Assembly (NCBI RefSeq): GCF_004346865.1
Contig: NZ_SMGR01000001.1
Coordinates: 806,001-870,000 of the forward strand
DNA: 64,000 nt
Direction of reading: 5' to 3'
Origin: Shimia isoporae
GTDB lineage: Bacteria; Pseudomonadota; Alphaproteobacteria; Rhodobacterales; Rhodobacteraceae
Below are positions 1 through 64,000 of this stretch, piece after piece. The notes below the pieces were generated by a model. The model saw only the letters and a program-made list of their open reading frames with translations. It did not search any database and had not been told where the DNA came from. The translations under genes and the position numbers were made by a program. Position 1 is the first letter of the stretch. Every line of letters starts with the position of its first letter.

Positions 1-546
1 AACCTTGAATGGCTTGTCATCATGCTCTGTGAACGATGCCAACCCATGCGCGACGACGATCTCGTCGCCGGGAACATAGCCCAGCTCATTGGCAACGTCC
101 GCGCCAACAACTGCCTCAAAAAGGTCGTCAAAACCCACCCCGGAGCCAAACGCGATGTCGCGTCCGCCCCTGTATTTATAGCGGTCAAAAAACGCGGTGC
201 TCGTGCCCAGAACGCGAAACCCGCGGTGGCTGTCTCCTAGAGACAATGGCACGATCCAATCGACCTCGTCTCGGTTGGCAATGTCCTGATAGCTTTGCCA
301 CGTCACGTTGTTGGTCGCGTTGCCCACACGGAAAACCGAATATAGCAAGAGCTGCACGCCGCCTGATCTGGCGCCGACGATCAAGTCTGTGCCGGAGATG
401 GTATCGGCAAAACTGGCTTTCGCTCCCGTGCGCACCTTCTCGACACCAAGGAACAGCGCCACCGAAAGTGCGATGGCAAACACCGTCAATCCGACAGTCA
501 GAATGCGGCTTCTCAGCGACTTTATGGCGAGACGGACAAGAATCAT
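1..546 (-). CDS. ABC transporter permease, FtsX/MacB-like, partial (C-terminus outside window)
   Basis: Reading the minus strand from the ATG at 546 gives an open frame of 182 codons that runs off the left edge. It starts with MILVRLAIKSLRSR, followed by one hydrophobic helix (about residues 15-33), then a soluble stretch with GTDLIVGARSGG typical of the periplasmic MacB-type domain of FtsX-family permeases. The remaining transmembrane helices would lie outside the window. The start overlaps the stop of the ATPase gene by 4 bases (ATGA), so the two are translationally coupled and form one transporter. With the His-rich periplasmic protein at 1261-1983, the set resembles the Vibrio ZrgABC zinc uptake system, where ZrgB is the permease. 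A zinc role is inferred from that context; the permease alone does not show the substrate. Confidence 0.85.
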   Translation of the reverse strand, partial: MILVRLAIKSLRSRILTVGLTVFAIALSVALFLGVEKVRTGAKASFADTISGTDLIVGARSGGVQLLLYSVFRVGNATNNVTWQSYQDIANRDEVDWIVPLSLGDSHRGFRVLGTSTAFFDRYKYRGGRDIAFGSGVGFDDLFEAVVGADVANELGYVPGDEIVVAHGLASFTEHDDKPFKV

Positions 547-1238
547 GTGCCGCTCCGCGATACCTGCGCGACTTCGGAAAGATCCAACGCTCGGTCAAAC
601 CTGTCTGCAAGCCGCGCATCGTGCGAGACCATGATCAAAGAGGCATCAGCCGCCGCTGTCTGCTCCATCAAAAGATCAACAAAGGCCTCCTGAGTGTTGG
701 CATCAAGCGACGAGGTCGGCTCGTCAGCAATTATCAACCGCGGTTTGCCGATCAGAGCCCGCGCCGCCGCCACCCGCTGTTGCTGTCCGATGCTGAGTTC
801 GGTTGTGCGTGCCCTTGTGACAAGCGTTTCCGGCAAACCCAGTGCTTTTGTCAGCCGCAGAGCCTCTGCGGTCTGGTCGCCAGCCTGTTTGGCGCGATTG
901 GGGGCAAACGCGAGCGGAAGAACGATGTTTTCAATTGGTGAGGCGTAGGGCAACAGGTTGAACATCTGAAAGATGACGCCGATGTTTTCTGCCCGAAACC
1001 GATCGCGCTGTGCTGGCCGCAGGTCAGACAGCGTTGTGCCGTCGATCTCGATTTTTCCGGATTGTGGCGTCGTGATCCCGCACATCAGGCTAAGCAGAGT
1101 GGACTTCCCGCTGCCGCTTTCACCCAACACAAAGAGTTTTTCGCCCGCCGCCACCGTCAAGTCTGGAAGGGCGAGCGAAAACGTCGTTTGTCCGCGCCAA
1201 GCGAACGCCACATCGGTCATTTTCACGGCGGCATTCAT
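543..1238 (-). CDS. ABC transporter ATP-binding protein, ZrgC/LolD-like
   Basis: About 231 residues from MNAAVKMTDVAFAW. A start 12 codons upstream at 1274 is also open, but it would overlap the preceding gene by 14 bases, so I prefer 1238. Walker A is GESGSGKST, the signature is LSIGQQQR, Walker B is LIIADEPTSSLD and the switch histidine is in MVSHDARLADR; all catalytic elements are intact. Size and motifs match the LolD/MacB-type ATPases that pair with FtsX-like permeases. It lies 22 bases after the ZrgA-like gene and overlaps the permease start by ATGA. By analogy with Zrg systems it probably energises zinc uptake at the inner membrane. An export role cannot be excluded from the ATPase alone. 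Confidence 0.88.
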   Translation of the reverse strand: MNAAVKMTDVAFAWRGQTTFSLALPDLTVAAGEKLFVLGESGSGKSTLLSLMCGITTPQSGKIEIDGTTLSDLRPAQRDRFRAENIGVIFQMFNLLPYASPIENIVLPLAFAPNRAKQAGDQTAEALRLTKALGLPETLVTRARTTELSIGQQQRVAAARALIGKPRLIIADEPTSSLDANTQEAFVDLLMEQTAAADASLIMVSHDARLADRFDRALDLSEVAQVSRSGT

Positions 1239-1260
1239 TGGCGACGAAAAAGTCCTGTGC

Positions 1261-1983
1261 TCAGTTAAGATCAATCACGGGCGAGTCCCCGCTGACCTCC
1301 ACTTTACGCGCGCCAGCATCAGACACCAGTTGAACTTCGAGTTCTTCTGCATTTGGGAAAACGCTGAAGTAGGTCATTTCTATTTTGTCTAGTTTCGACG
1401 GATCTGAGCACGTCAGAACGTATTCGGCATGGAATTCCGAATGCGAGGCCTCATCGGCATGTTCGTCCTCATGCTCATGGTCATCATGGTCATCATGGTC
1501 ATCATGGTCATCATGGTCATCATGGTCATCATGGTCGGCATGATCGTCATGCTTTTCATCGCCATGGTCGTCGTGGTCATGCTCGTCGTGATCAGCGTGA
1601 TCGCCTTGTTTTTCGTCGCCGTGGTCGTCATGCCCGTGGTCGTCGTGCCCGTCGTGATCTTCATCGCCGTGCAATTCCACCGAGGTTTCCGTCACCTCGC
1701 ATCCGGCTGCTGCGGGCAACGCCATGAGGCCGAGCGGATCGCCCAGTGTTTCCAGCGCAGCCGCAATCGCCGCCTTGTCGGCATCGGATTCGGCTGCATG
1801 TTCGAAACCAACGATGTCAAAACCTGGCACTTCAAGTTCTGCTGCCAGCACATTTCCGTCCAAAGCGAGATTCAACGCGCCGTGGCCATGGGCGTGGGCG
1901 CCAAGTTCACGCTTTTCTTCGCTCATAGCGGGCAGAGCGGTGAAAATGAGCGTGGTACACAGCAAGACGGATTTGCGGGTCAT
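1261..1983 (-). CDS. ZrgA-like zinc-uptake periplasmic protein (DUF2796), His/Asp-rich
   Basis: 240 residues. The N-terminus (MTRKSVLLCTTLIFTALPAMS) is a cleavable signal peptide, so the protein is periplasmic. The region HAHGHGALNLALDGN after it is characteristic of the DUF2796/ZrgA family. Residues roughly 104-180 are a metal-binding linker almost entirely of His, Asp and Glu with repeated HDD triplets. The C-terminal part (HAEYVLTCSDPSKLDKI and onward) is the second conserved block. A GGAG ribosome site lies about 8 bases before the ATG. In Vibrio, ZrgA binds zinc and works with an ABC permease and ATPase, which is exactly the gene order seen here. The repeat tract is encoded by near-perfect 9-bp tandem repeats and is probably length-variable. 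Zinc is the likeliest ligand; nickel or cobalt binding is possible. Confidence 0.88.
   Translation of the reverse strand: MTRKSVLLCTTLIFTALPAMSEEKRELGAHAHGHGALNLALDGNVLAAELEVPGFDIVGFEHAAESDADKAAIAAALETLGDPLGLMALPAAAGCEVTETSVELHGDEDHDGHDDHGHDDHGDEKQGDHADHDEHDHDDHGDEKHDDHADHDDHDDHDDHDDHDDHDDHEHEDEHADEASHSEFHAEYVLTCSDPSKLDKIEMTYFSVFPNAEELEVQLVSDAGARKVEVSGDSPVIDLN
1476..1538 (+). repeat. 9-bp tandem repeat array inside the ZrgA-like gene
   Basis: The unit CATGGTCAT (plus strand) occurs six times without change and a seventh time with a changed end. On the coding strand it gives the His-Asp-Asp triplets of the metal-binding linker. Because the unit is a multiple of three, copy-number change would lengthen or shorten the linker without a frameshift. 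Confidence 0.9.
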
Positions 1984-2021
1984 GATTTATCTCCGGAAGG
2001 GGCTAAATGAATTGCAGGAAT

Positions 2022-2036
2022 TGTTATGTTATTCCA
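2022..2036 (-). promoter_or_regulatory. Candidate Zur operator upstream of the ZrgA-like gene
   Basis: TGTTATGTTATTCCA lies about 40 bases upstream of the ZrgA-like start. It matches 11 of 15 positions of the AT-rich inverted repeat TGTTATAATATAACA that I recall for alphaproteobacterial Zur sites. The right half is imperfect. The surrounding interval 1984-2271 has no gene; it holds this site, the TATAAT-containing stretch near 2143 and the palindrome at 2170. Confidence 0.35.
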
Positions 2037-2169
2037 TTTCTTCTCGCAAGATGTTCGTAGTCCCAAACGGGTGAAATTCGCCCAGGGACGAAGAGGGATG
2101 GCGGGCGTTTTGATCGTTTGAGATTTCAGGTATCCGTCATTATATAATTTAAAAACAGTATCTTACTAA

Positions 2170-2187
2170 AAACTAAAATTTTAGTTT
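2170..2187 (+). promoter_or_regulatory. Perfect 18-bp palindrome before glpV, candidate BlaI-like operator
   Basis: AAACTAAAATTTTAGTTT is a perfect 18-bp inverted repeat. It lies 22-39 bases downstream of a TATAAT hexamer (2143-2148), so a bound repressor would block a transcript starting near 2155. Its core CTAA-N4-TTAG reappears with the same spacing at 8259-8270, directly before the BlaI/MecI-like repressor gene. I infer that this repressor controls both the transport operon and itself. Confidence 0.6.
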
Positions 2188-2271
2188 GACAGGAAGCCCC
2201 AGCATGTGAAACCTCTATGTCAGTCACGAAACCAGAAGGTTTCTGGCACTATTACAAATGGGAGGAAAGAG

Positions 2272-4005
<1,734 letters not shown>

Positions 4006-4030
4006 CCCTGAAATAGGGACACTCCCCAGC

Positions 4031-4086
4031 GGGGGCGAGGGATCACCTTGCCCCCACTCCCTGGCCCCGGAGCGCAATCTCCGGGG
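4031..4086 (+). other. Two intercistronic RNA hairpins after the binding-protein gene
   Basis: The first stem pairs GGGGGCGAGG (4031-4040) with CCTTGCCCCC (4046-4055), with one G-U pair and a 5-base loop. The second pairs CCCCGGAG (4065-4072) with CTCCGGGG (4079-4086) around a 6-base loop. Neither has a U-run, so they are more likely mRNA-stabilising or attenuating elements that raise binding-protein expression over the downstream genes than full terminators. Confidence 0.7.
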
Positions 4087-4139
4087 CATCCTCACCACTC
4101 ACAAGGCGCCGATTGGCGCTCTGGAAAGTCGCGAAAGCA

Positions 4140-5195
4140 ATGACACTCGAACTCAGGAATGTGACCAAGCGCGTCGGTGGCGAACTCCACATAAAGGAGA
4201 CATCGCTGACCTTGAAGCCGGGCCACTTCAATGTGCTCTTGGGGGCCACCGGCTCTGGCAAGACGTCGCTGATCAAGATGATGGCGGGGCTCGACCCGAG
4301 CGCCAGCGGACAGGTGTTCATGGACGGGCAGGATGTGACCCGGCTCAACACCCAAAAGCGCAACATCAGCCTCGTACACCAGTTTTTCATCAACTATCCA
4401 CACATGACGGTTTTCGACAATATCGCCTCTCCCTTGCGGGTCGCTGGCATGGCGAAATCCGAGATTCAGGGCCGTGTCGAAGAAGCTGCCGACATCCTGC
4501 AATTGCGCCCGATGCTGCACCGTCGCCCGCATGAGCTGTCTGGCGGACAACAACAGCGTACCGCCTTGGCACGTGCCATCGCCAAGGAAAGCAAAGCTGT
4601 TTTTCTCGATGAACCGCTGGCGAACCTTGATTACAAACTGCGCGAAGAATTGCGCGACCAGTTACCTGAACTTTTTGCCGGCCGCGGCGCGGTGGTGGTT
4701 TATGCCACGTCCGAACCTGAAGAAGCGCTGCTGCTCGGCGGGAACACCGCATTGATGGAGGACGGCCGAGTCACACAATTCGGTCCAACTGCGGAAACCT
4801 ATCGCGCACCGTCCAACCTGCGCTCGGCCGCCGTTTTTTCGGACCCGCCCATCAACATCGCGACCGTCACCAAAACCGGCGACACAGTGCATCTCGGCGA
4901 TGTCAGCTGGACGGTCATGGACAGCACTCTGGTTGACGGTGATTACACGGTTGCAATCCGTCCCCACCACGTTCTTCCGCTCAGCGATGATGTGCATCAC
5001 GTGCGGATCCAGGGGCATGTGCAGGTGACCGAACTCAGCGGTTCCGAAAGCAGTGCACATTTCGACATGGGGCAGGGCAGTTGGGTGTCACTCAGCCACG
5101 GCGTCCATCCCTATGAGGTCGGCGAGGCGCACGACTTTTACCTTGATCCCACGGCGTGCTTCTATTTCACGCCTGACGGCCAACGCGCGGCATAA
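4140..5195 (+). CDS. glpS: ABC transporter ATP-binding protein, GlpS-like
   Basis: 351 residues, starting at MTLELRNVTK. A TTG start at 4113 is open but less likely; GGAAAG lies 11 bases before 4140. MalK/UgpC-type architecture: nucleotide-binding domain (residues 1-235) then an OB-fold/TOBE-like C-terminal domain. Walker A GATGSGKT (35-42), an intact signature LSGGQ (133-137) and Walker B VFLDEPLANLD are present. The switch-loop histidine is replaced: VVYATSEPEEAL aligns with the usual IYVTHDQTEA, putting Ser191 where His is expected. Its partner at 5205-6290 has the opposite defect, so the two should form a heterodimer with one competent and one degenerate ATP site. It follows the hairpins after glpV and precedes glpT by 9 bases. 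Confidence 0.85.
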   Translation: MTLELRNVTKRVGGELHIKETSLTLKPGHFNVLLGATGSGKTSLIKMMAGLDPSASGQVFMDGQDVTRLNTQKRNISLVHQFFINYPHMTVFDNIASPLRVAGMAKSEIQGRVEEAADILQLRPMLHRRPHELSGGQQQRTALARAIAKESKAVFLDEPLANLDYKLREELRDQLPELFAGRGAVVVYATSEPEEALLLGGNTALMEDGRVTQFGPTAETYRAPSNLRSAAVFSDPPINIATVTKTGDTVHLGDVSWTVMDSTLVDGDYTVAIRPHHVLPLSDDVHHVRIQGHVQVTELSGSESSAHFDMGQGSWVSLSHGVHPYEVGEAHDFYLDPTACFYFTPDGQRAA

Positions 5196-5204
5196 GGCAA
5201 AGAC

Positions 5205-6290
5205 ATGGCCAAAATAACACTCTCCAACCTCAAGCACAGCTATCTTGCCGAACCCAGAGACCGGTCGGAATACGCGCTCAAGGAAATCGATCTCGACTGG
5301 AATGATGGCGGCGCCTACGCGCTTCTTGGGCCGTCCGGTTGCGGCAAATCTACGTTGCTCAATATCATCTCGGGCCTGTTGGTCCCGTCTGAAGGCAAGA
5401 TATTGTTCGATGATCAGGACGTGACCCATCTGCCGCCTGACAAGCGCAACATCGCGCAGGTTTTTCAGTTCCCTGTGATCTACGACACCATGACGGTTTA
5501 CGACAACTTAGCCTTCCCCTTGCGCAATCGCGGGCGTGGCGAAGACATCGTGAAGTCTCGCGTCACAGCTATCGCCGAAATGCTCGAGGTCACGGATATG
5601 CTTGACCAGAAAGCCGCCGGTCTAAGCCCCGATAACAAACAGAAAATCTCTATGGGCCGCGGTTTGGTACGCGAGGACGTGAATGTGGTGATGTTTGACG
5701 AACCACTCACAGTGATCGACCCGCATCTCAAGTGGAAACTGCGCTCCAAACTCAAGGAACTGCACCAGCGTGTAAACGCCACGATGATCTATGTGACCCA
5801 CGACCAGACAGAAGCGTTGACTTTCGCGGATCAGGTGGTGGTCATGCAGGAAGGCGAAGTTGTTCAGATCGGCACGCCGGTGGACCTGTTCGAACGACCT
5901 GCCCACACGTTTGTCGGTCACTTCATCGGATCGCCAGGAATGAACGTACTACCGTGCTCTGTCAAAGACCGGCAAGCGTTGTTCAACGGAGCGCCCGTTC
6001 TGCTGGAAGGTGCCGTGCCGGACGACGTTTCCGGGCAGTTGGAAATCGGTGTGCGCCCTGAGTACGTCGCTCTCGGAAGCTCCGGCATTCCCGCCACTGT
6101 CACCAAAGTGTCCGACGTGGGCCGCCACATGGTTGTCGAATGTGATGCCGGCGGGAACCGCGTCAACGCCATAATCAAGGCACCCGCGCCCGAGAAAGGT
6201 GCCTCGGTGCATCTCAAATTCCTGCAAGCCCAGACCCGCCTCTATGTGGATGGTTGGCTGGCCACTCAGCCAGAGGAGGTCTCGGCATGA
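5205..6290 (+). CDS. glpT: ABC transporter ATP-binding protein, GlpT-like
   Basis: 361 residues, second ATPase of the glycerol-type transporter. Walker A GPSGCGKST (42-50), Walker B VVMFDEPLTVID and the switch histidine His199 in YVTHDQTEAL are intact. The ABC signature is degenerate: LSPDNKQK at 140-147 where LSGGQQQR is expected. The C-terminal part from about residue 240 is the TOBE-like regulatory domain of MalK-type ATPases. Paired with GlpS, its Walker and His elements face the intact GlpS signature, giving one canonical site. AAGG precedes the ATG. The stop overlaps the start of the first permease by 4 bases (ATGA). The symbol follows rhizobial nomenclature for the glycerol ABC system and must not be confused with the GlpT glycerol-3-phosphate antiporter. 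Confidence 0.85.
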   Translation: MAKITLSNLKHSYLAEPRDRSEYALKEIDLDWNDGGAYALLGPSGCGKSTLLNIISGLLVPSEGKILFDDQDVTHLPPDKRNIAQVFQFPVIYDTMTVYDNLAFPLRNRGRGEDIVKSRVTAIAEMLEVTDMLDQKAAGLSPDNKQKISMGRGLVREDVNVVMFDEPLTVIDPHLKWKLRSKLKELHQRVNATMIYVTHDQTEALTFADQVVVMQEGEVVQIGTPVDLFERPAHTFVGHFIGSPGMNVLPCSVKDRQALFNGAPVLLEGAVPDDVSGQLEIGVRPEYVALGSSGIPATVTKVSDVGRHMVVECDAGGNRVNAIIKAPAPEKGASVHLKFLQAQTRLYVDGWLATQPEEVSA

Positions 6291-7150
6291 AGACCGAAAA
6301 CCAAAAGGCATGGTTCTTTGTCTTGCCCGTCTTGCTGCTTGTCGCATTCAACGCACTCATTCCGATGATGACGGTGGTGAACTATTCGTTTCAGGAAACT
6401 TTCGGCGACAACGTGTTTTTCTGGCAAGGCGTTGACTGGTTTGAACAAATTCTGCGCTCTGACCGGTTCCATGCCGCATTGGGCCGCCAGTTCATGTTCA
6501 CCGCGCTTATTCTTGTCATCGAGGTCCCGCTGGGCATTGCCATTGCGCTGTCGATGCCGCGCAAGGGTTTCTGGGTGCCGGTTTGTCTCGTGCTGATGGC
6601 GCTTCCGATGCTGATCCCGTGGAACGTAGTTGGCGCAATGTGGAATATTTTCACGCTGCCGGACATCGGACTTCTTGGGTATTTCCTGAACCACGTATTA
6701 GGCATCAACTACGACATGACGCAAGATCCGCTGGCGGCTTGGGTGACGATCATCACAATGGATGTCTGGCACTGGACTTCGCTGGTTGTCCTGCTCTCCT
6801 ATGCCGGTCTCGTGTCGATCCCGGATGCCTACTATCAGGCCGCCAAAATCGACGGCGCGTCGAACTGGAGCGTGTTCCGCTTCATCCAGTTGCCCAAGAT
6901 GAAAACTGTCCTCACCATCGCGATCCTTCTGCGGTTTATGGACAGTTTCAACATCTACACCGAACCGTTTGTCCTAACAGGCGGCGGGCCGGGCAACTCG
7001 ACGACACTTCTGTCTATCGATCTGGTGAAAATCGCGCTTGGTCAGTTTGACCTCGGTCCTGCCGCCGCAATGAGCCTGATCTATTTCGCAATCACTCTGT
7101 TGGTCAGCTGGCTGTTTTACACGCTGATGACCAAAGACGATCTGAACTAA
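6287..7150 (+). CDS. glpP: ABC transporter permease, GlpP-like
   Basis: 287 residues, starting at MKTENQKAWFF with GAGGAGGT 7 bases upstream and ATGA overlap with glpT. About six hydrophobic helices. The EAA loop, where the ATPase docks, reads AAKIDGASNWSVFRFIQLPK (about residues 192-211). This is a MalF-type binding-protein-dependent inner-membrane permease lacking the large periplasmic insertion of MalF. Its partner glpQ follows after 12 bases. The motif NIYTEPFVLTGGGPGNSTT near the C-terminal side is typical of sugar and polyol permeases. Function is inferred from the operon. Confidence 0.87.
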   Translation: MKTENQKAWFFVLPVLLLVAFNALIPMMTVVNYSFQETFGDNVFFWQGVDWFEQILRSDRFHAALGRQFMFTALILVIEVPLGIAIALSMPRKGFWVPVCLVLMALPMLIPWNVVGAMWNIFTLPDIGLLGYFLNHVLGINYDMTQDPLAAWVTIITMDVWHWTSLVVLLSYAGLVSIPDAYYQAAKIDGASNWSVFRFIQLPKMKTVLTIAILLRFMDSFNIYTEPFVLTGGGPGNSTTLLSIDLVKIALGQFDLGPAAAMSLIYFAITLLVSWLFYTLMTKDDLN

Positions 7151-7162
7151 GGGAGGGACCAG

Positions 7163-7960
7163 ATGCAGAAACGATCCATCGTCCCCATCGTTTACATCCT
7201 TTTTCTGATGTTGCCGATCTACTGGCTCGTGGCGATGAGCTTCAAGACGACCAACGAAATCCTTGCCGGCTTCTCGCTCTTTCCACAAACCTTCACACTG
7301 GAAAACTACAAGACGATCTTCACTGATCCGTCTTGGTACTGGGGCTATATCAATTCGATCATCTATGTGTCGTTGAACACCGTGATCTCGGTCGCCGTCG
7401 CGCTTCCAGCAGCCTATGCCTTCAGCCGCTACCGGTTTTTGGGCGACAAACAGCTGTTCTTTTGGCTGCTGACCAACCGGATGGCGCCGGCCGCCGTTTT
7501 CGCCCTGCCGTTCTTTCAGCTTTATTCGGCCGTTGGTCTTTTTGACACGCATCTCGCCGTGGCTCTGGCGCATTGCCTGTTCAATATCCCCCTCGCGGTG
7601 TGGATCTTGGAAGGTTTCATGGGAGGCGTGCCGAAAGAGTTGGATGAGACCGCCTTTGTGGATGGCTATTCCTTCCCGCGTTTCTTCGCCACGATCTTCA
7701 TTCCCGCAATCAAGGCAGGCGTCGGCGTCGCCGCGTTCTTCTGCTTCATGTTCTCGTGGGTAGAGTTGCTCTTGGCCAAGACCCTGACCGCAGTAGCAGC
7801 CAAGCCCATTGCGGCAACGATGACCAAAACGGCCTCCAGCGCAGGCTATGAACTCGGATTGCTGGCCGCGGCGGGTACGTTGACCATCATTCCGGGAGCT
7901 ATCGTGATCTACTTTGTTCGGAATTACATCGCGAAGGGTTTCGCGATGGGGAGAGTGTGA
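7163..7960 (+). CDS. glpQ: ABC transporter permease, GlpQ-like
   Basis: 265 residues, preceded by GGGAGGGA. MalG-type inner-membrane permease with about six hydrophobic helices. The motif LPIYWLVAMSFKTTNEI follows the first helix, and the EAA loop is DETAFVDGYSFPRFFATIFI (about residues 158-177), a strongly diverged form lacking the usual AxxDGAS. That divergence fits a permease that contacts a degenerate ATPase partner, though this is inference. Its stop overlaps the next gene by one base (TGATG). It forms the membrane channel with GlpP. Confidence 0.87.
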   Translation: MQKRSIVPIVYILFLMLPIYWLVAMSFKTTNEILAGFSLFPQTFTLENYKTIFTDPSWYWGYINSIIYVSLNTVISVAVALPAAYAFSRYRFLGDKQLFFWLLTNRMAPAAVFALPFFQLYSAVGLFDTHLAVALAHCLFNIPLAVWILEGFMGGVPKELDETAFVDGYSFPRFFATIFIPAIKAGVGVAAFFCFMFSWVELLLAKTLTAVAAKPIAATMTKTASSAGYELGLLAAAGTLTIIPGAIVIYFVRNYIAKGFAMGRV

Positions 7961-8238
7961 TGTTGAGTTGGATGGCCTGGACCTGGCCCACGGCGCTGTT
8001 TTTCATCGCCTTGTTCGCCACAATCGGTCTGTTGATCGCTCTGGAAATCCGCAATCCCGGTGGCGATGCCCGCAAAGGCGTGCTCGGGCTTACCACCACG
8101 CGGGGCGACAGGCTGTTCATCAGCCTGCTTGGGTCAGCCTATATTTTCCTGGCGTGGCTGGGGATCATGGGCACGCCGTTGTGGGCACCTTTGGCGTTGG
8201 CAATCTGCTGGGGCGCATTCTGTTTCTGGAAGGTGTGA
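7960..8238 (+). CDS. glpU: DUF2160 small membrane protein, GlpU-like
   Basis: 92 residues starting at MLSWMAWTWPTALFF; the ATG at 7960 shares one base with the glpQ stop. There are three hydrophobic segments (about 8-29, 52-70 and 74-90) separated by a polar stretch with GLTTTRGDRLFISLLGSAY, characteristic of DUF2160. This family accompanies the rhizobial glycerol ABC transporter (glpU) and is a useful marker for it. Its biochemical role is unknown; an accessory or regulatory membrane subunit is plausible. It is the last gene of the transport operon before the repressor. Confidence 0.8.
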   Translation: MLSWMAWTWPTALFFIALFATIGLLIALEIRNPGGDARKGVLGLTTTRGDRLFISLLGSAYIFLAWLGIMGTPLWAPLALAICWGAFCFWKV

Positions 8239-8258
8239 GGGGCGTTCTCTCACATCTT

Positions 8259-8270
8259 CTAATTTTTTAG
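8259..8270 (+). promoter_or_regulatory. Candidate BlaI-like operator before the repressor gene
   Basis: CTAATTTTTTAG has the inverted arms CTAA/TTAG with a 4-base centre, the same geometry as the core CTAAAATTTTAG of the palindrome before glpV. It lies 28 bases before the repressor start, fitting autoregulation. Confidence 0.45.
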
Positions 8271-8297
8271 TTCCCAAATGAGGTTTCATTTTCTAGC

Positions 8298-8723
8298 ATG
8301 GCAAAAATCCAACTCAAGCCGGACAGCCACAGCATGCGACGCAAACAGGACAATTCGCTTTTGACCGAGGTCGAGCTCGAATTCATGAATGTGGTCTGGG
8401 AAACCGGTGGGGGCACAGTGCGCGAACTGCTCGCCGAGCTGAACAAGGCACAGGAGCGTGCCTATACCTCGGTGGCGACCATTCTGAAAATTATGGAGCA
8501 GAAAGGTTTCCTGTCGAGCGAGCGGAAGGACCGTTCGCTAGTTTATCGCCCCGCCGTGCCAAAGGCAGAGTATCAAAGCACTCACCTGAAAGACCTGTCG
8601 AGCAAACTGTTCAACGGAACGCCCGCTGCCATGGTGGCGCGTTTGGTGGACGACGAGGATGTAACCGACGCCATGCTGGAGGAGATGCGGGCGTTGCTTG
8701 ATCAAAGGCTGGGGGGAAAATGA
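8298..8723 (+). CDS. BlaI/MecI/CopY-family transcriptional repressor
   Basis: 141 residues. Residues 20-95 form the winged helix of the BlaI/MecI family, with LTEVELEFMNVVWETGGGTV and the recognition region YTSVATILKIMEQKGFL. The C-terminal third is the dimerisation helix. BlaI repressors bind short palindromes and are inactivated by proteolysis triggered by a BlaR1-type protease, and such a protease overlaps this gene by ATGA. No beta-lactamase or penicillin-binding gene is nearby; the neighbours are glycerol-type transport genes carrying a palindrome like the one before this gene. I infer that it represses the transport operon. The ribosome site is weak (GAGG about 15 bases upstream), and a start at 8334 is an alternative. 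Confidence 0.85.
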   Translation: MAKIQLKPDSHSMRRKQDNSLLTEVELEFMNVVWETGGGTVRELLAELNKAQERAYTSVATILKIMEQKGFLSSERKDRSLVYRPAVPKAEYQSTHLKDLSSKLFNGTPAAMVARLVDDEDVTDAMLEEMRALLDQRLGGK

Positions 8724-9859
8724 CCGCAGAGGGCTGGCTGAACGCGTATCTGGATCTGAACCTGCTCATCGCGCTGGGCGCTGTGCTGTGGTTCGGATTG
8801 CGATGGGTTTTGCGTCGGACATCCCTTGGCATGGCTTTCCTGCCGCAACTGCGCCTGATGAACGGGCTGACGTTGTTGTTGGCGCTCGCGCCGCTTTTGG
8901 CGCTCGTTTTCACAACTTGGATCATGGCACATCCGCCGAACCTCGCGGATTTGCTTGTTGCCCAATACCTGCAAGGCAACATGAACATCTCGGCCACATC
9001 ACTGGAAACCACTCTGGGGCTGCGTGAGGACTTTGTGCGTGAGATGCTGGCGCAGCAAACGCTGTGGAGCAAAGTTCTGGCCGCCGTCGCTGCTGCTGGG
9101 GCAGGGTGGTGCATCGCGCATATCTGTCTGTCGCTCTGGCATCTCCGTGTTGCGCTGCGCGGTGCCTTTGTCTGGCGTCAGATTGGGCGTGTCCAAATTC
9201 GTGTAAGCTCGACCGCGCGCGTTGCCTTTTCCACCCGTGGCCTTTTCACCCGCTATGTGATCCTACCACAATCCGTGCTGGAGCGTCCGCAGGATCTGCG
9301 CCTGACCATGTCACACGAACTGCAGCACTTTCGGCAGAAAGACATAGAGTGCGAAATCGTTCTGGAATTGCTGCGTCCATTTCTGTTTTGGAACCCGGCG
9401 TTCGTGATGTGGCGACGTGAAGTGCGAAACTTGCGTGAATACGCTTGCGACCAATCCCTCTCGGCCCGTCCCGGATTTGATGTGCGCGCCTATTGCGAAT
9501 GCCTGATCCGCGCGGTGGCCGAGGCCGGCAAGAAACGCACGTTCTTCAAGCGCATCTCTCCATCGGTCGCATTGGTTGACGGGGACGAACTTCAAGGCGG
9601 AGCCGCGTTGCGCAACCGTTTGATCGTGGTCACTTCACAGCAACCAACCAAACCCACCTTCGGCACTTGGGCGCTTATTTCCGCAGCATTGGTGATGATG
9701 GTGCTAAGCACTACGGTCATGCTGCAACGCTCCGGAGACTGGAGCCACGACCGGATAATGTTGTCGACCATCGTAAATCTGGAGCGTATGGCCAGCCGTC
9801 CGGCCAGCACCATCACTTTTGGCGTGGCACCTGAACTGCAACAAGCGGCGCTGCAATAA
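8720..9859 (+). CDS. M56-family membrane metallopeptidase, BlaR1-like, without penicillin-sensor domain
   Basis: 379 residues. About four membrane helices (near residues 12-34, 50-72, 114-136 and 311-332) surround a cytoplasmic zinc-protease domain with His199-Glu-Leu-Gln-His203 and the third ligand Glu240 in NLREYACDQ. In BlaR1/MecR1 this domain is activated by an external ligand and inactivates BlaI/MecI. BlaR1 normally ends in a roughly 250-residue beta-lactam-binding domain; here only about 45 residues follow the last helix, so whatever is sensed is not captured by such a domain. The gene overlaps the repressor stop by ATGA with GGGGGGAA before it. It ends 2 bases from the convergent amidohydrolase gene. 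Confidence 0.87.
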   Translation: MTAEGWLNAYLDLNLLIALGAVLWFGLRWVLRRTSLGMAFLPQLRLMNGLTLLLALAPLLALVFTTWIMAHPPNLADLLVAQYLQGNMNISATSLETTLGLREDFVREMLAQQTLWSKVLAAVAAAGAGWCIAHICLSLWHLRVALRGAFVWRQIGRVQIRVSSTARVAFSTRGLFTRYVILPQSVLERPQDLRLTMSHELQHFRQKDIECEIVLELLRPFLFWNPAFVMWRREVRNLREYACDQSLSARPGFDVRAYCECLIRAVAEAGKKRTFFKRISPSVALVDGDELQGGAALRNRLIVVTSQQPTKPTFGTWALISAALVMMVLSTTVMLQRSGDWSHDRIMLSTIVNLERMASRPASTITFGVAPELQQAALQ

Positions 9860-9861
9860 CC

Positions 9862-10731
9862 TTATAACCCGTAAAACGACCGTGCCGTGTCGCCAAAAAC
9901 CTGCGGATGAACCGCCTCGGGAACAAGGGTGCGGTGGGCGTTCACGAGGGTTGCGTAGTCCGAATACAGGCTGTCCACCGGAAAGTTTGAGCCAAACATA
10001 CAGCGCTCCGGATCGAATTGCTCCAGGCAAGTTTCCACGATTGGACGAAAGTCTTCCGTTGTCCAGTTATGCTCAAACATGCCAAGTCCTGACAGTTTGC
10101 ACGTGATGTTTTCCAGTTCCGACAAGAGCTTCAGCCTTTCGGCCCAATCCGCAAGACCTGACGGGCTTCGGTCGTGCGGACTTCCGGCATGGCAAAGGGC
10201 GACCTTTGTTTGAGGCGCACGGGACAAAACCCTCGCGGTCTTCTCCATCAGTTCCGGGATGAGTTGCAAATCAAACGACAGCCCGCGATCACCGGCGATT
10301 TGCAGCCCGCGTAAAAACCTTGGATCGTCCAGCAGGTCGTTGGTCCCTGTTACAGCATCCTCGCCCGGTGCGCGCCCTACGATCTGGCGCACGCCTCGCA
10401 CGGTGGTCAAAGACTGAAATAAATCCAGGTTTTGCTCCAGATCCGTGCGTGTCAAATCGCAAAAAACAACCTGAGCCAAGGGCCAATCGGGAGCGTCATC
10501 CGCCAAGGCCTGCACCCATTTTGCTTCTTGCCAGCCATCTTCCGCGCCCACCTGAATGTGAACTGATCCGGCAAATCCAAGTTCTTCGGCGCCTTGGCGG
10601 AACTCGTCCATCAGATAGTCGCGTTGGATCGGAGCGGGGTCGCCAAAAAATCTCGGTTCGCCCTGCGCCATCAGCCAGGGGTAATGAACCGCTGACAAAT
10701 CCCAGAGATGGTGATGCGCATCAATCAGCAT
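9862..10731 (-). CDS. Amidohydrolase family protein (COG3618, lactonase-like TIM barrel)
   Basis: 289 residues. The N-terminal metal motif DAHHHLWD (residues 4-11) and the C-terminal MFGSNFPVDS, with its barrel-end Asp, are diagnostic of the Amidohydro_2/COG3618 group, which includes L-fuconolactonase and related sugar-lactone or dicarboxylate-lactone hydrolases. A central metal or substrate His lies in KVALCHAGSPHD. The gene starts 7 bases inside the end of the tandem SnoaL gene and is co-transcribed with it away from the LacI-type operators. A lactone-hydrolysing step after sugar or cyclitol oxidation would fit the neighbouring dehydrogenases, but the substrate is not evident from sequence. 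Confidence 0.8.
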   Translation of the reverse strand: MLIDAHHHLWDLSAVHYPWLMAQGEPRFFGDPAPIQRDYLMDEFRQGAEELGFAGSVHIQVGAEDGWQEAKWVQALADDAPDWPLAQVVFCDLTRTDLEQNLDLFQSLTTVRGVRQIVGRAPGEDAVTGTNDLLDDPRFLRGLQIAGDRGLSFDLQLIPELMEKTARVLSRAPQTKVALCHAGSPHDRSPSGLADWAERLKLLSELENITCKLSGLGMFEHNWTTEDFRPIVETCLEQFDPERCMFGSNFPVDSLYSDYATLVNAHRTLVPEAVHPQVFGDTARSFYGL

Positions 10732-11762
10732 GTGGCCTCTCCGGCGGCGATATCGGTGGTGCGCGCAAGAATGTCCACTCCCTGCATCTTCCAGAAGTGC
10801 AGAAGATCAATGAAGATCCAATTCTCCGACAGCTTGTCTCCATCCCGACGGTAAATGTCGATCACACGAAACTCGCCGGCTTTGCCTGTTGCGGGCATAC
10901 CCATGAAACCGCCTGTTGGAACCGCTGTGAAATTCGGCCACCCGAAGAAGCCGCCATAGTGGCCTTCTGCCATACGGCACACATGTTTCGTTTTCGAGCG
11001 TTCTCCGAATGCCGCGCGGAATGGGCCGGAATGTTGTTTGGCGTAGCGCTCGATCGTGTAGGTCGCGCCGATACCGGTCGGACCCCACCAGATCATGTCG
11101 TCATGCCACGTTCGCGCCAGTTCCTCCTCCAGAGGCATCCCGCTGTTCCATTGTCCAAGATCGGTGATCATCGCTTCGATCGCAGCAAGCGTTTTGGCAC
11201 CTGCGTCTAAGGGCTGCGCCTCAAACAACAACCCGTCATGGGTGCGCGGCCCCGGTTGCACCAATTCCGCTGCCGTCTGTGTCGGAAACGGGCGCAGACC
11301 TGCCTGCATCATCAGATGTGGTACGTCAAAATACATCGCGGTTTCGACGATCTTGCCATCTCTTACTTTGTGGAAGGCGGCATAGCGCAGAAACACAATC
11401 TTCCCTGTTGGCAGAATGCCGAGCCATGGCGCATCAAACAGTCCCATCAGGTGTCCCATTGAACAGACCCACGGATCGCCATCGGGATCATGGCGGTTCT
11501 TTGCACCGAAAAAGATGTCCATGCGCCGCTGCAGACGTGTGAGGCTGCGACGCAAGGGCTGCCAGAACTTCTCTGCAACGGCTTGTGGGCCAACGATCTC
11601 ATCAAATGGTGAAAAGCCGCGCCACAAAAGGTTATCAGCGCAGAATTCTGCCATCACATCCGGTAGCGTCTGGGTCCTGCGGGTTTCCAAAGCATCATAG
11701 AATCGGCGCACCACGTCTTTGGCGTCCTGTACGTCGTTTTCCGTGTTGTCGCTGATATTCAT
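10725..11762 (-). CDS. Tandem SnoaL/NTF2-like protein 1
   Basis: 345 residues made of two NTF2/SnoaL-type cone domains (about 15-165 and 185-335). Each half carries the family turn: GILPTGKIVFLRYAAFHKVR in the first, GMPATGKAGEFRVIDIYRRD in the second. The end reads WIFIDLLHFWKMQGVDIL, a motif shared with three other proteins of the island. SnoaL-fold enzymes include aldol cyclases, delta-isomerases, dehydratases and epoxide hydrolases acting in a hydrophobic pocket. It is the first gene of the divergent minus-strand unit, starting about 50 bases from the first LacI-type operator. The exact reaction is unknown. Confidence 0.8.
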   Translation of the reverse strand: MNISDNTENDVQDAKDVVRRFYDALETRRTQTLPDVMAEFCADNLLWRGFSPFDEIVGPQAVAEKFWQPLRRSLTRLQRRMDIFFGAKNRHDPDGDPWVCSMGHLMGLFDAPWLGILPTGKIVFLRYAAFHKVRDGKIVETAMYFDVPHLMMQAGLRPFPTQTAAELVQPGPRTHDGLLFEAQPLDAGAKTLAAIEAMITDLGQWNSGMPLEEELARTWHDDMIWWGPTGIGATYTIERYAKQHSGPFRAAFGERSKTKHVCRMAEGHYGGFFGWPNFTAVPTGGFMGMPATGKAGEFRVIDIYRRDGDKLSENWIFIDLLHFWKMQGVDILARTTDIAAGEATC

Positions 11763-11808
11763 GGCTTTTCCGTTGTTTTATCTGCATGGATTCGGCTCTC
11801 TGACCGAG

Positions 11809-11828
11809 TTTTGCGTACGTATGCAAAA
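11809..11828 (+). promoter_or_regulatory. LacI-type operator 1 in the divergent promoter region
   Basis: TTTTGCGTACGTATGCAAAA is a 20-bp inverted repeat with one mismatched pair and the central CG typical of LacI-family sites. A near-identical second copy lies 56 bases downstream. The likely ligand is the LacI-family regulator at 22700-23743. Confidence 0.75.
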
Positions 11829-11864
11829 AAGTCTTGCCAAAATTGCCCTCACGTCATTACGTTA

Positions 11865-11884
11865 TTTTGCAAACGTATGCAAAA
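11865..11884 (+). promoter_or_regulatory. LacI-type operator 2 in the divergent promoter region
   Basis: TTTTGCAAACGTATGCAAAA has one mismatched pair and the same outer arms as operator 1. The two sites lie in the 174-bp interval between divergent transcription units, so one regulator could govern both directions and might loop between them. Confidence 0.75.
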
Positions 11885-11936
11885 CGATTCCCGATTCCTC
11901 GAGAGTCGGCTCAGCCAGAAGCGGCAGGGGGACCAA

Positions 11937-12989
11937 ATGGCAGAAATTCAGCTTCGCAATGTTGGCAAGCGATGGGGCAACTTTGTCGGGGTCGACAATT
12001 TCGACCTGACCATCGCGGACAAGGAGTTTCTGGTCCTGCTTGGCCCATCAGGCTGCGGTAAGACCACCACCATGCGGATGATCGCCGGACTGGAGGACGC
12101 CACTGAAGGCGACATCCTGATCGACGGCAAAAAGGTCAATGATCTGGAGCCTAAAGACCGCGACGTGGCCATGGTGTTCCAGTCCTACGCGCTCTACCCG
12201 AACATGAACGTCTACGAAAACATCCGCTTTCCGCTCAAGGTGCGTGGGATTGATCCGGCGACCCATGACGAGAAAGTCCGCCGCGCGTCGGCGATGGTGG
12301 AGCTTGACGATTTCCTGCACCGCAAGCCTGCGGAATTGTCAGGTGGTCAGCGCCAACGTGTTGCTCTGGCCCGTGCGATCGTGCGAGAGCCGAACGTGTT
12401 TTTGATGGACGAGCCGCTTTCCAACCTTGACGCAAAGCTGCGGGTTTCCACACGCGCCCAGATCAAGAACCTCAGCCATGAACTGGCTGTGACCACAATC
12501 TACGTGACCCACGACCAGATCGAGGCGATGACGCTGGCTGACCGCGTTGTGGTGATGAAACAGGGCGTGGTGCAACAGGTCGGCAGCCCGACCGACATCT
12601 ATGACCGGCCGGCCAACACTTTTGTTGCGAGCTTCATCGGTAACCCCGCGATGAACTTAATGAACGGCACTATGGAAGGTGGCACCTTCCGCGCCGAACA
12701 CGTTGAAATCGCGGGATTGTCTGCACCTGATGGCCCCGTGACCCTCGGGTTCCGCGCCGAAGACGCGGGTTTGGGGGACGCTGGTCACCATGAAATCACC
12801 GCTCCGATCTACACGCTCGAACTGTTGGGCGAGGCCACAATGGTAACCGTCCGCATCGGTGGCGAATTGGTCGCCGTGCGTGCACCCAAGGATTTCCGGT
12901 CAGAGATTGGCGACACGGTATCACTCTCCGTGCCAGCCGAAATCTGCCACCTGTTCGACGCCCAGACCGGCGCTCGGATCGAGGCCTGA
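11937..12989 (+). CDS. Sugar-type ABC transporter ATP-binding protein (UgpC/MalK family)
   Basis: 350 residues starting at MAEIQLRNVG, with CAGGGGGACC just upstream; an upstream in-frame ATG at 11811 lies inside operator 1 and is unlikely. Walker A GPSGCGKTT, signature LSGGQRQR, Walker B VFLMDEPLSNLD and His in YVTHDQIEAM are all intact, and the C-terminal 110 residues form the TOBE-type regulatory domain. It is the first gene of the long plus-strand catabolic operon and is followed by its binding protein and two permeases. One ATPase gene suggests a homodimer, unlike the glycerol-type system upstream. The substrate is unknown; the class imports sugars, polyols and related compounds. Confidence 0.9.
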   Translation: MAEIQLRNVGKRWGNFVGVDNFDLTIADKEFLVLLGPSGCGKTTTMRMIAGLEDATEGDILIDGKKVNDLEPKDRDVAMVFQSYALYPNMNVYENIRFPLKVRGIDPATHDEKVRRASAMVELDDFLHRKPAELSGGQRQRVALARAIVREPNVFLMDEPLSNLDAKLRVSTRAQIKNLSHELAVTTIYVTHDQIEAMTLADRVVVMKQGVVQQVGSPTDIYDRPANTFVASFIGNPAMNLMNGTMEGGTFRAEHVEIAGLSAPDGPVTLGFRAEDAGLGDAGHHEITAPIYTLELLGEATMVTVRIGGELVAVRAPKDFRSEIGDTVSLSVPAEICHLFDAQTGARIEA

Positions 12990-13000
12990 CAGCCTCCGCA

Positions 13001-13024
13001 TTTCCGGCGGTCTCCTGCCGGAAA
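13001..13024 (+). other. Intercistronic hairpin between ATPase and binding-protein genes
   Basis: TTTCCGGC (13001-13008) and GCCGGAAA (13017-13024) form a perfect 8-bp stem with an 8-base loop. There is no U-run, so it is probably an mRNA processing or stability element defining the 5' end of the binding-protein segment. Confidence 0.55.
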
Positions 13025-13087
13025 CACCATTGGGTGCGCGGTTGCAAGGCGCATCCAAATACAAAGAAACATAACAGGGAGAAGAAA

Positions 13088-14332
13088 ATGTTTCTGAAGA
13101 AAGTAGCCATCGCAGGGGCCGTATCGGGCCTCATGGGCACGGCAGCCTTTGCCGCCGATTGTGGCCCTTCCGGCAATTCCGTCCGCATTCTCGGCTCCGA
13201 CTTCCCGGCCATTCAGGCCGTGTCGGGTGCTGCCGAGGCAAACTGCGCGAGCGGTGCAAGTGAATTCACCATCAACCTTCGCGACAATACACGCGATATG
13301 ATGAATCAGGCTCTGACGCCGAACCCGGCTGAATATACGTCCGTTATCGTTGCCAACTCCACTCTGACCCAGTTGATGAACGACGATCTGGTGCGTCCGC
13401 TTGACGATCTCGTTGTCAAGTATGGCGCGAATATCAAACCGTCCCAGCTGATCAAGATCGACGGCAAGGTGATGGCGGTGGCCTTCATGGCCAACTCTCA
13501 GCACCTGTATACCCGCACTGATATTCTGGAGCAGGCAGGTGTGGACGGCATCCCGACCAGCGTCGAGGAAATGGTTGCCGCAGCAGAGAAAATTCGCGCG
13601 GCAGGCATCATGGAATACCCGATTGTGATGAACATGAAAGTCGGCTGGAACGTCGGCGAACTGTTCAACCTGTTCTACTTCGCCAACGGCGGTGAACTGT
13701 TCAAGCCCGGCACAGCCGAGCCGAACGTGAACTCTCCAGAGGGCATGGCAGCACTTGAGTCTGTGAAAGCGCTGCTGGAATACACGCATCCGGACCATCT
13801 GAGCCACGCATCCAACGAGACGCAAGGTCTGTGGGAAGCTGGCAAAGCTGCAATGGCCATCATGTGGGGGTCCCGCGGTGGCGCGGTTCTGGATGACGAA
13901 GGCTCGACCGCCGAAGTCACTTCCAACACCGTTCTGTCCGCCGCACCGACAGCAGGTGGGGGCTCTACCCCAGCCGCTACACTGTGGTGGGACGGTTTCA
14001 CCATTGCCAAGAACGTGCCTGATGCCGACGCAGAGGCGACCTTTGCGGCGCTGGCAAGCGCGATCAACTCTGACCTGATGGCGGAGCACAACGACAAGGC
14101 CATCTGGCTGATCGACGGCTTCAAGCCTGGCCCTGCAGCAGCAGGTGTTGCGGCAACAGCCGCGGGCGGCGCGAAACCTTACCCGATGATCCCCTACGTC
14201 AACCTGATGCATAACGCGTTGGGCGCGGAACTGGTGGATTACTACAAGGGCGACGAGAGCGCAGAAGATGCGCTGGCAGACGTAGAAGCGGCCTATCGCA
14301 CCGCCGCCAAGGAAGCAGGCTTCCTGCAATAA
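13088..14332 (+). CDS. Extracellular solute-binding protein, family 1
   Basis: 414 residues starting at MFLKKVAIAGAVSG, with GGGAGAAG before it; a start at 13034 would bury the signal peptide. Residues 1-21, ending AAFA, are a signal peptide. The mature protein has the two-lobed family-1 fold, with landmarks such as GKVMAVAFMANSQHLYTRTD and NGGELFKPGTAEPNVNSPEG. It delivers an unidentified carbohydrate-like solute to the permeases at 14402-16328. Two hairpins flank the gene, consistent with higher expression than its neighbours. Being in one transcript with oxidoreductases and SnoaL proteins, it is likely to bind the starting compound of that pathway. Confidence 0.9.
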   Translation: MFLKKVAIAGAVSGLMGTAAFAADCGPSGNSVRILGSDFPAIQAVSGAAEANCASGASEFTINLRDNTRDMMNQALTPNPAEYTSVIVANSTLTQLMNDDLVRPLDDLVVKYGANIKPSQLIKIDGKVMAVAFMANSQHLYTRTDILEQAGVDGIPTSVEEMVAAAEKIRAAGIMEYPIVMNMKVGWNVGELFNLFYFANGGELFKPGTAEPNVNSPEGMAALESVKALLEYTHPDHLSHASNETQGLWEAGKAAMAIMWGSRGGAVLDDEGSTAEVTSNTVLSAAPTAGGGSTPAATLWWDGFTIAKNVPDADAEATFAALASAINSDLMAEHNDKAIWLIDGFKPGPAAAGVAATAAGGAKPYPMIPYVNLMHNALGAELVDYYKGDESAEDALADVEAAYRTAAKEAGFLQ

Positions 14333-14347
14333 TCACTCCCCTGAGTT

Positions 14348-14363
14348 GGGCCCTTCGGGGCCC
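14348..14363 (+). other. GC-rich hairpin with TTCG tetraloop after the binding-protein gene
   Basis: GGGCCC-TTCG-GGGCCC lies 16 bases after the binding-protein stop. A UUCG-capped GC stem is very stable. With the hairpin before the gene it would bracket and protect the binding-protein mRNA. The short run CTTCTCC after it is not a U-tract, so termination would be partial at most. Confidence 0.65.
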
Positions 14364-14401
14364 TTCTCCCCCACGTAAATCCTTCGACCGGGACGTTTGT
14401 C

Positions 14402-15433
14402 ATGAAGCATCGCACCTTCTTTTGGTTCATCCTGCCGACACTCTCGGCGATGATACTCTTCATCGCCTTGCCCATTGTCTCGGTCTTCATTCAGTCACTG
14501 TTTGTGGAGCACGAACAGGTTCTGATCGTGACCGAAAGCTGCGGCCCCTTCGGGTGTACGCCAACCACGACGATTGACGCCGAAGCCACTGCACAGCTTC
14601 GAGAAGAAAAGCCACTCGGTCGGTTCAACGGACTCGGCACCTATTTTGACCGGTCTCACCTCGCGATTGCCGAAATCGGCGAAATCTGGAGGTCTACCAG
14701 CGGCATTGGACATTTCCTTGCGGAAATCATGGATCTGAAGTTCTACGCCGCCCTGGTCTTTACTTTGACCTACACTTTCGTCGTCACACCTTTGGTTCTG
14801 GTGTTTGGCATGGCCATTGCAGTTGGCGTAAACAATCTGCCCAGAGCCGTCCGTGGCCTTGCGATTTTCATTTCGCTCTTGCCATTTCTTGTCCCGACCA
14901 TCGTCGGGTCGATGATCCTGTCATGGATGGTTGACGGTGACGGGGTGATTGGCGCGACGCTGCAGAGCATCTTTAATGATCCGTCCCTCAGCATCAAAGC
15001 CTCGACCCCGCTCATGTGGATCATGCTGATGGTCTACGGTGTCTGGCATACTTTGCCGTTCTCGTTCATCACCTTCTACGCAGGCTTACAAACCGTCCCT
15101 CAAGACACGCTGGAAGCTGCCCGCGTAGACGGGGCCAGCAAATGGCAAACCATGATCAGCGTCGTGGTTCCCCACCTGATGCCGCTGGTGTCCTTCGTGA
15201 CCTTGATGCTCCTTATGGACAACTTCCGCGTCCTTGAACCGCTCGTCAGCTTTCAGGCCGAGGCGCACGCCCAGTCCCTCAGCACCTTCATTGTCAGCGA
15301 TCTGATCGAAGCCGGTAACCCGCTCTACGCCTCTGCAGGGGCCACCTCGATCCTGACGATCATCGGTGTCGCGATCCTTCTCACTCCGGTGCTGATCCGC
15401 ACCTGGCGCGATTTTAACGCCAAAGCCCACTAA
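14402..15433 (+). CDS. ABC transporter permease, MalF type
   Basis: 343 residues, about six hydrophobic helices. After the first helix (residues 9-30) there is a roughly 80-residue periplasmic insertion containing two cysteines in TESCGPFGCTP, reminiscent of the larger MalF P2 loop and perhaps disulfide-linked. The EAA loop reads EAARVDGASKWQTMISVVVP (about residues 239-258), which is canonical. The final helix ends near residue 335. It pairs with the permease at 15447. Ribosome site spacing is loose (GGGA about 9 bases upstream). Confidence 0.9.
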   Translation: MKHRTFFWFILPTLSAMILFIALPIVSVFIQSLFVEHEQVLIVTESCGPFGCTPTTTIDAEATAQLREEKPLGRFNGLGTYFDRSHLAIAEIGEIWRSTSGIGHFLAEIMDLKFYAALVFTLTYTFVVTPLVLVFGMAIAVGVNNLPRAVRGLAIFISLLPFLVPTIVGSMILSWMVDGDGVIGATLQSIFNDPSLSIKASTPLMWIMLMVYGVWHTLPFSFITFYAGLQTVPQDTLEAARVDGASKWQTMISVVVPHLMPLVSFVTLMLLMDNFRVLEPLVSFQAEAHAQSLSTFIVSDLIEAGNPLYASAGATSILTIIGVAILLTPVLIRTWRDFNAKAH

Positions 15434-15446
15434 GGAGACGACAGTC

Positions 15447-16328
15447 ATGGCAACCAAGGCAGAATCCCGTCTCTCAACGCTCAAGGTCGTTTCCTACGCG
15501 CTGGTGATCGTTTGGCTCATTATCGCGGCGTTCCCGTTCCTTTGGACGGTCTGGGGCAGCTTCAAAGTTCAGGGCGATTTCTTTTCCAAGGCGGACTGGA
15601 CCAATGCGATTTATGGCGTCTTCACGACCCGTGAAACCGGAAGCGCCTTTACGCTTGACGGGTATCGCGGCGCTTGGATTCAGGAAGAGTTCTGGCGCAA
15701 CGTGCTCAACACCTCGGTGATTGTGTTCTTCACCGTTATTATCTCGCTGACCTTCGGCACGCTGGGTGGCTACGCGCTGGCCCGCTCCGGCTTCAAATAC
15801 GCCTTCTGGATCCTGATGGCCGCACTGATCTTCCGCGCCATGCCACACATCACGCTGGTCTCCGGTTACATGCTGCCATTCTTTGAATGGAACATCTGGG
15901 GCCTCAAAGGCACAGCCATCATCGTGCTCGTGGCGATCAACCAACCCTTCACCCTGTGGATGTTGCATAGCTTTTTCAAGAACATCCCCAAAGACATGGA
16001 CGAGAGCGCCATGGTTGACGGATGCACCCGCTTTCAGGCCTTCTGGCACGTGATTGTACCTGTTATGTGGCCTGGCGTGATCACGACCGGTCTCTTCAGC
16101 TTCCTGCTGGCATATAACGACTACATCGTGACCAACATGCTGCTCAGCAAGCCCAACGAAACCATGGTGCCTGCCGTTGCCAGTTTCCTTGGGTCGGTAC
16201 AGGTGCAGGGCAACATCATGTTTGCTGTCGCCGCCGCAGTGTCGGCCACGGTACCGCTCTTCATCATGATCCTGTTCTTCCAGCGTCAGATCGTCTCGGG
16301 CCTGACAGCAGGGGCCGTGAAAGGGTGA
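15447..16328 (+). CDS. ABC transporter permease, MalG type
   Basis: 293 residues with TAAGGAGACGACAGTC before the ATG, a strong ribosome site. About six helices; the helix-1 sequence LIIAAFPFLWTVWGSFKVQGDFF is typical of MalG-like permeases. The EAA loop is diverged: DESAMVDGCTRFQAFWHVIV (about residues 185-204). The stop overlaps the GTG start of the next SnoaL gene by 4 bases (GTGA), tying transport to catabolism by translational coupling. Confidence 0.9.
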   Translation: MATKAESRLSTLKVVSYALVIVWLIIAAFPFLWTVWGSFKVQGDFFSKADWTNAIYGVFTTRETGSAFTLDGYRGAWIQEEFWRNVLNTSVIVFFTVIISLTFGTLGGYALARSGFKYAFWILMAALIFRAMPHITLVSGYMLPFFEWNIWGLKGTAIIVLVAINQPFTLWMLHSFFKNIPKDMDESAMVDGCTRFQAFWHVIVPVMWPGVITTGLFSFLLAYNDYIVTNMLLSKPNETMVPAVASFLGSVQVQGNIMFAVAAAVSATVPLFIMILFFQRQIVSGLTAGAVKG

Positions 16329-17347
16329 ACTCAGCACACGACCATAACCGGTCTGCCATGACCCCTCTGCGCGCAGCCTTTCAAAGAGGCGACAGGGCGG
16401 AAATGCGCGCAGCTTTGCTGGCACTCTTTGCTCCCGACGCAAAAATCCGCATGGGTCACCCGTTTCAGGATGTAGCGGGTCCGCAGGATTTATGGGAGCG
16501 TGTCTATACACCTCTGATTGACGCGATCCCCGATCTTGAAAGACGGGATTTCATCGTGATGGCCGGTCCCAGATGGGGGCAAGACAAATCAGGTAATTGG
16601 GTTGGTCTCGGAGGTAACTTCGTTGGGACCCTCTCCGCCTCTTGGCTTGGCATACCTGCCACCGGACGCCCCGTATTCATGCGTTATCACGAATATCTGC
16701 GCATCGAAGACGGTAAGGTAGTCGAGATGGAAGCGCTGTGGGACATCCCGCAGGTCATGTATCAGGCCGGAATCTGGCCCATGGCACCGCAAAAGGGCGA
16801 AGAGTGGATGTGCCCCGGACCGATGGATGGCGCAGGCGTGATGACTGCGCCCCGAAACGCCACTCAATCGAACGCCTCAGTGCAACGTGTCTGGGACATG
16901 TTGCACGATCTGAAACAAGGAACTGCGGAAACGCCAGAGCGTGGCTTGGGCGGTTATTGGCATGACCACGCCAACTGGTACGGCCATACCGGTCTCGGCA
17001 CAGCGCGCGGCCATCACGGCATTGCTACCCGCATCTTCAAGCAGTTCCGCGAAGGGCTTTCAGACAACACACGGCACCTTCATGACGGTGTTTTCTTTGG
17101 TGATGGCGCACTCGTGGCATTCACCGGCTGGCCGTCCGGTACGGCCGTGCATTCCGGTGACGGCTTTCTGGGTCTTGCCCCTACCGGTAAACGCATCACC
17201 CGCCGTTCACTCGATTTCTGGCGGCTTGAAAGCGGTTTGGTGCGAGAATGCTGGGTGATGGTCGACATGCTCGATCTTTACCGCCAACTCGGCGTCGACG
17301 TTTTGGGTTGCCTTCAAGGTCCCTCGACCGTGGAGGCCGCCGCCTGA
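16325..17347 (+). CDS. Tandem SnoaL/NTF2-like protein 2
   Basis: 340 residues from a GTG start (GTGA overlap with the permease stop); an ATG at 16358 is an alternative. Two SnoaL-type domains: the first contains WLGIPATGRPVFMRYHEYLR followed by DGKVVEMEALWDIPQVMYQAG, the second GLAPTGKRITRRSLDFWRLE and MVDMLDLYRQLGVDVL. The same landmarks in the same order occur in the proteins at 10725 and 20884, so these are paralogues. Conserved Trp/His residues in GYWHDHANWYGHTGLG line the presumed pocket. The likely role is an isomerase, cyclase or hydratase in the pathway; the precise chemistry is unknown. Confidence 0.8.
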   Translation: MNSAHDHNRSAMTPLRAAFQRGDRAEMRAALLALFAPDAKIRMGHPFQDVAGPQDLWERVYTPLIDAIPDLERRDFIVMAGPRWGQDKSGNWVGLGGNFVGTLSASWLGIPATGRPVFMRYHEYLRIEDGKVVEMEALWDIPQVMYQAGIWPMAPQKGEEWMCPGPMDGAGVMTAPRNATQSNASVQRVWDMLHDLKQGTAETPERGLGGYWHDHANWYGHTGLGTARGHHGIATRIFKQFREGLSDNTRHLHDGVFFGDGALVAFTGWPSGTAVHSGDGFLGLAPTGKRITRRSLDFWRLESGLVRECWVMVDMLDLYRQLGVDVLGCLQGPSTVEAAA

Positions 17348-18828
17348 TGCGTGACTACCTCGTCATAGGCGCAGGCTCCGCCGGATGTGTGATGGCCGCC
17401 GAACTCGCCCGCCGCGGTGCGGGCTCGGTGATGCTGCTGGAGGCAGGTCCTGCCGAAACCCACCCGCTGGTATCGATCCCGTTTGGCCTTGTTTGGCTCA
17501 TGAACGGGCCGCGTGACTGGGCCTTCAAAACCACTCCTCAAACGCACGCTGGCGGACGCGAAATTTCCGTGCCCCGTGGCCGCATGGTTGGCGGATCGGG
17601 ATCGATAAATTCGATGGTGTGGTTTCGGGGAAGACAGGACGACTTTGACAATTGGGGCGTAGACGGCTGGTCCTATGCCGATGTTGCTCCGGCCTTTGAC
17701 GCGGTTGAACAAGAGTTGCACCCCGTACGCCTGACCAAGGCGCACCCGTTGTCGCATGGTTTGGAGCCGCTGTTTGGCAACACCAGCCCGACGCCGGAGG
17801 CGCAATCGGGCGGGCTGCTTTCGCACAACAAAACCCGCTACCGGCGGCGATCGGCTGCGCGAGCTTATTTGCGGCGTCGCAATGATGTCGAAGTGCGCAC
17901 AGGATGTGAGGTTGATCGCATTCTTTGGAACAATGACAGGGCTGCGGGTGTGGTTCTGGCTGACGGAACCGAAGTCCGCGCAGCAAAAGGCGTTGTGTTG
18001 TGCGCGGGGTCGGTTGCATCGCCTGCAATTCTTATGAGGTCGGGCATCGGTCCAAAGGACCACCTGTCCCAACTCGGCATCGACCCTCGTTTGGACTCGC
18101 CCGATATCGGAGAGAACCTTCACGATCACCCCGGCGTCGGCCTGCACTTTGAGGGGCCGCGCTCCGGCTATGGACTGGAACCCGCTCAGTGGCTGTCCTG
18201 GGCTCTGGCTCCACTCAATTATGCACTCGCCGCATCCGGCCCGCTTTCTTCGCCAACAGTGGAGGCCGGCCTGTTTTTCAATGCGCGTGGCAACAGCGAT
18301 CAACCGGATGTACAAACCCACTTCATCCCGTTCCATCTGGCGCATAAGCCCCCCAAATATCAGGCGAAAGCAGGCTACTTCGCTGACGTTTGCCTCTGTC
18401 GCCCGAAGTCTCGCGGTCGCTTACGTCTTGCAAGCAAGGATCCAAAGGCGCCGCCGCTGATCGACCTCGGGCTTTTCGCAGATGACAGCGATCTGGACAC
18501 GATGGTGGCTGGCATTGGCCGTCTGCGCGAGCTGTTGAAGGACGCCGATTTCGGCAAGCACAGGGCACCTGAGGTGCACCCCGGCGAAACCGTTACCGGC
18601 GAAGCACTCAAAACCCACATCCGCAACAGCGCTGGAACGGCTTATCATCCGGTTGGCACAGTTCGCCTCGGCGGTCCGCTTTCCGAACGCCTTTCTGTGA
18701 ACGGTGTCCGCGGCCTTTGGGTCGCGGATGCATCTGTCATGCCGCAGGTCACGTCTGCTAACACAAACGCGCCTTCGATGATGATCGGATGGCGTGGAGC
18801 GCAATTCATCTCGGAGGAGGCCGCATGA
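17347..18828 (+). CDS. GMC-family flavo-oxidoreductase (alcohol/choline dehydrogenase-like)
   Basis: 493 residues starting at MRDYLVIGAGSAGC; the ATG shares one base with the previous stop and GGAG lies about 12 bases upstream. The Rossmann motif GAGSAGCVMAAELARRGAG (residues 8-26) binds FAD. The GMC signature region VPRGRMVGGSGSINSMVW is at about residues 76-93. The C-terminal catalytic pair is present as YHPVGTVRLGG (His) and NTNAPSMMIG (Asn). GMC enzymes oxidise primary or secondary alcohols with a flavin, passing electrons to the respiratory chain or oxygen. No signal peptide, so cytoplasmic or membrane-peripheral. Probably the first oxidation of the imported compound. Confidence 0.9.
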   Translation: MRDYLVIGAGSAGCVMAAELARRGAGSVMLLEAGPAETHPLVSIPFGLVWLMNGPRDWAFKTTPQTHAGGREISVPRGRMVGGSGSINSMVWFRGRQDDFDNWGVDGWSYADVAPAFDAVEQELHPVRLTKAHPLSHGLEPLFGNTSPTPEAQSGGLLSHNKTRYRRRSAARAYLRRRNDVEVRTGCEVDRILWNNDRAAGVVLADGTEVRAAKGVVLCAGSVASPAILMRSGIGPKDHLSQLGIDPRLDSPDIGENLHDHPGVGLHFEGPRSGYGLEPAQWLSWALAPLNYALAASGPLSSPTVEAGLFFNARGNSDQPDVQTHFIPFHLAHKPPKYQAKAGYFADVCLCRPKSRGRLRLASKDPKAPPLIDLGLFADDSDLDTMVAGIGRLRELLKDADFGKHRAPEVHPGETVTGEALKTHIRNSAGTAYHPVGTVRLGGPLSERLSVNGVRGLWVADASVMPQVTSANTNAPSMMIGWRGAQFISEEAA

Positions 18829-18959
18829 GTGCATCTGCCCGTTCCTCCGCCATGGCGCGCCATCCGGCTCTCAACAGACTGCCGCGGGATTTCATAGGGC
18901 GGGGGACAATCGTTCCCCTCGAAATCCCCAACGCACTTCTGAAAGGAGACGCCCCATGA
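18825..18959 (+). CDS. Small translationally coupled protein of 44 residues, unknown function
   Basis: The ATG at 18825 overlaps the GMC stop (ATGA) and is preceded by GGAGGAGG at the right distance. The frame stays open to a TGA that overlaps the ATG of the next SnoaL gene (ATGA again). The product is basic, starts MSASARSSAMARHPALNRLP and ends [13 protein letters not shown]; there is no membrane segment or cysteine. Double start-stop coupling and a strong ribosome site argue for real translation. It could be a small protein or a leader that feeds ribosomes to the downstream gene. I recognise no family. Confidence 0.5.
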   Translation: MSASARSSAMARHPALNRLPRDFIGRGTIVPLEIPNALLKGDAP

Positions 18960-19483
18960 AAGGCTCCCGCCCCGAACAAGCCGTGCTGACGCGCGACACC
19001 GACATGAGCAAGACCGAAGAAACCCGTGCCGTCATCGAAGGTATGGTTGATGGCCTGAACGACCACCGCATTGACGACATAGGAGAGTTCTTCACACAGG
19101 GTTTCCGCTGGATGGGCAATCAGGGGTGTGGAACGAAAACCGGCCTAAAGGAGTTTCAGGACAATTGGCAGCGTCCGTTTCAGGCGGCCTTTTCGGACAA
19201 AACCTGCATCGACGAGGCGCGCCTATACATGGGCGAATGGGCAGCAGCATTTGGTCGTCAGGAAGCCACCCACAGCGGTGAGTTCCTTGGCATAGCGCCC
19301 ACCGGAAAGCGGGTCGAAATCCGCTACATGGACTTTTGGAAAGTGGTCGACGGCAAGATCGTCGACAACTGGGTGAATGTCGATTTCGCCCATGTCGCCG
19401 CGCAGCTGGGCGTGGATCTGTTCAATGGTGAAGGCTGGGAAGCCTTTGATCGCGGGGAAAAAACTGCCCCGCGGCCCGAATAA
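18956..19483 (+). CDS. Single-domain SnoaL/NTF2-like protein 3
   Basis: 175 residues starting at [14 protein letters not shown], with AAGGAG 7 bases before the ATG. One SnoaL-type domain, matching the C-terminal halves of the tandem paralogues: [14 protein letters not shown], then [20 protein letters not shown] and [17 protein letters not shown]. It therefore looks like either the ancestral single domain or a half lost from a tandem protein. It lies between the GMC oxidoreductase and the HisD-like dehydrogenase and is tightly coupled to both, suggesting it acts on an oxidised intermediate. Reaction unknown. Confidence 0.82.
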
Positions 19484-19497
19484 TCGAGGAAGATGGT

Positions 19498-20826
19498 ATG
19501 ACAATCGAGTATCTCAAATGCGGCAAGGACCAGGCCGAGCGCGCCGAAGACGACGCCAAAACCCGCGCTGTGGTCGAAGCGACCCTGAAAGACATCGAAA
19601 CACGCGGTGACGCCGCCGTGCGAGAGTTGTCGGAGAAATTTGACAATTACTCCCCGGCGGCCTTCAAGCTGAGCCAGCAGGACATTGACGACCTTATCGC
19701 CCAGCTGACGGACCGCGAGCTCTCCGACATCAAGTTCGCGCAGGAACAGGTGCGCAACTTCGCGCAGGCGCAACGCGACACCATGCTTGATCTTGAGGTC
19801 GAAACGCTTCCCGGCGTGATCCTCGGCCACAAGAACATCCCCGTTCAGTCAGTTGGATGTTATGTGCCCGGCGGCAAATTCCCGATGGTGGCCTCGGCGC
19901 ATATGTCGGTTGCCACTGCCTCGGTAGCGGGCGTGCCGCGCATCATCGCATGTACACCCCCGTTTCAGGGCAAACCTAACGCAGCGGTGATTGCCGCGAT
20001 GCACCTTGGCGGTGCGCACGAAATCTACGTCATGGGCGGCATTCAGGCGATTGGCGCAATGGCATTGGGCACCGAAACCATTGATCCCGTGCATATGCTT
20101 GTTGGCCCCGGCAATGCGTTCGTGGCGGAAGCCAAGCGCCAGCTTTTTGGCCGCGTTGGCATCGACCTTTTTGCCGGGCCAACAGAAACCATGGTCATCG
20201 CGGATGACACCGTTGATGCCGAAATCTGCGCAACCGATTTGTTGGGGCAAGCCGAACACGGCTACAACAGCCCCTGCGTGATGGTGACAAACTCACGCAA
20301 ACTCGCCGAGGACACCCTGAGCGAAATCGACCGCATTCTCAAAATATTGCCGACCGCCGACACGGCCTCGGTCAGCTGGGAAGAGTATGGCGAGGTGATC
20401 GTTTGCGACACTTATGATGAAATGCTCAAGGTGGCTGACGACATCGCGTCCGAACACGTGCAGGTGATGACCGACCGGGACGATTGGTTCCTCGAAAACA
20501 TGACCTGTTATGGTGCGCTGTTCCTTGGACCACGCACCAATGTCTCCAACGGCGACAAGGTCATTGGCACAAACCATACCCTGCCGACCAAAAAAGCGGG
20601 GCGTTATACCGGTGGACTTTGGGTCGGTAAGTTTTTGAAAACCCACAGCTATCAGAAGGTCCTGACAGACGAGGCCGCCACCATGGTTGGCGAGTACGGC
20701 TCGCGCCTCTGCATGCTCGAGGGCTTCGTTGGCCATGCCGAGCAGTGCAACGTGCGGGTACGCCGATATGGCGGAATTAACGTGCCGTATGGACAAGGCG
20801 CACCGTATCGCGACGCGGCAGAGTAA
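19498..20826 (+). CDS. HisD-family NAD-dependent dehydrogenase (histidinol dehydrogenase-like, HpsN-like)
   Basis: 442 residues, GAGGAAG before the ATG. The histidinol dehydrogenase fold with catalytic residues intact: zinc ligands Gln251 and His254 in GQAEHG, the Glu318-His319 pair in SEHVQVM, Asp352 in [14 protein letters not shown] and His412 in EGFVGHAEQ. Histidinol dehydrogenase oxidises an alcohol twice to a carboxylate with NAD. Paralogues in roseobacters (HpsN) do the same to dihydroxypropanesulfonate. The setting here is catabolic, with no his genes nearby, so this is a paralogue for an alcohol-to-acid oxidation. I do not assign HpsN itself because its usual partners are absent. Confidence 0.85.
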
Positions 20827-20844
20827 GGAAAAACTGTAAGCAGG

Positions 20845-20862
20845 AGCGCGGCTTTTCGCGCT
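20845..20862 (+). terminator. Hairpin with T-rich 3' side between HisD-like and SnoaL genes
   Basis: AGCGCG and CGCGCT form a perfect 6-bp stem around GCTTTT, followed by TCGGTTTTGTTG. The T-tract is interrupted, so this is more likely a partial attenuator that lowers downstream expression than a full stop, since the following genes have no clear promoter of their own. Confidence 0.4.
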
Positions 20863-20883
20863 TCGGTTTTGTTGAGCAAGAAG

Positions 20884-21936
20884 ATGATGGACAGACATAC
20901 AGAAAACAAGGCGCTCATCGCTCCTCTGCGCGAAGCCATGTACAACTTCAGCGAGGCGGGCGTGCGCGCGGCCCTCTCGGCTGTTTCCGCACCCGACGCC
21001 GTGTTCCGTCTCTGCGAGCCTTTTGGGGACAGCACTGGGGCCGATGCATTTTATGATGCGGCTTACGCCGAGTTGTTTGAAGCGTGGCCCGATCTCGAGC
21101 GGCGTGACTACATCGTTATGGCCGGAACCGACGACTACGAGGGCGACTGGGTCGGTTGCGGCGGATACTACACAGGGGTGTTCACCGGCCCTTGGCTCGA
21201 CATACCGCCAACTGGCCACCAGGTGACAATGCGCTTTCATGAGTTTTTCCGCATAGTCGATGGCAAAGTCGTGGAGTTTCAGGCACTTTGGGACGTGCCC
21301 GAAGTCATGATGCAGGCGAACGCATGGCCGATGGCCCCGTCGCTGGGCCGCGAGTTCCATGTTCCGGGTCCCGCAACGCAAGACGGATTTGTGCCCGGTC
21401 CACATGATGAAGCCAAGGGTGAGGAAACGCGCCAGCACATCATCGAAATGCTCGAACACCTCAAGAAACATCCCTCTGATCCTGATCCGCAGTCCATGGA
21501 AATGGACCGGTTCTGGCATCCGCGCATGAACTGGTACGGGCCATCCGGCATCGGCACTGGTCGCGGGATTGCGGGTTTCAGAAACTGGCATCAGATCCCG
21601 TTCCTCAACGGCATGCCAGACCGCGGCTTCGAGCGGGCGAAGATCAAATACCATTTCTTTGGTGATGGCGAATATGCCGCCGTAACCGGCTGGCCCAACA
21701 TGATCCAGACTGTGACGCATGACGGCTGGATGGGCATTGCGCCTGCCGGCAAGAAGATCACCATGAAATCACTTGATTTTTGGCGGTTGGAGGATGGAAA
21801 GATCCGTGAAAACTGGGTGTTGGTTGACCTGATCGACGCCTATAAACAGCTCGGCGTAGACGTCTTTGCCCGTTTGCGCGAATTCAACAAGGCGCGCAAT
21901 ATCGCGCGCATAGATATCCCTGATGGAATGAGCTGA
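20884..21936 (+). CDS. Tandem SnoaL/NTF2-like protein 4
   Basis: 350 residues from the ATG at 20884; a TTG start at 20869 adds five residues and no strong ribosome site decides. Two domains: the first with WLDIPPTGHQVTMRFHEFFR and DGKVVEFQALWDVPEVMMQA, the second with FWHPRMNWYGPSGIG, GIAPAGKKITMKSLDFWRLE and VDLIDAYKQLGVDVF. It is the closest relative in the window of the protein at 16325, with the landmarks in the same order. The stop shares one base with the SDR start (TGATG). Cytoplasmic; probably another isomerase, cyclase or hydratase step, or an alternative substrate version of the same step. Confidence 0.82.
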   Translation: MMDRHTENKALIAPLREAMYNFSEAGVRAALSAVSAPDAVFRLCEPFGDSTGADAFYDAAYAELFEAWPDLERRDYIVMAGTDDYEGDWVGCGGYYTGVFTGPWLDIPPTGHQVTMRFHEFFRIVDGKVVEFQALWDVPEVMMQANAWPMAPSLGREFHVPGPATQDGFVPGPHDEAKGEETRQHIIEMLEHLKKHPSDPDPQSMEMDRFWHPRMNWYGPSGIGTGRGIAGFRNWHQIPFLNGMPDRGFERAKIKYHFFGDGEYAAVTGWPNMIQTVTHDGWMGIAPAGKKITMKSLDFWRLEDGKIRENWVLVDLIDAYKQLGVDVFARLREFNKARNIARIDIPDGMS

Positions 21937-22700
21937 TGACCCAATTGCCCCGCACACCGACGTTTTCACTCAAAGGCAAGACCGCTTTGGTCACCGGAGC
22001 CTCTTCCGGTATTGGCCTCGGATGCGCTGTCGCCGTTGCAGAAACCGGGGCCCACGTGGTCTGTGCTGCGCGCGGGGCGGAGCGGCTGAACGAAAGCGTG
22101 GCGGCAATGCAGGCCGAAGGCCTGTCAGCGGAAGCGTTGATACTTGATCAGGGCGATCTGGGCGCATTGGAAACCCTTTGCGCGGATCGGGCCTTTGACG
22201 TGGTCGTAAATTCGGCGGGACTGGCACGGCACGGGCCGTCTCTGGAAACCACCCCAGAGGATTTCGACGCCGTGCAATCGGTCAACCTGCGTTCGGCATA
22301 TTTCCTGTCCACTTATGCTGCAAAAGCCATGATTGCAGCAGGCAAGGGGGGCTCCATCGTGCACATCTCCTCGCAGATGGGGCATGTCGGTGGAATTGAC
22401 CGCGCGGTGTATTGCGCCACCAAACACGGGCTCGAAGGTATGGTCAAAGCCATGGCCATCGAATGGGGAAAGCAGGGCGTCCGGATCAACACGATCTGCC
22501 CGACCTTCATCAAGACGCCTCTGACCGCGTCGACGTTTGAAAACCCGGAACGCCGCGCCTGGATCGAAGACAAGATCAAGATCGGGCGGGTTGGCGAAGT
22601 CGAAGACATCATGGGCGCAGTCGCCTACTTGGCCTCTGACGCGTCGGCTCTTGTGACAGGCACTTCTATGCTGATTGACGGAGGCTGGACCGCAGACTGA
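21936..22700 (+). CDS. Short-chain dehydrogenase/reductase (SDR)
   Basis: 254 residues. Classical SDR: cofactor motif TGASSGIG (20-27), NSAG (92-95), catalytic Ser in HISSQMGHVGG, Tyr159 and Lys163 in YCATK, and a C-terminal GTSMLIDGGWTAD typical of this class. It should oxidise a hydroxyl or reduce a ketone with NAD(P); the absence of a clear Arg after the glycine motif and the Asp71 in LILDQGDL do not settle the cofactor. One-base overlaps link it to the SnoaL gene before and the LacI gene after. Likely acts on a sugar-like or cyclitol-like intermediate; the substrate is inferred only from context. Confidence 0.9.
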   Translation: MTQLPRTPTFSLKGKTALVTGASSGIGLGCAVAVAETGAHVVCAARGAERLNESVAAMQAEGLSAEALILDQGDLGALETLCADRAFDVVVNSAGLARHGPSLETTPEDFDAVQSVNLRSAYFLSTYAAKAMIAAGKGGSIVHISSQMGHVGGIDRAVYCATKHGLEGMVKAMAIEWGKQGVRINTICPTFIKTPLTASTFENPERRAWIEDKIKIGRVGEVEDIMGAVAYLASDASALVTGTSMLIDGGWTAD

Positions 22701-23743
22701 TGGCTGAGAAAGTAACGTCTTTACAGGTTGCAGAACGCGCGGGTGTCAGCCAGTCCGCGGTCAGCCGTGTGTTCACGCCCGGTGCGTCTGCCAGCAAGAA
22801 AACCGTTGAAAAGGTGCGCAAGGCGGCCGAGGAACTCGGTTACCGACCCAATGTTCTGGCCCGGGCCATGGTTTCCGGCAAGAGCCGCATCATCGGGCTC
22901 GTCGTGGCGTATCTCGACAACTATTTCTACCCCGAAGCCCTGGAAATCCTCTCAAACGAGCTTCAGGAAAAAGGGTACCACGTTCTTGTTTTCATGGCCT
23001 CGCAAACGGCGGGCAATATCGACACTGTTGTCGAGGAAATTCTGGATTATCAGGTGGATGGGATCGTTACGGCGTCCGTCGCCCTGTCCTCTGATATTTC
23101 ACAGCGCTGTCAGGCCGCGGGTGTTCCGGTCGTGCATTTCAACCGGGTTCAGGAAGGCGCAGGCGTATCCTATGTGACGTCAGACAACTTTGCCGGCGGC
23201 AAAGAACTGGCCGAGTTTCTCATCGATGGAGGCCATCAGCGGATCGCATACATAGCCGGATGGGAAGGCGCATCCACCCAGCGCGACCGTGAGGCCGGAT
23301 TCCGCAAGGGGCTGCAACAGGCAGGCCGTGACCTCTTTGCCCGAGAGGTCGGCAATTTCCAAACCGAAACAGCCCGGGATGCGGCTCGGCGAATGTTCGA
23401 CGTCCCTGTCGAACGGCGTCCCGACGCAGTGTTCGTTGCCAATGACCATATGGCTTTTGCGGTGATGGACGAATTGCGCTTCGGCCTCGGTCTCAAGGTG
23501 CCCGAAGACGTTTCGGTTGTTGGCTTTGACGACGCGCCGCCCGCTTCATGGCGTGCCTATGACCTGACCACCATGCGACAGCGGGCCAACCTGATGGTGG
23601 CCGAAACGGTGGACGCCCTGCTGTCGCACATTGAAACGCCCGCGAGCGCCACTCCCAAACAGAGTGCCATTCACGCCCCCCTGATCCTGCGCGGCTCTGC
23701 GCGCGTTCCTGAAGGCTGGGCTAACGACAAAGGAACCACCTGA
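22700..23743 (+). CDS. LacI-family transcriptional regulator
   Basis: 347 residues. An N-terminal helix-turn-helix (VTSLQVAERAGVSQSAVSRV, residues 4-23) and hinge helix (RPNVLARAMVSGKS) precede a periplasmic-binding-protein-like sensor domain with IIGLVVAYLDNYFYPEAL. The C-terminal part contains VSVVGFDDAPPASW, typical of the family. It is embedded in the middle of the catabolic operon with one-base overlaps on both sides, so it is made with the enzymes it probably regulates. Its likely targets are the two LacI-type operators near 11809 and 11865. An effector from the pathway would release it. Confidence 0.92.
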   Translation: MAEKVTSLQVAERAGVSQSAVSRVFTPGASASKKTVEKVRKAAEELGYRPNVLARAMVSGKSRIIGLVVAYLDNYFYPEALEILSNELQEKGYHVLVFMASQTAGNIDTVVEEILDYQVDGIVTASVALSSDISQRCQAAGVPVVHFNRVQEGAGVSYVTSDNFAGGKELAEFLIDGGHQRIAYIAGWEGASTQRDREAGFRKGLQQAGRDLFAREVGNFQTETARDAARRMFDVPVERRPDAVFVANDHMAFAVMDELRFGLGLKVPEDVSVVGFDDAPPASWRAYDLTTMRQRANLMVAETVDALLSHIETPASATPKQSAIHAPLILRGSARVPEGWANDKGTT

Positions 23744-24732
23744 TGCAAGGTTTTGACTCCAAATTCACCGATTTTCCGGACTACATCATCGGCATTACCA
23801 AAGAGATCTGGGAAGATCGTGGCATCGCGACTCTTCACCACTACTACAGCGACGACATCGTCGTACGATCTCCTGCGTCCGTGGTGATTGGCAACCAGAA
23901 CGTTATCGGTGCAACAATGGCAACGCTCGCCGAGTTTCCTGACCGGGAATTGCTGGGCGAAGACGTGATCTGGTCCGGAACACCCGAAGACGGCATGCTC
24001 TCGAGCCACCGTATCATTTCCACCGCAACGCACATGGCAGACGGAGTTTACGGAAAGGCGACCGGCAAGCAGTTGCGGTATCGTATCCTTGCGGACTGTC
24101 ACGCGATCAACAACCAGATCAACGACGAGTGGCTGATCCGTGATCAGGGCGCCATTGTGCGTCAGATGGGCTGGGAGCCCAAGGCCTACGCCGCCAACCT
24201 GATCGAAGCAGAAGGCGGCCCCGAAAACTGCATCAAACCCCTGACGCCCGACACCGATCAACCGGGGCCCTACAAGGGCAGGGGAAATGACAACGAGTGG
24301 GGACAGCGTTACGCGGACATCATCAGCCGCATCATGGGCGCAGACATTGCCGCGATCGAAACCGAATATGACCGTGCGGTGCAATCCGAATATGTCGGTG
24401 GCGTGACCGGACACGGCTGGGGTGCGGTTGACCGCTTCTGGATGAGCCTGCGCGCGGCCTTCCCGAATGCCGAATTCAAGATTGAACATCAAATTGGACG
24501 TGACGATCCGATGATGCCTCCTCGCGCAGCCCTTCGTTGGAGCCTTTGGGGCAAACACGAAGGCTGGGGCGCATTTGGCGCTCCAACGGGAGCGGAGGTC
24601 TATGTGCTTGGCATCAGCCATGCAGACTTCGGTGCGGTCATTTCCGGCCAACCGAAAGTGCGCCGCGAGTACACACTCTTTGACGAAACGACGATCTGGA
24701 AACAGATCCTCCTTCAGACGGGCCAGGGGTGA
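23743..24732 (+). CDS. Divergent tandem SnoaL/NTF2-like protein 5
   Basis: 329 residues; the ATG shares one base with the LacI stop. Two NTF2-like halves are suggested: the first (10-140) with HHYYSDDIVVRSPASVVIGN and DEWLIRDQGAIVRQMGWEP, the second (175-320) with ADIAAIETEYDRAVQSEYVG and PNAEFKIEHQIGR. It lacks the LGVD ending and the PTGK turns of the other four are less clear (YGKATGKQLRYRI, GAPTGAEVYVLG). It is therefore the most distant member and could act on a different intermediate. Assignment to the fold is by eye and less certain than for the others. Confidence 0.65.
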   Translation: MQGFDSKFTDFPDYIIGITKEIWEDRGIATLHHYYSDDIVVRSPASVVIGNQNVIGATMATLAEFPDRELLGEDVIWSGTPEDGMLSSHRIISTATHMADGVYGKATGKQLRYRILADCHAINNQINDEWLIRDQGAIVRQMGWEPKAYAANLIEAEGGPENCIKPLTPDTDQPGPYKGRGNDNEWGQRYADIISRIMGADIAAIETEYDRAVQSEYVGGVTGHGWGAVDRFWMSLRAAFPNAEFKIEHQIGRDDPMMPPRAALRWSLWGKHEGWGAFGAPTGAEVYVLGISHADFGAVISGQPKVRREYTLFDETTIWKQILLQTGQG

Positions 24733-24892
24733 GCGTCGCGCCACCATATCGACCCCTGTGCGATTCACAGGCCGCGCGGCGCTTTCATGCACACCGCGCC
24801 GCCTTACGCGCACGTCGCCTCAACAACCGTCCTCCGGGGCGGCGTTGTGTTTTCCCGAACTGAAATCACAACACGTAAAAAGGACGACCAGT

Positions 24893-25858
24893 ATGACACC
24901 TCAGGAAATGGAATCCCGCATCGTTCGCTACGGCGAACTGCAACCCTGCAAAACCGCTTTCATTGATGCCCACACTCCGGGCAGCGATCAGAAGGAAAAC
25001 TTCACCATCATCGGTGGCGGCGTGTCCGAAAGCCCCGATCAGCATGTGCACATCACCATCCCGCACGGCTTCAATATTGGCGCGGCCGGCCAACCCCCGA
25101 AATGCCGCAACTCGTTGCACGATCACCGAACGGCCGAAGCGTTTTTTGTGCTGTCTGGCCGGTGGCGGTTCTTTTGGGGCCGCTACGGCGACGCAGGCGA
25201 AGTGGTTCTTGAAAAAGGCGACATCTTCAATATCCCCACCGGCATCTTCCGCGGTTTCGAAAACATCGGCACAGATTACGGGATGATCATGGCCATTCTC
25301 GGGGGCGACGACGCCGGCGGCGGCGTCATGTGGGCACCGCAGGTGATTGAGGATGCCGCGGATCACGGTCTCGTTCTCGCCGAAAGCGGCAAGCTCTATG
25401 ACACCAAGAAGGGAGAGGCACTGCCTTCGGGCGTGAGCCCGATGCCTTTGATGGCGGCCGATGAATTGGCAAAGCGGGGCGAACCGACCACTGCGCAGGT
25501 TCTGCCAAATCATGTTGCGCGCTACTGGGACATGGTTGCCTTGTCAGACAAGACGCCAGCGAAGGTGATCGGCGAAACCGGTATTCTGCGCGACAAGCCG
25601 GGTTTTGAAGTGAACTTCATAACCCGCGGTTCGGCATCGGATACCACAACGTCATTCGACTATCCTTCCGTTCTCATGCCGGTCACCGGCCACTGGAAGG
25701 TGACATGGGACGGCGGTAGCGCAACCCTTGCACCGGGCGACACCATGTCAGTCCCGGAAGGCATGGCGCACACCGTTCTGCCATCCATGACAGGAGAGGC
25801 TGCGATCTATCAGATTGTTGGCACCGCTGATCCTGCCGGACTGACCTGGCAGGGTTAA
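24893..25858 (+). CDS. Bicupin protein (gentisate-dioxygenase-like double cupin)
   Basis: 321 residues starting at MTPQEMESRIVRYG; AAAGGACG lies about 10 bases upstream, and a 160-base gap with a GC-rich inverted repeat separates it from the previous gene. Two cupin barrels: residues 60-150 with LHDHRTAEAFFVLSGRWRFF and GDIFNIPTGIFRGFENIG, and 235-310 with PSVLMPVTGHWKVTWDGG and PGDTMSVPEGMAHTVLPS. The first barrel keeps a His-x-His pair and Glu that could bind a metal, though the last ligand position is Arg/Phe rather than His. The order resembles gentisate 1,2-dioxygenase-type bicupins, but isomerase or lyase bicupins exist. Role: probably an Fe- or Mn-dependent step of the pathway. Confidence 0.72.
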   Translation: MTPQEMESRIVRYGELQPCKTAFIDAHTPGSDQKENFTIIGGGVSESPDQHVHITIPHGFNIGAAGQPPKCRNSLHDHRTAEAFFVLSGRWRFFWGRYGDAGEVVLEKGDIFNIPTGIFRGFENIGTDYGMIMAILGGDDAGGGVMWAPQVIEDAADHGLVLAESGKLYDTKKGEALPSGVSPMPLMAADELAKRGEPTTAQVLPNHVARYWDMVALSDKTPAKVIGETGILRDKPGFEVNFITRGSASDTTTSFDYPSVLMPVTGHWKVTWDGGSATLAPGDTMSVPEGMAHTVLPSMTGEAAIYQIVGTADPAGLTWQG

Positions 25859-25958
25859 CAGTGCATCCGTACGGCGGGGAATTGCCTTCGCCGCACGGAA
25901 ACCTGGCCCTAAGGGGCGAACGGCGCCAACCGGTTAACATAACCGCCGGAAACGCGCA

Positions 25959-25991
25959 CCGACGTAATACCGACGTTTTGCCGACGTTGTG
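25959..25991 (+). repeat. Three 11-bp phased repeats (CCGACGT units) upstream of the MetE-C-like gene
   Basis: CCGACGTAATA, CCGACGTTTTG and CCGACGTTGTG follow each other without gap, so the CCGACGT core recurs every 11 bases, about one helical turn. They end about 20 bases before the start of the MetE-C-like gene. Such helically phased direct repeats are typical of regulator sites. A closely similar block recurs inside the coding region at 43297-43323. Confidence 0.5.
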
Positions 25992-26012
25992 CAGACAGGG
26001 AGACAAAGCGAA

Positions 26013-27146
26013 ATGGCTAAGATCTTAACATCCCACGTGGGCAGCTTGCCACGCACACAAAAAGTGGTGGATTTCATCTTCGCACGGGAAAACGAAAAGC
26101 CTTACGATCAAGCGGCGTTTGATGCGGCCATGACCGAGGCTGTGGACGAAACAGTGCGCAAGCAGGTCGAGGCGGGGGTGGACATCGTAAGCGACGGGGA
26201 AACAAGCAAAATTTCCTACGCGACTTACGTCAAGGACCGGTACACGGGGTTTTCCGGCGACAGTGAACGCAACGCCCCGGCCGATCTGAAAATGTTCCCG
26301 AGTTTCCTGCAACGGTTGGCCGATGACGGCGGCACGCCCCAATATGCACGTCCAAAATGCACCGGCGAAGTCCGCTCCAAAGGGCAGGACGAACTGATGA
26401 AAGACATCAACAATCTCAAATCGGCTATGGCCAAGCACGGCGTTGAACGCGGCTTCATGAACGCAGCGTCTCCCGGGGTTATCTCTCTGTTTTTGCAAAA
26501 CGATTTCTACGGAAGCCGCGAAGCATATCTGGCCGCACTTGCTGATGCGATGAAGGCTGAGTACGAGACGATTGTGGCAAACGGGCTCGATTTGCAGTTG
26601 GATTGCCCCGACCTCGCGCTGTCTCGTCATATGTTGTTTACCGATCTCAGCGACGATGAATTCGTCAAGGTCGCCGACATGCACGTCGAGGCCCTGAACC
26701 ACGCGCTGTCAGACGTGCCGCAAGACCGTGTGCGTGTTCACATCTGCTGGGGCAATTACGAAGGGCCACACTGTTGTGACATCGCTATGGACAAGGTCTT
26801 TTCGACTCTGATGGCCACCAAGTCACGTTATGTCCTTTTTGAAACTTCGAACCCGCGCCATGCCCATGAATGGACCACATTTCGTGACCGGAAAGCGGAA
26901 ATTCCTGACGACAAAGTGCTGGTGCCGGGCGTTGTCGACACGACAACAAACTTTGTCGAGCATCCGGAGCTTGTGGCGCAACGTATTGAAAGGTTTGAGG
27001 GAATAGTTGGAGCGGACCGTGTGATTGCCGGTAGCGATTGCGGGTTTGGCACCTTTGCTGGATTTGGTGCCGTGGATCCGGATATTGCCTACGCCAAGTT
27101 GGCCGCTTTGTCCGAGGGCGCGGCACTGGCAGGCAAGAACTCGTGA
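26013..27146 (+). CDS. MetE C-terminal-domain-like zinc methyl/alkyltransferase family protein
   Basis: 377 residues starting at MAKILTSHVGSLPRT, with GGGAGA 9 bases upstream. The whole protein corresponds to the C-terminal catalytic barrel of cobalamin-independent methionine synthase. Zinc ligands are visible as His243 and Cys245 in VHICWGNYEGPH and Cys343 in GSDCGFGTF, with Glu277 in LFETSN. The N-terminal half of MetE is missing, as in the UROD/MetE-like family that includes methionine-core enzymes and the epoxyalkane:coenzyme M transferase (similar length). The family activates a thiol on zinc for alkyl transfer. In this operon a thiol-dependent or methyl-removing catabolic step is more likely than methionine synthesis; that is inference. 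Confidence 0.8.
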   Translation: MAKILTSHVGSLPRTQKVVDFIFARENEKPYDQAAFDAAMTEAVDETVRKQVEAGVDIVSDGETSKISYATYVKDRYTGFSGDSERNAPADLKMFPSFLQRLADDGGTPQYARPKCTGEVRSKGQDELMKDINNLKSAMAKHGVERGFMNAASPGVISLFLQNDFYGSREAYLAALADAMKAEYETIVANGLDLQLDCPDLALSRHMLFTDLSDDEFVKVADMHVEALNHALSDVPQDRVRVHICWGNYEGPHCCDIAMDKVFSTLMATKSRYVLFETSNPRHAHEWTTFRDRKAEIPDDKVLVPGVVDTTTNFVEHPELVAQRIERFEGIVGADRVIAGSDCGFGTFAGFGAVDPDIAYAKLAALSEGAALAGKNS

Positions 27147-27841
27147 CGCTGCCCCTCGTTCTATTGCCGGGTATGATGTGTGACGCACGTCTGTTTGCCC
27201 CGCAATTCGCGGCGTTTTCAGGCGCGCGCACGGTGATAGCCGCACCGATCAGCGCCTTCCAGACCATGCGGGAACTTGCTGCAGACGTGCTGAATTCACT
27301 TCCGGCACGCTTCGCACTCGCTGGTTTGTCGATGGGCGGTATTGTCGCCATGGAAATGGTGCGACAGTCACCGGAGCGCGTGGCTGGTTTGGCGCTTTTG
27401 GATACGAACCCGCTAGCGGAATCGGACGCGGTAAAAGCGCGGCGGGGGCCGCAGATCGAAGCGGTAAAGTCCGGAAATCTGAGGCAAGTCATGCGCGAGG
27501 AAATGAAACCCAATTACCTCACAGACGGCCCAAATCAGGGGGCGATCTTGGACATCTGCATGGCGATGGCCGCGGACCTTGGCGATGAGGTTTTCATAAA
27601 CCAATCCAAAGCTTTAATGACGCGACCTGATCAATCTGAAACGTTGAAATCGTTCGCGAAGCCTGCGCTTTCTCTTTGCGGGGAAGACGACACACTCTGT
27701 CCGGTTTCCCGACATGAATTGATGCGGGATCTGCTGCCGGACTCGGATTTGGAGATCGTTCGAAACGCTGGCCATCTCCCCACACTGGAACAACCCGAAG
27801 CAACAAACGCCGCGCTGTCGCGATGGCTGGAGAGACTATGA
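27143..27841 (+). CDS. Alpha/beta-hydrolase
   Basis: 232 residues from a GTG that overlaps the previous stop (GTGA). The early motif LVLLPGMMCDARLFAPQ forms the oxyanion region, the nucleophile is Ser63 in AGLSMGGIVAM, the acid is probably in CGEDDTLCPV and the base is His in NAGHLPTLEQPE near the C-terminus. Cytoplasmic, small serine hydrolase, probably cleaving an ester, lactone or C-C bond of a pathway intermediate. It overlaps the RraA-like gene by ATGA, giving tight coupling of hydrolase and lyase. Substrate not deducible from sequence. Confidence 0.85.
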   Translation: MTLPLVLLPGMMCDARLFAPQFAAFSGARTVIAAPISAFQTMRELAADVLNSLPARFALAGLSMGGIVAMEMVRQSPERVAGLALLDTNPLAESDAVKARRGPQIEAVKSGNLRQVMREEMKPNYLTDGPNQGAILDICMAMAADLGDEVFINQSKALMTRPDQSETLKSFAKPALSLCGEDDTLCPVSRHELMRDLLPDSDLEIVRNAGHLPTLEQPEATNAALSRWLERL

Positions 27842-28533
27842 CCCCATCACTTCTGAAACTGCTCCGTTCCGTGGATACACCCACGGTTTGCAATGCCATT
27901 GAGGTCGCTCAGGGCAAACGCGGGTTTGCGCAATTCACTCGAGGCACCATGCTCTGCTCGGCTCCCGACGAACCGCCCATGGTGGGATACGCGCGCACGG
28001 CCAAAATCGCGGCGCTCAACCCGCCGACCGAGGCCGCAGATATCCTCAAAACACGTCGCATGGCATACTATCGACATATGTCCGAAGGCGCGGAACCCAC
28101 TGTCGCCGTTGTCGAAGACGTCGACTTCCCGGACTGCATTGGCGCTTTTTGGGGCGAGATCAATACAACTGTTCACAAGGGTTTGGGGTTGTCCGGCGCG
28201 CTTACAAATGGCGTCATGCGCGACCTTGGCGATCTGCCCGAGGGCTTCCCCGTGGTTGCGGGATCGATTGGTCCCAGCCACGGTTTCGTGCATGTGCGGG
28301 AAATCGGGACCCCGGTGACCATTTTCGGGATGCAGGTGAAGAACGGCGATCTTGTTCACGCAGACCGACACGGGGCCCTCGTCGTTCCGCCCGACGTTCT
28401 GGACTCCCTCGAAGCGTCCATTCTGAAGTTGCTGGAAACCGAAAAGCTCGTTTTGGAACCGGCACGCCAGGATGGGTTCGATTTCGAGGCTTTCGAAAAG
28501 GCATGGGCGGCGTTTGAGGCGGCGCGCACCTGA
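27838..28533 (+). CDS. RraA-family lyase (4-hydroxy-4-methyl-2-oxoglutarate aldolase/oxaloacetate decarboxylase-like)
   Basis: 231 residues, ATGA overlap with the hydrolase. The family motif NGVMRDLGDLPEGFPVVAGS (about residues 122-141) carries the Arg-Asp pair that binds pyruvate enolate and metal. FGMQVKNGDLVHADRHGALV follows, with the usual metal-site Asp. RraA-like catabolic enzymes are class II pyruvate aldolases or decarboxylases without the RNase E inhibitor role. In the operon it would split an oxidised intermediate to give pyruvate or a related keto acid. The family also includes dimethylmalate-related enzymes. Confidence 0.85.
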   Translation: MTPSLLKLLRSVDTPTVCNAIEVAQGKRGFAQFTRGTMLCSAPDEPPMVGYARTAKIAALNPPTEAADILKTRRMAYYRHMSEGAEPTVAVVEDVDFPDCIGAFWGEINTTVHKGLGLSGALTNGVMRDLGDLPEGFPVVAGSIGPSHGFVHVREIGTPVTIFGMQVKNGDLVHADRHGALVVPPDVLDSLEASILKLLETEKLVLEPARQDGFDFEAFEKAWAAFEAART

Positions 28534-28617
28534 TTGCGCCGCCATTTTGCGGTTGCGACGGGATTTGTGGACTGCTCAGATGCACGCTGAGTCGTGCGCC
28601 CAATCGGAGAAAATTCC

Positions 28618-30321
28618 ATGCCCGCAAGCCGTTCTGAAAACAGTGAAAATTCGCGTCATGGCGGCAGAATTCTCGCGGACCAACTTGCCATACTGGGCAT
28701 CGAAAAGGTGTTCTGCGTTCCTGGCGAAAGCTATCTCGGTCTGCTTGATGGGCTTTATGATCACGCCGACAAGATCGACGTTGTAACCTGCCGGCATGAG
28801 GGCGGCGCAGCCAATATGGCGGATGCCTATGGCAAGCTGACCGGAAAACCTGCGGTCTGCGCTGTCACCCGTGGGCCGGGCGCGACAAACGCCTCCAATG
28901 GCGTGCACACTGCCTTTCAGGACAGCACGCCGATGATCGTCCTGATCGGGCAGGTGGCCACATCCATGATGGACCGTGAAGCCTTTCAAGAGATCGATTA
29001 TCGCCGCATGTTTGGCGAGATGGCCAAGTGGGTCGCGCAGATCGACGACATCTCAAGAATTCCTGAATATATTTCAAGAGCTTGGCATGTGGCTTTGTCG
29101 GGCCGTCCGGGTCCGGTTGTATTGGCCTTGCCAGAAGACACTCTGTCTGCCGTGGCCACTGTCCCGGATGCCCGTCCGGCGCATGTTGGGTATGCTGCAC
29201 CGGCTGCCGAAGACATGGCGCAGCTGGAAAAATTGATCGCGCAAGCCATGAAGCCCATGCTTGTTGTTGGCGGGCCGGGCTGGAGCGCAAGGTCTGCCGA
29301 GTTAACTGCGCAGGTTGCGGAAAAATTCGACCTTCCTGTAGCCACAACCTTCCGCTGTCAGGACTACGTCGACAACGGGCACCCCAATTATGCGGGCGTC
29401 ATCGGAATCGCAGCCTTGCCATCTCTGTTGCAAAGCGTGGGTGAAGAGGCCGACCTCTTGATTACGGTGGGAACACGGTTCGGAGAAATGACCACGCAGG
29501 GCTATGAACTGATCGATAGTCCTGTGCCACAAATGAAGTTTGTGCACGTTCATCCGGGACCGGAACAGCTCGGCCACGTTTATGCGCCTGACGTTTCGAT
29601 CGTTTCTTCGGCTGAGAACTTTCTGAGCGCAATGCTCGAGCTGTCTTCGCCGGATGTTGACCGGAGCGATTGGACTGGCGGTTTCCATGCCCGTTATCAG
29701 GCCTTCCGAACGCCAACCGAAGTGCCGGGTGATCTCAACATGGGGCACGTGATACGGCACACCTCAGACACACTGCCGGCCGACACTGTTTTCACGAACG
29801 GCGCAGGCAACTACGCCGTCTGGTTGCATCGTTTCCATGCCCACCGCACGTATCGCACCCAACTTGCGCCAACGAGTGGCTCCATGGGCTATGGGGTGCC
29901 GGCTGCTGTGGCGGCCAAGCTGGAAAAACCCGAAAGTACGGTGGTAAGCGTGGCAGGGGATGGTTGCTTCTTGATGACTGCACAAGAAATGGCAACGGCA
30001 AAAAAATACGATCTGCCAATCATTTACCTTGTCGTTAACAACGGTATGTACGGTACGATCCGCATGCATCAGGAACGTCACCACCCCGGGCGCGTGATTT
30101 CTACCGAACTGGTGAACCCTGATTTTGTTACCTATGCCAAGTCGTTTGGAATCCCCGGAGAAGTCGTGACGCGTACCGAGGACTTTCCGGCTGTGCTTGA
30201 ACGGGCACGCACATCGTCATCCGGCTACCTGATCGAATTGCAGGTTGACCCAGAAGCCCTGACGCCAGTGCAGTCATTAAGCGAGGTGCGCGCGCAGGGA
30301 GTGGCCGCGCAAAAGGGCTAG
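28618..30321 (+). CDS. Thiamine-diphosphate-dependent enzyme (acetolactate synthase/decarboxylase family)
   Basis: 567 residues from MPASRSENSENSR, GGAG 9 bases upstream. Three-domain ThDP fold: N-terminal Pyr domain with the activating Glu62 in CRHEGGAANMADAY, a middle domain (residues 190-330), and a C-terminal PP domain with the ThDP-Mg motif GDGCFLMTAQEMATAKKYDL ending in NNGMYG. The closest general class is the large subunit of acetolactate synthase and its catabolic relatives (glyoxylate carboligase, sulfoacetaldehyde acetyltransferase, oxalyl-CoA decarboxylase). No small regulatory subunit follows, favouring a catabolic keto-acid decarboxylase or carboligase. It is the last gene of the long plus-strand run and may process the product of the RraA-like lyase. 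Confidence 0.88.
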   Translation: MPASRSENSENSRHGGRILADQLAILGIEKVFCVPGESYLGLLDGLYDHADKIDVVTCRHEGGAANMADAYGKLTGKPAVCAVTRGPGATNASNGVHTAFQDSTPMIVLIGQVATSMMDREAFQEIDYRRMFGEMAKWVAQIDDISRIPEYISRAWHVALSGRPGPVVLALPEDTLSAVATVPDARPAHVGYAAPAAEDMAQLEKLIAQAMKPMLVVGGPGWSARSAELTAQVAEKFDLPVATTFRCQDYVDNGHPNYAGVIGIAALPSLLQSVGEEADLLITVGTRFGEMTTQGYELIDSPVPQMKFVHVHPGPEQLGHVYAPDVSIVSSAENFLSAMLELSSPDVDRSDWTGGFHARYQAFRTPTEVPGDLNMGHVIRHTSDTLPADTVFTNGAGNYAVWLHRFHAHRTYRTQLAPTSGSMGYGVPAAVAAKLEKPESTVVSVAGDGCFLMTAQEMATAKKYDLPIIYLVVNNGMYGTIRMHQERHHPGRVISTELVNPDFVTYAKSFGIPGEVVTRTEDFPAVLERARTSSSGYLIELQVDPEALTPVQSLSEVRAQGVAAQKG

Positions 30322-30863
30322 AGCTGCACTCGGATCAGCGGCAAAGGACGATAGAGCGTTCTGCCCCTGAATGCCATGGGCACGGCTCGCTAGAAGGTTT
30401 TGCTGGCGGAAGTTCGAACGTGGACCCCAAAGCAGGCCGCGTGGCCAGATGAGTCGGATGAGATTTACTGTCGGTATTGGCGTCCAGTCCATCGGTGGCT
30501 GTCGTGGTGAATAGCTTGGTTAAGCCCCTGCAAGGCACCGTGGAAGGCACCACCAAAAGCACTTAAGGACGCGAAAAACGGCCTCCTTATCAGACAGAAA
30601 GCGGACCAGCTTGCTCAGAAAATGGGGGCGGCCGTTCGCACGCGGTTCGTTTGCCACGCGTCGGATGGAGATGGAGAAGGGATCGCTCACATCACGCTGA
30701 CCATTTCCTCAAACGGTGTTGTGTCAGCGTGCGGCTGGCAAAACCTTCCGGTAAGGTCTAGCTCGAAAAACTGGCTCTTGAGGTCATCGGGATGGCTGGC
30801 CGGACGCCAAAGGCGCCAGCCGACCTCCAGATAAAACAACAGCAGTTCACGCTCCCGATCCGT
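30322..30863. other. Gene-free interval of about 540 bases
   Basis: Between the ThDP enzyme and the convergent choline-sulfatase I see no supported gene, RNA or clear terminator. Short open frames on both strands have no ribosome site or recognisable motif. It may contain decayed coding sequence, but I cannot name any. Confidence 0.5.
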
Positions 30864-32402
30864 TCAAGATGAACCGTCTTCGACTCTCGGAAAGCGATAG
30901 AAATTATTGGCTTCTGCCCAGTCCATGTGATTGCGAACATATTGCTGTGAAGCGTCTGACGGCGGGTTGTAGTCCCAATGCTCTCCGGCGCCAGCTTCCA
31001 TAGCTGCATGCAACGCTCGTCGCGACTTTTGAGTGGCGATAACCCTGGCTCGAAGAGCTTCGCCATCCCAACGCTCTTTCACTTCGTCGGCGAATCCAGA
31101 AGCCGCTTCAGCATAGGCTGGGTCTTTGGCGAGGTTGGTGGTTTCAAGAGGGTCTGAAACGACGTCAAACAACTGCGGTGGGTCTATGTCGCAATGCACA
31201 TATTTCAAAGATCCGCGCCGGATCATCACCACAGGATAGGGCGTCATTTCAGCACAGTATTCACCGATAGCCTCGTCAATCGGATCGTCCTCGGCGCGGG
31301 CCAATCGCATGAGGCTGCGCCCGTCCACAGGTTCGCCGACCATCTTCAAATCCCCGCCGCCAATGTCGATCAGTGTGGGCAGCATATCCACCAGCGAACA
31401 GGCATTGGAGGCGGTGCCGGTTTTGATGCCCGGTCCAGCCATCACCAATGGAACCCGCGCGGAGTGTTCAAAGAAATTCATCTTGTACCAGAGCCCACGT
31501 TCACCAAGCATATCACCATGATCGGCTGTGACGATCACCACGGTGTTTTCCAGTTCTCCTATGTCTTCAAGCGTTTGAACAAGTTCCCCGATCTTGCTGT
31601 CGAAGTAGCTGACATTGGCCAGGTATGCGCGACGCGCTCTGATCAGTTCTTCATCGGAAAGGGGAATGTAGCTGGCTTCAATGCCGTCCATCAGACGTCT
31701 TGAAAATGCATCTTGTTCTTCGATCGGTGGCACAAAGGCAGGTAAGTCCACATCTTCATTCGAATACAGATTCCACCATTCGGGCCGCGCAACGTAGGGA
31801 TCGTGCGGATGGATAAAACTGGCCACAAGCGCGAATGGGCGATCATCTCCGGCGCCGCGTCGGCGGGCCTCGTCAAACAGCCAGCGTTTGGCGGCAAATC
31901 CTACTTCGTCGTCATAGTCGATCTGATAGGTGGCCTGCGCGACTCCACTTTCCTTTACGGTTTGCATGTTGTGATACCATTTGTCGATCCGCTCGTCGTG
32001 CGCCTCCCAATCCGGCGTCCAAGCAAAGTCTGCAGGGTAGATGTCAGTGGTCACGCGATCCTCGAAGCCATGCTTTTGATCGGGACCAACAAAGTGCATT
32101 TTTCCGGAAAGACACGTACGATAGCCGAGCGCTTTGAGATAATGCGCAAATGTCGGGACCGAAGCTCGGAACTCCGACGCATTGTCATAGGCTGCAATCC
32201 GGCTGATCAACTGGCCGGACATGAAGGAAAATCGAGACGGTGCGCAAAGCGGCGAATTGCAATAAGCGGCGTCAAAACGCATGCCTCGTTCTGCAAGCGC
32301 GTCTAGGTGTGGGGTTTTTGCGGTGCGGTGACCGTATGCGCCTGTAAAATGCGGCGCCAGTTGGTCGGCCATAATTACCACGATATTGGGTTGTTGAGCC
32401 AT
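30864..32402 (-). CDS. betC: Choline-sulfatase
   Basis: 512 residues. A type I sulfatase with CAPSR at 53-57: Cys53 is the residue converted to formylglycine. Metal ligands are in VIMADQLAPH (N-terminus) and TADHGDMLGERGLWYKMNFF. The segments SGKMHFVGPDQKHGFEDRVT and TDIYPADFAWTPDWEAHDER, and the C-terminal YVRNHMDWAE, closely match rhizobial BetC, which cleaves choline O-sulfate to choline and sulfate. No signal peptide, so cytoplasmic as for BetC. No betABI or choline transporter gene is adjacent in the window; the 290 bases upstream (32403-32692) hold nothing I recognise. Other sulfate esters are possible. Confidence 0.9.
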   Translation of the reverse strand: MAQQPNIVVIMADQLAPHFTGAYGHRTAKTPHLDALAERGMRFDAAYCNSPLCAPSRFSFMSGQLISRIAAYDNASEFRASVPTFAHYLKALGYRTCLSGKMHFVGPDQKHGFEDRVTTDIYPADFAWTPDWEAHDERIDKWYHNMQTVKESGVAQATYQIDYDDEVGFAAKRWLFDEARRRGAGDDRPFALVASFIHPHDPYVARPEWWNLYSNEDVDLPAFVPPIEEQDAFSRRLMDGIEASYIPLSDEELIRARRAYLANVSYFDSKIGELVQTLEDIGELENTVVIVTADHGDMLGERGLWYKMNFFEHSARVPLVMAGPGIKTGTASNACSLVDMLPTLIDIGGGDLKMVGEPVDGRSLMRLARAEDDPIDEAIGEYCAEMTPYPVVMIRRGSLKYVHCDIDPPQLFDVVSDPLETTNLAKDPAYAEAASGFADEVKERWDGEALRARVIATQKSRRALHAAMEAGAGEHWDYNPPSDASQQYVRNHMDWAEANNFYRFPRVEDGSS

Positions 32403-32692
32403 AAAGCCTCCGAAATGAGTGGTTTATCAGAAAGAAGAACCAGTTCAGACCGGGGGCGGCTGGAAATGCATCGCCTTGAGGTGTGTCCGCGTGGAGCCGT
32501 AGTCAGCCTCAAAGAGGTTTGCAGCGGGCCGCAAAAGGCCTGAACAAGACGCGAGGCCTTCGGGTTGGGAATCTCTTCCGGAATCCATTTCTAACATCGG
32601 CTGTTTTCACCCGTTGAGTATCAGCGGCAACCTCCACTGTCCGTCAGATTTTCCGGTTCGCCAAGAGAAAACCACCGAACATTGTTTCGCAA

Positions 32693-34048
32693 TCAGTCCT
32701 GAAGCGCCTTGGCCAGAAAGTCCCAAAATGGTCCAATCAGATAGTCGGCAAAAGTCGTCTGGCGTCCTGTGAAAATTAGCGTCACGGGCATATCGATCGA
32801 TAAAGACAGTTCGTCCCCCATTTGTTTACGCAGGTTTTGCAGGTCAGCCCGGTTGATCTGCGCTATCCCGTCATAGCCCAAAACAGTCTCTTCAGCATCG
32901 CGTTGTGCCTCGGGCGAAATGGACGCTATTTCGACCCGTATCTCCGGGTGATTGCGTTGAGGCAGGCTGGACACTTTGAGCTTTCCCGCCATTCCGACCC
33001 GAACCTGGTCTATGGCGTGCGGTGGCACGACGAAGGCAACATGATGCGCTTTCGTATGTCGCGTCAGAGTGAGCACCGTCTCGCCACGCGGCACATACAT
33101 GGCTTCGGTGTCATAATGAAGTTGCGCGATCGTTCCGTTTGCTGGCGCGCGCAATTCCGCATGTTGCAAGACTGCCTCTAGCCGCAAAAGCCGCATCCGT
33201 AGGCGAGGAATCGTTGTCGCGATCTGGCTTTGCCGGTCCAGAAGTTTTTGGCGCAGTTCAAGCTCCTCTGAATGAATTTGTAGCTCCGTTTGCGCAGCTT
33301 GTAACTTGATTGCGGCCACCTCGGCCTCTTGGGAACGAATGCTTGAGTCCAGATCGAGGATCGCTTCAAGCAGAGTGTCGTTGTCCGACGCGCGGAAAGC
33401 CCCTGTCGCGACCAATTGCCGGAATTTGTCGAAACGCGCCTGCATAGACCTGCGTTGCTGCAACCGAGCCTGCAGGCCGTGTTCAAGCCCCTGTGCCCGC
33501 ACCAGCATAGCGTCGGCGGTTTGCGTCATGACATCCTTGTGCAGCCTAAGCGCCCCAAGCATGTTGGAAATTCGGGCCATATGAGATGAGTTTTGTGCCG
33601 TGGATTGCGCGGCAGTAGACAGCTCTTCTTTCAGGCCTGAATAGGGCGTTTGAACAGCCGTCGGTGTGAAGGAAAGCGCCCATTGAATCGCAGCACGCTC
33701 CGCAATGAGGGATTGCAAACTGCCTTCGAGTTCTGCGTGTTGCGCTCTCTCGTTGGTGACGTCCATGCGCACAAGAACTTGCCCGGCGACAACTGGTTCG
33801 TGTTCTTTGATAAGGACTTCTTGGATGTCTCCGCCAACGGGGTGTTGAATATCAAAATTCGGAAGTGGCGCGTTCAAGTGTCCCATCGCGTAGATCGACG
33901 TCGATAAGGGAGCAAAAATTGCCCAGAGGCAAAAACAACAAGCTGAAATCAGAATTGCCCATCCCCCCCAAATAAGGGGGCGGAGGATTGCGCGAGGCAA
34001 TTGCGCAGGCTGAGTATCGGCTTGTTGTGAGGCTCCGTTTTCAGTCAA
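32693..34048 (-). CDS. Type I secretion periplasmic adaptor, HlyD/PrtE family
   Basis: 451 residues. A short cytoplasmic N-terminus, one membrane helix (about 27-48), then the HlyD barrel: N-terminal lipoyl half NFDIQHPVGGDIQEVLIKEH, a long coiled-coil region (about 105-290), the second lipoyl half and a C-terminal beta-barrel. It joins the inner-membrane ABC exporter to an outer-membrane TolC-type channel, which is not in the window. The ATG overlaps the exporter stop by 4 bases (ATGA). It is the last gene of the three-gene secretion operon. Confidence 0.9.
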   Translation of the reverse strand: MTENGASQQADTQPAQLPRAILRPLIWGGWAILISACCFCLWAIFAPLSTSIYAMGHLNAPLPNFDIQHPVGGDIQEVLIKEHEPVVAGQVLVRMDVTNERAQHAELEGSLQSLIAERAAIQWALSFTPTAVQTPYSGLKEELSTAAQSTAQNSSHMARISNMLGALRLHKDVMTQTADAMLVRAQGLEHGLQARLQQRRSMQARFDKFRQLVATGAFRASDNDTLLEAILDLDSSIRSQEAEVAAIKLQAAQTELQIHSEELELRQKLLDRQSQIATTIPRLRMRLLRLEAVLQHAELRAPANGTIAQLHYDTEAMYVPRGETVLTLTRHTKAHHVAFVVPPHAIDQVRVGMAGKLKVSSLPQRNHPEIRVEIASISPEAQRDAEETVLGYDGIAQINRADLQNLRKQMGDELSLSIDMPVTLIFTGRQTTFADYLIGPFWDFLAKALQD

Positions 34049-36120
34049 TGCGATGCACCTCCGTTCACCCTGCGCTTTGGCCCGGACAACGCGGCCCGAA
34101 ATACGGATGTCCCGTCTTGCGACTGGATGTCGAATGTGTCGCTCATTTGGGAAATGGTGGCCATTGCGGCTTCGTCTTCCGCAAGTTGCGCAAGGTCGAA
34201 CTCCGATCGCGACAGGAGCTTCGTGACGCCCTTCATTTTGGAACGAGCCTGCGTCGGAGCATCTTGGATCAGGCTAACTTCACAGGTTGCGTCACTCAGA
34301 AAGCGAAATTGAAAACTGGCAGCGCAGACATCATCCGCATCCTTTTCCAGAAGCGCGAGATTGAATAATTCGCGGGCCAAAACCTCGGCTTTGCGTGCGA
34401 ATTCCGCGTCACTGCTGCGTGTGAACTGAGCGCCTACCCAGTCGGTCAGATCCTGCAACGCGGTTTTGGCCAGTGGCAACTCGATACGCCGGTGTCCACT
34501 GTTCATGCGCTCAAGCACCTCGTTGCGCGGTCCAATATCGGCAATCCGACCTTTTTCCAGCGCGAGGACTTGGTCGGCGAGCCCCATGAGGCCCGACCGG
34601 TGAATGTTCATGACGATGGTCGTTTCCAAGCCTTTGAGGCGCGCGAGAGCAGCGCAAAGCTGACGTTCGCCGGCGGCGTCCAGCAAAGCATTGGGTTCAT
34701 CCAAAAAAAGGTATCTAGGCTGGCTGAAAATCGCGCGCGCCAGCGCGACTCGCTGTTTTTGACCTGCCGACAGCACATGAGGATGTGCGCCTATGTCCGT
34801 GTCATAACTTTCGGGAAGCGCACTTATGAGCCCATGCACACCGGCGGTTTTTGCTGCGGCAACCACGCGTTTACCATCCACGTTGACAGCGAAGCCACTG
34901 ATGTTTTCGGCAAGCGTGCCCCTGAACAGTTTCGCTTGCTGCGGCAAATACCCGACGTGTTTTCCCAGACTTTCGATGGGCAGCGTCTTGATGTCGGTTT
35001 CATCCAATAGAACCGAGCCAATAGGGCAGTGGGCCACTCCGCTCAGGGCTTCCAATAGAGTGGTCTTGCCGCCACCGCTTGGTCCGACGATGGCGAGGCA
35101 CTGTCCTGGTGTGAGTTTGAAACTTACCCGATCAAGGCGCGGAGGCGCGCCTCCACCTCGCGGAAAAATAAGCCCGCTGCATGAAAGGCGACCGTCGAGT
35201 TCAGCAATCTCGGTCCTGATGTCGGATTGATGGTCCCGAGGCAATGACAGCCGATCAAACGCGGTCCGTACCGCACGCAGTTCCGGCCAGGCTTTCACGG
35301 CCATTTCGGCGTTTGCGACGGTGCGCGCCAGTATGAGGCTCGCGGCAATCATGCCGCCAGCTGTCAACTCGGCCGAAACGACCAATGCGGCCCCTAGGCT
35401 CAGTCCCAAAAGCTGGGTCACACCGCGCAAAAAGCCAGCTGAAGCGGTCGTCGCGACTGAGGCCGCGAGCGTTTCGCCAAGAGAGTGGATACGACTGTTT
35501 GAGAGTGTTGCCCATCTTTCCCAGAAGTTTCGGAAAACGGCGGGCATACCCGATCCACACACAACGTCATCGGCATCTCGAAGAGTTTCGACCTCCTCTT
35601 GCCGCAGCGATGAACGGGCCTGTGCGTTGCCTCCGGCAAGGCTTTCCCCGGCGAATTTGATCACCGCCGCAAAAGTTGTCAGCGCGAGTGCCAGTAGTAG
35701 AAACAATGGGTGGATGATCCAAAGGACAAGGAGAAACAAGGGAATCCAGGGCAGCGTCAAAGCTGTCGCGCAAGTTCCGCCCGCCAGTGCTTCGGTTAAT
35801 ACAGTCCGGTCTGCAATCAAAGACTGTCTTTCCTCAGCCGGGGTGTTCATGACTGCCGGAATGGTGCTCTGTTCGATCCAGAGCGCCGCGCGCTGAAAGC
35901 ACAAGTCGCGTATGAACTCGACGCTTGCCTGCAAGGCCAGCGCCCCCACACCCACAATGAGCAGCATCGCAAGCGTGTTCAAATTACCGGTTGGAACCAC
36001 GCGGTCCAAAACCTGCATCATGAAAATGGGGTTCACCAAAATTGCGAGATTGGTGATCAAGCTGAGACAAAACAGCGGAACGATCAGCCGCCTGAGTTGC
36101 CCTATGGCAGCATTCGGCAT
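34045..36120 (-). CDS. Type I secretion ABC exporter (PrtD-like) with C-terminal extension
   Basis: 691 residues. Membrane domain with about six helices (residues 12-300), including NPIFMMQVLDRVVPTGNLNT typical of PrtD. The nucleotide-binding domain (about 320-555) has Walker A GPSGGGKTT, signature LSAGQKQRVALARAI, Walker B YLFLDEPN and a switch His in VMNIHRSGL. PrtD-type exporters end near residue 570-580; here about 130 more residues follow (roughly 560-691), mostly helical and acidic, without a recognised domain. No N-terminal C39 peptidase. It lies 10 bases after the RTX gene, its likely cargo. Confidence 0.88.
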   Translation of the reverse strand: MPNAAIGQLRRLIVPLFCLSLITNLAILVNPIFMMQVLDRVVPTGNLNTLAMLLIVGVGALALQASVEFIRDLCFQRAALWIEQSTIPAVMNTPAEERQSLIADRTVLTEALAGGTCATALTLPWIPLFLLVLWIIHPLFLLLALALTTFAAVIKFAGESLAGGNAQARSSLRQEEVETLRDADDVVCGSGMPAVFRNFWERWATLSNSRIHSLGETLAASVATTASAGFLRGVTQLLGLSLGAALVVSAELTAGGMIAASLILARTVANAEMAVKAWPELRAVRTAFDRLSLPRDHQSDIRTEIAELDGRLSCSGLIFPRGGGAPPRLDRVSFKLTPGQCLAIVGPSGGGKTTLLEALSGVAHCPIGSVLLDETDIKTLPIESLGKHVGYLPQQAKLFRGTLAENISGFAVNVDGKRVVAAAKTAGVHGLISALPESYDTDIGAHPHVLSAGQKQRVALARAIFSQPRYLFLDEPNALLDAAGERQLCAALARLKGLETTIVMNIHRSGLMGLADQVLALEKGRIADIGPRNEVLERMNSGHRRIELPLAKTALQDLTDWVGAQFTRSSDAEFARKAEVLARELFNLALLEKDADDVCAASFQFRFLSDATCEVSLIQDAPTQARSKMKGVTKLLSRSEFDLAQLAEDEAAMATISQMSDTFDIQSQDGTSVFRAALSGPKRRVNGGASH

Positions 36121-36130
36121 GTCGCACTCC

Positions 36131-38548
36131 TCAGAGCAGGAAGTTGCTTTCGTCCAGATCGTCCGGAGAAACCGATTTCAAAATCAGTTTGTCATTGACC
36201 TCGCCGCCCGTTAGCGCGCTCAGGTCAATAATCGTGGCCCAGCCCTGATCCTGAATATGGTTTTCAAGGTCAGCAAACTCGAGGCCGTATGCCGTCAGGT
36301 CAATGACATCCTTCTCGCTTTCGAAATCATGGATCATGTCGCTGCCGCCGCCGGCAGCTGTGACAAATGTGTCTGTACTGCCGTCCTTCCACCAGTTGCC
36401 TCCCCACAAATGGTCGTTTCCGGCGCCTCCTGAGATCGTGTCAGACCCGACCCCGCCCACAAGTTTGTCGTTTCCGGCGCCGCCATCCAGGCTGTCCTCC
36501 TCGGACCCGCCGTGCAAATAGTCTCGGCCAGAACCGCCGGAAAGATGATCGTTGCCACGCGATCCGATCAGCCTGTCGTTTCCGGAGCCTCCAGCTGCCA
36601 TATCATCTCCAGATCCGCCAAAAATCCGGTCGGCCCCCGCGTCTCCATGCAACACATCGTCATCAGCACCGCCGTGCAGAGTGTCGTCGCCGCCACCACC
36701 GTGCATGGTGTCATTTCCCTCAGCTCCACGGAGTTTGTCGTTTCCTCCAGAGGTTGGCTCCAACGTCGGGTTTCGTATTAGAACGCTGCCGCTTGGGTCT
36801 ACCTCGGAAAAGGGGTCAGGCGCGCGCGGGTCCACGGCCCCATCGTTGCTGCCTGTGGCTTGCGCCTCCGCCATGAGTTCGCTGTAGGCCGCTTCTTCGG
36901 TCCAGTCGATGTGTACTTTAAAAATGCCGCCAGTGGCTTCGGTGGATCCGTCGAGATCGTGATCCCCCTTGTTCAAGCCAAAGTAGAGATTGCCGTCGCC
37001 ATCCAGAAAGACCGCACCATACGCGCCTTTGGGCATTCCCGCGGTCATACCGTCATCATAAAGAGTTCCAGTAATAGGAACCGAAGTGATCGCCGGAGGC
37101 CCGCCATTTTCAACGCCCCTGAGGTCGATCCGGTGCACGGTACCGTTGCCGCCGTTCGTACCCGGACTTTCCACGGCAAAAAACGCGTCTTCTGCGGCGT
37201 TGTAGGCGATGTCATAGCTGCGGCCTTTGAACAGGCTATCGGGCAGATCAAAATTGGTTGCTTCCGGATTGCCGTTTGCATCCAGTGCATTGACGTCAAT
37301 TTTGGTGACGCGGTTGAGGCTGGACTGGAACGTCCAGAGATTGCCGTCGCTGTCAAAGTCTCCAACGTAGTCACCAACGGGTGTTTCGCCAATCCGGTAG
37401 GCTTCTCCATTCGCGTCAAGCATCACAAGGTCCCGGACCGAAACCACATTTCCCAGGGTGTCAGTGCCATTGGCCTTGGCGATACCGTAGATTAGGTCGT
37501 CTTCGGTATTGAACCCGATGGCGTTGATACGCAGGCCTGTCGGATCACCCGCCACTTCGTATTGTTCCGACTGCGGGTCAAACACGTTCAGTTGGCCGTC
37601 GATCACCTGATAAAGCTTGCTTTGTCCCGGAGCAAAGGCGGCAACCTCGACGCTGTTTCCACCAAAGTCCATCTCTTTGGCATAACTGAAAATGGGTCCG
37701 CTCATATCAATCACAGGCCCGTCTTGCGGTGGGGGCAATTCGCGAAACGTTAGCGTGCCTTCACCACCAGTGCCCTCAATATCGAATGTGACTGTTTCAT
37801 ACGCTCCAGACAAAGGCTGCATCACGCAAACCACATCTCCATTCCAAAGTACTTCGACATTGCCCGACGTAGATCCTCCGGCAAGATTGGCGGCAACGTC
37901 AAAGCTCATTGAGTATGTTTCACCCAGTTTCGTGGACAGTTTCTGGCTGATCTCCGAAACTCCATTGTGGTCCGCAACACTCCAGGCGCCGTTTCCAGCG
38001 TGTTGGGCGAACGTTGCCCCCCCTTCCATCTCTCCGCCGAGCATGTTTCCGTTTGATAAGTCTCCGTACACGAGGTCGTTTCCGGACCCGGCATTGATCG
38101 TGTCTGCGCCGATGCCGCCCGCGCCGGTATCATCTCCGCTTTCGAGGTTCAGAATGTCATTGCCTTCGCCGCCATACGCCTTGTCTCGCCCCGTGCCGGC
38201 ATTGACAGTGTCGTCGCCAGCACCGGCGCTCAGGATATCGTTTCCGCCGTTGCCAAGCAGAACGTCGTCTCCGCTTCCCGCCGTGATAATGTCGTTGTAG
38301 TTGCGGGTTATGGCAGGGCTTGTGGTATCGATCAGGTCCGGATTGTAGACCCACTTGCCGTCAACAAAGACCCACTCATTGCCGACCATGTCGCCGGCCA
38401 CAAGGTCATTCCCGTCGCCGCTTTCCAGCGTGTCGTTGCCAGCGTTTCCATTGATAGAATCGACGTCGCCGTCGGTGGCAACGATTGTGTCATCGCCAGA
38501 TGTGCCGACAATCTTTTTCGCACCGGGCTGGGGGCTGTTTTGCGCCAT
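36131..38548 (-). CDS. RTX-repeat secreted protein, cargo of the type I system
   Basis: 805 residues starting at MAQNSPQPGAKKIVGTS; an in-frame start 12 codons upstream is less likely. Calcium-binding GGxGxD-type nonapeptides occur in two blocks: N-terminal (about 15-185, e.g. GNGGNDILSAGAGDD) and C-terminal (about 605-745, e.g. GGSGNDRLIGSRGNDHLSGG). Between them lie a jelly-roll-like domain (190-300) and a beta-propeller-like region (about 300-560) with recurring VYGIA/LYQV/NLYFGL strands. The last 60 residues (DFESEKDVIDLTAYGLEFAD and onward to NFLL) form the usual C-terminal secretion region. No Sec signal peptide. Secreted via the adjacent ABC/HlyD proteins; the biological role (adhesin, surface layer or enzyme) is not evident. 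Confidence 0.88.
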   Translation of the reverse strand: MAQNSPQPGAKKIVGTSGDDTIVATDGDVDSINGNAGNDTLESGDGNDLVAGDMVGNEWVFVDGKWVYNPDLIDTTSPAITRNYNDIITAGSGDDVLLGNGGNDILSAGAGDDTVNAGTGRDKAYGGEGNDILNLESGDDTGAGGIGADTINAGSGNDLVYGDLSNGNMLGGEMEGGATFAQHAGNGAWSVADHNGVSEISQKLSTKLGETYSMSFDVAANLAGGSTSGNVEVLWNGDVVCVMQPLSGAYETVTFDIEGTGGEGTLTFRELPPPQDGPVIDMSGPIFSYAKEMDFGGNSVEVAAFAPGQSKLYQVIDGQLNVFDPQSEQYEVAGDPTGLRINAIGFNTEDDLIYGIAKANGTDTLGNVVSVRDLVMLDANGEAYRIGETPVGDYVGDFDSDGNLWTFQSSLNRVTKIDVNALDANGNPEATNFDLPDSLFKGRSYDIAYNAAEDAFFAVESPGTNGGNGTVHRIDLRGVENGGPPAITSVPITGTLYDDGMTAGMPKGAYGAVFLDGDGNLYFGLNKGDHDLDGSTEATGGIFKVHIDWTEEAAYSELMAEAQATGSNDGAVDPRAPDPFSEVDPSGSVLIRNPTLEPTSGGNDKLRGAEGNDTMHGGGGDDTLHGGADDDVLHGDAGADRIFGGSGDDMAAGGSGNDRLIGSRGNDHLSGGSGRDYLHGGSEEDSLDGGAGNDKLVGGVGSDTISGGAGNDHLWGGNWWKDGSTDTFVTAAGGGSDMIHDFESEKDVIDLTAYGLEFADLENHIQDQGWATIIDLSALTGGEVNDKLILKSVSPDDLDESNFLL

Positions 38549-38746
38549 AACCAAAAACCTTTGAAACAAACAAATTTCCGGCAATGGTGCGGCAAGGGAA
38601 ATAACGAACCGTTAACAGGTTCCCCTTTTGACCTACTTTTGTTCCAGTTCGACAGGCATCGTCTATTCAAGGTCACCCGAACAGACAGCTGCTCCGGCGC
38701 GGACCTTCTTTCATAATTTATTATTGGTTTGAGTGGGTTGCGCGGT

Positions 38747-39868
38747 TTAGTGTGTGCCCGCTGTGATATGTTTGATTGGCTGGTCGCGATACAGCAGGGA
38801 TTGTGTGTCTGCGAAGATATGAACCTTGGCTGCAGGCGCGGTCAACGCCACCGACTCACCCTTTAAACCCTTGTGCACACCGGGCAGCTTGCCAATGACA
38901 GTTCCCCCGTTTGCATCGGGCTTGAAGTAGAGCAGGGTGACCTCGCCAAGAGCTTCGGTGTAGGCGACTTCGCCTCGGTATATAGCCGGTCCATCTGTTA
39001 CCGTCAGATCCTCCGGTCGAACGCCGATATTGACGGTGCGGCCCAAATCATCTGTCACGCTTGGAACATCGGAAACTGCTTGCCCGCCAGCATCCAACTC
39101 GACCCGTGTTTGCTTGCCTGTTTCGACAATTTTTCCGGACAAAAGGTTCATCGACGGTGAGCCAATAAACTGTGCGACAAACTCGTTCTCGGGTCGTTCG
39201 TATAGTTCCAGAGGGGTACCAACCTGAGCTATCCCGCCTCCCGCAAGCACCACGATCCGGCTTGCAAGAGTCATGGCCTCGACCTGATCATGGGTGACAT
39301 AGATCATCGTGCTGTCTGGCATGCTTTCCTTGAGTTGGGCAATCTCGATCCTGGTGGCGACGCGGAGCGCGGCGTCCAGATTGGAAAGCGGTTCGTCAAA
39401 CAGGTACACCTTAGGGTCACGCACAATAGAGCGCCCTATGGCCACACGCTGCCGCTGCCCTCCAGAGAGTTCTTTGGGCAAGCGATCCAGAAGGTTGTGA
39501 AGCTGAAGGGTCCTTGCAGCCTTTTCAACACGTTCTTCGATTTCGGCGGGCGCCATTTTTGCAATCTTGAGCGCAAAGGCCATGTTCTCTCGCACGGTCA
39601 GGTGCGGATACAGTGCGTAAGACTGAAACACCATTGCTATGCCACGTTCGCTGGGCGGGACGTCGTTAACCACAGTTCCATCGATCTCGAGCGTACCACC
39701 CGAAATCTTTTCAAGTCCGGCAACCATCCGCAACAAGGTGGACTTGCCACAGCCTGAAGGGCCGACAAAGACGATCAATTCCCCTTTGTCGATTTCCAGA
39801 TTGATGTCTCCAAGAACATTCACTTCGCCATAGGATTTGGACACCTGTTTCAGGGAAAGTTCAGCCAT
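38747..39868 (-). CDS. aglK: Alpha-glucoside ABC transporter ATP-binding protein
   Basis: 373 residues starting at MAELSLKQVSKSYG; the ATG shares one base with the aglA stop (TGATG). Complete motifs: GPSGCGKST, LSGGQRQRVAIGRSI, VYLFDEPLSNLD, YVTHDQVEAM, followed by the TOBE-type C-terminal domain. It is the distal gene of the aglEFGAK order known from Sinorhizobium, which takes up sucrose, maltose and trehalose. Regulated with the operon, presumably by the LacI regulator at 45495. Confidence 0.9.
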   Translation of the reverse strand: MAELSLKQVSKSYGEVNVLGDINLEIDKGELIVFVGPSGCGKSTLLRMVAGLEKISGGTLEIDGTVVNDVPPSERGIAMVFQSYALYPHLTVRENMAFALKIAKMAPAEIEERVEKAARTLQLHNLLDRLPKELSGGQRQRVAIGRSIVRDPKVYLFDEPLSNLDAALRVATRIEIAQLKESMPDSTMIYVTHDQVEAMTLASRIVVLAGGGIAQVGTPLELYERPENEFVAQFIGSPSMNLLSGKIVETGKQTRVELDAGGQAVSDVPSVTDDLGRTVNIGVRPEDLTVTDGPAIYRGEVAYTEALGEVTLLYFKPDANGGTVIGKLPGVHKGLKGESVALTAPAAKVHIFADTQSLLYRDQPIKHITAGTH

Positions 39869-41532
39869 CACAAAGCTCCTTTTTCGTTGGCAAACGCGGC
39901 CTGCCATGGTCCGAGAGACACCGTTTCGCCATTGCGAACATCCTCAAATGGCGCGGTTCCATTCCAAGTCCACTCTCCACTTGGCAGCGGCACGCTGATC
40001 GGCGCATCAGACAGGTTGAAAACACACAATATGCGGTGCCCGTCATGTTCGCGCTCGAAGGCAATATGCGCGTCATCCGCCGAAACTGGCGCATAGTGCC
40101 CCTTGAGCAGTGGTGTCTGTGTTTTGCGAAAGGCGATCATGGCCTGATAAAACGCCAACATCGAAGTCGCATCTTCCTGTTGTGATGAAACAGACTTGTT
40201 CAAGTGGTCAGCCGATACTGGCAGCCAGGGCGTTGCAGTTGAAAACCCACCATTCCGATTATCGCTTTGCCAGACCATAGGGGTTCTGCAGCCATCGCGC
40301 CCTTTGAATTTTGGCCAGAACCTCTTGCCATAGGGATCTTGCAGAGCCTCGAACGGAACCTCTGCTTCTTCGAGGCCAAGTTCTTCCCCCTGATAAAGAC
40401 ATACAGACCCGCGCAGGCACATCAACAAAGCCGCATAGACACGCTTGGCCTCATCAGATAGGCGCCAGCGAGAGCCGTGCCTCTCCACATCGTGGTTAGA
40501 GTAAGCCCAGCACCCCCAGCTGTCCTGACCGAAGCTTTCTGACGTTTTCATAACCTCTGCAATCCGGGTTCCGGTTGGATATGCATTGGCCAGCAGCGCG
40601 AAGTCATAGGCCATATGCAATTTATCACCGCCGCCGGTATAGGTGGCTTGAATTTCGCTGCCGCGCTGGGCATCCCCAACTTCACCAACCGTTGTGATAG
40701 CATCGTAGGAATTCAGCAGGTCGCGGAGCTCCCTTAGGAATTCGAGATTTTCCGGCTGGTTCTTGTCGTAGAGGTGTTCCTGAAAGTTGTAAGGGTTCAC
40801 GGCAGGCGCGATGCTATCGTTGCGTGCCGTATCGGGTAGGGCAGGATTGTCCCGCAACTGAGCGTCACAATAGTAGAAGTTCACAGTGTCCAGCCGAAAT
40901 CCGTCCACGCCGCGATCCAGCCAAAAGCGTGCCACATCCAACAATTCCTGCCGCACCTCGGCGTTGTGGAAATTCAGGTCCGGCTGTTCGATCAGGAAAT
41001 TATGCAGATAATACTGCATCCGCTGTCCATCCCACTCCCAAGACGAACCGCCAAAAATCGACAGCCAGTTGTTGGGCGGCGTTCCATCCGGCTTTGCGTC
41101 TGCCCAGACATACCAGTCAGCTTTGACGTTTTCGCGGTCCGCGCGGCTCTCAACAAACCAAGGGTGCTGGTCGCTGGTATGGCTCAGCACAAGGTCAATG
41201 ATGATTTTGATCCCCCGGGAATGAGCCGCTGCAATCAGGTCGTCAAAATCCTCGAGGGTGCCAAACATCGGATCAACGTCGCGGTAGTCGCTCACGTCGT
41301 AACCGAAATCGAGCATCGGAGAGGTGAAAAACGGGCTTAACCAGATCGCGTCCACGCCGAGCTTCTCCACGTGATCAAGGCGTTGAATGATCCCGGCAAT
41401 GTCGCCGATACCGTCGCCGTTGCTGTCCTGAAAGGAGCGCGGGTAGATCTGGTAAATCACCGCGCCACGCCACCAGTCAGGGTCTTTGATCAAAGCGGAT
41501 TTCTGGGTCATTTTCGGGTCCTGAAGGGTCAT
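39868..41532 (-). CDS. aglA: Alpha-glucosidase, GH13
   Basis: 554 residues; the start at 41532 and one at 41511 (MTQKSALIKDPDWWRG, with AGGAC 8 bases upstream) are both plausible. GH13 conserved regions: DLVLSHTSDQHPWF (I), GFRLDTVNFYYCD with the nucleophile Asp (II), TVGEVGD with the acid-base Glu (III) and YSNHDVERHGSRW (IV). The N-terminal WWRGAVIYQIYPRSFQDSNG is typical of oligo-1,6-/alpha-glucosidases. No signal peptide, so it hydrolyses imported alpha-glucosides in the cytoplasm. Located between aglG and aglK as in rhizobia. Confidence 0.92.
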   Translation of the reverse strand: MTLQDPKMTQKSALIKDPDWWRGAVIYQIYPRSFQDSNGDGIGDIAGIIQRLDHVEKLGVDAIWLSPFFTSPMLDFGYDVSDYRDVDPMFGTLEDFDDLIAAAHSRGIKIIIDLVLSHTSDQHPWFVESRADRENVKADWYVWADAKPDGTPPNNWLSIFGGSSWEWDGQRMQYYLHNFLIEQPDLNFHNAEVRQELLDVARFWLDRGVDGFRLDTVNFYYCDAQLRDNPALPDTARNDSIAPAVNPYNFQEHLYDKNQPENLEFLRELRDLLNSYDAITTVGEVGDAQRGSEIQATYTGGGDKLHMAYDFALLANAYPTGTRIAEVMKTSESFGQDSWGCWAYSNHDVERHGSRWRLSDEAKRVYAALLMCLRGSVCLYQGEELGLEEAEVPFEALQDPYGKRFWPKFKGRDGCRTPMVWQSDNRNGGFSTATPWLPVSADHLNKSVSSQQEDATSMLAFYQAMIAFRKTQTPLLKGHYAPVSADDAHIAFEREHDGHRILCVFNLSDAPISVPLPSGEWTWNGTAPFEDVRNGETVSLGPWQAAFANEKGAL

Positions 41533-41552
41533 CTAAGGTCTCAATTCAGTCG

Positions 41553-42716
41553 TTATTTCACCGAGCCGGCCAAAAGGCCGCGCACGAGGTAGCGTTGCAT
41601 CGCAAAGAAGACAGCCAACGGAACGGCGATAGACACAAACGCCGCCGTCGCGAGAATTTCCCAATTGCCGCCGCGCGTGCCAAGCAGCTCGACAATCTGG
41701 TTGGTCATCACAGTTGTTTCTCCGGTGGCATCGATCAGGAAGACCTTCGCCACCAACAGGTCGTTCCATGTCCACAAAAATTGAAAGATCGCAAAGCTGG
41801 CGAGGGCAGGGAAGGACAATGGCAACACGATCTTGGTAAAGACCTGAAAGTCGGTGGCGCCATCCACCTTCGCATTTTCGATAATGTCCCGAGGCAAGCC
41901 GGCCATATAGTTGCGCAGCAAGTAGATCGCCAATGGAAGGCCAAATCCGGTGTGTGCCAGCCAAACACCGAGATATCCCTTACCAATCCCGATACCGAGA
42001 TGAAGTTTGAGAAGCGGGATAAGGGCCAGCTGCAAGGGGACAACCAGCAGCGCAACGACCGCCGCGATCAGCAATGATCGACCGGGGAATTCCATCCAGG
42101 CCAAGGCATAGGCCGCAAAGGCCGCAATAACGATCGGTATGATCGTCGCCGGAATGGTCACGGTCAGCGTGTTGAAAAACGCTTTGGCCATACTGTCGGT
42201 AGTGTCTCCGCTCAGCAGTACCTGCTCGTAGTTCTTTAGGGTAAACTCCGGCGGCAGTACGGCGGTGACAAAGACCCTCTGACCGCGTGACTTAAGCTCT
42301 TTGGTGGATGTCAGGCGATAGCTGCCGTCCTTTAGCAGGGTGAATGTCTTGCTGTCTTTGGAGAATACGGCTTCGTCGCCAATCTCGAAAGCATCTACCG
42401 CTTTGGACGACACGCCAAAACGGGTGATTTCCACATCCGAGCCAGGAGGCGTATCCCCTTCGGTGAGGAGGTTTCCCTTAACGATCCAAAGTCCGTTTTC
42501 CTCACGCGCGGCATCCTTGCCGCCGGTGCGGAGTTGGATCACCTGCTCGGATGCCGTCAGCGATTTCCACCAGCCTGAACTGGAAATCTGATCTGCGGTC
42601 CTAAACGATGAGACCAAAAGTCCAACTGTCGGAAACAGCCAAAGCGCGACAAGTGCGAGAGTGGCGAGTTGAACCGTCCAGACCAGAGAAGATTTGCGAC
42701 CAGCGATATTGTCCAT
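41553..42716 (-). CDS. aglG: Alpha-glucoside ABC transporter permease, MalG-type
   Basis: 387 residues starting at MDNIAGRKSSLVW, with GAGGAGAG 6 bases upstream; a longer frame to 42881 would overlap aglF. Helix 1 (about 12-35) is followed by a periplasmic insertion of roughly 115 residues, unusually long for MalG-type permeases but seen in AglG. Five further helices follow, with EAA loop ENAKVDGATDFQVFTKIVLP (about residues 282-301). It forms the channel with AglF. Confidence 0.9.
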   Translation of the reverse strand: MDNIAGRKSSLVWTVQLATLALVALWLFPTVGLLVSSFRTADQISSSGWWKSLTASEQVIQLRTGGKDAAREENGLWIVKGNLLTEGDTPPGSDVEITRFGVSSKAVDAFEIGDEAVFSKDSKTFTLLKDGSYRLTSTKELKSRGQRVFVTAVLPPEFTLKNYEQVLLSGDTTDSMAKAFFNTLTVTIPATIIPIVIAAFAAYALAWMEFPGRSLLIAAVVALLVVPLQLALIPLLKLHLGIGIGKGYLGVWLAHTGFGLPLAIYLLRNYMAGLPRDIIENAKVDGATDFQVFTKIVLPLSFPALASFAIFQFLWTWNDLLVAKVFLIDATGETTVMTNQIVELLGTRGGNWEILATAAFVSIAVPLAVFFAMQRYLVRGLLAGSVK

Positions 42717-42727
42717 GAACTCTCTCC

Positions 42728-43957
42728 TCACCGCATCTCTTTGCGGGCTTGGACGACGTTCCAAACCAGAATGGGCGACACCAGCAACATGATGACAATT
42801 GCTGCAGCTGACCCAACACCCCAGTCGTTGGCGCGGAAAAGCTTGTCGAACATGTAATTCGCCAAAACCTGCGTTTCCCATTGCCCGTTGGTCATTGCAA
42901 AGACGATGTCAAAGATCTTGAGCACAACCAGAGTGATGGTCGTCCAGACGACGACGATGGTGGGAATGATCTGGGGAACCTTGATCTTGAAAAACACCTG
43001 GAGAGGGGAGGCGCCATCCACAATAGCTGCTTCGATGGTCTCTTCGGGAATGCCGCGCAAAGCAGCGGAAAGGATCACCATCGCGAAACCAGTCTGAATC
43101 CAGATCAGCACCACCATCAACAGGAAGTTGTTCCAGAATGGAATGGTCAACCATGTCTGGGGCGTGCCATACGGCAAATCCGCTGCAAAGATGTCCGCTG
43201 TTTGCATGACACCCATCGCCCCTAATGCGAGGCAAGCAAACAAGACCACCAAAAGTCCGAGTTTGCCTATGCCGCCAAGGGCGCGGTCTTCACGCAGACG
43301 TTTTGCCGACGTAATACCGACGTAAAACAGCAAGGCCACAATCGAGAGAAGCAGCGCTATTGGAAGGGCTTTCAGAAACAGGATCGAGCCCCATCCCCCG
43401 TCGAAAGTCATCCAGATCGCATTCAGTACACCGATCTGTTCCTTGCCTGCCGGACGGGCGTCATAAACCAGCTTGAAAATCACGGCCGCGCCAACGAACG
43501 AGATCGCCATCGGCATAAAAATTAGAGATTTAGCGATGTTTCCCCAGCGAATTCGGTCAGTGAGTTGCGCGGCCAGCAGCCCAAAAGCCGTAGAGGCTGC
43601 GGGCACTACAATCAGCCAAAGCATGTTGTTGCGCATGGCTTCCCAGAATTTGGGCTCGTTCATCATTTGCTGGTAGTTGGCCAGCCCAACGAACGTTCCC
43701 CCTGCGTCCCTGTCAGTTAGAGAAAGCCGCAGAGTTTCGACCACTGGGTAGCCCAGATAAAGGCCAAGCGCGAAGACCGCCGGAAAAAGGAACAGCCAAG
43801 GCCGTATCATATTGGCGCGATTGATATTTTTCCCCGCGTTTGGTCCGCGTGCTGGAAACAGCACTTTGTCCAGAAGCAGGTTGGAAAAATAGAAATATCC
43901 GAGACAGCCCCCAACGCCGAGCGCAATCGTCACTAGTCCTAGAATGGCCGGATGCAT
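42728..43957 (-). CDS. aglF: Alpha-glucoside ABC transporter permease, MalF-type
   Basis: 409 residues, preceded by GGGGGAGGGTC. About eight hydrophobic segments; an N-terminal helix (residues 3-25) precedes the MalF-like core. The EAA loop reads EAAIVDGASPLQVFFKIKVP (about residues 311-330). A cytoplasmic loop near residues 220-235 contains the sequence encoded by the phased repeats at 43297-43323. Lies 11 bases before aglG and after the hairpin downstream of aglE. Confidence 0.9.
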   Translation of the reverse strand: MHPAILGLVTIALGVGGCLGYFYFSNLLLDKVLFPARGPNAGKNINRANMIRPWLFLFPAVFALGLYLGYPVVETLRLSLTDRDAGGTFVGLANYQQMMNEPKFWEAMRNNMLWLIVVPAASTAFGLLAAQLTDRIRWGNIAKSLIFMPMAISFVGAAVIFKLVYDARPAGKEQIGVLNAIWMTFDGGWGSILFLKALPIALLLSIVALLFYVGITSAKRLREDRALGGIGKLGLLVVLFACLALGAMGVMQTADIFAADLPYGTPQTWLTIPFWNNFLLMVVLIWIQTGFAMVILSAALRGIPEETIEAAIVDGASPLQVFFKIKVPQIIPTIVVVWTTITLVVLKIFDIVFAMTNGQWETQVLANYMFDKLFRANDWGVGSAAAIVIMLLVSPILVWNVVQARKEMR

Positions 43958-43987
43958 GGCTGACCCTCCCCCGAGGTTTCGAATGCA

Positions 43988-44020
43988 ACAACGCCCCGCA
44001 CGGTGGGTGAAGGGCGTTGT
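43988..44020 (-). other. Intercistronic hairpin between aglE and aglF
   Basis: ACAACGCCC (43988-43996) pairs perfectly with GGGCGTTGT (44012-44020) around a 15-base loop. Placed directly after the binding-protein gene, as in the other two ABC operons of the window, it probably sets a higher level of aglE mRNA than of the downstream genes. Confidence 0.65.
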
Positions 44021-44032
44021 AAAGTTGTTGGG

Positions 44033-45301
44033 TTACTTCAGGGCGTCCCAGCTGTTCTGGATTTCTTGAGCAACTGTCTCCGCGTCCTTTCCGCCAGCAT
44101 AGTCAACCATACCAGTCCAGAAGGAGCCCGCACCAACACCACCCGGCATCAGGTCGGAACCGTCGAAGCGAAAAGTCGTGGCGCCTAACAGAATGTCGTT
44201 CATTTTGCGCAAGGTCGGGTCCCCAAAAACTTCGGGGTTCACGCCTTTATGGGGCGTAAGGAAGCCTTCCAGTGCCATCCAGATTTCATGTGCCTTCGGG
44301 TCCTGCAAATAAGCGATCAGATCGTGCGCTGCCTGATTCTCGTTGGTAATCGCCCAAAGCGTGCCTGCGCCAAGAACCGGCTTGCCAAGATCTTTGCCCG
44401 CATAAGCCGGGAAGTAGAAAAAGTCTGCGTCTTCACCGACGACAACCCCGTCAGGGAAAAATGCCGGAATGAATGATGCCTGTCTGTGCATGTAGCATTG
44501 TGGCGGGCTGTCAAAGACTCCTTTCGGGCTGTCGCGGAAGTCGGTTGACGCAACCGCACCTGCCCCACCAGCGACATAGTCGTCGTTGCCGGCGAAGGCG
44601 CCAAATTCTTCGATTGCCGCCACGATGCGCGCATCTGTGAACGGAATTTCGTTGCTAACCCAGCCGTCATAGACGTCGGGTGTTTGCGTGCGAAGCAGCA
44701 GGTCCTCGACCCAGTCGGTTGCCGGCCAGCCCGTTGCGCCGCCAGAACCCAGTCCGATGCACCACGGAGTTTCGCCATCTGCGACGATCTGATCCGTCAA
44801 CGCTTTGAGATCTTCCATGGTTTCGGGCACGTCGTACCCTGCGTCTTCGAAATTCTCAGGCGAGTACCAAACCAGCGACTTTACGTCGACTTTGTAGAAG
44901 AAACCGAACAGTTGGTCATCTCCATCGGCATCCGCATAGGTGCCCAAATCCACCCAGGATTGTCCTGCCGCATAATTGTCGCGTACCCACTCGCCAGTGC
45001 CATCAGCGAGTGGAGTGAGAAAGCCGCGCTTCGCCATGTCCGCGGCAAGGCCAGGTTGCGGGAAAATCGCTATATTCGGCGCGGAGCCGGCTTCAGCGTC
45101 GACCATGATCTGCTGCTCAAAGCTATCCGAACCGACATAGCGAACATCGTGTCCGGACTTTTCGGCAAAGTCCGCTAGCACGGTTTCCACGTTTTTTTGG
45201 TCCGGTCCAAGCCAGGGGCCAAAGACGGTGAGCTGCTCGGCCAATCCGGCAGATGCAGAGAGAGCCAGCGCTGCGGCGCCAGACATAAGAATCGGTTTCA
45301 T
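44033..45301 (-). CDS. aglE: Alpha-glucoside-binding periplasmic protein
   Basis: 422 residues. Residues 1-21 (MKPILMSGAAALALSASAGLA) are a signal peptide. Family-1 binding protein; QLTVFGPWLGPDQKNVETVL at the mature N-terminus and PPQCYMHRQASFIPAFFPDG are typical of AglE. It is the first gene of the operon, with a CAAAGCGCTTTG operator 37-48 bases before its ATG, and it delivers alpha-glucosides to AglFG. Confidence 0.92.
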   Translation of the reverse strand: MKPILMSGAAALALSASAGLAEQLTVFGPWLGPDQKNVETVLADFAEKSGHDVRYVGSDSFEQQIMVDAEAGSAPNIAIFPQPGLAADMAKRGFLTPLADGTGEWVRDNYAAGQSWVDLGTYADADGDDQLFGFFYKVDVKSLVWYSPENFEDAGYDVPETMEDLKALTDQIVADGETPWCIGLGSGGATGWPATDWVEDLLLRTQTPDVYDGWVSNEIPFTDARIVAAIEEFGAFAGNDDYVAGGAGAVASTDFRDSPKGVFDSPPQCYMHRQASFIPAFFPDGVVVGEDADFFYFPAYAGKDLGKPVLGAGTLWAITNENQAAHDLIAYLQDPKAHEIWMALEGFLTPHKGVNPEVFGDPTLRKMNDILLGATTFRFDGSDLMPGGVGAGSFWTGMVDYAGGKDAETVAQEIQNSWDALK

Positions 45302-45337
45302 GAAGAACCTCCCGTTTCATGTATGTAAGAAATTTAT

Positions 45338-45349
45338 CAAAGCGCTTTG
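45338..45349 (+). promoter_or_regulatory. LacI-type operator before aglE
   Basis: CAAAGCGCTTTG is a perfect 12-bp palindrome with central GC, the typical form of AglR/LacI-family sites. It lies in the 193-bp divergent interval and probably represses aglEFGAK. Confidence 0.8.
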
Positions 45350-45469
45350 GATAAATCAATCTCAGGGTAAGTATGTGCTTTGGGTGTCAAAATATTCTGT
45401 ATTTTAAAGCATTTTGCAGGGCGTCCCTTTGACGGGGTGGATTTCACAGGTTAACTTGCTGAAGGAAAT

Positions 45470-45483
45470 TCAAAGCGCTTTGA
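45470..45483 (+). promoter_or_regulatory. LacI-type operator before the regulator gene
   Basis: TCAAAGCGCTTTGA is a perfect 14-bp palindrome identical in its core to the site before aglE. It ends 11 bases before the regulator start, so autoregulation is likely. Confidence 0.8.
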
Positions 45484-45494
45484 GGTGATTCGAC

Positions 45495-46559
45495 TTGGCA
45501 ACCAATCTGAAAGACCTGTCGGCAAAGCTGGGGCTTTCGCAGACCACTGTCAGCCGGGCTTTAAACGGGTATCCGGAGGTCAGTGAGAGCACGCGACTGA
45601 GGGTGATGCAGGTCGCCAAGGAAATGAACTACGCGCCCAATGCGAGGGCAAAACGCCTGGCGACCGGCAGGACCATGACCATCGGTCACGTCCTGCCGGT
45701 CTCTAAGAAGCACGAGATGGTCAATCCGATTTTTGCCGATTTCATAGCTGGTGCGGGTGAAGTCTATTCCGCAAACGGCTACGATCTTCAGTTGTCAGTT
45801 GTAGAGGATGTCGATGAGGAGGGGTTTTATCGTCGTCTGGCTGCGAGAGGTACAGTTGACGGAATGGTCGTTCACGGGCCCAAAGTAAACGACATGAGAG
45901 TACCGCTTCTGACTGAGCTTGGCATGCCGTTTATTGTCCATGGTCGTTCCAGTGACGTGGACCTGCCCTACAATTTTGTGGACGTAAACAATCGACGGTC
46001 TTTCGAGCGCGCCACCTCATTTCTTTTGGATCTTGGGCATCGCCGCATCGCCTTGCTCAACGGCTTCTCGGATATGGATTTCGCGGCTCGCCGCGCCGCA
46101 GGATACAGCAGCGCTTTAGCCACACGCGGTGTGTCACCTGATCCGGACCTGATGTTGCACGACGAAATGACCGAGGCTTTCGGATACGACGCAATGCGCA
46201 GCTTTTTCGAGATGGACAATTCTCCAACCGCAGTAGTTTGTTCTTCCATCATTCCAGCTATTGGTGTGCGACGCGCTCTTTGGGATGCCGGCCTCGTCAT
46301 GGGCAAAGATGTATCCGTGATCGTGCACGACGACGACTTATCCTACTTCCGGAACGGAGGAGACGTGCCAGAGTTCACGGCAGTCCGTTCATCTGTCCGC
46401 GAAGCTGGCAGACGGGTCGGCGAAGTCTTGATGGATATGATTGAAACCCCCGATGCTCCTGTGCGCCAAGTGATGCTGGAGGCTGCGCTGCTTGTTGGGC
46501 AGTCCACCGGCCCTGCGCCTGCCTTTCTTGATGCTCAAAACAATGGAACTGTGACATGA
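45495..46559 (+). CDS. aglR: LacI-family regulator, AglR-like
   Basis: 354 residues from a TTG start with TGAGGTGA at proper distance. Helix-turn-helix LKDLSAKLGLSQTTVSRALN (residues 5-24), hinge NARAKRLATGRT, then the sugar-binding-type sensor domain with VLPVSKKHEMVNPIF and a C-terminal VSVIVHDDDLSYF. Divergent from aglEFGAK with twin CAAAGCGCTTTG sites between. The stop overlaps the beta-glucosidase start by ATGA, so it also sits in an operon with that enzyme. Confidence 0.88.
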   Translation: MATNLKDLSAKLGLSQTTVSRALNGYPEVSESTRLRVMQVAKEMNYAPNARAKRLATGRTMTIGHVLPVSKKHEMVNPIFADFIAGAGEVYSANGYDLQLSVVEDVDEEGFYRRLAARGTVDGMVVHGPKVNDMRVPLLTELGMPFIVHGRSSDVDLPYNFVDVNNRRSFERATSFLLDLGHRRIALLNGFSDMDFAARRAAGYSSALATRGVSPDPDLMLHDEMTEAFGYDAMRSFFEMDNSPTAVVCSSIIPAIGVRRALWDAGLVMGKDVSVIVHDDDLSYFRNGGDVPEFTAVRSSVREAGRRVGEVLMDMIETPDAPVRQVMLEAALLVGQSTGPAPAFLDAQNNGTVT

Positions 46560-47878
46560 CATTCAACCGCTCGGAGTACCCGGATGGCTTCAAATTCGGC
46601 GTGGCGACGTCAAGCTATCAAATCGAAGGGCACAGCTTCGGTGGAGCAGGGCGGACCCACTGGGACGACTTTGCACAAACGCCAGGAAATGTCGTGCGTT
46701 CCGAAAATGGAGACAAAGGGTGCGATCACTACAATCGTCTCGATGAAGATCTGGATCTGATCGCCAATCTGGGCGTGGATGTTTATCGTTTTTCGACCAG
46801 CTGGGCCCGCGTGTTGCCTGAAGGTCGCGGCGCGCCGAACATGGAGGGGCTCGATTTCTACGACCGCCTTGTCGATGGCCTACTTGAGCGCGGTGTGAAG
46901 CCGGCCGCAACGCTTTACCATTGGGAATTGCCGTCGCCATTGGCTGATTTAGGTGGTTGGCGGAACCGCGATATTGCCAATTGGTTCGCGGACTTCACAG
47001 AGGTCATTATGGGGCGTGTCGGGGATCGCGTCTGGTCGGCCGCACCAATCAACGAACCTTGGTGCGTGGGTTGGCTTAGCCATTTCATGGGGCTGCATGC
47101 ACCTGGTCTTCGCGACATACGCGCAACCGCGCGGGCTATGCACCATGTGTTGCTGGCTCACGGTCGCGCGATTGAAACCATGCGGGGCCTCGGAATGGAT
47201 AACCTGGGAGCAGTTTGCAACCTTGAGTGGGCGATGCCCGCGGACAACTCTCCCGAAGCTGCCTTGGCTGCAGCTCGGTACGACGCGATCTACAATCGGT
47301 TTTTCCTGTCAGGCATTTTCAAGGGTGAGTATCCTTCGCTTGCACTTGAAGGTCTTGAGCCGCATTTGCCGAACAATTGGCAAGATGATTTTGCTACGAT
47401 AAGTGCGCCGGTCGATTGGTGTGGACTGAATTACTACACCCGAAAGATCGTGGTGCCTGACGACAGTCCTTGGCCGGGCTACGTGGAGACCACAGGCGAG
47501 TTGCCGCAAACAACAATGGGGTGGGAAATTTATCCTGAAGGTTTGGCCAACTTCCTGCGTAGAGCAAAGGATGAATACACCGGCGACTTGCCCATTTTTG
47601 TCACAGAAAACGGTATGTCCGCAGATGATGTTGCGGTGCATGGTGTTGTAGATGACCCGCATCGGATCGACTACATTGGATCGCATTTGGAGGCGGTAAA
47701 GTCAGTGATTGCGGAGGGGGTGCCGGTTCAGGGCTACTATCTCTGGTCGTTGATGGACAACTACGAATGGGCGCTGGGCTATGACAAGAGGTTCGGCCTT
47801 GTTCATGTCAATTTTGACACCTTCGAGCGAACACCAAAGGCTTCCTATCGTAAGCTGGCGGAGATGCTGAAAAACTAA
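46556..47878 (+). CDS. Beta-glucosidase, GH1
   Basis: 440 residues. GH1 landmarks: YQIEGHSFGGAGRTHWDDFA near the N-terminus, acid-base Glu167 in INEPWC, nucleophile Glu351 in VTENGMS, and WSLMDNYEWALGYDKRFGL near the end. No signal peptide; it hydrolyses imported beta-glucosides in the cytoplasm. Coupled to the LacI regulator by ATGA. GH1 enzymes can also act on galactosides or fucosides. Its stop overlaps the end of the convergent LuxR-hydrolase gene by 4 bases. Confidence 0.93.
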   Translation: MTFNRSEYPDGFKFGVATSSYQIEGHSFGGAGRTHWDDFAQTPGNVVRSENGDKGCDHYNRLDEDLDLIANLGVDVYRFSTSWARVLPEGRGAPNMEGLDFYDRLVDGLLERGVKPAATLYHWELPSPLADLGGWRNRDIANWFADFTEVIMGRVGDRVWSAAPINEPWCVGWLSHFMGLHAPGLRDIRATARAMHHVLLAHGRAIETMRGLGMDNLGAVCNLEWAMPADNSPEAALAAARYDAIYNRFFLSGIFKGEYPSLALEGLEPHLPNNWQDDFATISAPVDWCGLNYYTRKIVVPDDSPWPGYVETTGELPQTTMGWEIYPEGLANFLRRAKDEYTGDLPIFVTENGMSADDVAVHGVVDDPHRIDYIGSHLEAVKSVIAEGVPVQGYYLWSLMDNYEWALGYDKRFGLVHVNFDTFERTPKASYRKLAEMLKN

Positions 47879-49488
47879 TCCAATCCTCCGGCAATATGGT
47901 CCAGGACGTTTTTGGTATGGCTGAACGCCAGGCTGTGTCCGGCGTTCTCCACAATACTGAGAGGAGCCTTAAGTTCACAGGCGAACTTCCTGACCCTTTG
48001 AATCGACGCAATTTTATCTCTTCCACCATGAACAACTGACACTGGAATAAGATGCTGCTGCATTTGTTTGGACCAATCCGACGCAATAAGTCGGCAGTCG
48101 TTGATGAATCCTTCATTTCCGGAAAGGACGTGAAAGTGATGTCCTTGCCACATTACCTCAAGTATTTCTTCGTCCTGACAAGCGACAAGGTCGGCGGTAC
48201 TATCGGCAAACACGGTTGCAGCGAAACATTGAGGGCCCTCGGCGCGTATCTTGCGGTCCCCGATGACTGCAAGATAACGTAGTAAGGGCTCCGACGTCTT
48301 AGCAGCCATTGCCAATATTCTCTGTGCCATTGGGGCATCCGCGAAATCCCGCAGGCCACGTGTCGGGGGAGTCGGTCCGACGCAAACAACTTGCGCCAAA
48401 CGCGATGCCAGATTTGAGGCCGACAAAAGAGCAAATGCCGCTCCAACGTCATAGCCCACCAACGAAACGTCCGACAAATCCAAATGGTCAAATAGTTCAA
48501 AAAGATCGTTACTGTAGGCTGTTGGTCTGTCGGCAAAGGAAGTGTGTCCTTCTGATCGCCCATGCCACGGACGGGCCGGGGCTATCCATCTCAAATTGTT
48601 TTCAAACAAGCAATTTTCGGCGGACTTCGGCAGCCTGTTCCCTCCAAGACATCCGTGAAGAAAAACCACTGGTCGGCCATTTCTCGGACCCTGTTCGATG
48701 AACACGAGCCTCCGGCCATCACTCAGAAAGACTTCGCTCTCTTGGTTTTGGAACCTCTTGGATTGAGATAACGTACAGCCCAACGTTGTTGCCTGTCCTA
48801 ACTGTATCAAACCACTGAGTCCCTGCGCATGGGTCTTATCAATCATTGCGCGTATTTGCTGGCGAATTGTTTCAATAGATCGTTGACGTTTTTCAGCCGT
48901 CTCCGCGGGTGAATGGCCTTCGCACAAAAAACCGAGAACTTCTGTTTCTGACGGGGTCAGTCCATACAGAAATTGCATGGTCCGAGAAGCTTGTTGATGC
49001 CAGGCAGCTTCAACTCCAGTGAGACGAAGCGTTCCATTCGATGGGATTGCGCGAACTACAAAGTGGACCAGCTTGCCGTTGTCCTCGCGCGGCAGACGCA
49101 GTGCCGGAGCGAATTCAGCGCCGCCATCAGAATAGGCGGCCAGAGCTTTCAGCACACTGGATTCTACGTCGTAGGATTGGCAAAGCAAATCACCTTCTTT
49201 CAATCCCATCAGCCTCTGCGCGAGCTTGTTTGGCCGTGCAACGCGCCCATTTCTCTCTAAGTCAAATGCAGGATTGGTTTCCGTATCAGTCGGGTCCATC
49301 GGGAACTTGGTCAGAATGTCTTCTGCCCGTGCAATGTGTGCTTCCCAAGCTGTACGCAACGCTGAAAACGACACTTGGTCTTCAGCTTTCTCGAAGCCGG
49401 CTTCGGCCAGTCTCAACAGTCGATCAAATTTCGCTGGGTCAGCGGCTGCTTCGTATAGCGAGCCAACCAATTCGGGAAATGCCTTCAT
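47875..49488 (-). CDS. LuxR-type HTH regulator fused to an alpha/beta-hydrolase
   Basis: 537 residues. The N-terminal part (about 1-165) is a PAS-like or unassigned region. Residues 177-232 are a LuxR/GerE-type helix-turn-helix with YGLTPSETEVLGFLCEGHSP, AETAEKRQRSIETIRQQIR and a hydrophobic end. Residues 255-537 form an alpha/beta-hydrolase with HGCLGGNRLP oxyanion region, Asp347 nucleophile in VGYDVGAAFA, an acid probably in VHGGRDKIASI and His518 in NAGHSLAFSH. An Asp nucleophile points to the dehalogenase/epoxide-hydrolase class, if catalytic. Likely a one-component regulator that senses a small molecule through its hydrolase domain, as strigolactone and karrikin receptors do in plants. 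Target unknown. Confidence 0.8.
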   Translation of the reverse strand: MKAFPELVGSLYEAAADPAKFDRLLRLAEAGFEKAEDQVSFSALRTAWEAHIARAEDILTKFPMDPTDTETNPAFDLERNGRVARPNKLAQRLMGLKEGDLLCQSYDVESSVLKALAAYSDGGAEFAPALRLPREDNGKLVHFVVRAIPSNGTLRLTGVEAAWHQQASRTMQFLYGLTPSETEVLGFLCEGHSPAETAEKRQRSIETIRQQIRAMIDKTHAQGLSGLIQLGQATTLGCTLSQSKRFQNQESEVFLSDGRRLVFIEQGPRNGRPVVFLHGCLGGNRLPKSAENCLFENNLRWIAPARPWHGRSEGHTSFADRPTAYSNDLFELFDHLDLSDVSLVGYDVGAAFALLSASNLASRLAQVVCVGPTPPTRGLRDFADAPMAQRILAMAAKTSEPLLRYLAVIGDRKIRAEGPQCFAATVFADSTADLVACQDEEILEVMWQGHHFHVLSGNEGFINDCRLIASDWSKQMQQHLIPVSVVHGGRDKIASIQRVRKFACELKAPLSIVENAGHSLAFSHTKNVLDHIAGGLD

Positions 49489-49499
49489 GAATGTGTCCC

Positions 49500-49532
49500 G
49501 GCCGGAAACGGCCTTTCAAAATTCTTTTGAAA
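49500..49532 (+). promoter_or_regulatory. Inverted repeats in the LuxR-hydrolase/unknown divergent promoter
   Basis: GGCCG-GAAA-CGGCC (49500-49513) is followed by TTTCAAAA-TTC-TTTTGAAA (49514-49532), a perfect 8-bp inverted repeat with 3-base spacer. They lie 11-44 bases upstream of the fusion regulator and about 100 bases before the secreted protein gene. The second repeat is a good candidate operator for the fusion regulator. Confidence 0.5.
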
Positions 49533-49624
49533 TTCTGTCTACATAACCAGAAGTGGTCATGTCCAAAGAAACAACGATTGCTAAGGCCATAATATGCTTA
49601 ATACTCCGAATTTCAGGACAAAAA

Positions 49625-50416
49625 ATGAAATTTCCCCGACTTTGCTTCTTGCTTGCTCTCGGTACATCTCCGGAGTTCGCCATCGCGAACTGCCTCGCAC
49701 CAACAATTTCTCTCGACGGTGAAGGCGCGCGTTTTGAGGTGCCCGATGAAGCCGCTTCTGCGGCGCGGTCCAAGAAATATGGACAGCCTCCTGAGGCCGG
49801 CTATGGCCTCGTTTTGCATGATGGCGAGGGGTATTGGGTGCCCGTCGAAGAATTGACCGCAGTTCAGGTGGTATTGGGAACTGCCTTCGAAACCTATGAC
49901 TATCGAGGCCCCGACCATTGCGTGCCGAAAGGCCTGCCTATCGAAACCGGCTTGGAGGCCGTGTCTCCCGAAGCGGTAGGCCTTCAACCAGCCAACGGGC
50001 TCTGGAAGTTAGATCTGTCGCCGGTAATTTACGAAGGCTGTCCAGATGTCATGTTGCAAGCGGTGCCCGCAGACCTCGTGGCTTTGCCGGCAGAGGTGGC
50101 CACACCTCAACCGTTATCTTTTCAAGTTCCCTTTCACCCGGATCAATTGGAAATGAGTTCGCGGTTTCCATTGGAGTGGGCCGCGATGGGTGACGCGCAA
50201 TGGCAAGCCCGTGCCATGGAACACATCTTTTCGGCAATGCCGAGCCACGGAGGCAAGAGGAGCGAGTTGCTTTGGACTATTGAGGTCCTGACACCTGACT
50301 CAATCAGTCACACGTCCAAATTGACATTTGTGTTGCCACCTGAAGCTGTTGCCGCATTTGGCACGGATCATTGCTCGGCAAAGGCAACCGGGTTTTGGCG
50401 CCGCGTAGAGGAGTAG
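49625..50416 (+). CDS. Secreted protein of unknown function
   Basis: 263 residues from MKFPRLCFLLALGTSPEFAIA, with AGGACAA before the ATG; a start at 49553 would bury the signal peptide. The mature protein has no family I recognise; it contains four cysteines (around DHCVPKG, YEGCPDV and DHCSAKA) and ends WRRVEE. It directly precedes the VWA protein with a 5-base gap, so they probably form a secreted pair. Confidence 0.6.
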   Translation: MKFPRLCFLLALGTSPEFAIANCLAPTISLDGEGARFEVPDEAASAARSKKYGQPPEAGYGLVLHDGEGYWVPVEELTAVQVVLGTAFETYDYRGPDHCVPKGLPIETGLEAVSPEAVGLQPANGLWKLDLSPVIYEGCPDVMLQAVPADLVALPAEVATPQPLSFQVPFHPDQLEMSSRFPLEWAAMGDAQWQARAMEHIFSAMPSHGGKRSELLWTIEVLTPDSISHTSKLTFVLPPEAVAAFGTDHCSAKATGFWRRVEE

Positions 50417-50421
50417 AGAAA

Positions 50422-51873
50422 ATGCGTGCATCTGATATTTGGAGCGCCTTCGCTTTCGTATCTTCATTGCTAGCGTCGCAGTCACAAGCACAAGACACAA
50501 AAACAAGCCTTGTGCTCGATGCGTCGGGCTCGATGTGGGGGCAGGTAGACGGAGTGGCCAAAATAACCATCGCGCAGGATGTTGTAGGCGATCTGCTGAA
50601 ACAGTTACCTGAGACACAGGCGCTCGGTTTGACGGTCTATGGCCACCGTCGAAAAGGCGATTGCAGCGATATTGAAGGCGTTGTTGCACCAGCCCGCGGC
50701 CAACATTCGGAAATATTGGCGGCGGTAAATGCGGTCAGCCCAAAGGGTAAAACGCCTCTTTCAGCGGCAGTTATGCAAGCTGCCAATTCGCTGAAGCACA
50801 CCGAAGATAAAGCCACAGTGATCCTGATCTCGGATGGGGAAGAGACTTGTGGGTATGACCCATGTGAGGTCGGGAAGCAGCTCGAAGCAACTGGTGTGGA
50901 CTTTACGCTACATGCCATTGGGTTTGCGATCGCAAATGAAACTACCCGCAGACAGTTGCAGTGTTTGGCGGAAAACACCGGTGGAAGTTACCGGAGTGCA
51001 AATGACGCAAGCGGGTTGGCACAGGCCTTGAGCGAGGTCGCATTGGTTGCGCCAGAACCAGAAGTAGACAAGGTGACTGCGACTTTATCCGCGCCTGAGA
51101 AGGTTGTGGCAGGTACGGAGTTCAACGTGCAATGGCAAGGACCCGCAGAGCAAGGGGATTGGATTGGCATCGTTCTCGATGGTACCCGCGACGGCAATTT
51201 CCTGAGCAGAGCGGACATAATCGGTGGCAATCCTCTCACGGTTCCAGCGCCGCCCAATGATGGTGCCCATGAATTGGTTTATGTGCGCCATGGGACAGGA
51301 GAGGTGCTGGCGACCAGACCGATCACTGTGGCGCCGATGAGCGCGGGTATCGAAGGCCCAACTTCGGCCATAGCAGGCGGCAGTGTCGCGATTAGGTGGA
51401 GCGGGCGCGGTGACGCTGGCGACATAGTTACGATTGCAAAGGTTGGGGCAAGCTTGCCGGAAACCATGTTCTATTTTCATACAGAAGGCGCGGCGGAACA
51501 GAACCTTCGGATGCCGTCACATCCTGGAGAGTACGAAGTGCGCTACATCGCTTACACCGATCCGCCCGAAATTGTTGATCGCTTTCCTGTCGAAATTGTT
51601 GATCCTCCGTTGGAGCTTGTTGCACCAGACAAAGTTCAGGCCGGAGCGGATGTCCCAATTCTTTGGAGTGGTATCAAATCGAGCAACCACCGGGACTATA
51701 TCGCAATAGCTATCGCCGATGACGAGCTCCCGCACATACAGTCATATGCACATACTGACACAGGAAATTTTGTTAAACTGCAGGCTCCTGATGTTCCGGG
51801 ACAATATGAAATCCGATACTTTTTTGCGGAAGGTGATCGGATCGTCCGCGCCCTTCCTCTGATTGTAGAGTAA
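50422..51873 (+). CDS. Periplasmic VWA-domain protein with three Ig-like repeats
   Basis: 483 residues from MRASDIWSAFAFVSS; signal peptide through QSQAQD. The von Willebrand A domain (about 25-215) has a metal-ion site: DASGSMWG, a Thr in KTPLSAAV, and ISDGEETCG. Three related roughly 90-residue segments follow: LSAPEKVVAGTEFNVQWQGP, IEGPTSAIAGGSVAIRWSGR and LVAPDKVQAGADVPILWSGI, each with a conserved AG.....W.G start. VWA proteins bind ligands or assemble complexes. Coupled to the secreted unknown protein; both may respond to the LuxR-hydrolase regulator. Confidence 0.8.
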   Translation: MRASDIWSAFAFVSSLLASQSQAQDTKTSLVLDASGSMWGQVDGVAKITIAQDVVGDLLKQLPETQALGLTVYGHRRKGDCSDIEGVVAPARGQHSEILAAVNAVSPKGKTPLSAAVMQAANSLKHTEDKATVILISDGEETCGYDPCEVGKQLEATGVDFTLHAIGFAIANETTRRQLQCLAENTGGSYRSANDASGLAQALSEVALVAPEPEVDKVTATLSAPEKVVAGTEFNVQWQGPAEQGDWIGIVLDGTRDGNFLSRADIIGGNPLTVPAPPNDGAHELVYVRHGTGEVLATRPITVAPMSAGIEGPTSAIAGGSVAIRWSGRGDAGDIVTIAKVGASLPETMFYFHTEGAAEQNLRMPSHPGEYEVRYIAYTDPPEIVDRFPVEIVDPPLELVAPDKVQAGADVPILWSGIKSSNHRDYIAIAIADDELPHIQSYAHTDTGNFVKLQAPDVPGQYEIRYFFAEGDRIVRALPLIVE

Positions 51874-51941
51874 GTGGGGGAAAGTTTCTCACCGCTGCGA
51901 TTCAGCGGATCGGTCCCGCAGGGAGGAAACCGGGTCATCCT

Positions 51942-52109
51942 ATGTTGGTCTTCGGATTGACCGTGCCGAAGGCCGATTGGTTGATCTACTCCCTTTCTAG
52001 TCCTCGTGTGATCAAATTTGGTTGCGCATTGATCGCATTGGCATTGCTGAAATTGGGCTTCGCATCAAATATCTGGGCGGCTGCATTATCTCTGGTGACG
52101 GTATTTTAA
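51942..52109 (+). CDS. Possible small membrane protein of 55 residues
   Basis: Open frame from ATG at 51942 with GGAGG about 15 bases upstream. The product begins MLVFGLTVPKADWLIYS and carries one hydrophobic segment (about residues 23-52). The spacing to the ribosome site is longer than ideal. The rest of the interval 52110-52372 shows nothing I recognise. Confidence 0.35.
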   Translation: MLVFGLTVPKADWLIYSLSSPRVIKFGCALIALALLKLGFASNIWAAALSLVTVF

Positions 52110-52372
52110 ATGCCGTTTGAGGGGGGCGTAGTCCTTCCTGCAGGCGGTGACATCTCGCGGGGCCTGCGATCGTATGATCTTGGGACGTAGAAATGGCCTG
52201 TACTGGTTAGAACCGTAGTTCGTAATCTCCTACCGTTGGTGTTTTTGGGGCGTCTTTTCTTTTGGCAAAAACTAGCGAACAGCGGAGGCGGCTCACCAAA
52301 AATTAACTACGTCGCCAATAAGTTCGAACCAAAGATTCGGCCATTGTGCCGCGAAGCTTGTTGGGGGCCAGA

Positions 52373-54538
52373 ATGGCAGTGAAAGTCTCAGGGGAATTGC
52401 GCAAGGCGCGTTCCTTCGAAAAAAACGGACAGTTCGCCGAGGCGCAAGCGTGCTATGAAGCAATCCTGCAGGACTACCCCAAAAACGCAAAAGCGCGTCA
52501 AGCGTTGGCAAACTTGCGCCGGAACCATGGGGCACCCTCAGGCGACATGTTGCGAAATCTGATTGGGCTTTATCGTGAAGGTCGTTTTGCAGACATCCTT
52601 GCGCTCTCAGAAACCCAGAAGAAAGGCTTTCCACGTTCGGACAAAGCTTGGAACCTTGTTGGAGCAGCTGCTGAAGAACTTGGACAGCATGATCGCGCCT
52701 TGCACGCTTTTGAGCAAGCAATTGAAGTCAACCCGAACTTTTCTTCCAGTCATGCGAATTATGGAACCGTGCTGGAGCGTTTAGGTCGGTTTGAAGAGGC
52801 GATCGCCCCTTTTTCGAAAGCGGTTTCGCTGGAACCGACCTCCGCAAAATACCTGCTCTCACGGGGCAATGCCCATCTTGTGCTGGGACAAATCCACGAG
52901 GCCGTCCAGGATCTTGAGGCTTGCTTGTCCGTTGATGGGAAGAACTTGAAGGCCAGACAGCTCTTGGGTGACGCGTTGAGGCAGGCCGGCGAGCATACTC
53001 GTGCGATTACGGAACTTGAAAAAACCGTAGCCTCTTTGGAGACGCAATTCGAGATGACGCCATCTTACGCCAATCTGCGAAATCAACTTGGCCAAGCATA
53101 TCACAGTCTTGCAAACGCACATTTTGTTGCGAAGTCACTTGATGCAGCGGCCAAATTCTACGGCAAGGCTGTGGAAATTGATTCCGACAACGAAGCGGCT
53201 CTCGCGGGAAAACTCCATGCCCAAGCTAATATTTGCGACTGGGAAGCTTTTCGCGAATTTGAAAAGTTCTGCCCAAACTTAGGCGTTGTGGGCGATGGCC
53301 TTCAGCCATGGGCGTTCTTGGTGTTCGAAGACGACCCTGCCAAGCAACTAAAACGGTCGAAAAACTTTGCTCGTCAATGGAATCTAGCGCGACCGCAATT
53401 CGAAAGGCTGCGGTTACGAGACAAGGTACGGGTAGGTTATTTTTCAGCAGATTTGTCGGACCACGCGACGCTCACCTTACTTTGTGGCGTGTTGGAGAAG
53501 CATGACCGTTCTGACTTCGAAATCATTTTCTATGGGTTGAACGCGCCCAAGCCCGGAAAGCTTTTCACGCGTTTGCAAAACGCAGTGGACCGCTTTGTTG
53601 ATTTGCAGCATCTGGGCGATGAAGAAGCGGTGTTTGCTGTCCGACGCGACAAGCTCGATGTGGCCGTCGATTTGAAAGGATACACAGAAAGCGCACGCGC
53701 AGGCTTGTTCTTCGCTGGACTTGCACCTGTGCAGGTCAACTATCTCGGATACCCTGGGTCACTGGGTTCAGGCGCCTTTGACTATATTGTTGCAGATTCG
53801 ACGGTCATTCCTGATTTTCACCGTGCGGGTTACAGCGAAGCGATAATCGAATTGCCGAACGCCTATCAGCCTAATGATCGGGTTCAGCAAATTGCCGATA
53901 CACCGACACGCGCCGACGTTGGCTTGCCGGAAGAGGCTGTTGTGCTGTGCTGTTTTAACAGTGCCTACAAGGTCACGCCGCGCGAGTTTGACGTATGGAT
54001 GCGCGTGATGGCGCAGAACAAGAATTCGGTTCTGTGGTTGTTAGACTGCGGCGAGGTCGCGAAAACCAACTTGCAACGTGAAGCGGAAGCGCGCGGTATT
54101 GACGCCAGTCGGGTGATTTTCGCCCCAAAGGCGCCTCGTGATCAACACTTGGCACGACATAGGTTGGCTGACCTGTTTCTGGATACATTCAATGTGAACG
54201 CGCACACCACTGCCAGCGATGCGTTGTATGCAGGTCTTCCGATTGTGACGTTGCCTGGAAAACAATTCGCCTCAAGAGTAGGGGCAAGCCTTTCAAAGGC
54301 GGTCGGCATGCACGACCTCGTTGCAAGTGACATATCGGAATACGAAGAAATCATCTGCCGATTGGCGCAGGATCCAAAGGCTCTTAGATCTGCTAAGGCC
54401 GAACTGGCAAGAAACTTGCCAACTGCGCCGCTCTTTCAAACCACTGAATACACGCGCCATCTTGAGGCAGGGTACCGCACGGCTTGGGAAAACTGGCGAG
54501 ACGGCCATGGGCCGATTGATATTCGCGTACCAGCCTGA
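52373..54538 (+). CDS. TPR-containing SPINDLY/OGT-family glycosyltransferase (GT41-like)
   Basis: 721 residues from MAVKVSGELRKARS; GGGGG lies 5 bases before the ATG. Residues about 10-290 are TPR-like helical repeats (e.g. AWNLVGAAAEELGQHDRALH). From about 350 the glycosyltransferase part shows RVGYFSADLSDHATLTLL, FAGLAPVQVNYLGYPGSLGS and NVNAHTTASDALYAGLPIVT, the conserved blocks of GT41/SPINDLY proteins that add GlcNAc or fucose to proteins. In bacteria related enzymes modify adhesins and flagellins. Followed 32 bases later by a sulfotransferase-like gene. Substrate unknown. Confidence 0.9.
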   Translation: MAVKVSGELRKARSFEKNGQFAEAQACYEAILQDYPKNAKARQALANLRRNHGAPSGDMLRNLIGLYREGRFADILALSETQKKGFPRSDKAWNLVGAAAEELGQHDRALHAFEQAIEVNPNFSSSHANYGTVLERLGRFEEAIAPFSKAVSLEPTSAKYLLSRGNAHLVLGQIHEAVQDLEACLSVDGKNLKARQLLGDALRQAGEHTRAITELEKTVASLETQFEMTPSYANLRNQLGQAYHSLANAHFVAKSLDAAAKFYGKAVEIDSDNEAALAGKLHAQANICDWEAFREFEKFCPNLGVVGDGLQPWAFLVFEDDPAKQLKRSKNFARQWNLARPQFERLRLRDKVRVGYFSADLSDHATLTLLCGVLEKHDRSDFEIIFYGLNAPKPGKLFTRLQNAVDRFVDLQHLGDEEAVFAVRRDKLDVAVDLKGYTESARAGLFFAGLAPVQVNYLGYPGSLGSGAFDYIVADSTVIPDFHRAGYSEAIIELPNAYQPNDRVQQIADTPTRADVGLPEEAVVLCCFNSAYKVTPREFDVWMRVMAQNKNSVLWLLDCGEVAKTNLQREAEARGIDASRVIFAPKAPRDQHLARHRLADLFLDTFNVNAHTTASDALYAGLPIVTLPGKQFASRVGASLSKAVGMHDLVASDISEYEEIICRLAQDPKALRSAKAELARNLPTAPLFQTTEYTRHLEAGYRTAWENWRDGHGPIDIRVPA

Positions 54539-54570
54539 CCAATCAACATATAGAAAAGTGAGCAAAGACA

Positions 54571-56046
54571 GTGATTATTTGTCATCCTCTGAAGCTGATC
54601 TTTATCAAAACAAAGAAAACGGCGGGCACGTCATTTGAGATCGCGTTGTCCCGCTTTTGTGGGCCAGAGTGCGTCATCACGCCAATTTCGAATGTCGACG
54701 AGAACCTACGCAAAGACCGGACAGGAAAAACTGCGCAGAACCATGCTGCACAAGTCTGGCCAGACGGCAGCGAAACCCATTCAAATTTCTATAATCACAT
54801 TCCGGCGGCTGAAGTCCGTCGCATGGTCCCAGCAAAAATTTGGGACAACTACCGAAAGATAACAATCGTTCGCGATCCTTTTGACGCGGCCATTTCGCGC
54901 TACTGGTGGGAAGGTGGTGACAAGACGGGGCTGGATTTTGGAACGTTCGTGGATGCAGCCAGAGTGCTGCTAGGCGAGAACGACATCATCGCTCCGCTGG
55001 ACGGTTCCGTCGAACTGGACGATTACCTGCGTTACGAGAATTTGTCCGCTGAAATCGAAACTCTTAAGATTGATGGTCTTGGCAAAGAGTTTTCCGGCTT
55101 GCGGGCCAAATCAAACCAACGGCCAGATAAAGGTGCTGGGGTCTCAGAAACCTATGCAACGTTCCCAAAAGCTGCGGACATCGTCGCTGACGAGTGCGCG
55201 CACCTCCTACAAAGGTTCGGGTACAGCAAGCCGGTGACGGCGGTTGCTTCAGTCGGTGATGGCACTGATGAACAAGTGATTTTCACACTTTCCGCTGGAC
55301 GCACCGGCACCGCGTGGCTTGCGCGCTTACTTGATGACAATCTGGATCTGAAATCGATCCACGAACCTTTGTTACCCTCTGACTTCGGGACAGAAATGCC
55401 CGATATCCGTACAATGCGCGAATTCAACAGCTATGGCATAACCCGGAATGTCAGGGACTTTTGGTCAAAAAAACTTGGTTCGATTTCTGGCGGATATGCC
55501 GAGTCAAATCACACTCTGGGTAAATGCGGCCTGATCGAGACGCTTGCTTTGCATCCTTTGGCCGAACGGACAAAGGTGGTGGTTCTGCGACGCGACATTG
55601 TCGACCAGTGTAGTAGCTATATTGCTCGAGGCGATTTCAACAATGTCACGCTTGAATGGCAATGGTACCTCTCGCCTCAGTACCGCAACGTGATGGTTGA
55701 TCCTTCGGCTTTTCTGCCGCGCGGAGCCGTCGGTCGGGCTCTGTGGTATTGCTTCGAAATGGAGGCTCGATACGCCTACTACAAGCAACTTTTTGGTACC
55801 CGTATCCAGTTTGTGGAAACAACACTCGAAGAAGTTTCGACATTGAATGGAGCACAGGAATTCCTTTCAAATTTTGGGCACACAGGACCCGTGTCGCTAC
55901 CGGAGCGTGCCAACGCGACCGCAGACCAAGCCGGCTTGGAAAACTTAAAAAAAGAAATTCGCAAGATCGTGGAAACGATTCAATTCGACCCCGCCAAGAT
56001 CGCCGAGAGCTACATTCGCAACGGAAAAAAACTAGCTCTGATTTAA
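54571..56046 (+). CDS. Tandem sulfotransferase-like protein
   Basis: 491 residues from GTG at 54571. The N-terminal half (about 1-215) begins LKLIFIKTKKTAGTSFEIAL, a PAPS-binding-type loop, with KITIVRDPFDAAISRYWW as the second conserved motif. The C-terminal half (about 225-491) has FTLSAGRTGTAWLARLL and VVVLRRDIVDQCSSYIARGD, a second set of the same motifs. Two complete sulfotransferase-like domains in one chain are unusual. It follows the SPINDLY-type gene and may sulfate a glycan or tyrosine-like acceptor. Either domain could be inactive or bind rather than catalyse. Confidence 0.82.
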   Translation: MIICHPLKLIFIKTKKTAGTSFEIALSRFCGPECVITPISNVDENLRKDRTGKTAQNHAAQVWPDGSETHSNFYNHIPAAEVRRMVPAKIWDNYRKITIVRDPFDAAISRYWWEGGDKTGLDFGTFVDAARVLLGENDIIAPLDGSVELDDYLRYENLSAEIETLKIDGLGKEFSGLRAKSNQRPDKGAGVSETYATFPKAADIVADECAHLLQRFGYSKPVTAVASVGDGTDEQVIFTLSAGRTGTAWLARLLDDNLDLKSIHEPLLPSDFGTEMPDIRTMREFNSYGITRNVRDFWSKKLGSISGGYAESNHTLGKCGLIETLALHPLAERTKVVVLRRDIVDQCSSYIARGDFNNVTLEWQWYLSPQYRNVMVDPSAFLPRGAVGRALWYCFEMEARYAYYKQLFGTRIQFVETTLEEVSTLNGAQEFLSNFGHTGPVSLPERANATADQAGLENLKKEIRKIVETIQFDPAKIAESYIRNGKKLALI

Positions 56047-56172
56047 GCGCTGAAAGAATATCGGTTCCAAGTGACGTGGCAGGCCGTGAAGCCTCTGCGG
56101 TCGCCGTTGAAAATTAGACGCCAAAAGCCGACGGGGCAGCGTTTGATCCTGCCCAGATAGTCGGCGTATTCG

Positions 56173-57993
56173 CTACGCCGCCTGTTCGATTTTTATGGAG
56201 CGCTCAGCCGCCCTTACACAGTTTCTGCCGGCGTGTTTGGCAGCATAAAGTGCTTCATCTGCCAGTTTGAGAAGGCGGTCCGCTGACATCGTCGCGGCAT
56301 CAGGGGTTTCGGCTACTCCAAAGCTGCACGTCAGGTTGAGTTCGTCTGGATTGCCGAGAATGGGCGTACTTGCGATCGTTTGACGCAAACGTTCCGCGAT
56401 CACGGTGGCCTCGGCCAATGAGGTGTCGGGCAGAAAAAGAAGGAACTCCTCTCCGCCAAAGCGCACGAAGCGGTCGTCACGGCGAAGGTTTGCCTCTTTC
56501 AGCAGTCTACTGAGGCCGATCAAGACCTTGTCCCCTATATCGTGCCCGAAGGTGTCATTGACGGACTTGAAATGGTCGACATCGAAGAGCACCAGTGATG
56601 CCGGTTGGTTTTGAGAGCGCCTGTCTGCCCATCTTTCCTTTAGCGCCTTTGATAGGCCTTGCCTGTTCATTAAGCCGGTCAAGTGGTCATGAGTTGCCCA
56701 AAACAAAGCATCTTCGTGAGCTTTTGCCAGTTGTTCCTTCTCGCCCTCGAGTATCGCGTTTCGAGCTAGAGATTCCGAAGCGCGTTTGAAAATTGCCTGA
56801 CTGTAAACTGCCATCAAGATAAGAATGGAGTAGGGGGCAAGAAGCATCTGGTAAGTGTTGGAAAGCGCAACGACAACGTCGTTCACCCCAGTGGCAGCAC
56901 AAGCGAACAGCGCAAAAGCCAGCTTTCCTGTCTTATGCTCGCGTCTCAGCAAACCGATTGCAAAACGAACAATACAGATGCCAAATACACCCAGCAAATG
57001 AACCTGCACAATGGGCACAATTGGTGACAATATTGAGAACGTTGCCACCATCGTTAGACAGGCTAAACCGATCGAGGCTGCTGCGATCGACCTCATGAGC
57101 CAGTTTGGCAAAAAGTTTTCACTGAGGTTCTGGTTGATCGCCGCTGCAGCCCAAGCCAATAGAGGCATCAGGGCAATCTCCAGGCGATACCGGAACTGGT
57201 ACCACTCAGTACCAAAAGCCATCTCGATTGCGTTTGATGTCGCCAGCGTACGCAGCATGAGACCCAATGTGCCAAGTCCAAGGATCAATGCGGCCTTGTC
57301 CCGAGCATGGCCCAAATAAAGCATCATATTGTTCCAAACGATCAGGAACATTGCGCCAATGACGAAGCCGGTTTCCAGAGTTTTGAGACCAATTCGCGTA
57401 TTGTTGGGTTTCGCGGCTGAAAGTTGTGGCGCCTTTCTAAGGCCGCCACGGGACGCCGTCTCTTTGAACACATGCAGCACGAGAAAGCCGCTTCCACTAA
57501 TATCTGCGGGATGAGTCAGCATCCTCTGTGCGACTTGCTGCGGTGCGCTGAGAGAACCCTCTTCGGCCAACAGGCGAGTACTTCCGTCCGGTTCATCTGG
57601 TTGCCAGAAAAGTCGGTATCCGTCCCGGACTTCAGGCAGTAACAATACAAGTGGTTTTCCAAGGTTTTCAGGCAACGCAAGGTGAGCGATGAAAGTTGCC
57701 TTTCCCGGTTTATCAGAGCTTTGAGCAATTTCGGACGAGTAGTGGCCCCATCGAGATGGCACTTCGACCCGCACCATCACGTTTCTATCAATCGCTTCCG
57801 ACGCTTGGTCGGGAGGAAGAAACTCACCCCATTTGAAGTGCCATTCGCCTTGTAAATCCACAACGGAGCCGGCCGCGAAGTCCGTCTGGCGCAGGTCAAA
57901 TGTAGCACGCTCCGCCTGCGCGCAAACGGCCTGCACAGTCATCAAACCGAAAAGCACAAGGACGCGCAAAAGAGATTTTACTTTGGCAGGCAT
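56173..57993 (-). CDS. Diguanylate cyclase with 7TMR-DISM sensor
   Basis: 606 residues. Signal-like N-terminus, periplasmic 7TMR-DISM extracellular domain (VVDLQGEWHFKWGEFL), seven hydrophobic helices (about 190-400), a coiled linker (NAILEGEKEQLAKAHEDAL) and a GGDEF domain. The active motif is GGEEF at 513-517 with the inhibitory site Arg504-x-x-Asp507 five residues before, so product-inhibited c-di-GMP synthesis is expected. No EAL domain. It senses an extracellular signal, perhaps a carbohydrate, and raises c-di-GMP. Neighbouring acetylation genes for exopolysaccharide fit a biofilm role by inference. Confidence 0.92.
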   Translation of the reverse strand: MPAKVKSLLRVLVLFGLMTVQAVCAQAERATFDLRQTDFAAGSVVDLQGEWHFKWGEFLPPDQASEAIDRNVMVRVEVPSRWGHYSSEIAQSSDKPGKATFIAHLALPENLGKPLVLLLPEVRDGYRLFWQPDEPDGSTRLLAEEGSLSAPQQVAQRMLTHPADISGSGFLVLHVFKETASRGGLRKAPQLSAAKPNNTRIGLKTLETGFVIGAMFLIVWNNMMLYLGHARDKAALILGLGTLGLMLRTLATSNAIEMAFGTEWYQFRYRLEIALMPLLAWAAAAINQNLSENFLPNWLMRSIAAASIGLACLTMVATFSILSPIVPIVQVHLLGVFGICIVRFAIGLLRREHKTGKLAFALFACAATGVNDVVVALSNTYQMLLAPYSILILMAVYSQAIFKRASESLARNAILEGEKEQLAKAHEDALFWATHDHLTGLMNRQGLSKALKERWADRRSQNQPASLVLFDVDHFKSVNDTFGHDIGDKVLIGLSRLLKEANLRRDDRFVRFGGEEFLLFLPDTSLAEATVIAERLRQTIASTPILGNPDELNLTCSFGVAETPDAATMSADRLLKLADEALYAAKHAGRNCVRAAERSIKIEQAA

Positions 57994-58226
57994 GAGAGAC
58001 CGAAAGTGTTACTGGAGCCATGTTCCTAACGCTTATTCTTTATTGGTCGGTTAACCCCCCAAGCTGTCGGTTTTCCTGAAGCGAACTCCACTGGTCAATT
58101 GCTCCGACTTTGGCCTAAAATAAAAATATACTGGCCAGTAATTGAAATAAATTGAATAGGCGGGCATCCAAATTTGGATCAGAAGGCAGCCAAGGTGGTT
58201 GCCAAAGTCAGAAAAGGTTGGACCCC

Positions 58227-58511
58227 ATGACAAACACTTTCAAAACAGCTCTATTTTCCGCAATCACTGCCGCGTCTGTTTTCGCGCTGCCTATGACGGC
58301 ACATGCTGACTACGTGGCGGAAAAGGCGGTGAAAGGCGCGGTAGCTGGAGCTGCTGTTGCTGAGATCGCGGGCGGCGACGCAGCTGAAGGCGCCGCGGTT
58401 GGCGCGGCAGTGGGCGCAATCGCCGGCGCGTCCGATAAGAACAATGTTGAGGATCGTGTTGACGACCGGCAGAACAACCGCGACAACCGCCAGAACGATC
58501 GCAGAAACTGA
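58227..58511 (+). CDS. Small periplasmic glycine-zipper protein
   Basis: 94 residues from MTNTFKTALFSAITAA, with AAGGTTGG upstream. Signal peptide to THAD. Residues 30-70 are a glycine-zipper/alanine-rich stretch (KGAVAGAAVAEIAGGDAAEG) that could insert in a membrane or oligomerise; the tail is Asp/Arg/Asn-rich (DRQNNRDNRQNDRRN). Function unknown. Confidence 0.65.
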   Translation: MTNTFKTALFSAITAASVFALPMTAHADYVAEKAVKGAVAGAAVAEIAGGDAAEGAAVGAAVGAIAGASDKNNVEDRVDDRQNNRDNRQNDRRN

Positions 58512-58527
58512 TAGTTTCCAACCTGAC

Positions 58528-58583
58528 GCCGGACTGTTCCGGCCTCTGCTTCAAGCCCGGTAAACGTACAGTTTGCCGGGTTT
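58528..58583 (+). terminator. Rho-independent terminator region after the glycine-zipper gene
   Basis: GCCGGA-CTGT-TCCGGC (58528-58543) and CCCGGTAAAC-GTACA-GTTTGCCGGG (58556-58580) are two consecutive stems, the second followed by TTTGTTGGTTGAATTTTT. It can serve the gene before it and, on the other strand, may also end the AraC gene at 58656. Confidence 0.7.
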
Positions 58584-58655
58584 GTTGGTTGAATTTTTCT
58601 TCCAGAATACGCAGGCACCGCGCGCACCGACTTGCTTAGCAACAACACTCAGAAG

Positions 58656-59660
58656 CTATTCGACGCTGACTGAGGAACGATAGGCGTTCGGGGTCATACC
58701 CGTCCAGCGCTTGAATGCCGTGGTAAATGCCGCTTGATCTGCGTAGTCCAATAGGAAAGCAATCTCGGCTAAGGTATGTGTGTCACGCAGCCAAGTTTGC
58801 GCCAGAGTGCGGCGGACGTCATCGCGAATTGTACGGTATGGGCGCCCAGACAATGTAAGCTTGCGAGTAAGGCTTCGTCGGCTCAGGCCCACACGTTGTG
58901 CCACTTGCTCCGCGGTTGGCAATCGTCCCGGGAGACTTTGTTGGAAAACGGCTTCAACTTGATCTGCAAGAGGCGGGTTCGCGCTGGCACGGTTATCAGC
59001 AACATTGTCGCCATATTGCAATAGGAAGGCGCGAAGCTCCGGATCGGCAGTTGAGATTGGAAGGTTCAAAGTCGACTGCGTCAACATAAGACCGGACTCA
59101 GGTTGGTCGATCAAAACCGGACATCCGGCCAGTTTTTCCATTCCGGCCCTATGAGCGCGGATGTTATGTTTGAACGCCATACCCTTTGCTGCAAAAGCGG
59201 CACCTGAGATTCTGCGAAGGCGCGCGAGTAACGCAAAAAGCAAAAATTCACGATGTCGATGTTCAGCCTCCGTCGTGCCACTGCGGCTTCGCAAAACACA
59301 GAAGGGTTGCCCATCTCTTTTGATGACTTCCAATTGTGTGTCTGTATCTGACAATCGCAAATACTTAGATGCGTACTGGATTGCTTGTTCAAGCGTTTCA
59401 CAACTCTTGGCGACATACGCCGCCAAAGTAATGGCATCTCTGTTGTCCAGTCCGGCCCTGGCTGCAAAAAGCGGATCGTTCAAGATCTCACAAGCTTTTT
59501 TGACAAACTCGGCTTCTTGTCGAATGGCGATCCTGCTCGTCGGGTCAGACATTTTTGCTGTCGAGATGCCGCACGCGCGCAGTAAGGGGCCGGCAGGCCC
59601 GTACTCCTTTTCAAAAACGCTGGCGAGTAAGCGAAGCCGCTGAATTGAAACCTCAGGCAC
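58656..59660 (-). CDS. AraC-family transcriptional regulator
   Basis: 334 residues. The N-terminal effector domain (about 1-195) is of the Arabinose_bd/OruR type (ITLAAYVAKSCETLEQAIQY). C-terminal double helix-turn-helix (about 240-334) with PTAEQVAQRVGLSRRSLTRK and TLAEIAFLLDYADQAAFTTA, ending WTGMTPNAYR. It controls unknown targets; the genes on either side are a glycine-zipper protein and the acetylation operon. Confidence 0.88.
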   Translation of the reverse strand: MPEVSIQRLRLLASVFEKEYGPAGPLLRACGISTAKMSDPTSRIAIRQEAEFVKKACEILNDPLFAARAGLDNRDAITLAAYVAKSCETLEQAIQYASKYLRLSDTDTQLEVIKRDGQPFCVLRSRSGTTEAEHRHREFLLFALLARLRRISGAAFAAKGMAFKHNIRAHRAGMEKLAGCPVLIDQPESGLMLTQSTLNLPISTADPELRAFLLQYGDNVADNRASANPPLADQVEAVFQQSLPGRLPTAEQVAQRVGLSRRSLTRKLTLSGRPYRTIRDDVRRTLAQTWLRDTHTLAEIAFLLDYADQAAFTTAFKRWTGMTPNAYRSSVSVE

Positions 59661-59999
59661 TTGGACTTCGCCGGTGTTTTATGTTTGATGTCAAAGTTTC
59701 GGTCATTCTTTCAGAGCTTCTTGATCCTGTAGGTCTCGCGTCAGTGGCATCTAAGATTAAGGGATGCACAACGAGACTACTCCACAAAAAGTCTAATGCG
59801 ATAGGCACGTTCGCTGAGACATCGTGGATTAGACAGCAGTCTGGTCGCTCCCTTGTGGCATCGCATTCCAGCAACTTCGTCGCGGTTCGCGTAGCCGTTC
59901 AAAAGCTCAACCTGATAACCTTTCACGCGTCCTAACTATTCTTTCGAGTGCACCACTGACGCTCCCTCGTAGCTAAAACTCTGGCGAAGGAGTCCCACA
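59661..59999. other. Gene-free interval before the acetylation operon
   Basis: Between divergent AraC and algF-like genes I find no supported gene. It should hold both promoters, but I cannot point to a clear pair of hexamers or an operator. Confidence 0.5.
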
Positions 60000-60584
60000 A
60001 TGATCAAATTCAAACTCTATCCACTCATTGCTCTGTCTTTTGTGAGCGTTGGAACCCTCGGCCGAACAGCCGACAACGAGCTGTATGATGCGCCCCCACC
60101 TGACGATGCGGCCTTCATTAGATGGATCGACACCGATCCCGCACCGGAGGTTCTGGGCGTACGTTCACTTGGTCTGGACGGTGATGCCTTTCACCCTGTT
60201 TCAGTAGCTTTGACGGACGGTGCGAGTGTCGGAGCATTTTACACTGCGGCAGTAAACGCATTGGGGCATTTAGTGGTCGTGGAAGAACCTCCACGTGCCG
60301 ACAAATCCAAAGTCCTAGTCACTTTGTTAAACCTGACGAACAACCCGGTCCGTTTGGTACTAACTGATCAAAAAGTCGATGTCATTGGCGCCACTGCGGC
60401 CAATGCAGCGGGCGGGCGATCAGTCAATCCTGTTTCAGCCAAGCTCTCTGTCCTTTCTGTGTCGGATGCCGTTCTTGGCGTTTTTGACGTTCAGCTACGT
60501 CGGGGGCAAAACATAACGTTTGTGGCTCGTCCGGAGGGAGCGGAACTCATCGAAAACCGGTTTGGTCCAAACATCGAGGGCTGA
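60000..60584 (+). CDS. algF: Alginate O-acetyltransferase component AlgF-like
   Basis: 194 residues. Signal peptide about 1-24, then NELYDAPPPDDAAFIRWIDT, the AlgF family N-terminus. GGRSVNPVSAKLSV and NITFVARPEGAELIENRFG complete the family core. AlgF is a periplasmic adaptor for polysaccharide acetylation. It begins an algF-I-J/X operon with a 3-base gap to algI. Confidence 0.8.
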   Translation: MIKFKLYPLIALSFVSVGTLGRTADNELYDAPPPDDAAFIRWIDTDPAPEVLGVRSLGLDGDAFHPVSVALTDGASVGAFYTAAVNALGHLVVVEEPPRADKSKVLVTLLNLTNNPVRLVLTDQKVDVIGATAANAAGGRSVNPVSAKLSVLSVSDAVLGVFDVQLRRGQNITFVARPEGAELIENRFGPNIEG

Positions 60585-60587
60585 CAA

Positions 60588-61964
60588 ATGGTCTTTTCGA
60601 CACCCATCTTCGTGTTCGGGTTTTTGCCAGCCTTTTTGGCCACCTACTACGTGCTTCCATCTAAGGCGAGGAACTGGCTGATTTTGTTGGCGTCCACACT
60701 ATTTTACGCGTGGTGGCGTGCAGATGCGCTTTTCGTTCTTTATGCAATCGCGGGCGGTAGCTTTCTCTCGGGTCACGTCGTATCTCGTACCACACATGCT
60801 GCAGTCAAAATTTGGGCGGTCCGTGTAGGCGTCTGCTTCAATCTCGCCGTCTTGTTCTGGTTCAAGTACACGACTTTCCTGCTTGGAAACCTCAACACCG
60901 CCTTGGGTGGGGATGCTTTGGTGGTGCCAGAAATCATCCTGCCCATTGGTCTTTCGTTTTTGGCGTTTCAATCGATCAGCTACATTGTTGATGTTGCTCG
61001 AGGCGATGCGCCGGTAGCAAAAAAACTTTCGGATTTTTTAGCATTTTCCACACTGTTTCCGCAGCTGATTGCGGGCCCGGTGCTACGCTACAAGGACCTT
61101 GCGCATCAGTTTGCGCACAGAAAACACTCGCTTCTTCTGTTTTCCGCCGGTTTGCGCAGGTTTCTTCAAGGACTTGCGATGAAGCTGCTTGTTGCCGACG
61201 GCGTTGCCCCCTTGGCAGACAGGATGTTTGCCCTACCGGATCCGTCCATGGCAGAGGCTTGGCTCGGCGCATTGGCCTTTTCGGTACAGTTGTTTTTTGA
61301 TTTTTCCGGATATTCATCGATGGCTATCGGGCTTGGCTTGATGATCGGCTTCCGCTTCCCAGAAAACTTTGCCAATCCCTACACCAGCAGTTCGATTACA
61401 GAGTTCTGGCGCCGATGGCACATTAGCTTGTCTACTTGGTTGCGCGACTATCTCTACATTCCATTGGGTGGCAACCGATCTGGCAACTTTAAGACATACC
61501 GAAACCTTCTTTTGACGATGGTCCTTGGTGGAATTTGGCACGGAGCAAACTGGACTTTCGTCATTTGGGGGATTTGGCATGGTGGGTTGATGGCTGTTGA
61601 AAGGGCTTTGGTTGCCAAACACCGCAGCTTTGCCTGGCCAAAAGTCATCGCTTGGCCGTTGACTATGGTGTTCGTCCTTCTTGGGTGGGTTGTCTTTCGC
61701 GCAGAGACACTTGGCGAAGCAGTCGCAATGTACGCCGGAATGTTGGGAGCAAACGGAGCCTCCTTGCGTTTGGAGGTGGTCACGCTCACGACCACTTCGG
61801 AGCTTCTGTTTCTTCTTCTGGGCGTCGTGCTCTCGATCGCGCCGCGTCTGAATCTTCCACGGTTTGAGCCGTCGCCAGCCCTGCAATTCGCGACCCTCTC
61901 GATCCTTTGTTTTGTCGCCTTGCAAGTGCGAACAAACAGCCCCTTCCTCTACTTCCAATTTTAG
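60588..61964 (+). CDS. algI: MBOAT acyltransferase AlgI-like
   Basis: 458 residues with about ten hydrophobic helices. The MBOAT catalytic His lies in GGIWHGANWTFVIWGIWHGG (about 304-323) and SITEFWRRWHISLSTWLRDY is the conserved second motif. AlgI carries acetyl groups across the membrane for O-acetylation of alginate or related polymers. No alginate polymerase is present in the window, so the acceptor may be another exopolysaccharide. Confidence 0.92.
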   Translation: MVFSTPIFVFGFLPAFLATYYVLPSKARNWLILLASTLFYAWWRADALFVLYAIAGGSFLSGHVVSRTTHAAVKIWAVRVGVCFNLAVLFWFKYTTFLLGNLNTALGGDALVVPEIILPIGLSFLAFQSISYIVDVARGDAPVAKKLSDFLAFSTLFPQLIAGPVLRYKDLAHQFAHRKHSLLLFSAGLRRFLQGLAMKLLVADGVAPLADRMFALPDPSMAEAWLGALAFSVQLFFDFSGYSSMAIGLGLMIGFRFPENFANPYTSSSITEFWRRWHISLSTWLRDYLYIPLGGNRSGNFKTYRNLLLTMVLGGIWHGANWTFVIWGIWHGGLMAVERALVAKHRSFAWPKVIAWPLTMVFVLLGWVVFRAETLGEAVAMYAGMLGANGASLRLEVVTLTTTSELLFLLLGVVLSIAPRLNLPRFEPSPALQFATLSILCFVALQVRTNSPFLYFQF

Positions 61965-61974
61965 GACGAGCCGG

Positions 61975-62979
61975 ATGCAGTCCCATTCCGATACAATTAG
62001 CACGCTCTGTATTGTCGCCTTGACGGTAGTATTTTCATTGGGCGCAATCTCGAACACACATGCCGGTGACCCGACCCATGGATGGCTAAAGGGCACCTAT
62101 CAAAGAGGCTATGAAAGCCGGTTTGAGCGGTCCGTTCCCGCAAACGACGGGGCTGTCGCGCTTTGGGCGGCTGTCAAATGGTCTCTTTTCCAGGAGATGT
62201 CTACAGGGGCCGTGGCAAGCAAGGACGGGTGGTTGTTCACCGCTGAAGAGTTTTCTGAACCTGGAGAAACCCGTGACTTGCGTGAGGAATTGGCTCGAGT
62301 CGGAAAGATCTTGGCAAAATATGGCATCTCTCTCGTCCCAGTGATTGTGCCAGATAAGGCGAGGATGCATGAGCACCATTTGGCCCGCGGCCGCTCCGAA
62401 AAATTTGCTTCGAGATACGATCGCGCGCTTTCTTCGATCAAAGCAGCTGGACTAGTCGGAGTAGATTTACGTGATGCACTCAGCTTTCCGGACAGTTTCA
62501 AACGCACCGACACACATTGGAGCCCCGAAGGCGCGCGGCGTGCAGCTTTGGAAATTGCTGCCGTGGTGTCGATTTACGACTTTCCACACACAAACGTTAC
62601 AACCGTTGAAACCGGGAGCGTACTTTTTGAAGGCGACCTCATAGCATTTGTTCCAACTGGTCAGTTTCGCGCTCGTGTAGGTCCACCACGAGAATATATC
62701 AAAACATTCGAGACGTCAGTGACACCTGCGGGGGACCTCTTCCAAGAGGTTACGATCCCTGTTGCATTGGTGGGCACGAGTTTTTCCGCCAAGCAAGAGT
62801 TCCATTTTGAGGGTTTCCTTAAGCAAGCTCTGCAGGCTGACGTTCTAAACGCAAGCAGTGTGGGGCAAGGCCCTTTCGTCCCGATGGACACTTTTTTGGA
62901 CGAAATATCAAAACTCTCCAGTCTGCCATCCGTCGTCGTCTGGGAAATTCCCGAACGTTTTCTTTCCAGTCAGAGGTAG
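61975..62979 (+). CDS. algJ: AlgJ/AlgX-like SGNH acetyltransferase
   Basis: 334 residues from MQSHSDTISTL; AGGA lies just upstream. Signal peptide or membrane anchor about 8-31. The catalytic DxH motif is TDTHWSPEGARRA and the nucleophile is Ser in LVGTSFSAKQEFH. Periplasmic SGNH-type transferase that accepts acetyl from AlgI. A second, related gene follows after 4 bases. Confidence 0.82.
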   Translation: MQSHSDTISTLCIVALTVVFSLGAISNTHAGDPTHGWLKGTYQRGYESRFERSVPANDGAVALWAAVKWSLFQEMSTGAVASKDGWLFTAEEFSEPGETRDLREELARVGKILAKYGISLVPVIVPDKARMHEHHLARGRSEKFASRYDRALSSIKAAGLVGVDLRDALSFPDSFKRTDTHWSPEGARRAALEIAAVVSIYDFPHTNVTTVETGSVLFEGDLIAFVPTGQFRARVGPPREYIKTFETSVTPAGDLFQEVTIPVALVGTSFSAKQEFHFEGFLKQALQADVLNASSVGQGPFVPMDTFLDEISKLSSLPSVVVWEIPERFLSSQR

Positions 62980-62983
62980 CCAA

Positions 62984-64000
62984 ATGAAGCGCTTGTTCCC
63001 CTTACTTTCCATTATTCTTGCCGCCACGACCGCACAGTCGGAACCTTACTGTGAGAGTCTGTTGCACAAAGAAACGCTGCCAAAGAAATACGCTAAGGTT
63101 GCTCCTATCTTCAGCGACGTGACCAACGGCTGGATCTTCACCAGTGACCAGTTGAAGGATCGCTATGACATGAAGGCGACATCGCAAAAACTGGTAACTG
63201 CGATCGTCGACGAGTTTACAAAACGCAACGTTCCGTTGGCAATAGTAGTGGCGCCGCCGCGCCCCATTGTTGCCGGACAAGAGCAACTCGATTCTGCCAT
63301 GGGTGGAAATTTGTATGACGTGTCCGCGGCTAGGGCGTCGTTTGATGACCTAATTGACGGATTGGAGGTTGCCGGAGCCATCGTGCCGAATTTGCTGAAC
63401 GCGGCCATGGCTGAACCGCTTGTCAGAGAAAAGTTCTACTTTCAAAGGGACACGCACTGGACAACAACAGGGGCTGCAGTCAGCGCAATTGCGCTTGCAA
63501 AAAGCGTAAACGATGTGTCTCCAGAAATGTTTCCAAACGACGGGCAGTTCAATGTGCAGGATTTGGCCGCGTCTGGATCGATCGATGAGGAGGGATCGCT
63601 GACAGAAATCGTGCTTGCAGCTTGCGAAAAGAGCCTGCCAGCCGAAACGGCACAAACATACGACCTCACCCGCAGCGGCGGACTATTGGATGAGACAACC
63701 AATGGTGCCCAAATTGCCTTGCTGGGCAGTAGTTTTTCAAACCGCGACAAGCGGGACCACTACAGATTTGCGGATGCATTGTCTCGTGCGTTTGACGCAG
63801 ACGTCGAAAATATGTCTGTCTCCGGTGGCGGGCCGATCGGTGCGATTGAAGCTTACATTTTATCTGGCGCGCTTGACCGACGCGATCATGAGTTGGTCAT
63901 TTGGGAATTGCCATACACAGAGAGTTTCAATTCACATTCGTTTTTGCGTCAGTTGCTTGGAGCGCTTCGCAAGGAAAGCGAGACTCTGAATTCGGTAGAG
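62984..64000 (+). CDS. Second AlgJ/AlgX-like acetyltransferase, partial
   Basis: 339 codons before the right edge with no stop. Signal peptide MKRLFPLLSIILAATTAQSE, DxH motif in RDTHWTTTGAAVSA and nucleophile region ALLGSSFSNRDKRD. It is a diverged paralogue of the preceding gene; in Pseudomonas AlgJ and AlgX have the same relation, and AlgX also has a C-terminal carbohydrate-binding module, which would lie outside the window. Confidence 0.78.
   Translation, partial: MKRLFPLLSIILAATTAQSEPYCESLLHKETLPKKYAKVAPIFSDVTNGWIFTSDQLKDRYDMKATSQKLVTAIVDEFTKRNVPLAIVVAPPRPIVAGQEQLDSAMGGNLYDVSAARASFDDLIDGLEVAGAIVPNLLNAAMAEPLVREKFYFQRDTHWTTTGAAVSAIALAKSVNDVSPEMFPNDGQFNVQDLAASGSIDEEGSLTEIVLAACEKSLPAETAQTYDLTRSGGLLDETTNGAQIALLGSSFSNRDKRDHYRFADALSRAFDADVENMSVSGGGPIGAIEAYILSGALDRRDHELVIWELPYTESFNSHSFLRQLLGALRKESETLNSVE

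Follow-up and report, generated by a model that had tools for sequence, protein, structure and literature searches.

Mycosporine-like amino acids (MAAs) are UV sunscreens of algae, cyanobacteria, and corals. Bacterial removal of serine and threonine from two of them, shinorine and porphyra-334, is attributed to Dunlap and Shick in a review (PMC3083659), and the products of that release (mycosporine-glycine, 4-deoxygadusol, and the free hydroxyamino acid) are the same as those predicted for the locus described here; unlike our reading of the locus, the portion of the review devoted to this release names no genes or enzymes. Set against the release as described in that portion, the genomes compared here include no V. 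harveyi but do include several Vibrio and one Photobacterium with a SnoaL gene near a serine deaminase gene. At the protein level, the polyketide cyclases SnoaL, AclR, and IdmH and the tandem epoxide hydrolases Lsd19 and MonB have the NTF2 fold in common with the SnoaL proteins of the locus, which differs in being free of polyketide genes and in its proposed reaction, C–N hydrolysis. LigK/GalC, of the RraA fold, is the CHA aldolase of the protocatechuate and gallate routes, and 4-carboxy-4-hydroxy-2-oxoadipate is a substrate of RraA-type aldolases/LigK; the aldolase of the locus belongs to the same family and has the same RD motif but is distant in sequence (27 bits against the LigK/CHA aldolase model TIGR02798, cut-off 304.5). 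The sulfopropanediol 3-dehydrogenase HpsN (PDB 8v35, 8wwe) shares its fold family with the HisD-like protein of the locus but sits in a different operon.

Within the 64,000-nucleotide stretch analyzed here (the window), positions 9862 to 30321 form a catabolic island of ~20 kb in which genes for five SnoaL proteins, nine domains in all, lie together with those of an ABC importer and of a LacI regulator. Counts below refer to 114 neighborhoods, namely the window, 20 regions (each 20 kb at most), 13 records of plasmids, and 80 loci out of the 464 recovered when a genome collection was searched with one SnoaL protein (Sd) as the marker; the set is partly redundant (L082 and L110 are the same DNA or genome, with contigs of equal length and matching coordinates, L180 resembles L181, and some of the 20 regions come from the same genome). 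ORFs were picked and clustered by a home-made procedure, such that absences in these counts are soft; gene identities were checked on examples with curated NCBI models. The features are as follows:

9862..10731, minus strand: Amidohydro_2 hydrolase, lactonase-like (Amh; PF04909, 130 bits; 20/114 neighborhoods)
10725..11762, minus strand: tandem SnoaL a (Sa), 2 domains (PF07366, 2 stretches)
11812..11825, plus strand: predicted LacI-type operator 1, TGCGTACGTATGCA (palindrome)
11868..11881, plus strand: predicted LacI-type operator 2, TGCAAACGTATGCA (56 bases from operator 1)
11937..12989, plus strand: ABC ATPase, UgpC type (NF008653, 451 bits, cut-off 432)
13088..14332, plus strand: ABC solute-binding protein (SBP_bac_1; PF01547, 81 bits)
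14402..15433, plus strand: ABC permease 1 (PF00528)
15447..16328, plus strand: ABC permease 2 (PF00528)
16325..17347, plus strand: tandem SnoaL b (Sb), 2 domains (PF07366; 44% to Sd, its closest relative within the window)
17347..18828, plus strand: GMC oxidoreductase, accessory (PF00732/PF05199; 5/114 neighborhoods, including the window)
18956..19483, plus strand: single-domain SnoaL c (Sc; PF07366; refined start)
19498..20826, plus strand: HisD-like dehydrogenase, HpsN-like, predicted to convert alcohol to acid (PDB matches; 63/114 neighborhoods)
20884..21936, plus strand: tandem SnoaL d (Sd), 2 domains, search marker (PF07366, 99 bits)
21936..22700, plus strand: SDR dehydrogenase (PF13561; 57/114 neighborhoods)
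22700..23743, plus strand: LacI-family regulator (PF00356/PF13377; 77/114 neighborhoods)
23743..24732, plus strand: divergent tandem SnoaL e (Se), 2 domains (PF07366, 50 bits, 2 stretches; 74/114 neighborhoods)
24893..25858, plus strand: bicupin, candidate ring-opening dioxygenase (PF07883; 60/114 neighborhoods)
26013..27146, plus strand: MetE-C-like zinc protein, candidate O-demethylase (PF01717; 42/114 neighborhoods)
27143..27841, plus strand: alpha/beta hydrolase (Abh; PF12697; 53/114 neighborhoods)
27838..28533, plus strand: RraA-family aldolase, replaced by an HpcH/HpaI aldolase elsewhere (PF03737, 61.9 bits, cut-off 24.5)
28618..30321, plus strand: ThDP enzyme, PRK08199 family, probably accessory (NF006052, 829 bits, cut-off 539)

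Every gene named in an earlier note on this DNA is present, its count of five SnoaL proteins with nine domains agrees with the Pfam SnoaL/SnoaL_2 stretches (2+2+1+2+2), and its view of a single catabolic island with its own importer and oxidation enzymes is supported; the island also has a regulator of its own. The claim that almost all of these genes are start-stop coupled was overstated: with refined gene starts, 7 of the 16 plus-strand junctions overlap by 1 to 4 bases, but the other 9 are gapped by 13 to 160 bases (the minus-strand Amh/SnoaL-a pair overlaps by 7). The whole 4.23-Mb genome contains 15 SnoaL_2 matches, 8 of which (two of them below the family cut-off) fall within one 14-kb stretch of the island; the clustering is thus not due to chance. 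A choline sulfatase gene (30864) was rejected as a member of the island, as it lies 542 bases off on the opposite strand and did not recur among the neighborhoods compared.

The island is widespread, its core conserved in 113 neighborhoods plus the window; the cultivated roseobacter Ruegeria sp. THAF33 is among the strains that have the operon. Judged by sequence, this core consists of the SnoaLs, the HisD-like enzyme, the cupin, the MetE-like protein, the alpha/beta hydrolase, and an aldolase. Given their rarity elsewhere, the GMC oxidoreductase and the ThDP enzyme were rejected as core parts: relatives of the latter occur in just two other fetched neighborhoods (L145, 48%, 757 bits to NF006052; L018, 44%, partial). 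The island had been called unrecognized, and it is without a name in the records examined; among the literature matches listed, there was no paper on MAA degradation genes or on this gene set, nor any joining SnoaL/ester cyclase with histidinol dehydrogenase, ABC transporter, or Ruegeria, or mycosporine with SnoaL. The gene set is conserved yet apparently undescribed.

All five SnoaL proteins score above the PF07366 cut-off (28.4 bits) and, as such, belong to the SnoaL/NTF2-like superfamily, with scores far below the cut-off of 200 for the SnoaL/DnrD polyketide methyl ester cyclase model NF033407 (Sc, 43 bits; Sd, 28; Sb, 18). The AlphaFold model of Sd (pLDDT 84) displays two NTF2 domains (folds were listed by VIA-align, where a family missing from the listing is not thereby ruled out as an NTF2 relative); its whole-chain rmsd of ~16 Å to Lsd19/MonB suggests a different, or uncertain, domain arrangement. 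We take H119 and D137 of the N-terminal domain to correspond to the His/Asp pair of SnoaL. Sa, Sb, and Sd share 31 to 44% identity with each other but 74 to 81% with their best matches elsewhere, and Se has no blastp match to the other island SnoaLs at E 1e-10; the duplications are therefore old, and the recent local duplication proposed earlier is not borne out. Nor do we retain isomerization or cyclization as the SnoaL function: because of the genes that lie beside SnoaL genes in other bacteria, we infer instead that the SnoaLs free serine, threonine, and glycine from MAAs. Sa, whose relatives lie near serine deaminase or KBL/TDH genes in other bacteria, is a candidate hydrolase for the serine/threonine substituent.

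Mainly in gammaproteobacteria, but also in Ensifer, these same SnoaL genes lie beside genes for serine deaminase, threonine dehydrogenase/KBL, or glycine cleavage. Across 46 genomes (41 isolates and 5 uncultured, G719 to G723, all from the 80 loci), a SnoaL gene is no more than 10 kb away from 10 of the 63 SdaA (serine deaminase) genes (expected 0.46, with statistics that ignore shared ancestry), from 3 of 48 GcvP genes (expected 0.36), and, more weakly, from 2 of 42 TDH genes (expected 0.31; full-length matches, 18 weak ones of <222 bits having been dropped). The control genes ProDH (0/48, two Pro_dh pieces of G680 having been merged, from 49) and HutH (0/45) were never this close, and widening the radius to 15 kb brought in one ProDH (G717). 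The hypothesis was drawn from the same neighborhoods as this test: G719, G720, G721, and G723 were chosen after the amino acid genes had been noticed there, and serine deaminase had previously been noticed at four isolates (L103, L124, L125, and L133). With G719 to G723 left out, the counts are 8/58 for SdaA (four previously noticed, four new), 1/43 for GcvP, 0/39 for TDH, and 0/84 for the controls. Fifteen further genomes, in which distances were read from tables by eye (controls were run in the 46-genome set only), partly bear out the linkage to serine and threonine genes: SdaA is near a SnoaL gene in 7/37 cases and TDH in 3/18, with 10 genomes positive and 5 having neither, although 6 of the 10 belong to family f53, for which the SdaA pairing was already known (G942 was dropped, its coordinates being equal to those of G699). 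In family f88, an extra TDH lies near a SnoaL gene in 3/3 genomes, and KBL-TDH takes the serine deaminase slot in both fetched loci.

Several loci unite these genes with the island itself. In the alphaproteobacterium Ensifer adhaerens (L013), TDH and KBL lie inside a full island (RraA, Abh, cupin, Se, SDR, HisD, Sc, ABC, and Sd). Among gammaproteobacterial loci, L144 holds GcvT, SdaA, two SnoaLs, TonB, cupin, Se, Amh, SSS, HpcH, Abh, LacI, and HisD; L125 and L133 hold SdaA plus most of the core; and L143 holds TDH, KBL, Se, SdaA, and Sd. In the home-made clusters, no Ser/Thr/Gly genes lie beside the operon of the window or at the other inspected alphaproteobacterial loci except L013. A KBL-like neighbor in Roseibium (L175) proved to be 5-aminolevulinate synthase instead.

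We propose, with a probability of roughly 0.6, that the island, which is common in marine roseobacters, imports and breaks down MAAs such as shinorine and porphyra-334. That it would encode MAA catabolism in its entirety, by way of substituent-matched SnoaL-fold hydrolases, HisD-like oxidation, cupin ring opening, a C7 acid, and a pyruvate aldolase, has in our estimation a shade over an even chance. The presumed substrate, the order of the steps, and the chemistry of each would be as follows: (i) the MAA would be taken in by the CUT1-type ABC importer; (ii) SnoaLs of differing specificity would hydrolyze the C=N/C–N bonds to serine/threonine (C1) and glycine (C3), yielding 4-deoxygadusol, and the released amino acids would be catabolized through serine deaminase, TDH/KBL, or glycine cleavage; (iii) the HisD/HpsN-like enzyme would oxidize the ring CH2OH to COOH; (iv) the cupin would cut the C1–C2 bond of the methoxy-enolone ring, and the methoxy carbon would be removed as a methyl ester by the alpha/beta hydrolase, by the MetE-like zinc protein, or by both; and (v) an RraA- or HpcH-type aldolase would split the C7 product (4-carboxy-4-hydroxy-2-oxoadipate or a close relative) into pyruvate and oxaloacetate. 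On paper, oxidation and ring opening of 4-deoxygadusol do give 4-carboxy-4-hydroxy-2-oxoadipate. The ester route leaves the MetE-like protein without a clear job, and the proposed route has no SDR, GMC, or Amh step.

The neighboring genes indicate the amino acids and not the ring, and the SnoaLs could instead release serine, threonine, and glycine from some conjugate other than an MAA (e.g., N-acyl or imine-linked). We consider this unlikely: no single substrate would then account for the HisD, cupin, MetE, hydrolase, and pyruvate aldolase set, most of which has a role with 4-deoxygadusol, and the bacterial serine/threonine release found in the literature, in the portion of the review cited above (PMC3083659), is from MAAs.

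The importer, being of the sugar-type CUT1 class, counts against the MAA reading. Its operon diverges from the SnoaL-a gene, and the operator pair is located in the promoter region between that gene and the ABC ATPase gene. A palindrome of this kind is present in 13 of 16 Sa-ATPase intergenic regions, and exact paired sites spaced by 54 to 55 bases occur at L009, L078/L100, L099, L165, L171, and L174; both operons, that of the transporter and that of SnoaL-a and the amidohydrolase, have the conserved pair, as predicted from sequence, in common. The importer itself is exchangeable: many gammaproteobacteria have SSS, MFS, or TonB-receptor genes in place of the ABC genes. A cyclitol, sugar acid, or modified sugar oxidized to a keto-deoxy acid for RraA/HpcH, with the SnoaLs as dehydratases or isomerases, would account for the CUT1/SSS importers, the LacI regulator, and the sugar-acid aldolases among the PDB relatives of HpcH, and the lactonase-like Amh (102.6 bits against the L-fucono-1,5-lactonase model NF052480, cut-off 400), GMC, SDR, and HisD-like enzymes would feed such a route. 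It does not, however, predict Ser/Thr/Gly genes near SnoaL genes, it requires many SnoaL paralogues for one sugar, and no kinase or sugar-acid dehydratase family was among the recurrent clusters identified; we regard it as somewhat less probable again than a non-MAA conjugate.

For the oxidation step of the MAA route, the best PDB matches of the HisD-like protein are sulfopropanediol/DHPS dehydrogenases (380 bits, versus 239 for the best histidinol dehydrogenase). By likeness to the zinc and catalytic residues of HpsN and its CH2OH-to-COOH chemistry, we take Q251, H254, D353, and H413 to be zinc ligands and E319 and H320 to be the catalytic Glu-His. Across 60 sequences, these residues are each at least 97% conserved, and they align with those of 8v35. 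A pathway for the sulfonate DHPS or a related compound, with the HisD-like protein acting as its closest PDB relative, HpsN, was rejected as the main reading and is very improbable, as neither a sulfolyase nor a sulfoacetaldehyde acetyltransferase was recognized in the island of the window, its ThDP enzyme matches PRK08199, and a small C3 substrate would not require nine SnoaL domains.

In bicupin quercetin dioxygenases, the metal is bound by three His and one Glu. The structure model of the island cupin is closest to these enzymes (TM 0.54, 13% identity), and its sequence has one PDB match (E 0.48); in 27 sequences, H76, H78, and E82 are invariant with R120 at the expected fourth-ligand position, a departure from the quercetin dioxygenase site. 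The MetE-like protein, with only weak PDB matches, conserves H251, C253, E285, and C351 (numbered on the 25989 ORF), and the alpha/beta hydrolase conserves S98, D218, and H246 (27038 ORF). The RraA-like protein keeps R133 and D134 of the RD motif in at least 97% of 27 sequences. We presume the residues conserved in HisD, HpcH, RraA, and MetE to be catalytic or metal binding. At the 54 loci with both HisD and cupin, the aldolase is RraA in 27 and HpcH in 24, with both in 0 and neither in 3; a final C–C cleavage, as the earlier note had it, is probably encoded by the island.

If true, the MAA reading would provide a genetic handle on MAA recycling, a marker with which to follow sunscreen turnover (in the sea, in lakes and corals, and in salterns), and a reaction new to the SnoaL fold. 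The island is common: 117 of the 295 genomes from the family to which the window belongs carry the Sd marker. Records of alpha-, beta-, and gammaproteobacteria contain versions of it, as does one haloarchaeon, Halobellus limi, from a solar saltern, where the island version is carried on a plasmid; saltern cyanobacteria are rich in MAAs.

A catabolic island carrying SnoaL proteins is present at 9862–30321, as the earlier note had proposed, with nine SnoaL domains by Pfam; eight of the 15 SnoaL_2 matches in the genome lie inside 14 kb of the island. We put at roughly 60% the probability that it serves the breakdown of mycosporine-like amino acids (MAAs). Its features are as follows:

Within 9862–30321, minus strand: an Amidohydro_2 hydrolase gene (Amh) and a tandem SnoaL gene (SnoaL-a)
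Within 9862–30321, plus strand: 17 genes, from the ABC ATPase gene to the ThDP enzyme gene
11812 and 11868, between SnoaL-a and the ATPase gene: two TGCAWWCGWWTGCA-like palindromes

The plus-strand genes are ordered ABC ATPase, binding protein, two permeases, SnoaL-b, GMC, single-domain SnoaL-c, HisD-like, SnoaL-d, SDR, LacI, SnoaL-e, bicupin, MetE-C-like, alpha/beta hydrolase (Abh), RraA-like and ThDP. Start-stop coupling, previously claimed for almost all genes, was overstated, with overlap at 7 of the 16 plus-strand junctions, and the suggestion of recent local duplication of the SnoaL genes also went too far.

The case for the palindromes as operators rests on conservation across loci, since loose matches in the window alone (4, versus 3.8 expected) are at chance level. 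A palindrome with at most one mismatched pair occurs in 13 of 16 SnoaL-a/ATPase intergenic regions, and 34 of the 190 loci, which include overlapping ones, carry exact copies. Among the exact copies that were placed, those of roseobacters and Vibrio hannami lie ahead of the ATPase gene, and those of Roseibium and of two betaproteobacterial MAG loci lie ahead of HisD. The spacing of the pairs (54 to 56 bases) would fit a looping LacI-type repressor.

Relatives of SnoaL-d, our search marker, occur in 117 of 295 genomes of the window's family (E ≤ 1e-30, own genome counted), and among 398 genomes sampled from the phylum, 21 match a SnoaL-d-type alignment at E ≤ 1e-40. At this threshold, the alignment leaves unmatched two other tandem SnoaL_2 proteins encoded elsewhere in the window's own genome (contig C1, 435645–436328; contig C3, 32732–33376). 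From the 464 relatives returned by a scan of genome contigs, we retained the best 80, which derive from Vibrio, Photobacterium, Colwellia, Pseudoalteromonas, Marinomonas, Alteromonas, Glaciecola, Microbulbifer, Psychrobacter, Roseibium, Ruegeria, Rhodoferax, and others. Matches also exist in 24 plasmid records, including those of Ruegeria, Paracoccus, Marinovum, Octadecabacter, Ensifer, Vibrio pelagius, and the archaeon Halobellus limi. By record annotation, the plasmid of the latter, a solar-saltern isolate, encodes (L011, 2313–21001) four tandem-length and one shorter "ester cyclase," plus MetE-like, ABC importer, aldehyde dehydrogenase, aldolase/citrate lyase family, and aminomethyltransferase family proteins.

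Across 114 neighbourhoods (window included, some duplicated), the recurrent partners are LacI (77), SnoaL-e (74), HisD (63), cupin (60), SDR (57), ATPase (56), alpha/beta hydrolase (53), binding protein (51), MetE (42), RraA (27), Amh (20), and GMC (5). Partners beyond the window's set are an SSS symporter (29), an HpcH/HpaI aldolase (28), an extra SnoaL-type protein (16), a TonB receptor (13), and serine deaminase (10). Some of these partners replace one another: the 54 loci with both HisD and cupin contain RraA (27), HpcH (24), or neither (3), never both, an exchange that mostly tracks taxonomy. Similarly, the 63 loci with HisD contain an ABC binding protein without SSS (37), SSS without a binding protein (16), or neither (10), again never both; the two transporters co-occur in 2 of the 114 neighbourhoods (L102 and L103). 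Because both the RraA type and the HpcH type have known members that act as pyruvate aldolases, the final step of the pathway is probably a pyruvate aldolase step.

In other bacteria, genes of serine, threonine, and glycine catabolism lie near SnoaL genes of this type more often than expected. In 46 genomes, some SnoaL gene lay at most 10 kb from 10/63 serine deaminase genes (SdaA; expected, 0.46), 3/48 GcvP genes (0.36), and 2/42 threonine dehydrogenase genes (TDH; 0.31), versus 0/48 genes for the control proline dehydrogenase (0.34) and 0/45 for the control histidine/phenylalanine ammonia-lyase (0.30). Pooled, this amounts to 15/153 versus 0/93 (Fisher, 0.0006), and to 17/153 versus 1/93 at 15 kb. 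Removing five uncultured genomes, four of which had joined the sample after such genes were noticed there, leaves 9/140 versus 0/84 (Fisher, 0.013) and, for serine deaminase, 8/58, four of the eight having been seen beforehand. Both Fisher tests count genomes as independent, though they are not.

One gammaproteobacterial order has SnoaL matches in 21 of 394 genomes, 15 of them new to the analysis (control genes were counted in the 46-genome set only). Serine deaminase lies within 4 kb of SnoaL in seven of the 15 (7/37 genes; six in family f53, one in f69), threonine dehydrogenase within 6 kb in three (3/18 genes; all f88, each with a second copy elsewhere), and neither in five. Two fetched f88 loci comprise LacI, SnoaL-a, MFS, SSS, LysR, KBL (counted with TDH under threonine catabolism), and TDH; L188 (f53) and L185 (f69) comprise LacI, (porin), SnoaL-a, MFS, SSS, and SdaA; and L190 (f53) comprises LacI, SnoaL-a, MFS, and SSS, without SdaA. 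Therefore, one compact module comes with genes for breaking down serine, with genes for breaking down threonine, or with neither. The new information comes from f69 and f88, because the f53 adjacency represents a clade already seen (L085 to L087).

Individual loci join such genes to the core. In the alphaproteobacterium Ensifer adhaerens (L013), TDH and KBL, both above NCBI equivalog cut-offs, sit between SnoaL-a and LacI, followed by RraA, Abh, cupin, SnoaL-e, SDR, HisD, SnoaL-c, ABC genes, and SnoaL-d; apart from L013, no recognised Ser/Thr/Gly genes adjoin the operon in the window or other inspected alphaproteobacterial loci. L144 combines GcvT, SdaA, two SnoaL, TonB, cupin, SnoaL-e, Amh, SSS, HpcH, Abh, LacI, and HisD; L125 and L133 combine SdaA with SnoaL-e, three other SnoaL, SSS, cupin, Amh, HpcH, MetE, Abh, and LacI. 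L143 contains TDH, KBL, SnoaL-e, SdaA, and SnoaL-d; SdaA, GcvT, and GcvP adjoin SnoaL-d in L124; and L172 has GcvP and GcvT. Spot checks of gene identity covered SdaA in L087 and L144; KBL in L013, L140, L143, and L183; TDH in L013 and L183; GcvP in L124 and L172; and GcvT in L124. A KBL-cluster member in Roseibium (L175) is a 5-aminolevulinate synthase and was left out of the KBL evidence.

The MAAs shinorine, porphyra-334, and mycosporine-glycine bear serine, threonine, and glycine. In the proposed scheme, the CH2OH of 4-deoxygadusol (3,5-dihydroxy-5-hydroxymethyl-2-methoxycyclohex-2-enone) would be oxidised to COOH, perhaps by the HisD-like enzyme, and the C1–C2 bond of the product would be cut with O2, with the cupin as candidate. 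Removal of the methoxy group could fall to the alpha/beta hydrolase or the MetE-like protein, the latter being superfluous if the group leaves by ester hydrolysis. The resulting chain, HOOC-CO-CH2-C(OH)(COOH)-CH2-COOH, would be 4-carboxy-4-hydroxy-2-oxoadipate, the substrate of RraA-type CHA aldolases, and the aldolase is the candidate for this last step. Each proposed step, then, has a candidate gene in the operon.

The HisD-like protein scores higher against HpsN (380 bits) than against histidinol dehydrogenase (239 bits) and retains the zinc-binding and catalytic residues. Also retained are H, C, E, and C in the MetE-like protein (which we take to be a zinc site), E42, H43, R68, E147, and D173 in the HpcH protein, R133 and D134 in the RraA protein, and HxHxxxE in the cupin, with Arg replacing the last ligand. 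The cupin model (pLDDT 90) is closest to bicupin quercetin dioxygenases (E, 5e-15; TM, 0.54; 13% identity). The SnoaL-d model (pLDDT 84) forms two NTF2 domains, the first with H119 and D137 invariant in 32 sequences; the closest solved single-domain folds are AclR, KstA15, a Jannaschia SnoaL protein, SnoaL2, and IdmH. The tandem epoxide hydrolases Lsd19/MonB align over both domains, but with an rmsd near 16 Å.

Against MAA breakdown stand the absence of recognised Ser/Thr/Gly genes beside the operon in the window and in the inspected alphaproteobacterial loci other than L013, the distance of the window's RraA protein from LigK (27 bits versus a cut-off of 304.5), the possible redundancy of MetE, and the presence of SDR, Amh, and GMC, which fall outside its scheme. 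Breakdown of other serine, threonine, or glycine conjugates is possible. In a literature mostly without subscription papers, the matches listed included neither MAA degradation genes nor a description of the island's gene set.

Adjoining the island, and convergent with it, are a BlaI/MecI-type repressor (Penicillinase_R) and an M56/BlaR1-type membrane peptidase (8298–9859). Directly after it comes a choline sulfatase on the minus strand (30864–32402; TIGR03417, 694 bits, cut-off 433). Farther along the window lie an HlyD-type protein, ABC transporter, and RTX-repeat protein resembling a type I secretion set and its likely cargo (32693–38584) and, by look, an alpha-glucoside-type set of MalK-like ATPase, alpha-amylase family enzyme, two permeases, binding protein, LacI regulator, and GH1 glycosidase (38747–47878). 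Elsewhere, a zinc alcohol dehydrogenase lies near SnoaL-d, with almost no other core genes, in L115, L118, L122, L126, L132, L137, L141, and L145; the one tested (L132) is a class III S-(hydroxymethyl)glutathione dehydrogenase (TIGR02818, above cut-off), and a protein related to the window's ThDP enzyme is encoded in L145 as well. The selenium-binding protein SBP56 occurs near SnoaL clusters in Marinovum (L021, 21554–28196, with DMSP genes) and Phaeobacter piscinae (L018, 13735–15132).
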